This document shows positions 1 through 64,000 of a stretch of 64,000 nucleotides of DNA, piece by piece. Positions within the stretch are counted from its first letter, which is position 1; every line of letters starts with the position of its first letter. The position numbers and the translations under genes were made by a program. The stretch comes from Haliotis asinina (Eukaryota > Mollusca > Gastropoda > Lepetellida > Haliotidae): the NCBI RefSeq assembly GCF_037392515.1, contig NC_090291.1:1886501-1950500 (forward strand), in the 5' to 3' direction. The notes below the pieces were generated by a model, which was not told the origin of the DNA, made no database searches, and saw only the letters and a list, made by a program, of their open reading frames with translations.

Positions 1-365
1 ACGTTCAGCACTATTTCTTCTACCTCGTTCATTTCCGTAATCATTCGGAACTGAGTGAAAATAGTCCCTAAGTGGATATCACTCTGCGGTCGGGACTTTA
101 TTAATTAACCTACAAGTTCACAGATGTATATTCAATGCTATTATGAACCGTAAACATATAGGGTTTCTAAAGATACAAAGAAAATAACGCATCGGCGTAT
201 GAATATATAATCAATATAATCTATTTTTAACATTTGGGGAATTCCTTCCGTCACTTGCTATGTAAAGAGAAATACGTCATGTCAACACCTTTCAGGTGTC
301 TATTGATGTAAACAGCGACATCGGCCGAAACCAGCAGTCGGTGTTTCACAGGCAAGCAGACAACG

Positions 366-372
366 TATATAG
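366..372 (+). promoter_or_regulatory. TATA box of VWA gene copy 1
   Basis: A TATATAG motif lies about 200 bases upstream of the exon 1 splice donor. It is kept at the same place in copy 2 (7082-7089). About 100 bases upstream both copies also keep a CRE/AP-1-like core (acgtca or gcgtca) followed by tgtcaacacc. Position and conservation between copies support a core promoter with a start site near 395; the exact start cannot be seen. Confidence 0.55.
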
Positions 373-395
373 TTGGTGAGTGTTAATATCCCATC

Positions 396-571
396 ATAAC
401 ATTTCAGACAGTAATTGTGGAAGTGGATCCGACAGTGTTAGCTAAGATTGTTGCTGCTGGGAAACGCTATGTACTTTAAATTAGCTACCACAGTATATTA
501 TCGCTCCTGTGTATAGCTGCCTCTTTCGGTTCCGTGTTGTGCGCCAAGCGGGCTACCACTGGGGATCTCAG
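396..571 (+). other. Non-coding exon 1 of VWA copy 1 (approximate start)
   Basis: The 3' edge is the donor ctcag|gtacgc at 571/572. It aligns with the donor of copy 2 at 7202/7203, and both are preceded by a shared gtgcgccaagcgggcta block. No ATG-led frame runs into the CDS, so this is read as 5' UTR. The intron runs to the acceptor ctatttacag at 1338. The exon start is inferred from the TATA box only. Confidence 0.5.
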
Positions 572-1079
572 GTACGCACTGTCAGTCATGGTATTTCTGA
601 CAATGTTTTATATACATAATAACCACATGTAGGCACATGACATGTGAATACACAGTGGCTGTAAACTACCGCCTCAGTCCTGTAAGGTATAGATGTAGCC
701 TAATATATTTGTTCACCATTTGTACCTAAGACTGACTTTTGAGTAAGTTAATAACTTGTGCTGATGAATGTCGCTTATGACTACGGTCAGTTTGGCTCAA
801 AGGCGGGCCGATGAACTGCAATCCAACTCGAAAAGTGAAAAACACAAAATACTCAGTGACACGCTGATCATAAAAAAGTAACAGACCAACTCTGGGAACT
901 TTTTAGCAGAATATATGTCCTAAAACTAAAAAACACAATATTGACACAGTTCACCATTTGCTACGAGGGACAGTGAGGTGTATGAGACGCGTGCACAAGT
1001 GCCGACAAAGTTTTTGATTCCTTAACCTTTTCAGTGCCGTCTCTATCCTATCTCGGACAACTGGCTGTTCCTTTGCTTT

Positions 1080-1255
1080 TTGTAACCCATGCATGTCGTA
1101 AGAGACGACTAACGGGATCGAGTAGTCAGGCTCATTGACACATGTCATCATATCCCATTTGAGTAGGTCGATGCTCATGATGTTGATCACTGGACTGTCT
1201 GATCCAGGCTCGATTATTTACAGACCGCCGCCATATAGCAGGAATATTTTGCAGT
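1080..1255 (+). repeat. SINE-2 family copy in VWA1 intron 1
   Basis: This is a member of a repeat seen about ten times in the window. It contains agacgactaacgggatc, gatgctcatgatgttgatc and tttacagaccgccgccatat, then a gaatattttgc tail. A copy in the same orientation sits in the matching intron of VWA copy 2 (8145-8360), so it was present before the gene duplicated. Confidence 0.75.
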
Positions 1256-1338
1256 AATTACTACAACCAACCACAAAAAATATTTGTGGTGGAAACAGTC
1301 ACAGGGCATCAGTTTAACCCTTTCCCTTCTATTTACAG

Positions 1339-2532
1339 ATGTGGTCATACCTCACAAGTGTGTTTTCCTCCTCATCAGAACAACCGAGAAAACAAACTGT
1401 AAAGATGGCATCTGGGAAAATTGAACAGCCAGCCCTGGCCAATCACGATTCATCCATCCTTGACCTTGCCTTTGTCATGGACTGTACGGGCAGTATGGGG
1501 TCGTACATCGAAAATGCCCGAAACAACATCAGGAAGATAGTGGAGGACATTGTGGCAAATGAAAAGAGTAACGTGTGTCTGGCCCTAGTAGAATACAGAG
1601 ACCACCCTCCACAGGACTCGTCGTTTGTCACCCGTCCTCATGATTTCACACCCAAGGTCGGTAAGATGAAGTCGTGGCTGGACGAGTGCACCGCTAGAGG
1701 TGGAGGCGATGGCCCCGAGGCCGTTGCTGATGGCTTGCACCAACTCCTGAAGCTGAGCTGGAGGGATGCCGCCACAAAGATAGCTGTCCTCATCTCAGAT
1801 GCCCCTCCTCATGGACTTGGGGGAGGCGGGGACGGATTCCCCAATGGATGTCCCTCTGGACTGGACCCAATGGAGATCACAGGTCAACTGGCTGAGAAGG
1901 GCGTCACCCTGTACGTCGTGGGGTGCGAGCCCAGTATCTGCCCATACAAAGCCTTCTTCACAGGACTGGCCTATCTGACTGGTGGTCAGTACGTGCCACT
2001 GGCAGCTGCCAAGTCTCTTACCAGTGTCATCATCGGAGGTGCCCAGGAGGAGCTGTCACTGGAGCAGTGGATGGAGGAGGTCAACCAAGAGGTCCAGGCG
2101 GAGGTGCAGGCTAGAGGAGCTGACAACTTCGATGATGACGCTATGGCAAAGAGGCTTGCTGAAGGGTGGGCGAGTCGGGGCGTCATGGCCAAACAGCTTC
2201 AACGTAACAGCGCAGGACTTGGAGAAGTGTCCTCACAGGTCAAGAAAATATCAAAAATGAAGAATCTGTCTGATTACCGCAAAGAGGCACCAGCACCAGC
2301 ACTTCACTCAGTACCAAGTTCTCGACGTAAACGTTCTGCAAAATTATCTCATGCCATGCCGGCCAGGTCCCCCATGCCGGGCATGTCTTCCCCGCACCCC
2401 CCGCCGGGCATGTCTTCCCCCATGTCGAGCGCCGAAGATGTGTATGAATGTAACAGTTCTTCTATACAGCTGGAGCAAGCTTCAAGGATGGTACAGAAGT
2501 CCAAGATGCGCAACCAGGCATTGTTCAAATGA
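1339..2532 (+). CDS. Intracellular VWA-domain protein, tandem copy 1
   Basis: This is a 397-residue single-exon coding region; the acceptor ctatttacag abuts the ATG. Residues about 41-235 form a von Willebrand A fold: strand DLAFVMD, MIDAS motif DCTGSMGS (D48, T50, S52), a GGGDGPEAVADG loop (121-132) and LISDAPPH (151-158, D154). Family knowledge: the sequence resembles the VWA domain of vwkA-type alpha-kinases, but no kinase domain follows, so it is probably a metal-dependent protein-binding module. There is no signal peptide or membrane segment, so it is probably cytosolic. Residues 236-310 look helical and charged. The tail has an RRKR basic run (329-332) and Pro/Met-rich PGMSSP repeats, then a conserved end, EDVYECNSSS to QALFK. 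Copy 2 is nearly identical through residue 320. The cellular role is unknown. Confidence 0.9.
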   Translation: MWSYLTSVFSSSSEQPRKQTVKMASGKIEQPALANHDSSILDLAFVMDCTGSMGSYIENARNNIRKIVEDIVANEKSNVCLALVEYRDHPPQDSSFVTRPHDFTPKVGKMKSWLDECTARGGGDGPEAVADGLHQLLKLSWRDAATKIAVLISDAPPHGLGGGGDGFPNGCPSGLDPMEITGQLAEKGVTLYVVGCEPSICPYKAFFTGLAYLTGGQYVPLAAAKSLTSVIIGGAQEELSLEQWMEEVNQEVQAEVQARGADNFDDDAMAKRLAEGWASRGVMAKQLQRNSAGLGEVSSQVKKISKMKNLSDYRKEAPAPALHSVPSSRRKRSAKLSHAMPARSPMPGMSSPHPPPGMSSPMSSAEDVYECNSSSIQLEQASRMVQKSKMRNQALFK

Positions 2533-3407
2533 AGTCAACACCCTGGACTTCAACGCAACAGCTAGGGCTCAGTGTGGATCCACCACTGCCCGTGTTTATG
2601 TACATACTAACCTTACGTGGGGATAGTACGCCTGAAAACAACGTACCCTGTGGATGAACGTACATATGTATGTGCAGTTAACTTCAACCTGACATCGCCA
2701 TGTGCCATAATGTTCAAGGTGTCCTTCCGTTCTTCAGGTGGACAATGCTCAGCACATGGTACCTTGTACGTACATATTTACATATTGTACATACTTTCGT
2801 AACTCCATGTTGCAGATACTAACATCAGACCACAACGATAACACATATACCGACGGTACTCTTGGCTTGCATTGTGACTGATATCAGGGATAGCAATAAT
2901 GTCACGGACTAACCTATGCATATGGTCGGTATTGCTTTCGTGATCCGTGTGGAACTTCCTCATGTCACAACCGTGATAGACGAATTATTTTTTTGTAACT
3001 AATGATTTATTGCTGAATTTATTTAGGTTGCTTTTTCTATTGTATTTATTGGATTTTGAATGATGCGGATATATTTATTTACATGTTAGGGACCAAACAT
3101 GTTTAAACATAAACATGTGATGTTTGTATCATATTTGTACATACATCTGTGTATCCTTCGTTATCCTTCTGAAGAAACATTGCTTACTCTGGGAGACATA
3201 TCACAAATGATATTTTGCCCTTCCTCCAGATCTGCTCTTATCACGAGATACCAACGGGATATGCACTGAGGATGACATATGCATAATGACATATTTCAGT
3301 AAAAATGTCCCATGTGCTTAATCATTATTCCGAAACGTGAAATAATTAGGCTGAATGCTCGGTGTGTGAATTGATGTCTGAGAAATTCTATGCCACTCGT
3401 TGCATTT

Positions 3408-3580
3408 AGGGCCGATGGGAGTAGCCATGTGGTTAAGGCGTTCGCACGTCACGCCGCAGATTCGGGTTCAGTTCCCCACGTGGGCCCAGTGTCTAAAGCC
3501 CATTTCTGGTGTCCCGCGCCGTTATATTGCTGGAATATTGCTAAAAGCGACGTAAGGCCATACTCACTGACTGAACTCCG
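3408..3580 (+). repeat. SINE-1 (tRNA-derived) inserted in VWA1 3' UTR
   Basis: It begins with an A-box-like agtagccatgtggttaagg and a B-box-like gggttcagttccc. A body follows with cccatttctggtgtccc, then the family tail tattgctggaatattgct ending in actcactgactg. Flanking sequence (gttgcattt before, a ttttgagatttgct segment after) aligns to the uninterrupted copy 2 at about 10,445-10,475, so insertion followed the duplication. Confidence 0.8.
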
Positions 3581-3752
3581 TTTTGAGATTTGCTATTGCT
3601 GGGTATGTCCCAGAGAGATACTGAGATTTTGTTAACGCTCATATGGAGATATAATCATGTTTACAAACAAACGTCCAGAAACAAATCAACCTATAATGTG
3701 TTTTAATGTTTGTTTCACATTTTCTGGAAATGTAAATATGATTCAATGTACA

Positions 3753-3758
3753 AATAAA
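3753..3758 (+). promoter_or_regulatory. Poly(A) signal, VWA copy 1
   Basis: AATAAA in the context gtacaaataaatt, shared with copy 2 (10678-10683) and followed by T-rich DNA. Confidence 0.6.
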
Positions 3759-3807
3759 TTTGTATTTCCTCTCTCGTATTTTGTTGACATCATGTGAGTG
3801 TGAGACA

Positions 3808-4035
3808 GTTCAGGTTTCCGCCTCACTCAGCAATATTCCAGCTATATGGCGGCGGTCTGTAAATAAACGAAGCTGGGCCAGACAACCCAGTAATCAACAG
3901 CATGGGCACAGATCTACACAACTGGGACATAATGACATGTGTCTGCCAAGTCAGCGGATCTGACTACACGATCCCAACAAGCATGGATTACAGAAGGCCA
4001 CTTCTAACCCGGATGTTTCATGTGGAGTTTAGGTA
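3808..4035 (-). repeat. SINE-2 family copy downstream of VWA1
   Basis: This is a reverse-strand SINE-2 copy: cagcaatattccagctatat, then ggcggtctgtaaataa, atcaacagcatgggcac and the aacaagcatgg block. A related copy lies at the matching place after VWA2 (10745-10965), so it belongs to the duplicated segment. Confidence 0.7.
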
Positions 4036-4347
4036 CATATACAAATTCCACTACGGCTTAGCTCAAAAGCGGACCGATGAATTACAATGTAACCCGAAAA
4101 CTAATAACCATGTCATACCCAATGAAACGCTGATCAGAATCAAGACATCAGACCATCTCCGAAGCCGACGTAAAACTCCAAATTGATTGATTCACCATCT
4201 CCGTGATTTTTGTTTTCAGAACATATGTCATAAAATTACCCGATAAAGGTAACAAGCTATCACTGAAATATTGACACTGTTCACTATTTTGTTACGAGGG
4301 AGGAATGCAAAGAGAGGTGCGAGAAAGGGTGGAAACGGCTCTGCACA

Positions 4348-4456
4348 GGGCCCCGATTTTCGAAGCTACCATAGCGCTAGGATAGTCGTACGTTAATGTT
4401 AATATATGGCACTTACGACGATCTTAGCGCTAAGAGAGCTTCGAAAATTTGGGCCC
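4348..4456. mobile_element. Palindromic MITE-like hairpin, 109 bp
   Basis: The two halves are near-perfect inverted copies: gggcccc, gattttcgaagct, tagcgctaggat and gtcgta on the left are mirrored by tacgac, atcttagcgcta, agcttcgaaaat and gggccc on the right. The loop is about 20 bases. It would fold into one long hairpin. No clear target duplication is visible and nothing is coded. Confidence 0.6.
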
Positions 4457-4539
4457 AGATTAATAGCCAGATGCATGAGAGCCACGTGTACAAGTGCCGG
4501 TGTAAGACTGAAAACTTACCCACGTTGAAAAGATATACC

Positions 4540-5020
4540 GGTGTGTACTTTTTATCCCCCGCCGCGCGCTTAGTGCGAAGATGGGGATATAGTATTAGGC
4601 TCCGTCCGACCGTACGTACGGATTAGAATATCTTAAGAACCGTTGACTAGATTCTTTTCATTTCTTTGGTGACCTTGACATTCATCTCAAAGTCACAAGG
4701 GGACTTAAGCGCTTTACCTTGTCAGCGGGATATCTCAGGAACAGCGGGATATCTCAGGTACCGTTCACTGGATTTTCCTCATATTCAACAGCAGACTTTA
4801 TCTAGGAAAGGTGCAGGGCCCAGTCGATTTTGATGATCTTCAGTTAATTGTCAAGGTCACGGCTACACTTTGAAGATTTCAGCATGTAAACTGCATGTTA
4901 AGCTTGTCAGCGAGATATCTCAACAACCGTTCACTGTGTTTTCTTGATATTCAACACAAAACTTTATCGAGGGAAGGCGCAGGGATCAATCGATTTTGAT
5001 GACCTTCAATCTTATTTTCA
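4540..5020. repeat. Degenerate tandem repeat, about three copies
   Basis: Blocks containing gatatctcaggaac, cgttcactggattttc, atattcaacagcagac and cgattttgatgatcttcag recur with 10-25% divergence (about 4625, 4719 and 4907). The unit is roughly 150-190 bases. It has no coding content and looks like an old tandemly repeated interspersed element. Confidence 0.5.
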
Positions 5021-6504
5021 CATAATGAGCTTACAACTTTATTTCATAGCAACCCAATGCATTTTCCAAGGGTATACATTTGACCGTGTCATTGATTACG
5101 GGAACTATTTCGAAAACAATATACAATTGCTAGATGATGTCTGTATAGTTCTTGATCAATCAAACCATAACTTCCACAGATCAGCCTTCCCATTTATCTA
5201 ACACTAAATGTGATTGGTCTAAAGAATGCTTTCAGCCAATGAACAGTGATGGTCTTTTCTGACAGTCTGTCACAATCACACATCAATTCAATAATTACAT
5301 TATTGCAACATCTTATATCAGTTTCCTCCTTTTCGTGCAGGGATGGTTCCATGTCAGCAGGACCAGCAGCATTTTAGGTTATATCAAAAGAGTTTGAGAT
5401 TAATGTTTTTGTTGACATTATATTTCATATTAAACTACGACCTTCACTTTCATTTCCTTTTAAGTCTGATTTGATAATATGCGGCGGGGGATTATGTCAC
5501 CAAAGTGACAATGCTTGTTCAACATGGAATTGATATCTGGACTCACGTGCACTTTTCAACGCCAGAGGTCTTTTTTCAACATTGAATAATCACCCAGCTG
5601 TGACTGAAAATTAACCCATGTCATGTGATACCTTGTTTGAGAAATGACCCTTGTGTTTCTTCATTGTAAACGTACTTCCTACAGACAAGTAAATGTGTAT
5701 ACCTGTCATTATTCAACGAGGATATCTTTTCAATAAGTGACCCGTGTTAATATTCAAAAGCAGTCAGGTGATTATTCATTGCTGGGGAAAAACCCTGACA
5801 CTGAGAAGTGAATCCGGGTTATAATTCAATGTTGACAACAGTACCCGACGCGTACCTTTTCAACGCGGGTATATTTTCAATCTTACACCGGCACTTGTAC
5901 ACGTGGCTCTGACAATTTCTCTCGTTCTCTATTTCTTGGTCCGCTTTGGGGCCAAATAAAGTGATGCTGTAATCCCCAGTGTAAGGCCACAGGCGGTGTT
6001 AATGTTAGTACCTGTACCAGCGTTAGTGTCTGTGTTATTTCCTTGTAATTCTCCAACCTGCTCATTGCGCTTGAATACATTCGTTCTTCTCCGGTACGGC
6101 CCTTGTGGGTTGGCATCGCTACCGATAGCGACATGCGTTATTCGTGAAATTCTTGTACCACCAACATACCCTACATTTTTTATTTTCTTAATTCATATAA
6201 GAACCAAGAACAAGTTAAGTAATGAACGAGCAACGACAAGCAAATAACACTGAGTGTTTATCGTGACAGTAAACACACCCTTTCATGTGCGACATTGTGT
6301 ATCGGACGAAGAAAACACAGGGTATATTCTGGCCCGGGATGACCTTTTTTTGTAGTTATGTTTCTCTACATATCAATTTACTGTCAGAGAAATAATTTTG
6401 TGTAGCATATTCCCGTATATTCCCGCTTCCTGTGACACTAGTTTCTAATATTATAGAATGAGTCTCGCTGGATGCGAATGACTCAAATACCTGAGTGGGA
6501 TTGC
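5021..6504. other. Intergenic spacer between VWA copies
   Basis: No gene is supported here. The DNA is AT-rich, with a scattered attcaa/ttcaac motif between 5520 and 5880. The duplicated segment of VWA copy 2 starts at about 6505, where sequence matching bases 1-80 of the window resumes. Confidence 0.5.
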
Positions 6505-7081
6505 ACGTTCAGCACTATTTCTTCTACCTCGTTCATTTCCGTAAACATTCGGGATTGAGTGAAAATAGTCCCTAAGTGGAATTCAGTCTCCTGTAGAGGC
6601 CTTTCAAAATAGTCCCAATGTAGGATTCGGGACCTATTCCATTAAACTTCGACAAGATTGTTGATAAAATATTTACTCTGTCGTGAACATGTTTTCTATG
6701 TTTACCACAATCCATTGTAGTTGTTGTTGATCCCTTTGGTGCATACCTGGATATGTTGTTTTACTTAATCTATGTTGATATACATATATCCGTTCAGTGC
6801 TTTAGTACTTTACTATTGCTTGGCAACGGCATAAAAATCACCCAAACGTAGCATCATATTTAATAAGCTATCTTAATTACTTTCTTTTGGGGGTTTTCTG
6901 TGGATACAAAGAAAATACTCCTTCAGCGTATGAATATACAATCGATATCTATTTTTAACTTTGGGGAATTCCTACGTCACCTCCTATGTTGAGAGAAATG
7001 CGTCATGTCAACACCTTATTGTTATAAACAGCAACGTCGACCAAAACACGCAGTCGGTGTGGCATAACCAGGCAGTCAACG

Positions 7082-7089
7082 TATATATA
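7082..7089 (+). promoter_or_regulatory. TATA box of VWA gene copy 2
   Basis: TATATATA lies 113 bases upstream of the donor at 7202 and aligns with the TATA box of copy 1. The neighbouring gtcaacg before it and gggtgagtgttga after it are also shared with copy 1. Confidence 0.6.
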
Positions 7090-7111
7090 GTGGGTGAGTG
7101 TTGAGATCCAA

Positions 7112-7202
7112 CCATAACGTTTCTAACAGTGCTTGTGACAGTCGGCTCTTGTCGGTTCAGTTCCGTGTTGTGCGCCAAGCGGGCTAGCCCTGACGATCAC
7201 AG
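7112..7202 (+). other. Non-coding exon 1 of VWA copy 2 (approximate start)
   Basis: The donor gatcacag|gtacag lies at 7202/7203, preceded by the shared tgttgtgcgccaagcgggct block. The intron continues to the acceptor at 8449, directly before the ATG. The start is inferred from the TATA box. Confidence 0.5.
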
Positions 7203-7360
7203 GTACAGTGTCGGTTGTTGTAATTCTGTCCTGTGTTTAATGTTCATTGCGAATAATATGGCTGCTCTGTCACGATGTATTAATTAACCTTTGGCGTTAA
7301 TGTTATTACATGTGTCAGCGTTAATGGTGGTATTTCCTTCTATAGGATTTTCCACGTCGA

Positions 7361-7402
7361 TTCTCTCTGCTTCTCTCTCTCTCCCTCTCTCTCTCTCCCT
7401 CT
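7361..7402. repeat. (CT)n microsatellite
   Basis: Imperfect CT dinucleotide run in intron 1 of VWA copy 2, absent from copy 1. Confidence 0.8.
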
Positions 7403-7852
7403 GTATGTGAGCGTGCGTGCACGCGCGTGTGTAATAGTGTAATACTATTTCGGGAATGGCCGCCAGGAGAATGTCTCCAAAGACTAAAAGCATGCAGGGC
7501 TTCAGTACGCAGTCTCCGTCTTGTTTTGATCAATATATGACGCGTTCTTTCACGGACGACTGGGTTTCATGAGACGGGTGTGTCTTGATAGGGAGGGTAA
7601 ACAGGCACGACTTGAGTACTCCTGAACGTTTTCTGTGGGAACACGGCACACTCTACATGACACATGAATTAATACACTGTCGCCCTAAACTGCTGCCTGT
7701 AAGGTCTGAATGGCAATATTTGTATGTGTGCCTCAAGCTTGTTCTAACATCAGCGCTGTTTAACGTTTGAATACATTAACTTGTGGCGTTGTATGTCGCC
7801 GGTGTTCAGATTGAATATCCTGATTGGTCATTAAGTCATCAGTTATCATATA

Positions 7853-8048
7853 GCGCAGGTGTGCGTACGTGTGTCTGTGTATATCTGTGTGTTTTCGAAG
7901 AGAGCGCAGGTGTGCGTACGTCTGTGTATATGTGTTTTTGCGCAGAGAGCGCAGGTGTGCGCGCGTGTGTCTGTGTATATCCGTGTTTGCGAAGAGAGCG
8001 CAGGTGTGCGTATGTGTGTCTGTGCATATCTGTGTGTTTGCGAAGAGG
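7853..8048. repeat. Minisatellite, 45-51-bp unit, four copies
   Basis: Units start with gcgcaggtgtgcg at 7853, 7904, 7949 and 7998. Each contains a tgtgtctgtgtatat run and ends near cgaagagagc. It lies in intron 1 of VWA copy 2 and is absent from copy 1. Open frames across it on both strands come from the repeat. Confidence 0.8.
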
Positions 8049-8144
8049 GTCATGATTCACCTCTAGCAGATGTCCTCTGTTACCCACTCTGTGAGACTGA
8101 GGTGTGGTTTGATGTCCATTCCCTCCTCCTATGTCCCTAGACGT

Positions 8145-8360
8145 TCTGTGAAGATCCGGGTTAGAACTGGTCTTCAGTGGTTGTTGTAAGGGTCAACAAA
8201 CGAGATCGGGTGGTCAGGCTTGCTGGCCTTCCTGACCATATCCCATTTGCACAGATCGATGCTCATGATGTTGAATCAGGTGAATGTCTGGTTAAGACTT
8301 AATTATTTACAGACCGCCGCCATACAGCTGGAATATTGCTGAGTGTGGCTTAAACAACAA
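8145..8360 (+). repeat. SINE-2 family copy in VWA2 intron 1
   Basis: It contains gcacagatcgatgctcatga, ttatttacagaccgccgcc and the tail gctggaatattgctgagtg. It matches the copy at 1080-1255 in VWA1. Confidence 0.8.
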
Positions 8361-8449
8361 ATAAAAGAACCAACCAGAAGAGCTACAGAAATATTTGTGG
8401 TGGAAACGGTCACAGGGCATCAGTTTAACCCTTTCCCTTCTATTTACAG

Positions 8450-9604
8450 ATGTGGTCATACCTCACAAGTGTGTTTTCCTCCCCATCAGAACAACCGAGA
8501 AAACAAACTGTAAAGATGGCATCTGGGAAAATTGAACAGCCAGCCCTGGCCAATCACGATTCATCCATCCTTGACCTTGCCTTTGTCATGGACTGTACGG
8601 GCAGTATGGGGTCGTACATCGAAAATGCCCGAAACAACATCAGGAAGATAGTGGAGGACATTGTGGCAAATGAAAAGAGTAACGTGTGTCTGGCCCTAGT
8701 AGAATACAGAGACCACCCTCCACAGGACTCGTCGTTTGTCACCCGTCCTCATGATTTCACACCCAAGGTCGGTAAGATGAAGTCGTGGCTGGACGGGTGT
8801 ACCGCTAGCGGTGGAGGCGATGGTCCCGAGGCCGTTGCTGATGGCTTGCACCAACTCCTGAAGCTGAGCTGGAGGGATGCCGCCACAAAGATAGCTGTCC
8901 TCATCTCAGACGCCCCTCCCCATGGACTTGGGGAATGTGGGGACGGATTCCCCAATGGATGTCCCTCTGGACTGGACCCAATGGAGATCACAGGTCAACT
9001 GGCTGAGAAGGGCGTCACCCTGTACGTCGTGGGGTGCGAGCCCAGTATCTGCTCATACAAAGACTTCTTCACAGGTCTGGCCTATCTGACTGGTGGTCAG
9101 TACGTGCCACTGGCAGCTGCCAAGTCTCTTACCAGTGTCATCATCGGAGGTGCCCAGGAGGAGCTGTCACTGGAGCAGTGGATGGAGGAGGTCAACCAAG
9201 AGGTCCAGGCGGAGGTGCAGGCTAGAGGAGCTGACAACTTCGATGATGACGCTATGGCAAAGAGGCTTGCTGAAGGGTGGGCGAGTCGGGGCGTCATGGC
9301 CAAACAGCTTCAACGTAACAGCGCAGGACTTGGAGAAGTGTCCTCACAGGTCAAGAAAATATCAAAAATGAAGAATCTGTCTGATTACCGCAAAGAGGCA
9401 CCAGCACCAGCACAAGTACCTCAATCAGGCCTTTTTGGACGTTCTGCAGACCTTGCCTATGCCATGCCAGCCATGTCGGCTGTGTCTTCGCCCATGTCGA
9501 GCGCCGAAGACGTGTATGAATGCAACAGTTCCTCTATACAGCTGGAACAAGCTTCAAGGATGGTACAGAAGTCCAAGATGCGAAACCAGGCATTGTTCAG
9601 ATGA
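8450..9604 (+). CDS. Intracellular VWA-domain protein, tandem copy 2
   Basis: This is a 384-residue paralogue of the gene at 1339-2532, with the same plan: an acceptor directly before the ATG, VWA domain at about 41-235 with MIDAS DCTGSMGS and LISDAPPH, a helical middle and a short Ser/Pro tail. Over the first 320 residues only a handful of substitutions separate the copies: S12P, E116G, R120S, a GG-to-EC pair near 162, P202S and A205D. Codons for residues about 210-320 are identical at the DNA level. After residue 320 the copies diverge: this one lacks the RRKR run and the PGMSSP repeats, then rejoins at the shared SSPMSSAEDVYECNSSS end. Introns and UTRs are far more diverged than the coding region. 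The function is unknown. Confidence 0.9.
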   Translation: MWSYLTSVFSSPSEQPRKQTVKMASGKIEQPALANHDSSILDLAFVMDCTGSMGSYIENARNNIRKIVEDIVANEKSNVCLALVEYRDHPPQDSSFVTRPHDFTPKVGKMKSWLDGCTASGGGDGPEAVADGLHQLLKLSWRDAATKIAVLISDAPPHGLGECGDGFPNGCPSGLDPMEITGQLAEKGVTLYVVGCEPSICSYKDFFTGLAYLTGGQYVPLAAAKSLTSVIIGGAQEELSLEQWMEEVNQEVQAEVQARGADNFDDDAMAKRLAEGWASRGVMAKQLQRNSAGLGEVSSQVKKISKMKNLSDYRKEAPAPAQVPQSGLFGRSADLAYAMPAMSAVSSPMSSAEDVYECNSSSIQLEQASRMVQKSKMRNQALFR

Positions 9605-10705
9605 AGTCAGCATGCCAGACATTTGAAGCAATAGCTAGGGCTCTGTGCTTGAGAACTGGGTTGATCCAACACTGCTCATTTTTATGTACTTACCTAAAGT
9701 GGTGATAGTACGCCTGAAAACCACATCACGTGGGGTTGTTAGTATGCACGTGCAATGAACTTCAACATGGTGTTGCCATGTCCCATAATGTTCAGCCCGT
9801 CCTTCCGTTCTTTTGGCGGATGATGTTAAAGATGTGATACTTTGTACATACATGTGTAAAAATAGTGCATACTTTCATAACTACATGTTTTAGATAATAT
9901 AAGACCATCACGACGCCAGTGACACCCGAGTAGTCTGCATCTGACTTATCTCAGGGATAGAAACAATGTTGCGGATTAACGTATGGTCGGTACTTTCGTG
10001 ATATGTACGGAATAAATGCATTTGGCACAACTCTTATAGGTGGCTCAAGCCTATTTTTTATTAATTAAAAACTTATTGCTGAATTTATTTAGGCCATTTT
10101 TGTTGTATTTATTGAATACTGAATGACAATACAGATCCTTTTATTTACAAATTTTGGGACCAAAAAATATTTTACAAAATGTGATGTTTGTATCATATGT
10201 ATATGTATATCTGGCTACCCTTCGTTGTCCTTCAGAAGCGGGACTGGTAGACATCACAAACAACATTTTGCCCTTTCACCAGATCTGCCTTTATCAATAG
10301 AATATGTAATGAAAATGACATATGCATAATATCATATATTAATTTTTTAGAAAAATATTCTCGTCGCCTTAATCATTGAATACATTTATCCAGATTTGCT
10401 GCATTACTATTCCGAATTCAGTGGCGTTATCCAGATGTCGCCATGTTGCATTTTGTTCTATTTGCTCTTGCTGGGATATGTTCTTGTGAACAATGACATT
10501 GTTGTGGGTATTGTTTCACTGACACCCATGTTACTCATATTGTGCATGTTTTTGTTAACATTTTTATGAAGACATTTATATATGTAATCATGTTTACAAA
10601 CAATCCAGAAACAAATCAGCCTATTGTCTATTTTAACTTTGCTTTTTTATGGCAATGTAAAGGTGATTCATTGTACAAATAAATTCTTATTTCCTTGTTT
10701 GTATT
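9605..10705 (+). other. 3' UTR of VWA copy 2
   Basis: It aligns in patches with the copy 1 3' UTR but has no SINE insertion. The AATAAA signal is at 10678-10683. The end is inferred. Confidence 0.55.
10678..10683 (+). promoter_or_regulatory. Poly(A) signal, VWA copy 2
   Basis: AATAAA in the same gtacaaataaatt context as copy 1. Confidence 0.6.
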
Positions 10706-10744
10706 TTGCTGATATCATATGTTCGTATGTGAGTTTAGTTTCAC

Positions 10745-10965
10745 CATGCACTCAGCAATATTCCTGCTATGGGACCATAGTCTGGAAATAATCGTGTCTT
10801 GACCAGACAATCCATTGACCAATAGTATGAACGCCAATCTATGCATTTGGGACACAATGACGTGTCAGTCAAGTCAGTGAGTCTGACCACCTGATCCCAT
10901 TAGTCGCCTATTATGACAAGCATTGTTTGCTGAAGACCAATTCTAACCTTGATCTTCATGGGAAA
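10745..10965 (-). repeat. SINE-2 family copy downstream of VWA2
   Basis: It contains cactcagcaatattcctgct, gaccagacaatccattgacc and ctgatcccattagtcgcct. It is a reverse-strand member, positioned like the copy after VWA1. Confidence 0.7.
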
Positions 10966-11229
10966 GTGGGAGGTGGTAGTGGACACAATCAGCTCAGTTA
11001 CAGACTCTTCTGAAAACAATGTTTGGCTGAAGGAATCAAACTCAACCAAAGCTGTGACATACGCCACTGTACTACACAACACAAAACTCTGTCCTAGAAA
11101 AGAATATGTTAATAATGCACATCACATTACAGACATATCATCCATGTATGTACAGACGCATGAATTTGGTATCAAAATATCTTTAACAACTGTTTGGTAC
11201 AACATAACAAACTGAAATAATGTCCTCTT

Positions 11230-12180
11230 TTCAGACTAAAAGTGGCGCGGCTAAGCAGATAAGATGTGCATTTAGTGATAAAAGCATGAAACTTGGCACA
11301 TTTATAGACGGATACTTAGTGAAGATTTCAGGATATGGAGGCACTCAAAATAATTTCATTTGCGCATGCGCTGTGGATGAATAATATTTTGCCTTTTCTT
11401 TCTACTTTTGTATCTATGGGTATGCCACCGATACTCTACTGAGATGATTTGTTTTTTAAATGACTTATTGAACATCATGAAAACAAAGTTGAACCAATGA
11501 TATGAACACTGGCTCTCACACTAGTGCATGGAAGTGAGGTCTCTTTGCACTTGAATCACTGGTTGCGCCCCTTGCCCACACAAGATGTCAACTCCTGGCA
11601 AGATGTTGGTGCTTGGTGTAGAGTTGTCAGTAGAGAACTGTCACTTTCCTTCTGTGTTCAGTCCCACTCAGCTGGAGATGGGAGTCGAGTCTGTGGAAGA
11701 ATGACTGACCCTGTATATGACCTGTCTGCATGTAAGCTGCCCTTTGACATGCTGTACAGCAGCTGCATGTGTTGATGGGATGGCCTGAATTGAGTTTGTC
11801 TTCGCACACAATCTCAAATAAAAATGATTGAACTTAAAAAATGAAACTATTCCCAAAGCATCCTTTCATGATTTTAGGGAAGGAACAAGTGCCATACAGC
11901 GCTCTGATTTCATATGGGTTGGAAGCTAAGGGGTGCGGGGTGGGAGGGTGGTGGGTGGTTTGTAATTATAGGTGTGTAATGAATGGCAATACGAATGACT
12001 GAACGGGAAACAATGAAAATAGTACGTCAAAGTTTATGTGCTGCGCATGTGCACAAGATACAAAATTTGAGGTGCCTCAATATCTGAAAATATTTGAAAC
12101 ATATGTTTTTTTAATATGATGACCAATTTTGATGCTTTTATCATCAAATGCACAGTTCTTATGAAAACTTGATATCAGCC
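11230..12180. mobile_element. Element with diverged long inverted repeats
   Basis: The left part (gatgtgcatttagtgataaa, then agcatgaaacttgg) is mirrored on the right by tgatgcttttatcatcaaat and gcacagttctt. A second inverted pair lies around gcgcatgcg/gcgcatgtgc. No transposase is visible. It is probably a non-autonomous DNA element or foldback; the borders are approximate. Confidence 0.45.
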
Positions 12181-12258
12181 ACTCCACTACAATCTGTGTT
12201 CAGATATAACTGTGGTACAGTGAGTTCAGACAGTGTACACAGAGTTCAGATGGTGTAT

Positions 12259-12853
12259 CAGTCTCAGTATTATTCATTACAGTCCTCTACTGAGTCTAAC
12301 AAACCCTAGTAGGAGGTCACGTCAGGTAACCTTTGAGCGACCTATGACCTGCAATCAAACGCATGACAAGCGAACAGATTAAACTAATCAGACAAGGGAT
12401 ACTGTTTAGGGTTTGGTGGGACTTACAAAATTTCCCAGTCACTGACAATGATCCCTCAACAAATAAAAATCCACATAAAACACAAATAATTGACCTGCAG
12501 TATACACGCTTACGGTTTTCTGATGACATGGTTACCATTAGACAATATTTCCGCCAGCTGACATCCTTGAATACAGACAAAAAAGACCTATTTTCATTGA
12601 CTGTTTACTCATTGTTGAGAGTCCTGTAGCATATTCCATGTGCATCACTCGGAAGCCATCGTACAGAAAATAGCACTTGGAATTATTCGGGTACAAACCT
12701 TTTCAAGATAAAAACTCAAACAGCATGTGCAAATAGCCACTTCCGCGATTTGGTAAGCTGTGTTCTGAATGGCCAATGTCAAAGGTTACCTGATGCAGTC
12801 TTCTAGGGTTTGTTAGACTCAGTAGAGGAGTGTAATGAGCAATACAGAGACTA
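12259..12853. mobile_element. TIR element, about 0.6 kb, non-autonomous
   Basis: Left-end blocks agtcctctactgagtctaac, aaaccctag and caggtaacctttga are mirrored on the right by caaaggttacctg, ctagggtttgttagactc and agtagaggag. The inverted repeats are about 75-90 bases. The interior has no recognisable transposase. A gtgtatacac-rich simple repeat flanks it on both sides, so the target duplication cannot be resolved. Confidence 0.6.
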
Positions 12854-14374
12854 AGTTCACTTAGACTGGATAGTGTATACACTGGTCAAATGGTGTATAC
12901 ACTGTTTAGCGTGTGTATACACAGTGTCCCTACACAGAATCAACAGTCTTAAAAAAATTAGTCTGTTTTAAGCAATCTGAAGCATGATTCAGTTTACAAA
13001 TACTGTTCTGAATACCTTAACATACTCAGCACTTATAAGCATGGGTGTGTTCCATAAGTTGTTACAGACTACAGCTTAAATATCCATTCTTGAACACAAC
13101 TGCGTAGAACATCATATAGCAACTATGAAAGTATAAGTACTTCATGAAAAAAATCAATACTGCATTTACTGGCAATGATAATGATAATGAGAACATATTC
13201 ACTACAGAGGATGTGTTTCAATAATCTCATCCCATCACACTAACCAATACCTTACGATACTGTGTGGTTCAACCCTCCTCTCAACGATATTTCAGTTACA
13301 TCATGGTGTGGGAGCTGGCCGCTGTGGAAAGCCAGAGGTGGTTCACATCTTAGATGCTACCGCTTTGGTGCAACACTGATCAATGAGTATGGTGCTGCTA
13401 AATCAAGAAAGATTCAAACCACTGATAATGGGTTCCAGCACATCCAAAGGAGGCAACACTGACCAGCACACTTGCCTTGAACAATGATTGCTTCTACCAT
13501 CCAGTCTTGACATTCTATTCAGTGACCCTCTTTCCAGAAAAATGAGAAAGATTGCAAAAGTAGAAATCTGACTTCAATTTCCGAATTTAAGGATGAATGA
13601 TAACCATATAATACTAACTAGTTTGGTAATTACATCAGTTTTCTTCTCTACACCATAGCTTGAGGCGTTCTTCAACATCACCATGACATTTCTGAAATAT
13701 TGCTATAAGCAGCACTCACTCACTCACTCACCCAGAACTCACTCACCCATCCACTCACTCACCCACTCACTGACCAGTCCACTTTACAAAACCTAGATCT
13801 CAGAAACAACACTAGCATGGTGTGGAGATCGATATTTTCAATGTGATGCTCACATTAACAACAATATGTTACATGTTTAGATCTGCGTAAGGGAGTGGTC
13901 AGTTGTTACAGGAAGCATTGGCTTGTGAGATTTAGGGGGATTTATTGAGGGAACAGTCAGTAATTACAGTGAGTAGAATCTCATGAAATATGGCTACATG
14001 TATCCGGGGGGAAAAAGAAGATATGTTACAAACAAACTCATGACGACTTCATCAAGGTATCTTATGGTCCTGAGATCAATCCAACTATGCCCCTCTCTAA
14101 TAACTGAACCGTCCCCTAAATAACTGAACCGTCCCCTAAACCCATTATCAAAAGGCAAAACATTCACCTTCAAAGCATTTCTTTAAGGGTAAGCCAGAAC
14201 ACAATAATGTATTATTAGCAGATTCATTAGCTTTTGAATAGAATATACAAACATCAATATTTCAAAACAGACTTAAATGTAAATGATAGTGAATAGGAAA
14301 TCAAGTATGGCTTTATGCCATCTCTTGTGTTTACACAGATACAGGGTCAGTGAACTCCATCAATGGTCTCCCTA
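12854..14374. other. Intergenic, no gene seen
   Basis: There is a truncated SINE tail (gaaatattgctataagcag followed by an actcactcactc run) at about 13,690-13,765. A short duplicated phrase, gaaccgtcccctaaa, lies near 14,107-14,142. A reverse-strand AATAAA (tttatt at 13,941-13,946) could be the INTS8 poly(A) signal, but this is weak. Nothing else is recognised. Confidence 0.4.
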
Positions 14375-14380
14375 CATCAC

Positions 14381-14655
14381 AACCATGAACCCAAGTCACC
14401 AATCTCACCATGTGCTACGTCTGCCAGAACCCAAGTCACCAATGTCACCATGTGCTATGTCTGCCAGAACCCAAGTCACCAATGTCACCATGTACTATGT
14501 CTGCCAGAACCCAAGTCACCAATGTCACCATGTGCTATGTCTGCCAGAACCCAAGTCACCAATGTCACCATGTACTATGTCTGCCAGAACCCAAGTCACC
14601 AATGTCACCATGTACTATGTCTGCCAGAACCCAAGTCACCAATGTCACCATGTAC
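14381..14655. repeat. Minisatellite, 40-bp unit, about seven copies
   Basis: The unit aatgtcaccatgtgctatgt plus ctgccagaacccaagtcacc repeats with very few differences. It lies about 700 bases past the INTS8 stop, so it may be in that gene's 3' UTR. Because the unit is not a multiple of three, long frames appear in all phases; none is a gene. Confidence 0.9.
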
Positions 14656-15345
14656 TGACTGCAGGAAGAATCCATGTCTACTAGAACCAACTTGAAGGCT
14701 GACTATCTGTCATATAAGAGTGTATGCATGTAAGTAACAAAGAATCTAAGAATACAGGTGGTACTGGCGTGTAGCGACATACAGGCAATGTGCTGTCCAA
14801 CGCCTCTACATGTCATAGGTGCTGAACTTGAGGAATTGTTATTATACCGACTTCTACTGGGTTTTCGGCTCAGAATGAAATACAAAGGACTGCTGTGTAG
14901 AAAATAGAGATTAAGGGAGTCTTCAAATAAATGACAGATGATGACTTATCTCCAACCCCTGAGGTATTTAAGTCTTTGAACGGCATTTGGAAGTGAGACA
15001 CAAAAATGAATGTCAGATGTCAGAAAGAAGAACATGGTGTTTTGGAGTCCCTCACATCACAAAAGTTGACTCCCGTAAACGTTGTGGCTAAAGATCATGC
15101 CCTTGAATTTCCGTATCAGTAAGAATGCATCATCTACATTCAGTAAGGCTATTAGGGAGATGTGCAGATGATATTTAAAACAACATCCCAGAATTAACAA
15201 TGAAAAGAAATGAAAGAACTAGTTTTCAACTATAGTAGTATCTTCCCTTCAGATTTGCACACTGTTATCCTTTTGTGTAACTGACTTGACATGATCCTGT
15301 GAAGTAAGTGATTTGCCTCCCAATCACCTATATATGCAGCAATAT

Positions 15346-18300
15346 CTAACAAGACAGATACTGCTTTGCAAGTGATCTGAGAAATCTGGTTTTGCGAACG
15401 TGGATGGCTCGACGCTGAATCTCTTCTGGGTTGCTGCTGTTCAGGTCCATCTGGCTCAGAGCTCGCAGCTGTAACAGAAACAAAAGAGAGAGAGAGTGAG
15501 TGAATGAGTGAGTGAGTGCATGAGCAGTTTCATGCCAAAGTCATCAACATTCCAGCTATATGGCAGCAGTCTGTAAATAATCAAGTCTGGACCAGACAAT
15601 TCAGTGATCAACAGCATGAGCATCGATCTGTGCATATGAGAACCAATGAAATGTGTCAGCCAAGTCACTTCATCCCGTTAGTTGCCTCTTACAACAAGCA
15701 TAGTCACCCTTGGTGGCAAGCATGAGTTACTGAAGGCCTGTTCTACAGGATCTTCACAGGTCCAGAAAAAGACATCCCTCACCTTATCATTGGGTCCATC
15801 TGCCATTAAAGAGTCCAATCAATTCCATGTACACATGTAAACTATTTACTTAGGAGTCTGTTAAATGGCAGTCAGCACGAAGAGTGTATTATGTGCATCA
15901 TCATCCAGCTCTGGTGGAGTGCAACACATTACCTCAGTCAATGTTTTACCACCATTGTTTAAACAGCCATTTTATTGTCTAAATGTGTGAGCAGCTATTT
16001 CTACCCATTTAAGCAACATCACTTCAGGGAATTCGTGATCATGTCACTTTGGTTGCTGGGGCAGAGGTAGGGAGAGGTCCATTTGGGGTGAACTATTTTT
16101 GACTATTTTTTATTAGGGAACCTAAGCAGAAAAGAGAGATAAAGCAATAACGTATGACTCATTGTAAGGAAAACTTATGGTATTAAACATTGGACAACTC
16201 ATAGCCTTTTACTGCATTCAATCTGCATTGACACAGTGAGTATAGTTCTGTGTTGCTTTAATCAATAATCAGGAAAGGAACATCAGGTAATAGCTACAGA
16301 TGTTGTAAATGGGGGTGAAACCCTGAACCTGGGGCTTCGGCATGTGTAATCCACATGCTTTTACACTGCTACTTATTTTGAGGACATACTGCTACCTCAC
16401 ACCATGCTTCTTTTACAACAGAATGGAATCATACTTACAGCAGACTGTTTTTTCTCTAACTCTCCTCTCTTGCCATGCAAATCTTGTAGTTAAGGGACAA
16501 TAAGAGCATTTATTCAGGGACATGTTGATTTGAGTTGTCACCAAGTAAGCTTCTCACCCTACATCTATACAAATGTGTATTAAATGAGTCCAGAGTGTTT
16601 ACTGAAATAGAATATAGATACAGTACACACAATAATTGAGGATGCAGAGTCAAGTCTCTTCAGGGCTCATTTAGGTGGCTCTAGATATAAGCTAGACACA
16701 GACACAGATCAGGTGTCATTGCATAATGGTGTTGTCATCACCAGCAGCATGAGAAGGATACGAGTTAGGTATTCCAGGACACTGACATCCCAGATGCAGG
16801 TGTAGTAGGCATCCATGGCGTCATATGTCGTCTTCTCCTGTAGAGCCTTAAAGGCTGCCGTGTAGTCTACCTCATCCAAGAACTGGCACAGAACAGCAAC
16901 CTGAACAGATGGGATGCAGGAGTTAAATGGCATGACACCACTATCAACAGTAAACTAAACACATGTCAGCATAGTTTAAACTGACACAGGTTGTAGACCT
17001 CTGTCGCTGTGGAGATTTAACTATTGTGATGTTCACAGACCGAGAACAAACAGCATATGCAACAGCCAAGGGGCACAACTACCAATAGTGTATTATAAAA
17101 CCTTACTATGAGTGAATACCCAAAGCACGATAGATGGGTGACCAATAAGTAAATCCCCATTTGAAGAAATGAGCCAAATGTCTGCAGCAGATAAATAAAC
17201 AAATGGACCAATGTGTGACAACAATGTATCAACACAATGTCGGACTGGGACATTAGAACCACATCCACAACACCCACCCACCTGTGTGTGACACTGCAGA
17301 TAGGAGCAGCATTTCATCATACGTCGGTAGATCTGAAAACAACAAAACAACACTAAACTATCCTGGTTCTATACATGTCCTCCAAAAAACAACACATCTG
17401 AAATCTCATTTATCAATCATACAGATATATGCTGAAAGTTATCACAAGTATCAGATCACACTTTATTTTCAAATTTCCGAGTATCTAGTTCATATCAAAA
17501 TAAATGACTTTATTTAGTTTTTATAGTAATATTTACAGTGGATAATACCTAACAGTTCTATGTTGACATAGCTGACTATTCTGTACTCACCTGATCATCA
17601 AACACACTCTTTGGCACAGGCCGGGAGAAGAAATCTGTGGAGACAACAGCCACTTCGAGGTACAGCTTCATCGCAGCAGAGTACTGATTCTGGGCTGTGA
17701 GGAACAAGCACAAGAGTTAATACAGTAAAACATGTCTTATCCAGTACTGGTATGAGCAGTCCAATCACGGGCCCATAATCCAGTACACTTATGAATCCTC
17801 TTTGCATGTTAGAGAACCAGGAAGTACTCATTGTGCGGTGAATCAAACACACATAGGATTACAGCACTTATGTTTTATAAACACGGGCACTACATTAATC
17901 CAGCAAACTGTCTAAACCAGCATTTTATTTTGATCCTGTGGGATGCCACTTTAGTCATTCATCACAGTACCTCCATCAGGATGTTGACCATGGAGAAATA
18001 TCAACCAACTTTAATGAGAAAGTGTAGGTGGAAAGTTTACTTCATCACAAAAGACTTGAGAGTGTAGTATCTATTGTACTGTATGCAGAGCCACAAGCGT
18101 ACCAAAGTAGATATCTGCTTGTGTACGAAGCCAGGATTGCTGGGTGGGCACCACGGTGAGGGCATGTTTCATCAGGGTGGTCAGCGCATCCTCCATACTC
18201 TCCACACCCAGCCCGCCAGCGCTGCGGAGGACACGTGCCAGTCAATCTCAAATTCTACATACACATTGCTGTATTACGATTACTCCAATCTCAAACATAT

Positions 18301-21300
18301 CTTACCTCAAACTCAAACATTCTTATTAATGATATACAGAGTGAGAAACATAAATGAGATACACACTGAGACACATAAATGTTGTATACAATGACACACA
18401 AATGTTGTATACAATGACACACAAAATGAGACACAACGATTAGGGCTGCAATGATTCAGTTCAATTCATCAAAAATCAAATCTGACACCTTAGTTTCAAT
18501 TTTCAAGAACCATTACCACTATTTCGATCTGATATTTGAATTTATTTATACTATTTCTATACACCCAGAACATAATTTTGACTTCAGCTCAAGCAGGTTT
18601 GAGCACAGAAATAAGGCAAGACGTGATGGGTTGTTAGTAGACAATGCCAAATTGACGCCAAAAGATTGATATTTTATTCTTATCCATAATTTTCCTTATC
18701 CTGTCTAATGCTTATTATACTTGCCAGAATCCAATGGAATCTGTGGTGGGTCGTACCACATCCTGGATCCTCTGGTTGTTATTTATTTTATGTCTTGTAA
18801 CCCCCATTGGGAAATTGAAACTGTAGATTACACGATGCCATTTTAGAAAGTGGTCAAATGCAACATGTCATATTTGGGATTTCACTTTCTCAGTAAAGTA
18901 CAAATTCTAGTACTTTTTTGGTTGAGTCCAATCCAGGAATCGAGCCTACCCTCAGAGTCAGGTACCTAATCGCCAGCATACAAAGTTTAGCCCCACTCAG
19001 CCACTGCAAATGTCTACCTTTTGCAGACCTTTTTGATGTTGATATTGCACAATAGGTTTGGTCACTCGAGTTAACAGGGGTCCCACAATATTCCAATAAG
19101 ATGCTCCACTTAAACTGATGCCCCTTGAACAGGAATTGTATATATTTTCACGATTCTTGGTGTATCAGTATGTGCAGATAAGCGTCTTGAAGGTCTATGC
19201 TTGCAAGGTAATCTGCCGGACGTATCAGCTGAAGAAGATGTATCATCTTGAACTTTGCAGGCTTGAGTAAATACTCAATGTTGAATTTCTTCACATTGTA
19301 TATGAAGCCAAACTTTTGTCTGGAGTTTTTCTTGGGAACCAGGAAAATTGGGGAATAAAATCTTGGCGGGAGGTGAGTCTGGCCCAACTCCTCGGCAGCA
19401 TTTTTTGCAAGTACAGCTGTGATGGCATCGTCCAGTTTTTCCATCTGGTCAGTCGCATAGTTGAACACCATCGGCTCTCTTGTCAGAGGTGGAGTGGCTC
19501 TTAACTGTATCTTGTATCCTCTGAACAGAACTTGAGATTTATGGCTGTCCTATAGTGCCCCAAATTTCCCAGTATCGTTGGAGATGTCCACGCACTGTCA
19601 ATGGGTCTATGTGAACAGCTGAAGGTATGGAAGGTGCCAGTCACTCCAAACCTGACCTTCAGCGCTTGGAACCCTTGGCACCTCTAAGGGAACAGCCCCG
19701 TCCTGAGGTGGTCTTGTTATTCCCTGTAGAGTGACAAAAAGAACCTTTTCCACATTTGAAGGTAGAAATCTTCCTTTCCTTGGCCATTGGTAATTGGATT
19801 TAGCTGAGTAATGTTGAGACATTTGACCTATCACATTGGCCAATGTGTCAATAGATATTATCGTCATTACTGCACGGGACTCTGACGTAAGATTCTTTGC
19901 AACACTGTCTATGCATCCGCAAAGTGAAGTTAAGGCCACCCAAGGTGTTGTAAGCAAGGGCTTGGTATAAGTTTCACTCCAAGTAGATGCCGAAAGTAAA
20001 CCTTTCCTCCTCAAAACTGTTAGTGCAGCAGAAGTCCACACCAAGTGCTATGACATAAATATCAGGTCTTTCTTTTGAGTCAGCAATGCAGACAAGATCA
20101 TGCAATCCTTGAATTGTGAGGTTTTCACTGATGGCTCTAGATCGTCCAAGTCCACAAAACGAACATCGGTTAGTTGTATCCAACTGCGCCATCTTCTCAT
20201 CCTCAACATTATAAGACCTGCTGTGAGACTGAAATAAGCTTGTAATCTTTGTCTACATCAGGAGCCTTGGTAAACAGTTCCATGACGTGCAAGGGAAACT
20301 TCTTTAGCTTGAACGTTGGTGTATGCTGACATCGATATTTAGTTGATTCTCCAGAATCCTGGTGTGAGTAGTCTCTCAATCGATGATTCCTGCGCGCTTA
20401 TGATTAATGAGTTGATGCCGATGAAGACCTACGTCTATGATGACTTGTGCCATGTCTGCATGGGGAGTCTCTATGACTGTGCCGTCTGGAGGTGGTCGAT
20501 TCCTCCCCGCAGATAGACTGTAAACTTCTGCAGTCCTGTGACACGGGCTTGGACTGGATACTCATATGTGGGTTACTGCACAGGTCTTCATCATCTAAAT
20601 GGTGTGCTTCTGATCAGTTGTCCATAGCATATTCATGCAGGACCCCATGACTACTTTCAATCTTGGTCCAGTTGTGCTGATCTAACTGTAGTGCTGCTAC
20701 ACCGGGTTCCTGATATTGGAGTGGACGACTGTGGAGCTCTAGTGGCCCTTCCTTCCACAAAGCATTGCTCCATCATGGACAGCTTCTTCTCCGTAAACTG
20801 CTGCATAAACAGACCTGGGTCGAAGCTCTGCATTGAATCTTGTGGTTGAGACGAATGGGAAGATAAAGCTTGTGTTTGTGACGGCTGTAGAGGTTGACTC
20901 AAGTTCTGTGTCAGAGTAAACACTGTTGCTGTCGCACTAGCCATCGTAGCAGGTCGCCTGAAGACTGGAACCTCTGGCAGAAGGATCGGGGGTTCATCAA
21001 AACGTCCACTTCATGTGCCGGGAGTATCTCTGAAGAGAAGGACCTTGACTTCTGTGAAGAACTTGACAAAGTCCTCAAAGCTGACGATTTCTTCTTCTCA
21101 AGCGCCAATGTAGATTTGTGCTTCTTAGTCTTGAATGACGGCAACTTGGAAGACAATGATCTCTTCTGGCTGGTGATGGTAGACACCACTGCATCAGACA
21201 ACTGTCCCTGGGAGCCACTAGGCGATTCACTAAAACTGTAACATATGGTCACTAGTGCTTTTATTACCGGTAATATTTTTAACCGGACGTGACTTGGTTA

Positions 21301-24300
21301 TGCCTTCTATTATAATCCTTTGCATGCCTAAGAACAGCAAAAATATAACTGCTGAACTGTTGAATAGTTAAATTTTGACAAAGGGTACAATGTGGGCTAA
21401 AAGAGCAAACGTCAGAACAAGAAAGACAATATAGACGCTGGTCAACCCCAAGTAACCGATATTTGCAATGTAAACAAGTTTTCATCAATTGTCATGAAAC
21501 ATGCAACGATGAATACCAGTCAAAAAAGCAAACAAATGATGTACAATTTAGTCATAAGTCATAAGTTACATGATATAAATATACTGATCAAAAACCAAAA
21601 ATACAGCAGTAATTTAGGTGAGAATAAGGCCAAAACTAGTAAAGGATATGTGCCGTGTCAGAACCCTGGTGCCCTCGCGTCCATCATCTAGGACGAATAG
21701 GGAGAGAGTTAGGAGCATGGCATGTCATGTGACTGAATTGTGTACCAAAATGCACAGGTTCAAGAGAGGCTACTCGTGGGTGAGTAATGATTTTACATCC
21801 ACTTCAATGAAGGGAACTTCAAGGGATTCAAGTGTTCCACTACGTTTGGTAGTCATCTAAGAATAATAAGCATGAGTCAGGATAAGGAAAAATAGCAAAA
21901 ATCGAATCAAATCAAGGTCTGTGTGAATCGTCGTAGTAACAATGAGACAAATCAGTGAGATACAAAGTGAAGAGGCAAGCTACTCACTTGGCTATAGCTG
22001 TTGGCCACAGAGCTTGGAATTCACTGGCTATCTGACTTGTTATATCATCCTGCACAATAACACAGCATACATTAAAAACTCACTTGATTTAACAGCTATG
22101 GATATCACTGTTCAGGTGAACAAATCAATGATTAGACTACTCACAACGCCACTCCCAAATCAATGATTAGACTACTCACAACGCCACTCCCAAATCAATG
22201 ATTAGACTACTCACAACGCCACTCCCAAATCAATGATTAGACTACTCACAACGCCACTCCCAAATCAATGATTAGACTACTCACAACGCCACTCCCAAAT
22301 CAATGATTAGACTACTCACAACGCCACTCCCAAATCATTTTGTTCATACGCTTTGTTTGCCTTACGCTTTCAGTGATGAAAGTCTAATGTCACATATATA
22401 GCCCCCAATGATATAAACTTGTAGTTCACAGACTTTTCTTGATAAAGTCTAATGTCACATATATAGCCCCCAATGATATAAACTTGTAGTTCACAGACTT
22501 TTCTTGATAAAGTCTAATGTCACATATATAGCCCCCAATGATATAAACTTGTAGTTCACAGACTTTTCTTGATAAAGTCTAATGTCACATATATAGCCCC
22601 CAATGATATAAACTTGTAGTTCACAGACTTTTCTTGATAAAGGACGACAAGACTTCTTCGGCAACATTCAAATTGTCATGAACTCTTTTAGGAAAGAAAG
22701 CACCCAACTGCCAGGTTTCATAACACTTTTCAAAGTATATTTACTCTTATGCGATTCAACCATGATACATAGAGCACTTACCTTGAGTATTGTGAACAGT
22801 TTGGTGAATGATGATATAAACAGAGTCAGGACACTTTGTTCCTGGAGTGAAAGAAAAAAGAGAAACTTGAATATCTGCACATGTGAATTAACACTTCCAA
22901 ACAATATACGATACAAAATGTCATAACCAATTAATCACCATGCTCAACACATTACAGTAACAATGCGTGGTTCATGCCTGGAATTAATTCATTACAACTA
23001 TAAAGCGAAACATTTGGGGACTGAGATGCCATGATACCATACTGTGCTATTGCACTGGCAAACAAGGATAAGTTGGACTGGCGCAGAGAACGCATTTATG
23101 AGACGTAGGAGGTGCACAGCACAGCAAACCCATTTGGTTTGTTAAAGGTAGGAGATGTAGGCTTATGTACGTGCAGTGAATGACGATGGAATTGATTCCC
23201 CCGTAGGAGTTTGCTGAGACAGGCCACACACTTCACCCATCACACTACACTTGATCGCGGACAACCTGGCGCCCTTTCACTCACAGTGGCAAGCGCCAGA
23301 GGTCAGCACTCATATATGTTAATATGGGTCAACTGTGAGGTCAGAGTTCAATATATCCTTGTTTGCCAGTATCAACAGTGTATCTTGTGGGAAGAATCAA
23401 AGATACAAGTATGGTATACATGTCAACATCCTTCCTGAGATAAAAGTGAAGCTTGTGTGTTTACTGCATAATTATTAATATTCCAACTGTATGTGTTCGT
23501 ATCACCCAAAGTGGCTATCACAATGAATATTGCCCGAGTGACATCAAAGAACATCCCTTTGGAGATAACACTTGTGAGAAGTTGCATCACAATGGATGCA
23601 TCATAAGATATCACAACATGACACTGAAATGACATCACTCACCTCTGTGCTAATAGAGCTGATTAACAATATGTTTTTGACTAAAAGCACTGGTCAGTAG
23701 TGTTTACAAACTGATACATATATATTTACGAATGACAACTTCTTGTTTATTGTATCAGCTCACCTGATGAAGGGGCAAGGAATAGCCTAGAAATGTTTTG
23801 ACATGAAATAAACAAAAAGTTGTCATCCATATTATTTGCTTTTTCCAGATACATAGGTAGTGGTAAAAATGATTTCACATGACAAACAGCTGCAGAATGT
23901 CACCCATGTACCTTTGGTTTTCAAAAGTATCACACCCCTCCATTCATAAAAGTTTAAAATGCACTGGCAAGCCTAAAAGCTTCGTTTCTATTGACCATGT
24001 TGGTATGGATGACATCAAAAGTCTTGGGTGAGATTCTGCATGTCACTTTCAACAACATCCCAGATGCACTTACCGTTATCTTGAGCAGGAAGCTGATGAA
24101 GGAGTCCCGAGGGAGCATCCCCTGCTGGGAGTCTCGGTGCATGGCGCTCTCCCTGCCGCTGTTGTTCCGCTTGTGCTGCGTCTTGGTCTGGAAGATCTGC
24201 AACACTGGATACCACAGACGCTTTCAAAACAAATATGCAATTCCAACCCACCATCAGAGGATCCTAGCACGGTTAAGGGATGCAACTCTCAACAGTGACT

Positions 24301-27300
24301 TGTAGCATTGCTGTCATCAGATTTTTCCTAGAATTCTTTTTCCTGTCAATCAGAAATGTTAATAAAAACACAACACTATCAACTTTTCTAAAATTAATAG
24401 AGAGAGCAATTTGTGACGTTAGAACCTTATGTGTGTAACAAACATTTGGTCAATCTAGCAAGTTTAAGAGGATTACAGACTCAAAAATGCATGAAACTAC
24501 ATTGTTTCTGGGATGGAGCATTTGCACATAGATCCGGGTTCAATTCGCCACGAGTGAAGTCCATTTCTGGTGTCCCCTGCAGTCATATTGCTGGAATATT
24601 GCTAAAAGTGGCATAAAACCAAACTCACTCACTCACTAAAGAGTTTCATGATGGAAATAACTAACAAATGCCTAATAAATATGCACAACCACTTCTGAAG
24701 GATCAGACAGTCATGAATTGCTACACTGTATGTTCCCCTCACCTGCGTCCCAGAGGTCCCGAGCTGGTTTCCGAGCTGTCCTGATGACTGGCAGCTCCTT
24801 GCAACAACACGCCAACAGCCGACTCAACTGAAGAAAAAGCAGCAACAGCTCTAACAGAGATTTCACAAAATACATGAATAAGACAAACACAAAAACCTGC
24901 AGGCCTCTCCATTGCATCAAATAGAGGCAAGTGTATGAAGGGGGAGGTAACTCTTTAAGACAATGACAACAGTATAGAAATCCAAATCTGTATGCACTCA
25001 CTCACCTCGATATATCCGTTTGCCGTGTTCTCCAGGTTACAGAGGTAGTCCCAGTCCTTGATGTTCACCAGGAACGCTGTGCACTCCTCCAACACCTCCT
25101 CACTGGGCTGGATTTCTGAATCACACAAATACACAACATAACATCAACCAATATACTTGTTACCCATACTCCTCCATCCAGTGGTAAACTAAAACAGAAG
25201 GAAGCTACTGGAACAGGGTTACTTAAGAGTAGTTTCACAGCAATAATGTACATAGTGCTATTCAGTAATAACAGGCAACAACATCATGGCGGGGAGCACC
25301 AGAAATGGGCTTCACACAATGTACCTATGTGAGAAAACAAACCCCAGGTTCGACCTGAGCGAAGGGTTTAACTTTAACCACACGGCTGCCCCCAAATCTC
25401 CTGAGTGAGAGAGAGGGTGGGCAAGTGAGGAAACAGCTCACCCTGGCCGAGTCTGATGGTGGTGAGACAGGTCTTGGTTTTCTTGACGAGGTCCTGAAGC
25501 GTGGAGCCCTCTCCAAATGTCTGGTTGAGATCATACTGCCGGAGGTCAGCCAGCAGGGATTGCCAGCGCACATGTTTAGACAGGACATAGGACAAATCAC
25601 TGACCACGGAGTCCGCCACAGCAAACAGCTGACGTGCTCGGTCAAATATCTGGATAAGGAATAATCACAGTAAGAGGTCTGGACTCAGTGGAGATGTCAG
25701 TGCTTTACATGTCGATGACAGTACATCAATCTACAGTTTTACATGTACATTGATCTACAGATTTACATGTAAAATTGTTAGCTCATGTATCATGCTTACT
25801 ATGCCAAAATATGACACCTATCATCTTTCATCATTTATCAGGTGATTATTTACGAAACAGAAAGGCACCTATTTCAGATTTTTGTCAACATGGAGGAGTT
25901 TAGATAAACAGACACAGGGGAAGTTATCTAACATTTTTAAAAAAAACTGACGTGACATGAAATGACAAACAGTGGGACCGTGAGTTCAAAAGGCATCTCT
26001 TTATAATACATGGACGTTCCACTTGTTTCATGTTAGTATTAGCATCCACACTGAAATGTCACATAAAACAAAGAAGCTGTATATCCACAGAACTATCTCC
26101 CTTGTTCATTGCACCAACTTCCAATGCCACAAAAAGGGCATCATTGAACACTGACCTTGACATAGTACTCACCTTGACCTCCATACAGTGTCTTGCCTTA
26201 GCCACAAGGACATAGATAAATGGTTTCTGCATTCCATGGTGATTCAGGCCATCAATAAGCTGTCGGATCTCACGAGGAACTTTCCACTAGAAGTAACCAT
26301 GATGATAGAGTCTCAGATAAGAACCATGCTAAAGATGATTAAATTGTAAAAACATCGATAGAGAGAGAAACAGCAGTCCAGTGGCTGTGATGACAAATGT
26401 AACACAGATGGTCTGCCATTTTCTGCAGCTTCCTAAGTACTACAAACATTACTAATGAAAGAACAAGCAGTACAGACAAGACAGATGTGTACACAACATA
26501 GATATTTCCTTATGAACATAACGTAACAACAGTAGAACAGGACTGGATATTTCCATGACAACACTGAGGGAGTCATCAAGTGCAGATGCCTACCTTATCG
26601 TTGAACTGTACAAACTGTGGGTAACGCCAGTTTCTGTTTCCATGAAGGTCATTCACAACATCCCGCAGCAGGCCAGGGTCGTACAAGGTCAACAGTTTCC
26701 CCTCAAGGTCACTCAAATTATACGTTGGTTCTGTTTGAGGGGAATACATGATAAAATGCTTACGAAGTCACACGTCACATGTATAAAATCTGAAAAATTA
26801 GCTATCTGTATCAGCAAAATTCATCGCCATGAGCACATAACCATACTTCATACTCATGCTATTCTGTCCAATACTTTGGATGACAGAATTTCACATAAAC
26901 CTGACCCTTTCTTTAAGTACTTAAGATTCCATTTCCAAAGACACCTGATTATAAAGATAGATTCATCTTGCATGAAATGATACAACACATTCCATATAAT
27001 CTCGAAGCTTCATTAATCAAAGCTACTAGACTCAGCAAAGTGGTGATCAAGTGTTAACGCTGACCCTACCTGCAAAAACAGAGTTATCCTGCCCTGTTGA
27101 TCTATACAGTATACTTGAATCAAACAAACAAAAGGACCACTTAGTCTTACTTAAAAACTAAAAACCCCAAACGCTTCAGTACATGCATCAGTGTGTTCTA
27201 GCCATAAGTTTACTGTGTATGCACTATTAAGTTCATGTCTTAACTCGCTGCTCTGTATTTATGCAATGATGCACATTTTTTATGAAAGACAGAAAATAAA

Positions 27301-30300
27301 AGGATTTAACTGTACCATAAAGATCAATAATAAGAACTGACAACAATTAGTGGCATGAAGAGAAAGAAATTCTATGGACTGACAACTTCTTTGTGGTAAT
27401 TGTAGTTATCAATCCATACAATCTGTTCCTCAACATCCTACCAGCTGATAATTGATAGACATTAATGAAATGGTTGCTGGGACATGAGGCACTGATGAGA
27501 CCCACCCCTTGATGACTGGAAGCTGGCAGAAGATCCCCCTGGGTCCTCAGAATCAAAGTCCTCCAAGTACATCTGCTCCCCCTCGTCCCCCAGCGCCATG
27601 TCCATACACTCCTCCTTGTCGAAGTATGTGGCCAGCTCACTGCCTAACACAGCATTGGTAAAGCCTGATTCCGGCTCCGCCAACTCTATCAGATGCTGAA
27701 TAAAACACTTCAGGTTGGCTGTCTGAGAGAATGAGGCATCTTTCATAGCCCTGCTAATTGTCATCACTAGAAACATTGTCACACTTTGGTCAGTCTTCTC
27801 TAGTGCAAACAGCACCGGTGACATCAGCGCCTTCCCCTCCATCACGCCGCGGACAACGTTACATATGCACACCTTGGTATATAACAGTTCACATCCCTTC
27901 CCTGCGTGAAGGATGTCATCTTCAAGACTGGACCGATACAAAACGCTCAGTTCCTGGCTGACGTTATCTTCAAGGAGAATGTCAATCAGGCCTTCAAAGT
28001 TTTTCTTCCTTGAGTTTTCAGCTCGTTGAAAGATGCTGAGCTTGTGGGAATCTGTTACAATCCCTAGCAGTGAGGAGCAGCTGATGAGGTAGCCACGGAG
28101 TCGGGCAGTGTCTATACTGATGTAGATATGTTCCTTAAGCTGAAAGGAAATGCAAAGTAACAGAATGTTCCTCCTGAAACCATGGTAGGTAAACACCAGA
28201 CAATCAAGTGTTCATTAAAGAATCAATACAAGCATAGTATCAGCATATGTATATCAGTATTGGTATTAGTACAAGTACAATATCAGTATAAGTATCAGTA
28301 CAAACATAGTATCAGTACAAATATCAGTACTAGTACAGCATCAGCACAAATAGCAGTACAAATAGCAGTACAGGTACAGTATCATTACACACCATACTGT
28401 ATCCAGTTGTATTTTCCAGGTAGGTGTGTAACAGCAACTGTTATCATTTGGATTACACTGAGAATCAAAACACCCGCACCATGTGCCGTCTTCTGACCGA
28501 TACTTCCTCCACTTCTCCACAGAGAAGGCATATATATGAAGCGGTGCCATTATTCCCATATACAATCAAGAATCTTGTAGATACTGACATTAGGGTAGGA
28601 CGGATTTACCTAGCAGCAAACCCTGACCCGAAATCTTATAAGGCTGAACAAAATAGAAACATCAGGTTGAAGTCGGTGATTTGACAGCAGCTGAAGGACA
28701 TGTTTATCAAACATAACATCAGACACTGTATGTTTCACTATGACTGTCTCACCTTGGCATGGATAGTTTGGCACTGGGTAAACAGTTCGTAGGCTCTCTT
28801 GTACTCCTTTTGGTGGAACAGAACACAGCCCAGGTCATAGCACACCTGCAAGCAGTGTTGTGAGATCACCATGACGTCAAAAGCATCACTAATCTCTGTT
28901 GCCAAGTACATACCATAGACTTTGCAATACTTATAAACAGGTGACGGTACAGGTTGACACTGAAAGACAATCAGCTCCTTCTGAGCGGAGTCAAAACCAT
29001 AGTTTACTGTGCAGCCTGGGGATTGTAAAATGCCTATATAAGGTTAACAGACACAGCTGCGCACTATTAACAACACAAACAACATCAAATCTTGCAAAAA
29101 AATATACTTTGGCAAAAGTTGCAAATATTTGTTAAAAGATCTGCTTCCATCTCTGAGTGAATGAGTGTGTGTGTTTGGGTGGGCTGGTGCGGAAACAACA
29201 GAGTGTGGGAGTTTAGTTTGATGCCATCTTCAGCAATATTCCAGCAATATCACAGCAGGGGAGAGCAGAAATGGGCTTCACACATTGTACCCGAGTGGGG
29301 AAATGAACCCGGGTCATTAGCGTTAAACATGACGAACAACTGCTTTAACAACTGCCCCTCTTCGGCATCAAGAAAGTCACAACATGGAAAACATGGATGG
29401 ATGGAAAAACAAACTAGTACATGAGCTGAGTAAAATACAGCAACTTCCTCAACCTCTCACCTGGCAGCGGACCTCCTCAGGGGGAATAACTCTGCCTTGG
29501 TTCCAGTCATACTCCACTTCGGTATTCTCACTTGGGACGTTGAAGCAGTTTGGGGTTGGCATGGACAGCGTCTTGTTTGTCTGCAGGAACCGCTCAAGCA
29601 TCTGGATTGAAGTGGACAACTCACTCTTGAGCTATAACAACAGAGAGAGAAACATTTCACACCATCAGACTTGTACGACATGGGGTTTACTGGCAGCAGG
29701 GAGCTACTCTCCCCATGGTGTTGAGTTGAATTGAGTTAAATTTAGGATGCAAGTGAAGAGTACTGCACCACGAACATGCAGAATATGGATGATATCAACT
29801 TGAAAAGTCTCAACTTCGATAAGATGTTCATCCTGTTTGAGACAAAACCTTAACTGAAATCATGAAATTTCACACTTCTATTCTTGCTTATCGATTATTT
29901 CTACATAAAGTGCTGTTAATCATTAAGAAAGTAATTGTGGCTTGGTAATCAGTCATATGGAAATCAACACCCAGTTAAATCGAGTTACCAGAGAAATATC
30001 ACAGTTGTCATGACGTGTCATGACATGTCATGACTCCTTTCAAACTCGGTTCTGGTCCCAAAGTATTTGAGTCCAGAAATGTTAATTATGTAATTTTCTG
30101 TATAAAATCGATAACCGTCCTCGTCAGGCGATGAACCAGAGAGTGACAAGCATGGCTGGTCATGTGACCGGATTGTTGGGAAAAGGAGGATTCTGGTGGG
30201 AGGGTGTTTTGTTCATCCACTTCAGTTAGAAGGGAACTTCAAGGGATTTCAAGTGTTCCACTATCTTCATAAAGAGGGAGGAGATAAGCATGAGAAGAGA

Positions 30301-33300
30301 GGAGAGCATGAGTCAAGAAAAGTGAAAGTCAATGTTGCTGTTACCATAAAAAATTGTCTTCCCATAAGTGGAGATGACACTTGTCAGTGCCACCATTAAC
30401 AATGACATGAACATGACGAGGGCAGTGCAACACTTACCCCAGTACAAATAGCTTCTGTGGCTGCAGCACAGGCCTCCACTGGGTCGATCTGGTCAGCCCT
30501 ATAGACCAATAGCAGTCAGCATTAGTTGGGTTCAAGATGACCAGCTCATAAAGAACATGATTACACAATACCAAGGAAGTGGTCAAATGTAACATGTTAT
30601 ATTTGAGATTACCCTTTCTTAATAAAGTAGAGATCCCAGTACACTTTGTATTGAGTCCCATCTGGGATTCGAACCCCCACCCTCATAGGCAGGCACCTGA
30701 TTGCCAGCACACAAAGTCTAACCTGCTCAGCGACTGAGACTTCCACAAGTTGCTGACTTTGTGTGCTGGTGATTAGATGCCCGACTCTGAGGGTGTGGGT
30801 TCGAATCCCAGATGAGACTCAACCCAATGAAAGTACAAGAATATGTCAGCCTGATACTCACATGGTGAAGACATGCTGTCGGACGGGTCTTGAGGGGAAG
30901 CTGTCTTTCACAACTGACTGCACACACCTTTAGACAATCAACAACGGCAATCAAGTTTTGTCATTAGCTGAGATTAGAACATTATGTTAAATTCTCAAAT
31001 ACTGACATTCTATTTCAAATCTTCTGACATAATCTGACTTAAGATTTGTTTCTTATTTAATGACGCACTCAGCAGTATTTCAGCTATATGCTGACAGTCT
31101 GTAAATAATTGAACCTGGACCAGATAATACAGTGATCAACAGCAAAGTATTGACCTACACCACTGGCATATGACATGTGGCAACCACATCTTACCACTTC
31201 ATCCCATTAGCAGCCTCCCACAACAAGCATGGTTTGTTAAAGACCAATTCTACCCTGCACCTAACTTTTCAAAGGTGTACAGCCACATGAAGGTGTACAC
31301 ACCATCTGGGGAAAAGGTGTACAGCCAAATGAAGGTGTACACACCATTCGGGGCAAAGGTGTACAGCCACATGAAGGTGTACACACCATCCGGGGCAAAG
31401 GTGTACAGCCACATGAAGGTGTACTCACCATCCGGGGCAAAGGTGTACAGCCACATGAAGGTGTACACACCATCTGGGACAAAGGTGTACAGCCACATGA
31501 AGGTGTACACACCATCTGGGACAACGGTGTACAGCCACATGAAGGTGTACTCACCATCTGGGGCAAAGGTGTACAGCCACATGAAGGTGTACTCACCATC
31601 TGGGGCAAAGGTGTACAGCCACATGAAGGTGTACTCACCATCTGGGGCAAAGGTGTACAGCCACATGAAGGTGTACTCACCATCTGGGACAAAGGTGTAC
31701 CACTACATGAAGTTTTACTCACCATGTTTTACAAAAGTGAACAGCCACATGAAGGTGTACTCACCATCTGTGATACAGGTGTACAGCAAAGGCGGCAGTG
31801 TCAGACAAGGATGCAATGTCAGGGTCCTTCATTCCGTCCAGCCTCTCCCCCAGGGTCATCTTCAGCAGGTCCAGCATGAGAGACTTGGACACAGGAAGCG
31901 GGACACTGAGCCAGGGGAGATAATCCATCAGTACTCATACCCTTAACGTCACATCAAAGTCGGTAAATGCTATTCTCATAATTGTCTTTTTTATAAAATG
32001 AATATACAGAAAATGATAACATATCATGTGGATACACTGACCTGTTCATGATTAGGTACATAACAATAATTTAAATGGAAATTAATATTAAGAATTCCAA
32101 TGATTAACTCATCAACATGATCTTCCAAAAGCATAAAAACAAACTTTTTTTAAAAAAAAATGTTTTTAAGGCACATTTGAAGGAATCAAGGTATGTTGTT
32201 CAAGTTTCGAGTGGCAGTGGCTGATTCTATAGTGTTGCAGCTCTATAACTAAAAGAACGGAAACCAAAGGCCTTTTGTTTGTGTCTTGCGATGACCAATA
32301 TATGTTGATCGGCTGACCTCGATGAAGCATGTTTGGTCACCAACTTGTTGAGGTAGTCAGGAGCAGTTTCACAATAGCACTGGTGGGCCTGACTTAAGAT
32401 TTTGTATTGTGCTCTGGTTCTAATGGGTAACTAGTGTAAGGCTCATAAAACTGGTGAGAAATGATCTCTTTTGGACACTTTGTTGACAATGCAAACTACT
32501 GAGTTTTGTACTCTTTGTAGTTTTGAGATGAGTGTTTCCGGTAATCCACAATAGGCACTGTTGCAATAATCTAACTTCAATAGCACTAACATTGTTAAGG
32601 AACTTCTGATGTTGCTGACATTTCTTAGCTGAAAATAGCAAGCCTTGAAGATATTGTCAATGTGTGTCTTTAAAGTAAGTTCCCAATCTAGGTGAAGTCC
32701 AAGGTCTTTAACACTGTAGAAAAATGGTATGATGGAATTGTATACTTGGATTGCAGTTTCTGTGATTCATGATCAAAATTGTGAGCTACGAACAAGCGAT
32801 GCTTCAGTTTTTCCTTCATTCAATGTCAACATATGAGAATTCATTCAGTTCTTTATATCCATAAGAACAGAATATCTGACATGGCAGCATAAGCAAGGGA
32901 CATCACTGTAGACAGACCTATTCCACATAACTGGTCAACAGTCTAGAACTCATACATACAACTCCTAAAACTAGCTGAACACAATTAAAAATCATTTCGA
33001 TAATGATGTTCAGAAGTTTCAAATAAGTTGAATGATATAAGTTGTTGCTACAAGTTGGAACGTGAGAATGCACCTTTAACAAACACATTATGCCACAAAA
33101 CCCACTTACACGAATCAGCTTTTACGGGCAGTTATATATAACAGTGGCTGTGACCCTTACATCATCAAAATAATGAACTGTCAACAATGAAGCATATCTG
33201 TCAAAATAATTTTCTTTACCATTCTTTATGTTTAAATTATAAATTCTTTAATACACAAAGAATAAATCCTCAAATACATGTATCTATTTGAATGTACAGA

Positions 33301-36300
33301 GCGATGTGTTTGCGTAGGTTATTGCTCTGAGTATAAACCATTGTTAAGTTACCATGGTTACATAAGAACAGTGCAGATCCTCAAGTGTATTTTCAAAAAC
33401 ATATGAAATGTGACAAATTGGGTTAACATGCTACGTGTGAACAGGTGTCACAACAACCACCTGTGTAATTAGTAGTGTATATATGTCAAAATCAGGCATT
33501 GTCAGTTTTGTTTCAAACAGTCTTCAACAGTATTCACCCCAGAGTGGACCTTAAGAACTGTGTCTAGTCCCGGCAACCAGTGTTTGGTCCCAGCAACCAG
33601 TGTCTGGTCCCGGCAACCAGTGTCTGGTTCCAGCAACCAGTTACTGATCTAATGAGCAGCATCCCATCGGTGAGTTGACAGACAGTCAGACTAGCGCCTC
33701 TTACAACAAGCTTAGGTTACCAGCATTTGTAGCTAGGGGCCAGAACATCATAGGCTGCTAACGTTACAACCCGTCGTAATTCTACAGTTTAACATAGGTT
33801 TACAAATGCTGCAGTGCCATGAATGTTTTGTGGATCGGGACCCTGACCAGCATAATTTGCTGGAGAGTAGATCAGTTGCTGGAGACCTGAGCAGCAAGCT
33901 GCTGGAGACCATTTCTAACACAGAATACTCACAGGATAGTATAAGAAAAACACTATGCTCAACATCAACAGAATTAGTGCAGGGGCTTACACAGTGATTC
34001 TCAATGCTCCACTACGTCTTTTAGTTTGAGAAATGCTGAAGAAATGCAAAAAGTCCAATGACTAAATGTAGAGGGTTATGAGATACTTCTTGAAGTGTGG
34101 TCAACAGTAATGCCGCTGTTTGTAGTTAGTGCACATTAACTGGTTGATGTTATCAGCATAAGACAATCACTCCAAGCTATCTCCAAGTTTGTACATAACT
34201 AAGTACAGGCGAACACTGAAGTTAAGTAGGTACTCACACAAGAACCACACAAGAACATGTGGCCCTCTTCACTGACTCTTGTTTTTGTTTTTCTTGTTTT
34301 TTGCCAAACAGAACAACATTACAACTCATGGCAAGTAAGGATACTAGCAACAAATTATGACCCAGATTTTTTCACTGCCACACACAGCAATATGCCAGCT
34401 AAATGAAAACAATCCACCTCAGACCAGACAATCCAGTGACCATTTTGTCAAAAAATATTCATGTTATCAGGCATGACTGAGTGAGTTATTATCATGGAGA
34501 GAGGACACCAGCAATGGGCATCACACACTGTACCCATGTGGAATCAAACCTAGGTCTTTGTCAGAGACTGGATAGGGTGGATTATCATCATGCTTGGAGG
34601 ATTTTACAAGGTGCTTTAATCACCTTTTTGAAGGTGTCAGAGTCATTTCACAGAGTACCCATATCATCCCATATTAACAATTAGATCTGCTGTCTGGGAT
34701 ACACCCATATCATCTCGTATAAATAATCAGATCGGCTGTCTGGGATATACCCATATCCTCCAATGATAAACAATCAGATCGGACATCTTGGATACACCCA
34801 TATCATCCCGTATAAACAATCAGATCGGACATCTTGGATACACCCATATCATCCCATATAAACAATCAGATCGGCTGTCTGGGATACACCCATATCATCC
34901 CGTATAAACAAGCACATCGGCTGTCTGGGATACAACCATATTGTTTCTGACGCGACTACTGTAGTGAAATGCCTCAGTTGTACATACTAGCAACATGGAT
35001 GATGAATGAATTAAAGCTCTGTCATATCCTACTGTGTACAGAGGCCATCACCTTACCCCTTCTCCAAGATGCTCATATTCCATCGGAGATGTGCAGCTAC
35101 TTTCAGAGCCAGGGTTTTCAGAGCCACAACCTTCTTCAGTTGCTTTGCAGGGATCACCTTCATCGCCTCCTCTAGGTTTTCATCTGGAACAAGCAGGGTG
35201 GATAGAAACTGGGCCATTAAGAAAATATCTGCTCCATGCTGATGATACAAGAAGCACAAATCATCAGTTGTGTGGCCATGTTTGTTGTTGTTTGTAATGT
35301 GAATATAAGGGAAGCATGCACACCCAAAATGTCAAAAGTGACCGAGCCTTGTTTCACACCACTTTTAGCAATATTCCATCCACATCATGGTAGAAATACC
35401 AGAAATGTGCTTCATACATTGTACCAATGTGGTGAATCTAACCCAGGCCATAAGCATAAGAAGTTGGTGCTTAACAAACTAGGCTAGCTACATATTTTGG
35501 GATCAGTTTTACAAATTCAGTGGATTTTCAGCTCCGTGTGAGGCATGTTATTCAATGGTTAGTATATTCATATATTACATATTAAGGTGTGCTGACTGAT
35601 ATTTTCATGCATGTTGTCATGAACAAGACTCCTAAATTCCTTTCCAAATTCATAATGTTGGCATATTCCCTTAGAAAACATGTTATGCATTCTCCATGGA
35701 TGTCCCCATTGAACAAAATTATCAGCATGTTAAAAGACCCGTCCTTACTAAGAGGATTAATGCTGAGCCAACTTAAAGATGACTTTGTTAGAAAACAAGA
35801 ATACATAACAACTGGCCATATAAAGTCATTGGTTGGTGGACACAAAGGTTGACAGACTGACAGATATGACTCAAGACTTCATGATATTTACACGTGAGTG
35901 CGGGCTGATTCTTTCCTGGTTCTGTTTTAACATCAGACTGAGCTCCAAATCCTGGCTTGCCATCAACTTGTTGACTTGGTGGACTGGCTTCACGTGTTAA
36001 CAGAACGTTGCGGAACTCAATCTTTGCTTGTTGCATAAATGTCACAAGCAGCTGCACTGGGCTGGGTTCTGAAAATATACAAAAAATTAAGATTGTTTTA
36101 CAGATAAATAAAATGTCAAGCATGTTGAATGGGACAGAAGTCATTGTTCGAATAATCAGCAATGTTTGAACATGTTGAATGTTTAATTTTGAAAGTTTAC
36201 TACTCATTATTGCTGATGATTGCTGAATCAACCTACTCATATTATTGCCTCCTCCCCAGCTGAAGTGAGTACTGAATGTCTTACCAGGTGTTTCCTGCTG

Positions 36301-36414
36301 CAGGTGATCTTCCAGTAGATTTTCATTGAGGACAAACTCATACCACATGACTGCTGGGAGGGCAATAGGCCCTAGGGACCCACCCCCACGGGAAACTACT
36401 TGACTCTCAGTCAT
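15346..36414 (-). CDS. INTS8: Integrator complex subunit 8, 23 coding exons
   Basis: Integrator processes snRNA 3' ends and ends promoter-proximal transcription in the nucleus; INTS8 helps hold its PP2A phosphatase module. Coding exons, 5' to 3': 36285-36414, 35892-36068, 35057-35183, 31765-31905, 30862-30927, 30438-30498, 29461-29631, 28753-28845, 27506-28139, 26594-26730, 26173-26286, 25442-25649, 25006-25115, 24743-24827, 24074-24204, 22782-22841, 21988-22049, 18103-18221, 17591-17694, 17282-17332, 16762-16900, 16439-16482, 15346-15468. All have GT/AG edges and join in phase to 1028 residues (human about 995). Landmarks: WYEF at 24-27 (human WFEF, reported as needed for PP2A binding), LALKVAAHLRW, RCQVCYDLG, QADIYFAQNQYS (TPR-like, about 866-880), IYRRMMKCCSYLQCHTQVA and the SSNPEE end. 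The ATG lies six bases inside an exon with its own acceptor, so an untranslated exon is upstream. Confidence 0.95.
15535..15755 (-). repeat. SINE-2 copy in INTS8 intron 22
   Basis: It contains acattccagctatatggcag, tctggaccagacaattcagt and ttgcctcttacaacaagc, a reverse-strand member. A gagtgagtgagtgag tail lies just before it at about 15,485-15,520. Confidence 0.75.
18885..19040 (-). repeat. SINE-3, tRNA-like copy in INTS8 intron 17
   Basis: On the reverse strand it reads as a tRNA-like unit: gtggctgagtggggctaaac (A-box region), a variable-arm-like tgactctgagg, then ctcgattcctgg (B-box region). It resembles the pair at 30,580-30,840. It may derive from a Ser- or Leu-type tRNA; the exact parent is not resolved. 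Confidence 0.55.
19148..21252 (-). mobile_element. Fossil retroelement (DIRS-like or other LTR kin), broken
   Basis: On the reverse strand within INTS8 intron 17. A reverse-transcriptase block at about 19,150-19,470 carries the VPKKNS and ASIDLQDAYLHI motifs; the latter is typical of DIRS-type and related retrotransposons. Upstream on the same strand (about 19,600-21,250) lies Ser/Gln-rich, gag-like coding matter. No intact end repeats were recognised, so the borders are those of recognisable coding similarity. It is clearly broken with several breaks, non-functional, and looks moderately old. Confidence 0.6.
22121..22337. repeat. Minisatellite, 35-bp unit, about six copies
   Basis: The unit caaatcaatgattagactac plus tcacaacgccactcc is nearly invariant. 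It lies in INTS8 intron 16, about 70 bases before the exon 17 acceptor (on the gene's strand). Read on the INTS8 strand each unit carries ttgtgagtag, a donor-like string; exon 17's own donor is aa|gtgagtag. The resemblance is short and may be chance. Confidence 0.9.
22381..22640. repeat. Minisatellite, 65-bp unit, four exact copies
   Basis: Four copies (260 bases) start with agtctaatgtcacatatata and end with gacttttcttgataa. There are almost no differences, so the expansion is recent. In INTS8 intron 16, next to the 35-bp array. Confidence 0.95.
24515..24650 (+). repeat. SINE-1 copy in INTS8 intron 14
   Basis: It has a B-box-like ccgggttcaattcgcc, then gtccatttctggtgtcccc and the tail atattgctggaatattgct ending in ctcactcactcac. 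Confidence 0.8.
25283..25410 (-). repeat. SINE-1 copy in INTS8 intron 12
   Basis: Reverse-strand member with caccagaaatgggcttcaca, ccaggttcgacctg and taaccacacggctgcccc. It starts only about 30 bases from the exon 12 donor. Confidence 0.7.
28225..28385. repeat. Simple repeat rich in agtaca/tatcagt
   Basis: Degenerate short tandem repeat (agtacaa, tatcagt) in INTS8 intron 8, close to the exon 9 acceptor. No coding value. Confidence 0.7.
29205..29365 (-). repeat. SINE-1 copy in INTS8 intron 7
   Basis: Reverse-strand member: cagcaatattccagcaatat, gcagaaatgggcttcacac, gggaaatgaacccgggtc and tttaacaactgcccc. Confidence 0.8.
30580..30840. repeat. Two SINE-3 tRNA-like units, head to head
   Basis: The left unit (about 30,580-30,740) is reverse-strand, with gggattcgaaccccca and aacctgctcagcgactgaga. 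The right unit (about 30,736-30,840) is forward, with gactttgtgtgctggtgatt, gactctgagggtgtgg and gttcgaatcccagatgagac. Together they make an imperfect inverted pair in INTS8 intron 5. The GGTTCGAATCCC-like B boxes are well kept. Confidence 0.65.
31060..31255 (-). repeat. SINE-2 copy in INTS8 intron 4
   Basis: It has cactcagcagtatttcagct, gacagtctgtaaataattga and ttcatcccattagcagcc. It directly abuts the 42-bp minisatellite that follows. Confidence 0.75.
31271..31787. repeat. Minisatellite of INTS8 exon 4 donor, 42-bp unit, 12 copies
   Basis: The unit is aaggtgtacagccacatgaa plus ggtgtac(a/t)caccatctggggca. The last unit overlaps the end of INTS8 exon 4, whose edge on the gene strand is cacagatg|gtgagt at 31765/31764. 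The exon's last 22 bases and the first 20 of the intron are therefore copied in every unit. Five or six units keep a full gtgagt donor; the others read gtgtgt. The open frames along the array on both strands reflect the 14-codon unit, not genes. Confidence 0.92.
32200..32870 (-). mobile_element. LINE fragment, CR1/L2-like reverse transcriptase C-terminus
   Basis: Reverse-strand translation gives, in order, LNEGKTE, VKDLGLHLDWELTLKTHI, FQLRNVSNIRSSL, LLKLDYCN, LPETLISKLQRVQN and a degraded LPIRTRAQYKIL. This is the C-terminal reverse-transcriptase/thumb pattern of CR1/L2-type non-LTR elements. It is 5'-truncated, has at least two internal stops and is not active. It lies in INTS8 intron 3. Confidence 0.7.
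33555..33655. repeat. Short tandem repeat, 21-bp unit, about four copies
   Basis: Repeats of tctggtcccggcaaccagtg in INTS8 intron 3, with single-base variants. Confidence 0.8.
34375..34640 (-). repeat. Composite of diverged SINE-2 and SINE-1 copies
   Basis: SINE-2 traces (cacagcaatatgccagct, agaccagacaatccagtga) at 34,375-34,445 are followed by a reverse SINE-1 (gacaccagcaatgggcatca, gtggaatcaaacctaggtc) to about 34,640. Both are in INTS8 intron 3. Confidence 0.55.
34683..34935. repeat. Minisatellite, about 46-bp unit, five to six copies
   Basis: The unit reads gatcggctgtctgggataca plus cccatatcatcccgtataaacaatca, with a few variants. In INTS8 intron 3, about 120 bases past the exon 3 donor. 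Confidence 0.85.
35335..35490 (-). repeat. SINE-1 copy in INTS8 intron 2
   Basis: Reverse-strand, diverged member: cttttagcaatattccatcc, taccagaaatgtgcttcata and ctaacccaggccataagc. Confidence 0.65.
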
Positions 36415-36420
36415 CCTTCT

Positions 36421-38640
36421 CTGGAAAGTGAAAAAGAGTTTCATACTTTCAAGCAGGATGTTATCATGACCGTGTCTGTAATGAAAATGTACATATAGTG
36501 ACTAATATACAGAGTTCTACAACATGTGATATCATGTGAGGTGTCTCTGTTAATCTTATATGACCTATTTTAGAATGGTTCGATCACCATTTTCTGTAAC
36601 TTACATGGTGGCCATGATGAGTTCAATCAAAACTTGAAAATTTGTGTTTAAACTTGAAGGTGATAGAATTCAGCAGAATGTCCAGCTACAAATACAATCC
36701 TTGCTACAAGGCATGGTCTCATATCAAAATTATATATATACTTCCATTATCATGGTCATGTCAAGTGACTGGTTTGATAAATTGGAATTCCCAAGAATAA
36801 ACAATAATGTATGATACATGTATTTCAAAGTATTTTTGCAGAATTGCAAAAAATCAAAGTGTAATTGAAAATTTCAAATCTGTTCTCAAAACATGAGTGT
36901 TTGCCAATTAATTGTGTTCATATTCTGAAGTCTTCCTACTATATCATTGGGGAAGAACATTCTAAACATGCTAAATGTCAAATGACTATTTTGATAGGTA
37001 CTCAGCATTAATCTAGGCACTATTTTAGACTCAAAATTATCATGGAATTCTAACACTATCAGTATATACACAAAATGCAAGCCGCAGTTACATTTTCTTT
37101 GGCTATTAAAACACTTCAAGTCAGACCAAACAATTATGGTGCTCTTTTATAGAATTTTCAACTAGTCTGTTCTAAGTTTTAATATCCTATGCTGATATGG
37201 GAACCTGTCTGTTCAAAACAAACAACAAATTGCTCAGAATTCTTATTACTTCATCAAAACTAATTGATCTATCTTTGCAAAGTATCGTCTATTTTTATGA
37301 TCAGCAAATTATCAAAAGACAAACAAAATTCTAAGAGACCCGACTCATGTTCTATTTTGGGAATATTCCATTCTCCCTTCAGGCCATAGACTGCATGTGC
37401 CAACATTACGAACAAACATGGCTCGCCATTCTTTTATATTCCAAAGCAAGCTGAATTCAACGTTCTGGTGATTTTGATGATTGCATTGCTAGCGCTATAT
37501 CGAAGAAGTATGTGCACGATCGGAGTGCACAAACAGCTTCATTGGTAGGGCGAATGCCAAGTTCCTGTCATGAGACGTTTTATTGACAATTGAAATCAAG
37601 AAATTAAGTTATGTAAAGAGCAAATGAACATCAATATTATTTACCCTTGATCATTAATACTTCAGATGCAAAATCAATTTCCTGTATAACAAAAAATAGC
37701 GAGCAAAATTCAGCAAGATCAGTCGTCTGCTAGTGACAGGTTACATATGAAACAGAAAGCCACATGATCGACACACTCTTTCGCAGTGCGGAGGGAAAAG
37801 TATGGCTCATCGTCGAAAACATATACAAAATACCCATGTGGCAAACGGCTAAAGTTTCGCAGATTTGATGACATCAACGCTATTTTTGCTGGAAACACAT
37901 GATACTTTTGTGTGAAATAGATGAATATACCATTATCACTCAAGATTAGCAAAATCAAAACTTAAAACGATATTAAAGATAAAAATTACGTTTTTGTCTT
38001 ATATTGCCAAAAAACCCTAACACTGGGATACCTTCAAGTGAAACAAATTGGAAACGCGATTGCATTTAAGTGTTGAGATTGCTGTTGTTGCACATAGATT
38101 TCTTATGTTTATTTTAATGGGACTGAGACCTGGAACTGTGCAAGAAACTTTCCATTATATGAACAATAAAGTATTATCTTATTTTGTCTATCTTATGTTC
38201 TCGTGCTCTGGTGTATGTAACACGAAATCTTCACCAATAACAGACCACAGCTTTATCAAATATCATTCTCCTGTGCTGCCAAATTGATGCAAATAATATC
38301 ATAAACAAGTGTTAGTGTTTCTTTTACTGGGGTAGATCTAATACTCACGGAAAACGTTTATTTCATTTTAACTCCTTTGGCGTCATTGGTTCACAGGAAG
38401 TGAAGATTCAATATGTGAAAGTTATACAGCGAAAATTATAATGGATTACACAAACTTTAAATACAATCTCGTCTAAATAAGAGCTTATGCCATGTTCAAT
38501 CAGTATAACAGCAAATCGTCTCTTTTCCTTTTTGTTATTTCCATTATATACACAGCATTTATCAAAATATGCCTTTACCATTCGAAATATCACTTTTTAC
38601 TTAAGTTCATATCTGGTTCTTTCTTTTGCATCCAACCTAA
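36421..38640. other. Spacer between INTS8 and the F-box/UEV gene
   Basis: It holds the INTS8 5' leader intron and the divergent upstream regions of both genes. The INTS8 start exon has a real acceptor (cactttccag, AG at 36,421-36,422), so its first exon must lie here, but I could not place it. The DNA is AT-rich, with no convincing coding frame or repeat family. Confidence 0.4.
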
Positions 38641-38648
38641 ACCGGAAG
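38641..38648 (+). promoter_or_regulatory. ETS-type motif just upstream of F-box/UEV ATG
   Basis: ACCGGAAG, a consensus ETS/GABP core, lies 19 bases before the ATG at 38,667. A second GGAAGTG lies at about 38,395-38,401, near an inverted CCAAT (attgg). Such sites are common near start sites of TATA-less housekeeping promoters. Function is inferred only. Confidence 0.35.
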
Positions 38649-38666
38649 CACACTAGCAAAGTTGTA

Positions 38667-41600
38667 ATGGCGTCTGAAATGTCAAAACAAGATGAGAACT
38701 CAAGTATGATAGCAGAGTTTCTAAGCACAGAGGTAACCCATTCTATTAGAATTTGACTTTAATACGCACAAACAAGTTTGTTTGGCTCTGTGTAAGGAAG
38801 TGCCAGACAAAATACGAATGCATTATATTTATGTAATCATAGGCTTGGGATATAGAAATCTAGAAAATACCTTTTTTATTATTTCGTAAAACACGAAGGA
38901 AAGAACTTCAGTGACACCATATGTGTGATTCGCGAAAATACAACTTAACGCGCTCCTACTTTACAGCGCATGAATCTACACACTGTTGAATGCCATATCA
39001 CAGTCACGCATATACGTAAATTACGTGTTTGCTTTATACTGAGTAAGAAAAACGGTGCGATAATATGTTATTATATGTTAAAATATGTTCTTCACCTTAT
39101 TTTGTGACCATCTTACCATCTTTACCAATATTCCTTTCCTCTAATTTTCAGGGCTAGGGTTATAGAGTTATTGTTAGCGTTATGTCAGGATTAGGGTTTG
39201 GATTTAGGTTAGCCTTTTCTGCCTGGACTACTGAATATGTGAAAACATTGCCCAAAAATTTTTTGGCAGAAGAATACATATTCTGTCTTTCACAGATTAC
39301 AGCATTCTAAGTTAATCATTCAATTACATGTTTGTTATTATCCATTATACAGCCCGTTCGCTCGCCACGCTGAAGACCCGGGTTCGATTCCCCATATGGG
39401 TACAATGTGTGAAGCCCATTTTCTGGTGTCCCCAGCCGTGATATTGCTGGAATATTGCTAAAAGCGGCGTAAAACTAAACTCACTCACTCCATCATACAG
39501 CCAGAATCCAGTATTATTATCGGGTGTGCCGGTCAAGTCGCCCCAGTGACAAAACGCCCCAGCAAATTTGGTCAAATCGCCCCAGATATTTGGTCAAATC
39601 GCCCCAGGTTTGGTCAAATCGCCCCAGGGGGGTAGTCAAAACGCCCCAGTTTATTCAAAATGGTTTGATATATGCCATAAATGCATGGTTTTGTCAACTT
39701 CCATGCTATATTCTTCACATAATATTATGTGTTGTATTATTAGTAATATCCCAGGTAACACCGTAATACCAGTTATTTGGCAAAGAATTACAATCTGTAT
39801 AAAACTTCCATGTTACAGCCTTCACATAATACTATGTAGTAATGTTTGTGATAAATATTTAACTAGTAAACTGATAACAGCAAAAGTAATATTCATGGAT
39901 AGACAGCACTTATAACACCAATTATTTGCATGTTATCTATGCTTTTGTTAATTACAAGAATTAAATGAAAGGCTTGTATAGAATGTTTTTTTGGCCGTAA
40001 ATGTACAGTTTTTATCAGCAAGTATGGGACTAAATACATATCAAAACAATCTACAGGTGCTCTTGTCAAAAATAGGTTTTCTCAACAAGTATAGTATAAT
40101 ACTTATGAAAACAATTTGTTGGGTTGTTTTTCAATTACTCTTGTCAAAAAGTGAGGCCGTAAATTCATAGGTTTGGTCAACAAGTATGGTATAATACTTA
40201 TCAAAACAAGAGTCATCAGAAGTTGACATATCCCCCCGGCCCCCACATGTTTGAGAGGACAAATAATCTGAGAGTTACTCATTGTGTTTTAGACTAAGTT
40301 TGAATTGTTTCCATGGAATTCATGAAAATTATAAATGCCATACATCTGTAACCAGCAAAGTCACAATTTCAAGATCTGTCTCATATATCTGCTGATCTGT
40401 TGAAAGATATGAAATGGTTTTCAAGTTCTGCTCCGGAAACAAAGCCCATCCCTCCATTTAGAGACTAAGAAAAACAAAAAAAATATAAATACCAAAAATT
40501 CTGTAAATAGCAAAAGGCACAACTATAGGCTGAGATAACTACCTCTATCATGTTTGGTCTAAAAATATTGAACGGTTTCTGAGTTATGCTCCGGACAGGA
40601 CAGGTTCCCCTATACCCTTTACATGCACCATCTGCAAAGAGACACCGAGGGAAAGCAGTCCCATAGACCACTCATTTCAGATTGTAATTCTTTACCAAAT
40701 AATTGGTAATATGGTGTTACCTAGGCATGGGATATTGCTAATAATACAACACATAATATTATGTGAAGAATATAGCATGGAAGTTGACAAAACCATGCAT
40801 TTATGGCATATATCAAACCATTTTGAATAAACTGGGGCATTTTGACTACCCCCCTGGGGTGATTTGACCAAACCTGGGGCGATTTGACCAAATATCTGGG
40901 GCGATTTGACCAAATTTGCTGGGGCGTTTTGTCACTGGGGCGTTTTGTCGCTGGGGCGATTTGACTGGCACCCTTATTATCATGTCATATATTATAAAAC
41001 AGAATGAAAGACGGTGTAGGTCATATGTTTCAATATTTAGTTTCAGTAGAATGCTAGTGTTTATCTTCAGTTACTAAAATTAGCTGTTGAAATATTTCAG
41101 TATGACAAGTGCATGATGTGTGATGGCTTTTATGGGTGTAACTTTGGTCAGCCAGTGTGCAGTACCTGTCACCTGTTCCTGTTTTCTGTGGACATCAACA
41201 AGGGAGACGGAGAGGCTGAGGTGTACACTGAGGTCAGTTAAACATACCCGAAGTCCATGGAGACCTAATATGAAATGGATGAGCATCTTGAATACTTTTA
41301 CGATAGGGATGTCTAAAAAGAGATTCCAGTTTATCCATTGTTAATCTTTACATTTTGGAAACATGCAATATCATAAAGTTTATTACACTCAGCACTGTAT
41401 TTGTGCATTCACCTTTTCTTATATTGTTGGCAATAAATAAATCACAAACATATTAAAACATAAACCCTTTTACTGACAACTGTAGTATTGTTACAAATGC
41501 TATGAATTGATCACAAACAGGCAAATAAGACAAGACATGTTATAATAGGTCATCTTTCCAGATTATTCTACAATGTGTTTATTCTGTACTTGTTACATCA

Positions 41601-44600
41601 TGTTAAATGACTTGGGTCAAACTACCCTGGACTTCAAGTTGAGAATCTAGGATCTCAGCAATCAGTACAGGTACTAAGATGAAACGACATGAACCATATA
41701 TTCCGATTTGATGACTTGTTGATTGCATGTTTTCAAATTCCAGTAAGCAGGATAAAGATAAATCAATGCTGATATCAGTCACTGGACCATGTGTTCTAGG
41801 GACAGTTATTTACAAACTGCTATCATTTAGCTTGATTATTATGGCGTGTTGACATGGTAAACAAACAAAAATGGTTTCTTGTCAGCTTCTTAGTCTGTCA
41901 AACAGACCCTAAAGCAAATCTATCCAAGAAAGCCCATGCAAGTTTAGAAAATATGGCAAGTCTAGATTTCCTTAGCTTCAGGGTCTGTACCAATCTGCTG
42001 AATTCATAGCTAGCTCATGGTTAGTAATTATCAGTTGATCAGTAGCATGTCAGTAATGGGTGATAAGAATCTTTGCACGAGTAGAGAAATTCCAAGAAAT
42101 TATTGCTCTGCAGATTTGTTTAGTCTCTCTGCAGATTTGTTAAGTCTCTGAAAATTAAGAAAGTCTCAGGGCTGAATTTCATTATATTATTTTCTTATTT
42201 ACAATGAACTTTTCAGTAAAATATGTTCATTTCAGAGACTAGTTGTTAGTCTATCAGCTTCTCTGTTGACCAACCTAAAGTTTGTGTTAATGTTTTGTGC
42301 CAGTTGAAATTGTGTTGAAAGTAACACAAGTATTTATAAACTCCAGAAGGCAGATTCAGATGACTCTGGTAATGAGGAACCAGGGGCTGAGGCTGACTTC
42401 TACCCTAAACAGGAACCAGTGATGAAGACGTACAAGTCATCCTTTAGCTGTAAGATGGACAAACTTGCTGAGAGGATACAAACTCTAACCCTACCAAGAG
42501 AAAGAGATGACAATGTCCCAGATGGACTTGTGGATTCACTGCCTCCAGAGGGTAACTCATATTTATCTTGCCTTTTATCTGTGGTATGTATTGTAAGACT
42601 GTTTTCAACATTTTATATCTGCAGTGAAAACATGGGAGCAGTTAGTCCAGTGCTTTTTGCTCAGAAAATTCAAATACATTGTATTGATGTAATTAATAAA
42701 GAGTGAAAAAGGTACTAATAATTGACCATATTCAAGAACAAATCAGCAGCTACACGTAGCAGCGTTGCATCCTCTTAACTCTAAGCTTGAGAGGTAACCT
42801 TCTTTATCTCTGGTACTGAGGTTTTACAATTACTGTCAACATTGTCCAGCAATATCGGGATACCAACTAATACAAAAGCATATTCTTGAAGACAAAGAAC
42901 TGCTTGATTAATGGAATTCCTCTGAAAATGGTGCAGGCATTCTTTGTATTTGGCATAACCCTTGCTGTGGCTAGGACTATACGAACATGGCTAGGTTTGT
43001 GTGAAAGAATGGACAGCTCAGATAAGAACTGCATATTTAGATATGAACAGGTCTGTACATTGTACATTTTGCCTGCAGTGTTGCTGGTTGTGTTCAGCCA
43101 CCTGGATGACATTTCGCTGTGGACAGCGGGCAGTGTGTGTTCAAGATGGAAGGAGATACTGGAAGGGGAGACAACTGAGGCCCAGTGGCAAACATTCATA
43201 CGATTGCGATGGCCTCTGTTTCAGCCTCAGTATAAAGTCAATTGCTGGAAAACCATATACACAAAACTGTAAGTTGTGTGTCGTCATGTGTTGCTAGTCT
43301 GTAAACATGGTTATGTATGTTTGCATGTGCTAAATACCTCCATTTTGTAGCCATTGTTCTTGAAGAGGGGTTACTTTGTGTCTGTTTCAGGTTAGAGAGT
43401 TCCCCATGTCGATACTGTCTAGAAAGCATGATGTTGCAGGTATGCCTACATCTCTTGCACTTTTTCACAAGTCATAATGTTGGGCTTGTCTAAAAATCTG
43501 GTCTGGTCCTGGTAGTTTGTGCACTGTACACATCCAAGCAGTAGCATATAATTTAATGAAATTATTTTGTCATTGTCAAGTGTGTTTATCTGCATAAGGT
43601 TGATTCTAAACAAAGGCATTTTTTTTTTGCCAAAGTTTTATTTGTCGAACCATTTTGTGTTTTGAAGTAATCCACTGCTTTGATGTTTCAGATAAGATAT
43701 GACTTAATGATCTAATGATGTATTAGAAGCGAGTGTCGGTTCTGTATGTTGCTAAGAGAGGCATTTCATCAGCCAAGTTTTTTATGATTTGCTCCAACAT
43801 GTCAAAAAGCTCTTCTTAATTCCCAAGACACATACTCACTAATCCACTGCAAATATTTGGCATTCTTACCCTGGTTACAGAGTACTCCACCTATAGAGGA
43901 GAATTCATGGCGTCACCGTCGACTGCGCAGTGAGCTGAAGACACTAAAGACAGACCCACCTGAGGGAATACAGGCCACCCCTCTAGACCGGCATTGTTGC
44001 CACTGGCAGGCCTCTATCACCGGCCCCCAGGGCAGTCCATATGAGGGAGGAATCTTTCTTCTGTATCTCCAGATACCACAAAGGTAGGTTACCATCTTGC
44101 CCCCGTATCTCCAGATACCACAAAGGTAGGTCATTTTCTTGCTCCTGCATCTCCAGATACCACAAAGGTAGGTCATTTTCTTGCCCCTGTATCTCCAGAT
44201 ACCACAAAGGTAGGTCGCCACCTTGTCGGTGTATCTCCAGATAGCAAAGAGGTAGGTCTGCCATCTTGCCCCTGTATCTCCAGATACCACAAAGGTAGGT
44301 CACCCTCTTGCCCCTGTATCTTCAGATACCACAAAGGTAGGTCTCCTATCTTGCCCCTGTATCTTCAGATACCACAAAGGTAGGTCACCACCTTGTCCGT
44401 GTATCTCCAGATAGCACAGAGGTAGGTCTCCCATCTTGCCCCAGTATCTCCAGATATCACAGAGATAGGTCTCCCATCTTGCCCCTGTATCTTCAGATAC
44501 CACAAAGGTAGGTCATTTTCTTGCTCCTGTATCTCCAGATACCACAAAGGTAGGTCATTTTCTTGCCCCTGTATCTTCAGATACCACAAAGGTAGGTCAC

Positions 44601-45228
44601 CATCTTGCCCCTGTATCTCCAGATACCACAAAGGTAGGTCACCATCTTGCCCCTGTATCTCCAGATACCACAAAGGTAGGTCACCATCTTGTCCCTGTAT
44701 GTTCAGATACCACAAAGGTAGGTCACCATCTTGCCCCTGTATCTCCAGATACCACAAAGGTAGGTCACCATCTTGCCCCTGTATGTTCAGATGCCACAAA
44801 GGTAGGTCACCATCTTGCCCCTGTATGTTCAGATACCACAAAGGTAGGTCACCATCTTGCCCCTGTATGTTCAGATACCACAAAAGTAGATTCAAAGCCT
44901 CTTGTACTTTCTTTGCAGTTATCCCATGCGCCCACCCAAAGTCCGATTCATCACAAAGATATTTCACCCAAACATCAGTCGCCATGGAGATGTAGGTTTA
45001 GACTCAATACATCACAACTGGAGTCTAGCTCTGACAATTTCCAAAGTGCTGATTAGCATCCAGTCACTGCTGACAGACCCCTACTGTGCAATCTGCATGG
45101 AGCCTCGCATTGGTAGACTGTATCAACACAACAGGGCAGAGTTCGACAGGATAGCCAGGCTATGGACATGGAAGTACGCCATGCATGACTTTCTCATGCC
45201 AATGAACATCAACCTAAAGGGAGTGTGA
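38667..45228 (+). CDS. CxxC/F-box/E2-variant (UEV) fusion protein, seven exons
   Basis: Exons: 38667-38732, 41101-41232, 42347-42551, 43079-43268, 43391-43439, 43881-44083, 44919-45228. All have GT/AG edges and join in phase to 384 residues. Order: a short Ser-rich start; C26-x2-C29 and C42-x2-C45, a likely zinc site; an acidic linker; an F-box at about 131-165 (LPPEVLLVVFSHLDD, SVCSRWKEI) that should bind Skp1; then a UBC fold at about 222-371. The UBC part follows UBE2D closely: HWQASITGPQGSPYEGG, YPMRPPKVRF, FHPN (297-300), LALTISKVLISIQSLLTDP, FDRIARLWTWKYAM. Where UBE2D has its catalytic ICLD cysteine this protein reads VGLD (G308), so it should not form a ubiquitin thioester. It is inferred to be a non-catalytic E2 variant tied to an SCF-type ligase. 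A minisatellite of its own splice donor follows exon 6. I know no characterised homologue. Confidence 0.88.
39345..39492 (+). repeat. SINE-1 copy in F-box/UEV intron 1
   Basis: A well-kept copy: gacccgggttcgattcccc (B box), gtgtgaagcccattttctgg, then gatattgctggaatattgc and the tail aaaactaaactcactcactc. It ends 30 bases before the TIR element. Confidence 0.85.
39522..40973. mobile_element. 1452-bp TIR element with 8-bp target duplication
   Basis: The ends are gggtgtgccggtcaagtcg and, inverted, cgatttgactggcaccc. The terminal inverted repeats run about 250 bases and include a sub-repeat of cgccccag separated by tttggtcaaat. The exact 8-bp duplication TTATTATC flanks it (39514-39521 and 40974-40981). 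An 8-bp duplication fits hAT, P or Merlin-like superfamilies. The interior (about 950 bases) shows no transposase, so it is non-autonomous. Intron 1 of the F-box/UEV gene. Confidence 0.88.
44063..44890. repeat. Minisatellite of F-box/UEV exon 6 donor, 42-bp unit, about 20 copies
   Basis: The unit is gtatctccagataccacaaa plus ggtaggtcaccatcttgcccct. The first unit is the real exon end (ccacaaag|gtaggt, donor at 44084). Nearly every later unit keeps the exon-like sequence and an intact gtaggt donor. The array fills the whole exon 6-exon 7 intron up to the acceptor region. Unit length is 14 codons; in the exon frame each unit reads agg-tag, so a stop follows the first donor at once. Antisense open frames across it are not genes. 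Confidence 0.95.
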
Positions 45229-45610
45229 CACATGGCAGCCAGTGGTGTATCTGTTACCATGACTACCAGATATAGCTAATGAACATCAGCATACGGGTTG
45301 TGATACCTGGCAAGTTGTGGTTTAAGTGTTGCCATGACTACCAAGTGTAGCAAATGAACATCAATGTAGGGAATGTGATGCCTGGCAACCTGTGATGTAT
45401 ATGTTACCATGGCTACCTGGAGTAGCCAGGGAACATAAGCTGAAGTAAACTTCATGTATGTTTTACCATACAGGTGTAGCTATTACTGAGAAGCCAGTGA
45501 TGTGGGATGAATCAGTTACCATGGTTACTTAGTATTCTTCATGAACATCAACCCAAAGGTGAATCATGAAGCAGAGCAATATATGACCATCTGAAATATA
45601 TTGGTAACCA
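45201..45610 (+). repeat. Tandem repeat of the F-box/UEV coding end into its 3' UTR
   Basis: Blocks starting aatgaacatca recur at 45,201 (coding), 45,278 and 45,353, with degenerate forms near 45,427 and 45,540. Each is followed by an agtgtgacacatggcagcc-like segment and gttaccatggctacc. The unit is about 75 bases with 15-25% divergence. The first unit holds the last codons and the stop; the others are 3' UTR. Confidence 0.65.
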
Positions 45611-45931
45611 TGGATAAATGCGATTGATTTGAAAAGTGGTTCAAGAGAAGTGTTTCCAACAATATGTATGTGTTACAATCAACTTGGAACATAGCCCATC
45701 AGTCAGAAGGGACCCTAAATGTGAAGCATGCCTTGTTTTCGTTTTCTCTTTTGTTATGAATCACGTCTATGTTTAGAGTAGCTATGGCTGCAATAATCCA
45801 TCAACAACCAATCAATAGGACTCGGTCCATTTGTATATTTCTGTATGTTTTATCATGTTGCCATGGTTACAGTGTATAACTCATGCACACTTTGTATTCA
45901 TTGTTTGTGTGTATCTCCATAGTTACTACCA

Positions 45932-48900
45932 ATGAAGACAGACAGCATGTAGTTATGGTGTGTGTTTAACATCATGGGTACACAGTCAGTGAGTATTTCA
46001 GATGAAGACAGACAGCATGTAGTTATGGTGTGTGTTTAACATCATGGGTACACAGTCAGTGAGTATTTCAGATGAAGACAGACAGCATGTAGTTATGGTC
46101 TGTGTTTAACATCATGGGTACACAGTCAGTGAGTATTTCAGATGAAGACAGACAGCATGTAGTTATGGTGTGTGTTTAACATCATGGGTACACAGTCAGT
46201 GAGTATTTCAGATGAAGACAGACAGCATGTAGTTATGGTGTGTGTTTAACATCATGGGTACACAGTCAGTGAGTATTTCAGATGAAGACAGACAGCATGT
46301 AGTTATGGTGTGTGTTTAACATCATGGGTACACAGTCAGTGAGTATTTCAGATGAAGACAGACAGCATGTAGTTATGGTGTGTGTTTAACATCATGGGTA
46401 CACAGTCAGTGAGTATTTCAGATGAAGACAGACAGCATGTAGTTATGGTCTGTGTTTAACATCATGGGTACACAGTCAGTGAGTATTTCAGATGAAGACA
46501 GACAGCATGTAGTTATGGTCTGTGTTTAACATCATGGGTACACAGTCAGTGAGTATTTCAGATGAAGACAGACAGCATGTAGTTATGGTGTGTGTTTAAC
46601 ATCATGGGTACACAGTCAGTGAGTATTTCAGATGAAGACAGACAGCATGTAGTTATGGTGTGTGTTTAACATCATGGGTACACAGTCAGTGAGTATTTCA
46701 GATGAAGACAGACAGCATGTAGTTATGGTGTGTGTTTAACATCATGGGTACACAGTCAGTGAGTATTTCAGATGAAGACAGACAGCATGTAGTTATGGTC
46801 TGTGTTTAACATCATGGGTACACAGTCAGTGAGTATTTCAGATGAAGACAGACAGCATGTAGTTATGGTGTGTGTTTAACATCATGGGTACACAGTCAGT
46901 GAGTATTTCAGATGAAGACAGACAGCATGTAGTTATGGTGTGTGTTTAACATCATGGGTACACAGTCAGTGAGTGTTTCAGATGAAGACAGACAGCATGT
47001 AGTTATGGTGTGTGTTTAACATCATGGGTACACAGTCAGTGAGTGTTTCAGATGAAGACAGACAGCATGTAGTTATGGTCTGTGTTTAAAATCATGGGTA
47101 CACAGTCAGTGAGTGTTTCAGATGAAGACAGACAGCATGTAGTTATGGTGTGTGTTTAACATCATGGGTACACAGTCAGTGAGTATTTCAGATGAAGACA
47201 GACAGCATGTAGTTATGGTGTGTGTTTAACATCATGGGTACACAGTCAGTGAGTGTTTCAGATGAAGACAGACAGCATGTAGTTATGGTGTGTGTTTAAC
47301 ATCATGGGTACACAGTCAGTGAGTGTTTCAGATGAAGACAGACAGCATGTAGTTATGGTCTGTGTTTAAAATCATGGGTACACAGTCAGTGAGTGTTTCA
47401 GATGAAGACAGACAGCATGTAGTTATGGTCTGTGTTTAACATCATGGGTACACAGTCAGTGAGTATTTCAGATGAAGACAGACAGCATGTAGTTATGGTC
47501 TGTGTTTAACATCATGAGTACACAGTCAGTGAGTATTTCAGATGAAGACAGACAGCATGTAGTTATGGTCTGTGTTTAAAGGTCACATGCAACGTAAAAC
47601 ACAACTTTGCAGATTCTTGTACCTTTCGGTATGCATTTACCGAAACAAATCATAAAAAATGCCAATTCAGCCTATAAAGTTGAAAAAAACGCGATGAAAA
47701 AAAAGCCCGCGAAATCGGAGTTCAAACGTTTCACTAAATTCCCCCCAGCACTGGGGGGAAAACTGGTTCCAACAGATGTGCTGCGCTGCGCCCGCGACGC
47801 ATGCGCAGTTAATAGGTTCGCGGAGCTTGAAACAGTATGTATGCCCAGCGTCTGAGGTTGTGAGCAGTAGTCTAATCTTGGTTGTGTACACAAACAAGTA
47901 AATAATCTACTCGTTACGTAAAAAAACTTGTTGATTGTGGTAAGCAGTCTCTGTCACAGAGAAAGCTCAGTGTCTGGTTTATTCACACCTATATGTCTAC
48001 CTGCCTGTCTGCTAAAGACAACATGCAATACACAGCTTCAATCATTGACCACGTGCAATTTGAACTTAACACCTATCAGACTATACGACATAAAGAAAAT
48101 AAGTTGATTTATGACTCGTGCACCCGAGTCCCGTGTCTGCCACATTATGTAATTAGGCACGTGTGATACACATGTCATGTTTTTATGTCTGTGGGTTGCA
48201 AACATACTACTTTCATTTTTTTCGGATGACTGGATCTGACGGAAACTGGTGCAAACTCTTGTCAGTTTCAAGTCCTGCTTTGTACTTGGACGAATGACAG
48301 ATTCCAGTAGTTTATCATCTCTACTGAAATGATTTTTGATTGGATCGAGCGCAAATTCGGAGAACATGTATTTTCCAAACCCAACATCTCTACATTCTTC
48401 ATGGATAACGGCTTCTTTTAGGGTATATGATTTTGTTTGACAACAGTATATGAATCCATACTGAAACGACGCATCAAGTACACAAAAAGAAGTTGTTATC
48501 CATACAGAATCTTACTTTCTTGTGACCGGCTATGCTTCTAAAATGCCCATCAAACAGATCATCTTTCTGTACACACAATGAACCCTTAGCATATCAGCAA
48601 ATGAAACAGCCAATCGGAAGCCGTCGTTACACTTGAGTGCATATCCACCAGCTATGACTGGGTTCGGTCTCCCGAGGGCTTCGTTTCGGGGGAAGTAAGC
48701 CCAAGTACAAAATAAGGCACTTTTCAATCGCGATTGTACGCTTGTAATTTGTTTATTTCTTTTTTTAAAAGAAGCAATGTATATTGTATGTCATGAATAA
48801 GTGATACATGTGTTTTAATTATGTTTGATTTTTTGGTTGCATGTGACCTTTAACATCATGGGTACACAGTCAGTGAGTATTTCAGATGAAGACAGACAGC

Positions 48901-49097
48901 ATGTAGTTATGGTGTGTGTTTAACATCATGGGTACACAGTCAGTGAGTATTTCAGATGAAGACAGACAGCATGTAGTTATGGTGTGTGTTTAACATCATG
49001 GGTACACAGTCAGTGAGTATTTCAGATGAAGACAGACAGCATGTAGTTATGGTGTGTGTTTAACATCATGGGTACACAGTCAGTGAGTATTTCAGAT
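45932..49097. repeat. 70-bp satellite array, about 27 monomers, split by an insertion
   Basis: The monomer starts gatgaagacagacagcatgt and goes on through agttatggtgtgtgtttaac and atcatgggtacacagtcag. About 23.5 monomers lie before the 1270-bp insertion and about 3.5 after it, together one whole-number array. Monomers differ at a few sites (ggtg/ggtc, gagta/gagtg, taac/taaa). A monomer carrying taaa plus gagtg occurs twice exactly 280 bases apart (47,081 and 47,361), showing four-monomer block duplication. It lies 0.7 kb past the F-box/UEV stop. Confidence 0.95.
47580..48849. mobile_element. 1270-bp TTAA-flanked TIR element inserted in the satellite
   Basis: The ends are aggtcacatgcaac and its exact inverse gttgcatgtgacct, flanked by TTAA on both sides (47576-47579 and 48850-48853). 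Removing the element restores a perfect satellite monomer. TTAA targeting suggests a piggyBac-like or Kolobok-like mover. The interior is AT-rich with no recognisable transposase; short open frames (for example 47607-47855) match nothing I know. Non-autonomous. Confidence 0.88.
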
Positions 49098-49410
49098 TTT
49101 CAAGAGCTTAAGATTCAGATTTGAAGAAAGTGAGACTGTTATATTGCTTGTCATTAATGCTTGCCATAAATTTCAGTAATTAATCGGGCAAGAGTAGTGG
49201 GGTTCTGTTTGGAAGCGTGCACCCTGCTGTGACCTAAACTTTAGTTGTCAAGGAACTGTCATGACTTGTCATCCTGACAGTGGAGAAAACTAATGAAACC
49301 CCCAACATTCCCTGCTCAGTGTTAACAGACCAATAATTAGTGTGGAACAAGGATTCAGACCCATACATATGGGAACCAAATTGCTGTCAGTGTGACATCA
49401 ATAACTTTTC

Positions 49411-49453
49411 CCCAACCCCCAACCCCCAACCCCCAACCCCCAACCCCCAACCC
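49411..49453. repeat. (CCCCCAA)n array
   Basis: About six tandem heptamers. The reverse strand is GGGGGTT-rich and could form a G-quadruplex. Confidence 0.85.
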
Positions 49454-51549
49454 TCTACACATTGGTTGTAATATCAACCACAAGATTTTGTTTCATCAAA
49501 AGTGCTCAATCATTGTTTTCCCTAGTGCTAAATTGTCTCATTTTGATGAATACATCAAATCATTTCATATGTAGAGTTCATGTATATTTTTCAGTGTCAG
49601 CTTCATGTAGATATGACAAATAAGAAACTATTTTCTCACCACTTTTCACTTTTTTTTTGTTTTAATTATGATCTAGGGGCCTAGCTGCACAGTACCAATG
49701 TACAAGTAAAATTTTCTTACCTCATTGATCAATGATGTTTTAACAAGTAGAAAAAATTATTACCTGCTGCCATGATAACCAGCAAACTCCCTCTGCAAAG
49801 AAGTATCACAAACAATCATATAACATCATAATTTGTAGTATGCTGTGCAGTGGGTTCGAAAAACGTTCAGTTAGCTGTTTTTCAGTTCACTATGTACAAA
49901 TTTTATTTACCGATTTTCAATGCTATATTCAAACTATTTTATACATTGCCTCGTTTGCACACTCAACCTAAACAAAATTAGCAGCTTTTATTGCAGTTTT
50001 AAGTTTGTCAGGATATGTTTCACTCATTTTAAGCTCTCTCTTTAGAGGCAGACACCATTTTCATTACATGTCATATAGTTGGCAGCAATCTTATTGATCT
50101 TCAAAATAAAATATGATGATATTTTGTACATTTAACATAGTGGTGAGATAGGTATGATGTAAACTTCTCACTCTGGTAATACAGTCTGATGTTTGCCTGT
50201 GTGTAACACTGCCACAAAGAGGCATGTTATTAGTTCGACAGTGTTTTGAAAGGGTGTACCGGACTGTAAGACCCTTGTAAATTCTGTATTTTCTGAGGTG
50301 TGGCAGTCCCATACACCCTTTCAAAACAGTGTGTGACAAATTTATTACCCTTAAGATCTTTTAAGTTAGCTTATCTTTAAACAACAACATTCAAACTTTG
50401 GCAGAATGAGACACAGCACATTTTTCCATGACTTTTCCTGTATGGTCATAAAGGGAGACAACTCGAGATGGCTTAGTTTATGATAAAAATGATAAATGAT
50501 GAGAAGTCAATACATGTACAAAACTTTTTATTTTGGATATAATTATGGATACAAACAAATATGAAATTATGGCAACAGTTCTATTACTCTGTATCCATAA
50601 TTGTATACGCCATTTCTAAAATTTTGAAGCGATCAGCCATGTAGCAGCCACATTCCATCTGAGGCCAAGGTCATCTGTGCAACCTGTGAAGTGTGTCACG
50701 TGACAGATTTGACGAGGTGTACAGTTCGCACACCCTGGCAAATCCGCCTACATGGTTTCGTATGCTTTGGCTGTCAACCAATCAGAATTCGTCAAATTTA
50801 ATAACAGTCTGTATTACCCTCAAGAGAAGCATACAATTTATACTACTTATAGTGGTTGTGGCACACTTAATCCTGGTGACTCAGACTCACATGTACATAG
50901 GCTAGAATCTGTAAAGGAAAGGTGTGTGTCTCTAGAAGGAATAAACTGTTTCTGAGGCTAAATAAAAAAGGGAAATGTTTCTGGGGCATCGGCCATCACT
51001 TTTCTTTGTTCGCACAATAATTCCTTATAACCAGTTTAAAAAATAATTTTGACTTTGCTGCGTTCTAATCATCCATTAGTCCACTACAAGAATGAGTGCT
51101 TGTAAGGACAAGTGTGACTGAATCTACAACTCATTAACACATGCTGAACTTCCCAAGCTTTATTTCTGAGTGAAAAAAAATACAAATGTCTTCCTTCCTC
51201 ATCACGTTTTTGTATCAAGAATTAAAAACAAAAGTCCTACTGCCCTCATCACTTTTGAAAAAAGTGTGCTCGAGAAACTTTTCATTTCTTTTATGCAGCC
51301 TAATATGTCTCTTTTAAAACCCAGGCACACAAATGATTGTTGCCATGGTTACAGTGTTTTATATGGGTTACTTTTCAGGGAATATTTTGTCTTTCCATCC
51401 TGCATCATCTTTTTTATAATCCCCTGATAATGTAGTTCTGGGTCCAGTTCTATTTCCATGTGGGCTTAGTGACCATTGTGTTAGCATAGTTACCGTGATA
51501 CACATTGTTACACAAATAGATTACATCCCACTGGTCTACTCAGACCTCT
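49454..51549. other. Intergenic, no gene seen
   Basis: AT-rich DNA with one hairpin (50,239-50,331). AATAAA strings near 50,105 and 50,938 have no gene clearly attached. The short open frames are unsupported. Confidence 0.4.
50239..50331. other. Hairpin with 28-base arms
   Basis: Left arm cagtgttttgaaagggtgta plus ccggactg; right arm cagtcccatacaccctttca plus aaacagtg. The arms are near-perfect inverses with a 37-base loop. It could be a small MITE or a stem-loop RNA precursor; the sequence alone does not decide. Confidence 0.5.
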
Positions 51550-51735
51550 TTTCAGGTGGCTTTGCTCACATGGAGTGGTGGAGCAGCCTAATGCTTGTAG
51601 CATCAGCTTGTCATTCTGAAGACCTGGCTTTGATGCAACACATAGGTACAAGGTGTGAAGCTGATTTCCTGTATCCCTTACCGTGATATTACTGGGATAT
51701 TGCTAGAAGTGGTGCAAAACCACACTCACTATGCT
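51550..51735 (+). repeat. SINE-1 copy, diverged
   Basis: It contains gtggagcagcctaatgctt (A-box region), ggtacaaggtgtgaagctga, accgtgatattactgggata and the tail aaaccacactcac. Confidence 0.7.
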
Positions 51736-52004
51736 TAGTCAAAATATATTATGTTGACTGTGTACTTTAGATGATATCTGTTAACTGTAATTTCATGGCA
51801 ACCCTTTGTCCAGTCAAAGGTTGTGTTATTCATCAGACATGCCACTAGCGGAATATGTTTTGTACAAACAGCTTTCAGATACAATTGTATATGATTAATA
51901 TAAGTATTTCATGCAGGACCATTGTACAGCAGATGATGTGGATCACATGGATCATGTGTGGGCATTATAAGACACAGCTGGTTCTCAGGTACTTAGCTGA
52001 CCCA

Positions 52005-52265
52005 TGAAGAGCCGGGCTAGAATAGTTCTTCAGCGATCCATGCTTGCCACAAAGGGTGACTATTCTTGTCTTAAGAGACGACTAACTGGATCAGGTGGTC
52101 AGTCTTGCTGACTTGGTGGACAAATGTCCCATTTGCGCAGATCGATGCTCATGCTGTTGATCCCTGGATTGTCTAGTCCAGACTTGATTTTTTACAGACT
52201 TCTGCCATATAGGTGGAATATTTGCTGAATGAGCATGAATAGAAACTCACTCACTCACCCACACA
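52005..52265 (+). repeat. SINE-2 copy
   Basis: Nearly full length: aagagccgggctagaatag, ttgccacaaagggtgac, agacgactaactggatc, gcagatcgatgctcatgctg and attttttacagacttctgcc, ending in a ctcactcactcaccc tail. Confidence 0.8.
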
Positions 52266-53014
52266 GGTACTGACAGGCAGTCATGGGTTTTTGTTGGAGA
52301 AAATGTGCTTCCAGTCCAGGGAAATTTTTATTTTTGTCTTTAAGCAAGTTATTTTCAAAAAGTGTATTCGGGAATGGTGTTTTGATGGTCCCTAGTTCCC
52401 TTAAGACATCAAACTGGAACTTTAATTACTTTAAACTATTGATCCTGAGGTCTTGTGTGATCCAAGAACCATTTGTATGATATGATGAAAAATATGTAAT
52501 TATCTTCCTCGATTTCTGGAATATCAGTCAATAAGGGCAACAGAATTCACTGCCTGAATGGGTTGGTTGGTCTGGGAGTTGTAATGTCATGTCGTAACCA
52601 GACATTGTGAATTGTTGCTCGTGAAGTCCATCACTGGATCACCTGGTCTGACTGAACATTTGAGCCTCTCATACACAACATTACTATGATCAATACTTTC
52701 ATTTTGTACAATAATCTGTCTGGGATGTGAGTCTAATGATATATAATTCTAATTTCTTTGAGGTGCCCATCCCTCTAAAGCATAATGAGGCGGTTTTATT
52801 AGATGTCAATATCACATTGCTGGATCTGTAACCAACATACAGCCACATGAACACAATAAATAATGATAAGCAGGCAGTGATTGAAAGTAAAGTGGAAAAA
52901 TTAGCTATATCACTTTAAGTAACATCACCTAACATTGAAGCAATATGATGTTATTTAACAAAGGCATTTGGATTAGACATTCATGTTGTAACAAAATCTG
53001 TTTCAGATAGCTAC

Positions 53015-53015
<1 letters not shown>

Positions 53016-53063
<48 letters not shown>
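53016..53063. repeat. (CA)n microsatellite
   Basis: About 24 uninterrupted CA dinucleotides. Confidence 0.95.
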
Positions 53064-53065
<2 letters not shown>

Positions 53066-53204
53066 ATAATATACTGGACAAAAAAAGGGATATTTGTAAA
53101 TTCTGAAATTATAAAATTGCTTGATGTATTTAATCATTTACATACTCATAAAATGTCAGTTATAAAAATACCAATATCCCTAACTTATCTTGTCCACTAT
53201 GGGA

Positions 53205-53370
53205 GATGGCAATCTGGATCAGACTTGCTGAGTGGCATAGGTTGATAGTTATTCTGTCAATCACAGGACTGCTCCACAGTCAATAATTTGCACACCACCT
53301 ACCACCCCCCACAAAACTGGAATATTGCTGAGCAGGGCATTAGACATACAGTCGCACACTCATCGACCAT
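53205..53370 (+). repeat. SINE-2 copy, degraded
   Basis: Traces of the family: atctggatcagacttgctga, cactccacagt-like and aaactggaatattgctgagc. Heavily diverged. Confidence 0.45.
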
Positions 53371-54740
53371 TCAGTCATATATTGAGTTCATTTCTTGGGG
53401 ATGGGTAAGTCCTCGGTTTCAGTAGGTTATAACATGTCTTGTACCTCCATGTGTTGGACATGGTCAAGTGTACAGCATGTTAAAGCAATATATAATATAT
53501 TTTCCTTGTTAGTGTTGTTAATGTTTTACCTGCTTTTGCTGATCATTTGATAAATGTATGGTGTCTACATGATGACTGTTTCGTGCTCAAATGTCCTGCT
53601 GTTTTGAGAACTGTATTTAATTTTGGTATATTAAATACACTGAAAAAATGCCTTTGTTTTTAGTTTTTTGAAATATGGAATTATGTAAATGTAGTTGTTT
53701 TTTAGCAATATGACTGCAGTGTGTTGCTGAACATGGTTTATTGTCAAAGAACCTGGTCAATGGATCAGTGTGGGCTACAACACAAGATGTCATAGTTAAC
53801 AGTCGTGTGACAGTCTCACTCTACGAAGTACATATTCATAATGGGTGAACATACATTATGAACAAAGTCCCTGACTTCAGCTGAGGTTGTGTCACATGTG
53901 CTTCCCTTGGGGGCAATACTCAAGCCTGTGAAACTCTCTGGAGACAGGGTGCCAAACATGGTCACCAATCCATGGACACCAACCATGTTTAACTTCAACT
54001 GATTTGTGAACTGGGCTGTTTGGTCCACACACCACTGCAGTCTTGTCCAGTTCCAGAACTGCCCTGAAGGTGCTTCTTTTTGTGTCAGCACTCAAGTGGC
54101 AGCTGTCAGAACTGTCTCGTGAGATGCGATGACTCGCATTTAACCATGGTATAGAGTCAGAACACAAGGTGGCGTATAACAGCAAGCATGCAGAGATGTG
54201 TTTCAGCGAGGTATGAGCGTGTTCAGATACATTTGGTGGCGCCAAAACGGATGGTGTAATTTTAGGGAGTGGAGTACACGAGAGAATGGCTACACCGGAG
54301 TGGTCGTCATTTGAAAGTAAATGCCTCACATTACCTAAAACACTACCTTGGCGTAGTGTCAGAGATGGGGTTCACACTAATACTCCTTGTTTACCACAGT
54401 GATGTTTGCATGTCGTTGTCCTGTAAACGGATCGAGAGTTGTCCTCCATGGCAAGCTGACGACTGGCAAGGGTATGGTTTTCAGAATGTGGTACGACACT
54501 GACCATTGAGTGTCCATGGTACTGGGATCCAACTTACAGTTTACGAAAGGGAGCAACCATCAAAGGGTTCAGCTGCATGGATCATCTTCTGCCGCATGTC
54601 AGTGGATAGCTATGAACCCAATCCTCAAGTTGCGGTTTTCACGGAAACTGAACCACGACAGACGTTCCTGCTTTTGCCTATCTGTGGATAATTAAAGGAC
54701 GTCTTGGGTCTTGCCAGACGAATTATGGATTCAGTCATCA
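53371..54740. other. Intergenic, unassigned open frames
   Basis: Overlapping reverse-strand frames of 91 and 145 codons (53,816-54,329) and short forward frames (54,269-54,695) show no domain I recognise. They lie in different phases, so this may be the remnant of an old mobile element. No function is proposed. Confidence 0.3.
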
Positions 54741-54744
54741 GGTC

Positions 54745-55085
54745 TTCCTCTGTCTTCTAGGTCATGTAATGGCGTGTGGACCAGTGCATAAAGCTTAGAA
54801 CACAAATCAATTGAAGTTCAGCAACGTTGAACTCGGACATACCTTGACTGGGTGACCGTGTTTTGTCAGCCTGACGCCCTTAGTTTCTTGGACTTCAGCC
54901 CTGTTCCACAATGAACTACATGCGCTTCTGTTCACCCAGCAGAAAGTGGTTACCCGGTGGGATTCTTCACGTGACTAATAACCTTAGTCGCCTCGCAGGC
55001 AGTTTGGGTTATCCGGGGGAATAATGCGTTAGCGCTTTGAGAAGTGTGTGGAAAAGGCACGGTATAAATGACCATTATTATATCA
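54745..55085 (+). repeat. SINE with a 5S rRNA-derived head
   Basis: The head reads gaagttcagcaacgttgaac and tcggacataccttgactggg then tgaccg. This matches the internal promoter region of 5S rRNA (gaagctaagcaacgtcgggc ... cttggatgggtgaccg). The tail has ttatccgggggaataatgcg, gcgctttgagaagtgtgtgg and ggtataaatgaccattatta, like common molluscan SINE tails. It lies 0.6 kb upstream of the EGF gene. Confidence 0.6.
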
Positions 55086-55282
55086 TTTTATCTCTTAAGC
55101 CTTCCGTTACTTCACTGCTTGCACATGAGTCCTTACAAGTCGGCTAATAACCATTTGGCTATTACATAGACCATATGTGCCCGTGTTTTCAGCTGAAAAT
55201 GTAATTAGATTAATTGTTAAATTTTGTGAGGGGTGCCACAGTATTGGCAAAGTGCGCTCACCGTTTTGCGAACACCTGATAG

Positions 55283-55285
55283 TAT

Positions 55286-55352
<67 letters not shown>

Positions 55353-55353
55353 T
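55283..55353. repeat. (ATTT)n microsatellite
   Basis: About 18 tandem TTTA/ATTT tetramers. It creates a low-complexity open frame that is not a gene. Confidence 0.95.
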
Positions 55354-55642
55354 CAAATATATTTAAATATTTAATTATTAATGACAGTAGGTTACCGCCA
55401 CCCCTCCACTTCCCACCACATCCAACGGCATTGTTTCTTCCAGTTGTAGACGTTTTTATCTAACGCAGTTCGAGATAGTGTCGAGTTTCTCTACATCACT
55501 TCCCTCTAATTACCTACAAGGAAACCAGAGCCCGTGTCTCCATCAGTCCCACAGCTGGTCGGGGGGACAACCCGTGCTTGCTGGGCTTGACAATGAGTAT
55601 TGTAGACCTGTAGGTACGGGAGTTGGGAGACACTTGTTGACA

Positions 55643-58600
55643 ATGCGGTGTTTTTTCTTCCTGATTGTCGGATTAGGAACGTGTCAGTACTCACAGGCGG
55701 ATTATGGAGACGAAGCTGTAGATGTAAGTTGAAATATTCAGTAAGGATTTAGGTAAGGTGTTCTGCTTAACAATAAGGATTAAGTTAAGGTGGTCTCTGC
55801 TTAACAAGAATACAAGACACCATAACTTACCCTGCATAGTGGAGTTTTACAGCGGATTTAGTAATATTCCAGCAATATCCCTTCGGATCAAACCAGAATT
55901 GGGCTTGAAAATTCAAACCCTGTATCCATGTGGGGAATCGATCCGGGTCTTCGGCGTGACGAGCGAACGCTTCAACCACAAGTCTACCCTATTGCCTCAT
56001 GTTTAGTGGACACAGCACACAGGCTGTAGACATAAGTTTGAAGGGTGAATATATAATGGCCCATGGTCAGAGCAGAAGGTGACTCAGAATTACAGAATAT
56101 ATATTTCCACGTTATACACTCTATCCAGAGCTGCGCTGTGTCATGACTGTTACCCAACTGTTACTGAAAAAACAACAGTTATTAATTCTATGAAAGCATT
56201 TGACAATAATGTACCGCCGTAGATATCAATGACTGCGACTAAAAGCAACATCATCAAACATGATTAATAATATTATGCAGTGAAGGAAATGTAGCTTAAA
56301 GTCGAGGTCATGCTTGTTGCATTTATGCAGTAATGTATGTGTGGTACCTTCTACTAGCCATAGCCGGTGGGGTAGCCTAGTGGTTAAAGCGTACCCTCGT
56401 CACGCCGAAGACCCGGGTTCCATTCCCTACACGGGTACAATGTGTGAAGCCCATTTCTAGGTTCCCCGCTGTGATATTGATTACAAATTATTGCGAAATA
56501 TGCTGACTTCTTCGAATCAACGAAGCCTTGTATATCCCCCTAATGCCGTGCGTAAGGACGGGAAACAACCTATCGACGAGGACGCGTTTTGGTATAACCT
56601 ACGCTACCAGGAATCGGAACCTAATCTGGCAGCAGCCACTAGACCCTTTTGAATTATACAGACAGACAGATAGGTAATGTGAAGAACGCGTTAAGCAGTC
56701 CTGGTAGAATTTTGCCAATTGTTCTGAAAACTGTACCCATGGAGTTTCCTTGTTTCGCGGACAATATACTGTGTTCATGTGTTCCCCCTTCAACACAGTC
56801 CCGCTTCAGGAAATACTCATTTCTTCTCCGGGAAGCCATTACTGGATCAAGTTACTACCAAAGAGATGTCAGCTAACTGCGCATTTCAGTTGCAAGTTAA
56901 GTAAGGCTGTAGATGGTTTACATACACAGGGCGGCACAACAGGTGCTTGGAGATGTTTACAACTGACATGTGTTTCTTTCTCAAACAAACGTGACGTCCA
57001 CGTGATAACCCAGACTATTTATCCTTCTAGGAACCGTGTTGGCCTTTACGGGAAGTGTTTGTGTACCAGAAACCTTACTTAATTTGTTTCAACAAAGTGT
57101 GCAGTTTCCGCTAAAGATTATGAGACCATGTGCAAAATATGGACATTGCAAGTCTTTGAGAAATGGCTGACAGTATTGTTGCATGTATGTCCTAAAAAGC
57201 TATTTTGTATACTATCGCTACATCTGTTTTCCATTTCTTATATTTTGGAATCATGAACTGTTAACATCTGTCTCAGACGTACACGTTGCCATTTAAAAGC
57301 CTACATGAAGTAAACGTCTTTGTCCAAGGACGTGCATTTGTTTTTCTGTAAACATATGATAGGATGGAGACCCAGCTGTTCTACACTATTATTTGATAGG
57401 CTGACGGTGCATGGCTGAATGGGTGGATGGTATTTAATGCCTTATAGTCTAGATACATCCCAAGGGAGTGTAAGTATTGGGCACTGGGAAGACAATGCTC
57501 TGTTAGAAACGTTCTCTGTAGAGTACCATGCTCAGTGTTGGGAAATGAGTGAGTGAGTGAGTGAGTGAGTGAGTGAGTGAGTGAGTGAGTGAGTGAGTGA
57601 GTGAGTGAGTGAGTGAGTGAGTGAGTGAGGCGGCGGTTGTGAAATATTCACATTTTGCTGTAGACTCTTGGTCTGATTTTGTAACTTGGCATATATAACA
57701 CAAAGGTTTAAGGCTATATAAATATTAACGATGTCATCTCACTAAGGAAAAATTTCGCAGCAACTACATCCAAGTATGGAAACTATTCCACAAATACCCT
57801 GCATGGATACGCAGATCCACCAAAGCATCAGAGGCTATGACAAGAGACACATTTACATTGGCTTGTTTGTAGGGCAGCACGACCGGGCCGCTGTTCCAGC
57901 TGACAGGGGCCGATAACCTCCCTCCCCACAGCAGCCCCTTCGTGTACTGGCCAGACCAGCAACACAATGAAGGTACGTCATTCCGTGGGGTAATATGTTT
58001 CCCCCCACCTTCAGGACAAAAAATAATAATAAATAATAATAATGTCCCATAGTGATGACGTCAAACCTGTCTGTCGTCTTAAAAATCAATATAATGTATA
58101 CCGGTTTCTTCGACAGTCTTGAGTGAAATTTGAAGTGGAACGTGAGGAGAAATGCGTTTAAATGTCAAATTCGACACATGTGTTATGTACTGTGTGGGGT
58201 TTGTGAGTGAGTGAGTGAGTGCGTCACGCGCGTGATTGGTGGGACGCATCTTGGCCTTATCCACAGAAATGTCTGCTTCATAGGGACATCGCTGAAGAAC
58301 CACCAGGCAGTTCAATACAGGTTATCACGCAAGTGTGTTTTGGGATGGTTAATATCCTATATTGGGAATAAACATTGTTTTTAGCGAGCCTTGGCGAGCT
58401 AAATACAGAGTGTTTATTCCTAATGCAGGATATGATATTAACCATCCCAAAACATACGAGTGTGATAACCTATTTATTTATACAATGTCATTCTTACTTT
58501 AAAATTTAAAAAGAATGTGATTTCATTTGTCACAGATCATGAAACTAAACTTCCTGCGATGTGCCCGTATATCTATGACTATTATTATGTTATTATAGTA

Positions 58601-61600
58601 TGACATGGATACTTTCCACTTACATACGGTACACTGACTACTCTCACTCACAAATAGGTGTCAGGCTCGAAGCCGCATTTCAAAAATAACTATTGCCGTG
58701 AAGGCCACATTTCAATTACATGGATGTAGTCGGTAAAGCCACATGTCCAGACCTTGTTTTGTACCCTACATACCTAGCCCCACAATCTGAATCAACAAGT
58801 ACCACACTGTATGTTTGATGTGATTGTGGTTCAAATAATACCTGATGAGAATGTACAGGTTCGGAATATATTCTACACGATACTGTCACAGCTAAACATG
58901 GTTAGTTCAGATGTGACGGATTCTCTGTTGAACGCGCCATATTCTTTTGTTGTTGTGAATTATGTGTCGAACATTAGGATTAATCGAACATTGATTAATC
59001 GACACAGCGGTGTTAAAGTATGGTCGTCTATCACGGGTTTGTCTGGCCCAGATCGGATTTTTTGCAGGCCTACGTCATATAGTTGGAACATTACTCCGTG
59101 TTTTGTTTTCAAACAAGTCAACTGTACATACTGTGTATATGTATTTTAACAGAAGAAAACAACATTCTGAACCCGTTCTTTGATGAGTGTGTGGAGGAGA
59201 GAAACACGTGTGACCAGGTGTGCTACAGGGCGGGGCCGGACACACAGATCTGTGACTGCTATCAGGGCTTCTCACTCATGTTGGACGGAGAGTCGTGTAG
59301 AGGTGGGTACCCGGTAGGAACTCCGCAGGTGCATGTGTGACGAGAATAAGAGTGATAAGATAACTCTGTCAGATCAGCCGTGTTCCAATATAAGCGTTAG
59401 TGGGTGACTGATGTGTTATTACAACAGACACTGAGGTATTTGATCTATTCTATGATAAAGTCTGATGTCCAATTTACGGTCATTCTCTAAGCCCGTTATC
59501 TGCAATGGTTAGCTCTATTGTCTAAAGGAGCAGTAATTATAACCTGCATAGCAGTTACATGCTTTAGTCGTACCAGGATTCGCAGGTTTCCCCTCAGTGG
59601 TTGCCTGGGCCTGTCTATGTTCATTATGTTCACCACTCTGGCAATCAAGGATGACGTCGCGCGTTCCTAACGTTCCCAGCGCTGTCGTCCTGGTAAGTTT
59701 CACAGCCCTGAATCATATTATTTTCCCCACTGCTAAAACGCTAAAGAAGCAAATCTGTATTTCCTCAGGCTCTCTGGTATCCTGAGGACTCCTTTTCAAT
59801 TTAAATGGGATTATTTGTTGCTATCAAAGTTATGATCCCTGAAACACGAGGTGAGAACTCATTCGCCCACTGGGAATAAAACAAGTTAAAGGTCTGGTGG
59901 TGTCAGGAACGTAAACTGAGGTGGCATAGCACTACGACTGTAAAAACTGTCAAAGTATGGGGAGTTCGATTAACACTGATATGCCCTCGTGAGATGAGGC
60001 CCTGGTCATGTACCAATAGCATCCGTATAGATTAACGTTCATCTGGCATCCAGTCATTCTGAGTCTGCTCGAGAGTCGTATAATACTTTGTGTCCTGTAC
60101 AAACACAGATGTGGACGAATGTGAGGACGGCTACTGTGGTCAGTACGGTCAGTGTGTCAACACCATGGGCTCCTTCATCTGTACCTGTGAACCCGGCTTC
60201 TACCTCAACAACGACAACTTGTGTACAGGTAACGACAACTTGTGTATAGGAAACGACAATCTGTGAAAGGTAACGTCTTGTGTAGGTAAAGAAAAGTTGT
60301 GTACAGGTAACGACAACTTGTGTCTAAACAACACCTTCTGTACTGATAACAACTTGTGTTTTAGCAACACCCTGTGTACAAGTAATGACAACTGGTGTCT
60401 GTAGCAACACCTTGTGTACAGATAACGACAACCTGCATACAGGTCACAATTAACACATTGTCTACAGGTTATGGCAACATGTGTACAAATAACGAAATCT
60501 TGTGTGCAAGAAACAACCCCTTGTGTACAGGTAACCGAGAGTATTACGGGTTAGAACAGATCCCGACAGCCTAGATGCTGGTTGTAAGAGTGTGTTTGAA
60601 TGAATGAGTGGTTACGCTCGTACACCCAAAGTGTGGATCGTTGTTCATAATATCAATCACCAGGTGTTCCAGACAGGACTTCCGAGATATCGCTGACATT
60701 ATACCGACACTGTCAAAGTGTGTTTGTATGGCAAAATGTCAACGCGTCCATATGTTTCTATGGCAAGATGTCAACGTATCCACGTGTTTGTATAGAAAGA
60801 TGCCAACGTGTACATGTGTTTGTATAAAAAGATGCCAACGTGTTCATGTGTGTCTGCATGGCACGATGTCAGGTGTTGAAAGATGTTAACGTGTCCTTGC
60901 GTTGGTGTTGAAAGATGTTAACGTGTCCATGTGTTGGTGTTGACAGATATAGATGAGTGTATGGACATAGGCCTCTGTGTCGGGGAGTCCCAGTGTCACA
61001 ACCTGCTGGGGTCCTACCAGTGTGCCTGTCCCCCGGGATTCCAATATACGAGTGACGGATGTGCAGGTGATGTCTTCACTTCATCACTCATTTCACCGGT
61101 TTCAGTTGTCTATCGTCCAACTGAATTTTACTATGCTTGATTTCATTACATTACATCTGTTATAACTGTCTGCGTTCTGTGTAGTTCATTGGTAAACACA
61201 CTTTTGAAAAAGCTAATATTATGTACAAATTCTCAGGTGTATGTGTTGAGGATATGCGTGTTACGCTGACGTCAACTTTTCGTATCTGACCTGCTGATGT
61301 TGTTGGAATGATCATACTTTTGTTGTGAATTTTACAGACGTAGATGAATGTGTAACCTCTCCTTGTGCTGTCGGCGGCGTCTGTAACAACACTGTGGGCA
61401 GCTTCCTCTGTTCCTGTAGGAGGGGTTACTATAACAACGGCACACACTGTCTTGGTGAAAAAAAATCCCACTCTTTTTGTTGTTGTTTATACAGAGAATC
61501 TCACCCAAGTGTGTACTGACACCAAATATATCAACACGAGTTGATAAAGTAACAAATATTTTACCTTTATTAACGAGTGTTGATATAATTGATATCACGA

Positions 61601-63577
61601 GGGTGAGATTCTATTTATCATCAAAAACCATTCTTCATTAGTTTTCAGTGAAAAATGTACATCTCTGCCCATGGAACACAGTTTTGGATGATAGTATTAG
61701 GGTAACGATATTTTTCATTATCATTTGCAGAATCCCGAGGTCTTTGACTTAACTGCCCGACGAAGGAACCAGTTTACCTCATCGTTACACTGTTTTAGTG
61801 TCATTCATTTACAAGAGCACTTTATTTTTTAGTCAAGTTAAACACTGACTATTTGGCAATGACTGTTTCTTCATTAAATCGTTTTTGCGAAACCAACCAG
61901 ATGATTGAACTGATAGTGTAGAAACAGGTTCTGTAAATTGTTAGAATTATCGGTACTGTGGTCCACGTGTTCTGTTGTTGACTCTCTTACCTATACTCTA
62001 TGACGAACATCCTCCATCCAGACATCAACGAGTGCAGGACGCCTGTGAGCCCTTGTGAGGGGGAGCTGATCTGTTACAACACCCTCGGGGACTTCTACTG
62101 TGGGTGTCGGCAGGGCTACCGGAAGAATGGCACGCTGTGTGTAGGTAAGACTTCAACACCACGGTATTCGTGAGTCATGGAGGTCTTTGGCAAGGTGACC
62201 ATTATCACACCAGTAGATCTCGGCCTAAGCACTGTTAAGAAGTCTCATATGTATAGGACATGCCCTGACTTGTACGCATTGGAGATTTCGACAAAAGCAC
62301 TGTACTGGTTAGTCTTTGATGGCATGACCAAGAAACTGTTTTGTACGCAATGGACATCTTTGCTTTATGGTTATTGTACAGGCACGTTGTATATGTTTTG
62401 TACGCAGTGAAGATCTTTGCTTTATGGTTATTGTACAGGCACGTTGTATATGTTTTGAACGCAGTGAAGATCTTTGCTTTATAGTTATTGTACAGGCACG
62501 TTGTATATGTTTTGTACGCAGTGAAGATCTATGCTTTATGGTTATTGTACAGGCACGTTGTATATGTTTTGCAACGTACCATGCGCAATAAATTCTATGT
62601 AATGGTTCGAGCTCTCTTGTATTGATGAATCTTGTTTTATTCACCGGTGACATCATCTTTCTTACAATGCTAAAATACAGAAGGTTAAATCTACTTCCTT
62701 AACGCGCGGGCATTCGTCACCTAACGTAGTTACCACGAATATAGTTCCATGTTTAAAGACAATTTGTCAGACGTGAAGGCAAATGCCTTCTGAAGGTTGC
62801 TGCGGAAACTAGTCATTGTAAGGTGTGGGATATCATTTTAGGATGATTATCGGGGATGTTAATGTTTGTCACCGTACGGCCTGCAACACTGGGGATTGTG
62901 ATCCGAAATTTCAGGTGATCTATAAGTGTTCGGTGGCATTGTGATGAAGTGTATATGTATTGCAATACGTCATGATGATATAAACTGCAGTCAAGATGTT
63001 ACCTGTTTTAGACGTTGACGAGTGCATATCCGGTAAAGACCGGTGTCACGCGCATGCTCACTGCGGCAACCTGATCGGCTCCTACTTCTGTCAGTGCTGG
63101 AAGGGGTACAGCGGCAGCGGCTACATCTGCTACGGTGAGTCAAATGACGTGGACGTGTACACAACCCCAAGAAAACGTGTCATTTAACATGGAGACCGGC
63201 TTGAGTTGGTTAATGCATTCTACTGTGTATGTGCTCAGTGGCTCGGATGATCATGGCTGGCTATGGGGTGGTGTTGTAGTCTAGTAGTTAAAGCGCCGAA
63301 GGCCCGGGGTTGATTCAACACATGGGTCCAGTGTGTGAAGTCCATTTCTGGTGTCCCGAGTCACGTACCCGTAGGGTTGTGTTAAAGGCTGTTTTGTGCC
63401 AGTGCTTGTTGAAGATACCCCGGGTAGCCCACGAGTGATTCTGAGATGTTTCAGATGTCAACGAGTGCAAGGTTAACAACGGCAGCTGCGATCACAGATG
63501 TCACAACACCCCTGGCAGCTTCCGGTGTGGCTGTAACTATGGTTACCGACTTGGCAGGGATGGGAGAACCTGTGAAG
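55643..63577 (+). CDS. Secreted or membrane multi-EGF protein (5' part, runs off the window)
   Basis: Exons: 55643-55723, 57873-57972, 59153-59302, 60109-60228, 60947-61066, 61338-61454, 62022-62144, 63012-63134, 63455-63577; 352 codons so far and still open. The start [19 protein letters not shown] is a signal peptide, which decides this ATG over an in-frame one at 55,478. A linker without cysteines follows, then seven EGF domains, one per exon from exon 3. All exons from 3 on are phase 1-1. The last six begin D-(V/I)-(D/N)-E-C and carry the C-x-N-x4-(F/Y)-x-C pattern of calcium-binding, hydroxylatable EGF units, so a fibrillin-, fibulin- or uromodulin-like extracellular protein is likely. 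Which one cannot be told without the 3' end. Introns 4 hold exon-edge minisatellites at both ends. Confidence 0.88.
55855..55995 (-). repeat. SINE-1 copy in EGF-gene intron 1
   Basis: Reverse-strand member: agtaatattccagcaatat, accagaattgggcttgaa, ggggaatcgatccgggtctt and cgcttcaaccacaagtc. Confidence 0.8.
56362..56485 (+). repeat. SINE-1 copy with intact pol III boxes, 3'-truncated
   Basis: The A box is tagcctagtgg within ggggtagcctagtggttaaa and the B box is gggttccattcc. The body gtgtgaagcccatttctagg is present, but the tail stops soon after gctgtgatattg. EGF-gene intron 1. Confidence 0.8.
57545..57629. repeat. (GAGT)n microsatellite
   Basis: About 21 tandem gagt/actc tetramers. This is the same tetramer as the SINE tails, so it may be an expanded SINE tail. 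Confidence 0.95.
58321..58469. mobile_element. Palindromic MITE, 149 bp
   Basis: Left arm gttatcacgcaagtgtgttt, tgggatggttaatatcct and gggaataaacattgt; the right arm is its inverse, through gtttattcct, gatattaaccatccca and gtgtgataac. The loop has agcgagccttggcgagct, itself palindromic. EGF-gene intron 2. Confidence 0.75.
59015..59110 (+). repeat. SINE-2 fragment next to EGF-gene exon 3
   Basis: It has tcacgggtttgtctggccca, gatcggattttttgcaggcc and catatagttggaacattact, ending about 40 bases before the exon 3 acceptor. Confidence 0.6.
60209..60540 (+). repeat. Degenerate repeat of EGF-gene exon 4 end and donor, about 21-bp unit
   Basis: The exon ends acaacttgtgtacag|gtaacg at 60228. Copies of gtaacgacaacttgtgtaca follow over about 300 bases with many small changes, several keeping cag|gtaac as decoy donors. 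Age and divergence are greater than in the 42-bp arrays. Confidence 0.75.
60715..60946 (+). repeat. Degenerate 32-bp repeat abutting EGF-gene exon 5 acceptor
   Basis: The unit is like aaagatgttaacgtgtccat plus gtgttggtgttg, about seven copies. The last ends in gttgacag|atatag, the real acceptor; earlier units read gttgaaag|atgtta at the same place. Confidence 0.7.
61495..61612. mobile_element. Palindromic MITE-like element, 118 bp
   Basis: Ends agaatctcaccc and gggtgagattct; inner inverted pairs include tatatcaacacgagttgata and taacgagtgttgatata. It lies 40 bases after the exon 6 donor of the EGF gene. Confidence 0.6.
62341..62570. repeat. Minisatellite, 57-bp unit, four copies
   Basis: The unit runs from tacgcagtgaagatctttgc through tttatggttattgtacaggc to acgttgtatatgtttt; starts at 62344, 62401, 62458 and 62515. 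EGF-gene intron 7, about 200 bases past the exon 7 donor. The unit length of 19 codons gives open frames on both strands. Confidence 0.92.
63268..63372 (+). repeat. SINE-1 fragment in EGF-gene intron 8
   Basis: It has gtagtctagtagttaaagcg (A-box region), cccggggttgattcaac and tgtgaagtccatttctggtg; the tail is missing. Confidence 0.7.
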
Positions 63578-64000
63578 GTGAGACGAATAAAATGAAGACA
63601 AAACCCAACGAGGCAATGACCATAACAGAGCTCAAGTTATGTCAATACGTATTTGATTAATGTTAGAAGAAGGTGAAGCAGAATGCAGGTCATTTTGAAC
63701 ATTAGCCATACGCATCTCATCCTGAATTAACACATCCTTCAAACAGGTGAATATACACAAATAACGACCACTCTGTCTTCAATGATTTGGGTTTAACACT
63801 GTTTCGGAAGGTCTGGTAGATGTGGGAGGGAAGCCTGTGGTGCAGGTGTGAGATGTTAACACTAGTGTGAAACCCAACTGAGCACAGGCACGGCGCACTG
63901 TCACTTCAACATGGACCCACATGGACTGCTGTGGGCAAGGATAATCAACATTGATGATATTGCCCACGGTACGGCATCAACTCACTTCAGCCTGTAGCGA
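63578..64000 (+). other. EGF-gene intron 9 (partial)
   Basis: It begins with the donor gaag|gtgaga after the last visible EGF exon. No further exon is seen before the window ends. Confidence 0.6.

What the first reader, a model, noticed from the sequence alone, without database searches (positions are those of the whole stretch)
31271..60946. Several minisatellites in one window are built from exon edges and splice sites
At three separate genes or exons (31.3-31.8 kb, 44.1-44.9 kb, 60.2-60.5 kb) the repeat unit consists of the exon's last ~15-25 bases, the 5' splice site and ~20 intron bases. A fourth (60.7-60.95 kb) abuts a 3' splice site. Two of them share a 42-bp unit length. Ordinary minisatellites should land at random in introns, so this clustering suggests a process that prefers exon-intron borders. 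Possible causes are repair of R-loop or pausing breaks, template switching, or selection-tolerated slippage at conserved anchors. I know of no named mechanism.
Basis: partly seen in the sequence, partly recalled or inferred. Interest (0 to 1): 0.75.

Follow-up and report, generated by a model that had tools for sequence, protein, structure and literature searches.

The report
Repeats grown across gene splice borders
In this snail-like genome several short DNA repeat arrays really do copy the edge of an exon with its splice signal over and over; this is a known but little-studied phenomenon, called mirages in lancelets, and ordinary repeat growth that the gene tolerates explains it better than a special border-seeking process.

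Summary
Three arrays (31270-31787, 44061-44889, 60210-60535) begin 23, 23 and 19 bases inside an exon, and their units carry the 5' splice site. Protein homology supports the exon end strongly for two (an E2-like UBC gene, a calcium-binding EGF exon) and moderately for the third (INTS8). A fourth array ends on a 3' splice site, more weakly. A fifth, not in the finding (45201-45426), starts 25 bases before a stop codon, where there is no splice site.

A further clear case lies on another chromosome (RGS22, L014, 111-bp units).

A border-preferring process is not established. Over the listed parts of the 1.14-Gb genome, tandem copies of two 5' splice-site words, counted as array clusters, exceed reversed-word controls only 1.3 and 1.75 fold after correction for word abundance (combined z about 2.2). 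Random placement within the window predicts about 0.4-0.7 such arrays against 3 seen, in a window picked for this oddity. In three cases the intron is mostly array. My best explanation is ordinary tandem duplication at short introns, tolerated because the first copy keeps the exon and donor intact.

The parts
31270..31787 (-). Array 1: 42 bp x 12.3; the first copy in gene orientation is the last 23 bp of an INTS8-like exon (exon ends at 31765), then the donor GTGAGT. 12 of 12 full copies keep GT; 7 GTGAGT, 5 GTGTGT.
31765..31947 (-). INTS8-like exon (5' end approximate), ends ...YHR + TG; the split codon would read W, as in INTS8, if the next exon, not found, starts with G
   Evidence: weak homology; none when searched alone
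44061..44889 (+). Array 2: 42-43 bp x about 20; first copy = last 23 bp of exon; 19 of 20 copies keep GT, 18 of 20 keep GTAGGT
44084..44918 (+). Intron of the UBC-like gene, 835 bp, of which 806 bp are the array
43901..44083 (+). UBC-like exon (5' end approximate), profile positions 1-55
44919..45228 (+). UBC-like last coding exon with stop codon TGA at 45226-45228
45201..45426 (+). Array 5 (not in the finding): 75 bp x 3; first copy = last 25 bp of coding sequence + stop codon + 3' flank
60210..60535 (+). Array 3: irregular ~21 bp unit (AACGACAACTTGTGTACAG|GT), first copy = last 19 bp of a cbEGF exon
60229..60946 (+). Intron between two cbEGF exons, 718 bp; arrays 3 and 4 cover about three quarters of it
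60719..60948 (+). Array 4: ~32 bp unit, two sub-arrays, ends at the 3' splice site of the next cbEGF exon

Best explanation
These are mirage-type minisatellites. An ordinary small tandem duplication happened to span an exon-intron border and then grew by slippage or unequal exchange. The gene tolerates it because the 5'-most copy still holds the intact exon end and donor site, and all further copies lie in the intron (at array 5, in the 3' flank of the coding sequence). Short introns make it likely that a 20-110 bp duplication touches an edge, so no border-seeking machinery is required. Shown: exon edges, units, copy counts, a recurrence elsewhere in the genome, one array at a stop codon. Inferred: the duplication/slippage history, use of the first donor in mRNA, near-neutrality.
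For: Exon ends fixed by homology at arrays 2 and 3, and supported more weakly at array 1. A further case in RGS22 outside the window (exon E 1.5e-25; three GAG|GTAAGT copies at 6884, 6995, 7106). The border need not be a splice site: array 5 spans a stop codon. Introns are mostly array: 806 of 835 bp (UBC), about three quarters of 718 bp (EGF), and in RGS22 about 240 of 336 bp by the coordinates. Downstream donors look like passive copies: in array 2 donor columns 0.977 vs 0.923 for the rest, block rank 4 of 42; in array 1 0.954 vs 0.934. In arrays 1-3, reading past the first donor meets an in-frame stop in the first unit (1, 2) or by the third (3), so only the first donor can give the full protein. 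Genome-wide placement is close to word abundance.
Against: No RNA was available, so use of the first donor is unproven. The RGS22 exon's own frame stays open just past the second donor, so a 37-residue extension is possible there. INTS8 homology at array 1 is weak (none for the exon alone), its next exon was not found and the size of that intron is unknown.
Confidence: 0.71

Rival explanations
1. A mutational process prefers exon-intron borders (for example R-loop or pausing breaks at donors, repaired by template switching), so arrays nucleate at donors more often than elsewhere.
For: 3 of 30 window arrays vs 0.36-0.72 expected; CAGGTGAGT clusters 60 vs 17 reversed where 2.02:1 is expected, P 0.024; both words combined z 2.15.
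Against: CAGGTAAGT shows no significant excess (19 vs 12 against 1.18:1, P 0.27); 5 of 63 units outside the window vs 2.9 expected at 8 bits, 6 vs 5.9 at 7 bits; an array at a stop codon needs no donor; gene-rich DNA may simply hold more arrays; the window was selected.
Confidence: 0.17
2. The arrays are intron births or extensions by the Rogers route: a tandem duplication carrying AG/GT created new splice sites and the array itself is the new intron.
For: In the UBC gene 806 of 835 intron bases are array; removing the repeats leaves only about 29 bp plus one unit's 19 bp. Amphioxus authors proposed intron gain from mirages.
Against: Units of arrays 1 and 2 hold about 19 bp that are not exon sequence, so an intron start was already there. 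The genome's other UBC matches do not settle whether this position is old.
Confidence: 0.05
3. The repeated donors have a function, for example regulated or stepwise splicing, or a transcript-lowering decoy.
For: Donor GT kept in 19 of 20 and 12 of 12 copies; by eye each unit also has a CAG 0-11 bases before its donor; decoy use in arrays 1-3 would bring a stop codon.
Against: Donor columns are hardly more conserved than the rest of the unit, as expected for young copies; five of 12 array-1 copies have GTGTGT; array 3 copies are badly eroded (sequence printed).
Confidence: 0.04
4. Chance similarity or assembly artefact.
For: Array 4's match to the exon start is weak; array 1's exon has only weak protein homology.
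Against: First copies of arrays 2 and 3 are the exon ends themselves, fixed by protein homology; copies of arrays 1 and 2 diverge from each other, unlike a simple duplication artefact.
Confidence: 0.03

Closest known systems
Mirages of amphioxus (Adh3, globin BflGb6/BflGb9, PGBD5 and other genes)
   Same: Minisatellite-like tandem duplications that span an exon-intron border, many units with AG/GT signals, at 5' or 3' borders, unit lengths of 10-160 bp; lancelet globin RT-PCR and Adh3 data suggest normal splicing (passages of PMC3087553; passages of PMC3902484). The original 2002 Adh paper was not held.
Intron gain by tandem genomic duplication (Rogers model, recalled; potato RdRp case PMC4974935, search listing and start of abstract only)
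   Same: Tandem duplication changes gene structure around an intron.
   Different: There the duplication makes a new intron; here an existing intron's start is part of the unit and the exon is unchanged.
Internal tandem repeats at exon-intron borders of human duplicated genes (PMC2812944, passages)
   Same: Variable tandem repeats at exon-intron borders that can alter introns.
   Different: Human recent segmental duplicates; at least half of the variable repeats modify coding sequence.
Ordinary abalone intron minisatellite (TSSK1-like intron 3, 27-bp unit; PMC6905558, passages)
   Same: Gastropod intron minisatellite, length-polymorphic between individuals.
   Different: The passages do not say that it spans a splice site.

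Membership tests
Mirage (amphioxus-type border minisatellite) | Tandem minisatellite inside a gene | tested here: met
Mirage (amphioxus-type border minisatellite) | Repeat unit spans an exon-intron border with splice signals | tested here: met
   Arrays 2 and 3 and RGS22 firmly; array 1 with weaker homology; the acceptor array 4 is weak
Mirage (amphioxus-type border minisatellite) | Unit length within the 10-160 bp reported | tested here: met
   about 21, 32, 42, 42 and 111 bp vs 10-160 bp
Mirage (amphioxus-type border minisatellite) | Inner units homogenised, edge units left out | tested here: inconclusive
   In array 2 the last copy is the most diverged (0.69 to copy 1) but identity does not fall with distance; in array 1 the second copy is the most diverged of the full ones
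Mirage (amphioxus-type border minisatellite) | Normal splicing of the mRNA despite the repeats | not testable with these tools
   No RNA; homology across the junction is only indirect
Mirage (amphioxus-type border minisatellite) | Length polymorphism, germline or somatic | not testable with these tools
   One assembly only
Intron gained by tandem duplication of exon sequence (Rogers) | Duplicated unit made of exon sequence only (as I recall the model) | tested here: not met
   Units of arrays 1 and 2 have about 19 bp of non-exon sequence

The most novel reading that the evidence does not exclude
Gastropod genomes of this kind carry mirages genome-wide, at hundreds to thousands of genes, with true donors seeded 2-3 times more often than background DNA, so that short introns lengthen from the exon edge outward. 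This would be a general route of intron growth, shared by lancelets and molluscs, with a real though modest border preference.
Probability: 0.22. Interest if true: 0.6.

Novelty: new member of a known kind. Interest (0 to 1): 0.38.

Why it matters
Such an array can put up to about 20 near-identical donor sites in one intron, a natural experiment on how the spliceosome picks a donor. They also give a visible route by which introns lengthen from the exon edge. The papers I saw describe these structures in lancelets; several in 64 kb of another phylum suggests a general phenomenon that can now be counted in annotated genomes.

Tried and rejected

A motif-pair count as proof of enrichment was rejected. 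Raw pair counts (317 vs 101; 743 vs 111) are inflated by large single arrays, for CAGGTAAGT those at C2:71.63 Mb and C5:0.55 Mb, so clusters were counted instead. Only parts of the genome were listed in the outputs.

A GATA-finger hit next to an array (L007:9273-9746) looked like another exon-edge case but falls in the array's own repeated translation. Scanning 20 of the 213 ORFs found beside sampled arrays gave otherwise only mobile-element domains (L025, L011, L030) and one match below cut-off (L021), so no further exon-edge case; cases were surely missed. Two more ORFs beside donor-like arrays (L014:2684-3004, L018:5644-5877) had no Pfam match, the first no PDB match either. Helical-turn periodicity of unit lengths was considered and dropped by eye from the period list.

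The first fixed 42-bp slicing of array 2 was wrong because copies 5, 7, 9 and 10 have 43 bases; one search replaces it. The placement model used 31 periods typed by hand; one search redoes it with the 30 arrays, and those numbers are given here. A check of the INTS8 exon on its own found nothing, which lowered my trust in array 1's exon and my confidence from 0.72 to 0.71, and raised the chance/artefact rival from 0.02 to 0.03.
Full report
What is there. The tandem-repeat finder reports all four arrays of the finding. Exon ends were judged by protein homology, not by motif alone. For array 2 (44061-44889) the upstream exon matches Pfam UQ_con to profile position 55 and the downstream exon resumes at 53. 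The spliced protein aligns without gaps to UBE2D2 over 145 residues, and the splice sites are 44083|44084 and 44918|44919. For array 3 (60210-60535) the exon is a calcium-binding EGF domain, and it splices in frame to the next EGF exon. For array 1 (31270-31787, minus strand) support is weaker. In a joined query the whole match to INTS8 has E 3.1e-9, but that rests on the preceding exon (residues 45-102); the exon at the array follows in order at INTS8 105-152 with an i-Evalue of only 15, and alone it finds nothing at E <= 10. Its last base is 31765, before GTGAGT; the W of the conserved YxRW is completed by a next exon that I did not find. So 23, 23 and 19 bases of the three arrays lie inside the exon. 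Array 4 (60719-60948) ends two bases inside the next EGF exon; its unit resembles the acceptor only loosely. A fifth array that is not in the finding, 45201-45426 (75 bp x 3), starts 25 bases before the stop codon of the UBC-like gene and takes in the stop codon.

The copies. In array 2 about 20 copies of 42-43 bp keep GT in 19 of 20 and GTAGGT in 18 of 20; the donor columns are 0.977 conserved against 0.923 for the rest, rank 4 of 42 circular blocks. In array 1, 12 of 12 full copies keep GT, 7 with GTGAGT and 5 with GTGTGT; donor columns 0.954, rest 0.934. This is what young passive copies would show; it neither proves nor excludes use. Reading on past the first donor meets a stop codon inside the donor itself in arrays 1 and 2, and by the third unit in array 3. 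In the RGS22 array described below the exon's own frame instead stays open until just past the second donor.

Elsewhere in the genome. The window lies in a 1.14-Gb assembly, 16 of whose contigs are chromosome-sized; that this is an abalone such as Haliotis asinina is my recall of its chromosome number, not a tool result. I obtained 25 other 10-kb loci (17 at round positions, 8 at random positions) plus the window's left flank. Among 93 arrays of period 12-150 in these and the window (two longer-period arrays were left out), 6 of 30 window units and 5 of 63 other units contain a donor scoring 8 bits or more, against 1.6 and 2.9 in random segments of equal length; at 7, 6, 5 and 4 bits the others give 6, 11, 16 and 20 against 5.9, 9.0, 14.8 and 21.2 (the weight matrix was recalled). 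One of the five outside is a clear border array: L014, where three GAG|GTAAGT copies, 111 bp apart (6884, 6995, 7106), start in the last ~40 bases of an exon that lies within a match to RGS22 with E 1.5e-25. Of the other four, L011 and L027 show no open frame upstream, and ORFs beside L014:2879 and L018:5765 have no Pfam match. One more likely case comes from position lists alone, and was noticed by eye: a CAGGTGAGT array of eight listed pairs (24-bp steps) at C9:52562968-52563216 begins 57 bases after the end of an EGF_CA exon match on the same strand. Its DNA was not read.

Is there a border preference? I used pattern searches of the whole genome with the reversed word as control. CAGGTAAGT occurs 12478 times vs 10565 for its reverse, and as close pairs 317 vs 101. 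CAGGTGAGT occurs 12862 vs 6369 times, pairs 743 vs 111. Large arrays dominate the pair counts, so I counted clusters in the listed parts of the genome (positions typed by hand, merged within 30 kb). CAGGTAAGT, C1-C4, gap 23 left out: 19 vs 12, expected ratio 1.18, P 0.27. CAGGTGAGT: all gaps to C2:51.8 Mb, 29 vs 10, P 0.21; gaps 11-22 to C10:45.8 Mb, 37 vs 10, P 0.054; union 60 vs 17, expected ratio 2.02, P 0.024, ratio of ratios 1.75 (95% interval 1.01-3.19). Together 79 seen vs 68.3 expected, z 2.15. If the surplus of each word over its reverse is taken as true donors, donors are hit 2.5 (CAGGTGAGT union) to 3.2 times (CAGGTAAGT) as often as background, 1.9 in the smallest span, with wide error. 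Reversed words are an imperfect control, because words differ in how prone they are to lie in repeats and because genes may hold more arrays. None of the window's three donors matches either word exactly, so the test sees only part of the phenomenon. Within the window, random placement of the 30 arrays with their unit lengths predicts 0.36-0.72 donor-spanning arrays for an assumed 20-40 donors; three were seen, in a window singled out for this feature.

Mechanism. The simplest account is that tandem duplications arise anywhere. One that lies wholly in an exon changes the protein and is mostly lost, but one that overlaps the exon's end leaves the first copy as a complete exon end and donor, and everything downstream is intron. 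The same logic covers the stop-codon array, which has no splice site. In the three cases with both ends known, the intron is mostly array: 806 of 835 bp (UBC), about three quarters of 718 bp (EGF, arrays at both ends) and about 240 of 336 bp (RGS22; coordinates). In short introns a unit of 20-110 bp will often touch an edge. The growth step (slippage, unequal exchange) and the use of the first donor in mRNA are inferred.

Literature. [quoted passage not shown] PMC3087553 says that how they arise is unclear and that its RT-PCR and the Adh3 data suggest normal splicing. Its authors propose mirages as a source of new introns. I saw no report of mirages in a mollusc in these searches, which cover open-licence papers only and of which I saw listings and passages. 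The finding is therefore a new member of a known kind, with weak evidence for a preference that only an annotated whole-genome count can settle.

Noticed in passing
45201-45426: 75-bp x 3 array whose unit starts 25 bp before the UBC-like gene's stop codon and takes in the stop codon and 3' flank; a border array without a splice site.
   Followed up: partly
42871-45228: A gene that may join an F-box-like exon to an E2 (UBE2D-like) domain; at the catalytic cysteine position (recalled as C85; the aligned PDB chain is itself changed there) it has glycine, so it is probably an inactive E2 variant.
   Followed up: partly
1318-2532 and 8429-9604: Two very similar long open frames of 404 and 391 residues (von Willebrand A-like by eye), a recent tandem duplicate pair.
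   Followed up: no
45932-47579 and 48849-49097: The same 70-bp unit forms two arrays about 1.3 kb apart, as if one array had been split by an insertion.
   Followed up: no
39550-39649 and 40832-40963: Two arrays of the same ~20-bp unit in opposite orientation about 1.2 kb apart, perhaps the ends of a mobile element.
   Followed up: no
G000 C14:52176838-52193323: 31 EGF_CA matches with the same score (39.3 bits), many spaced roughly 450-530 bp: a very recent tandem expansion of an EGF exon.
   Followed up: no
L025:1678-5406: Single 1243-residue open frame with Rho_N and endonuclease VII domains, likely of a mobile element.
   Followed up: no
G000 C9:52562968-52563216: 24-bp-step array of CAGGTGAGT beginning 57 bp after an EGF_CA exon match on the same strand, a probable further border array; DNA not read.
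   Followed up: partly
units of arrays 1-3 and L014:6878-7122: Each unit has a CAG 0-11 bases before its donor, so each copy looks like an acceptor, a tiny exon and a donor in a row; seen by eye, untested.
   Followed up: no
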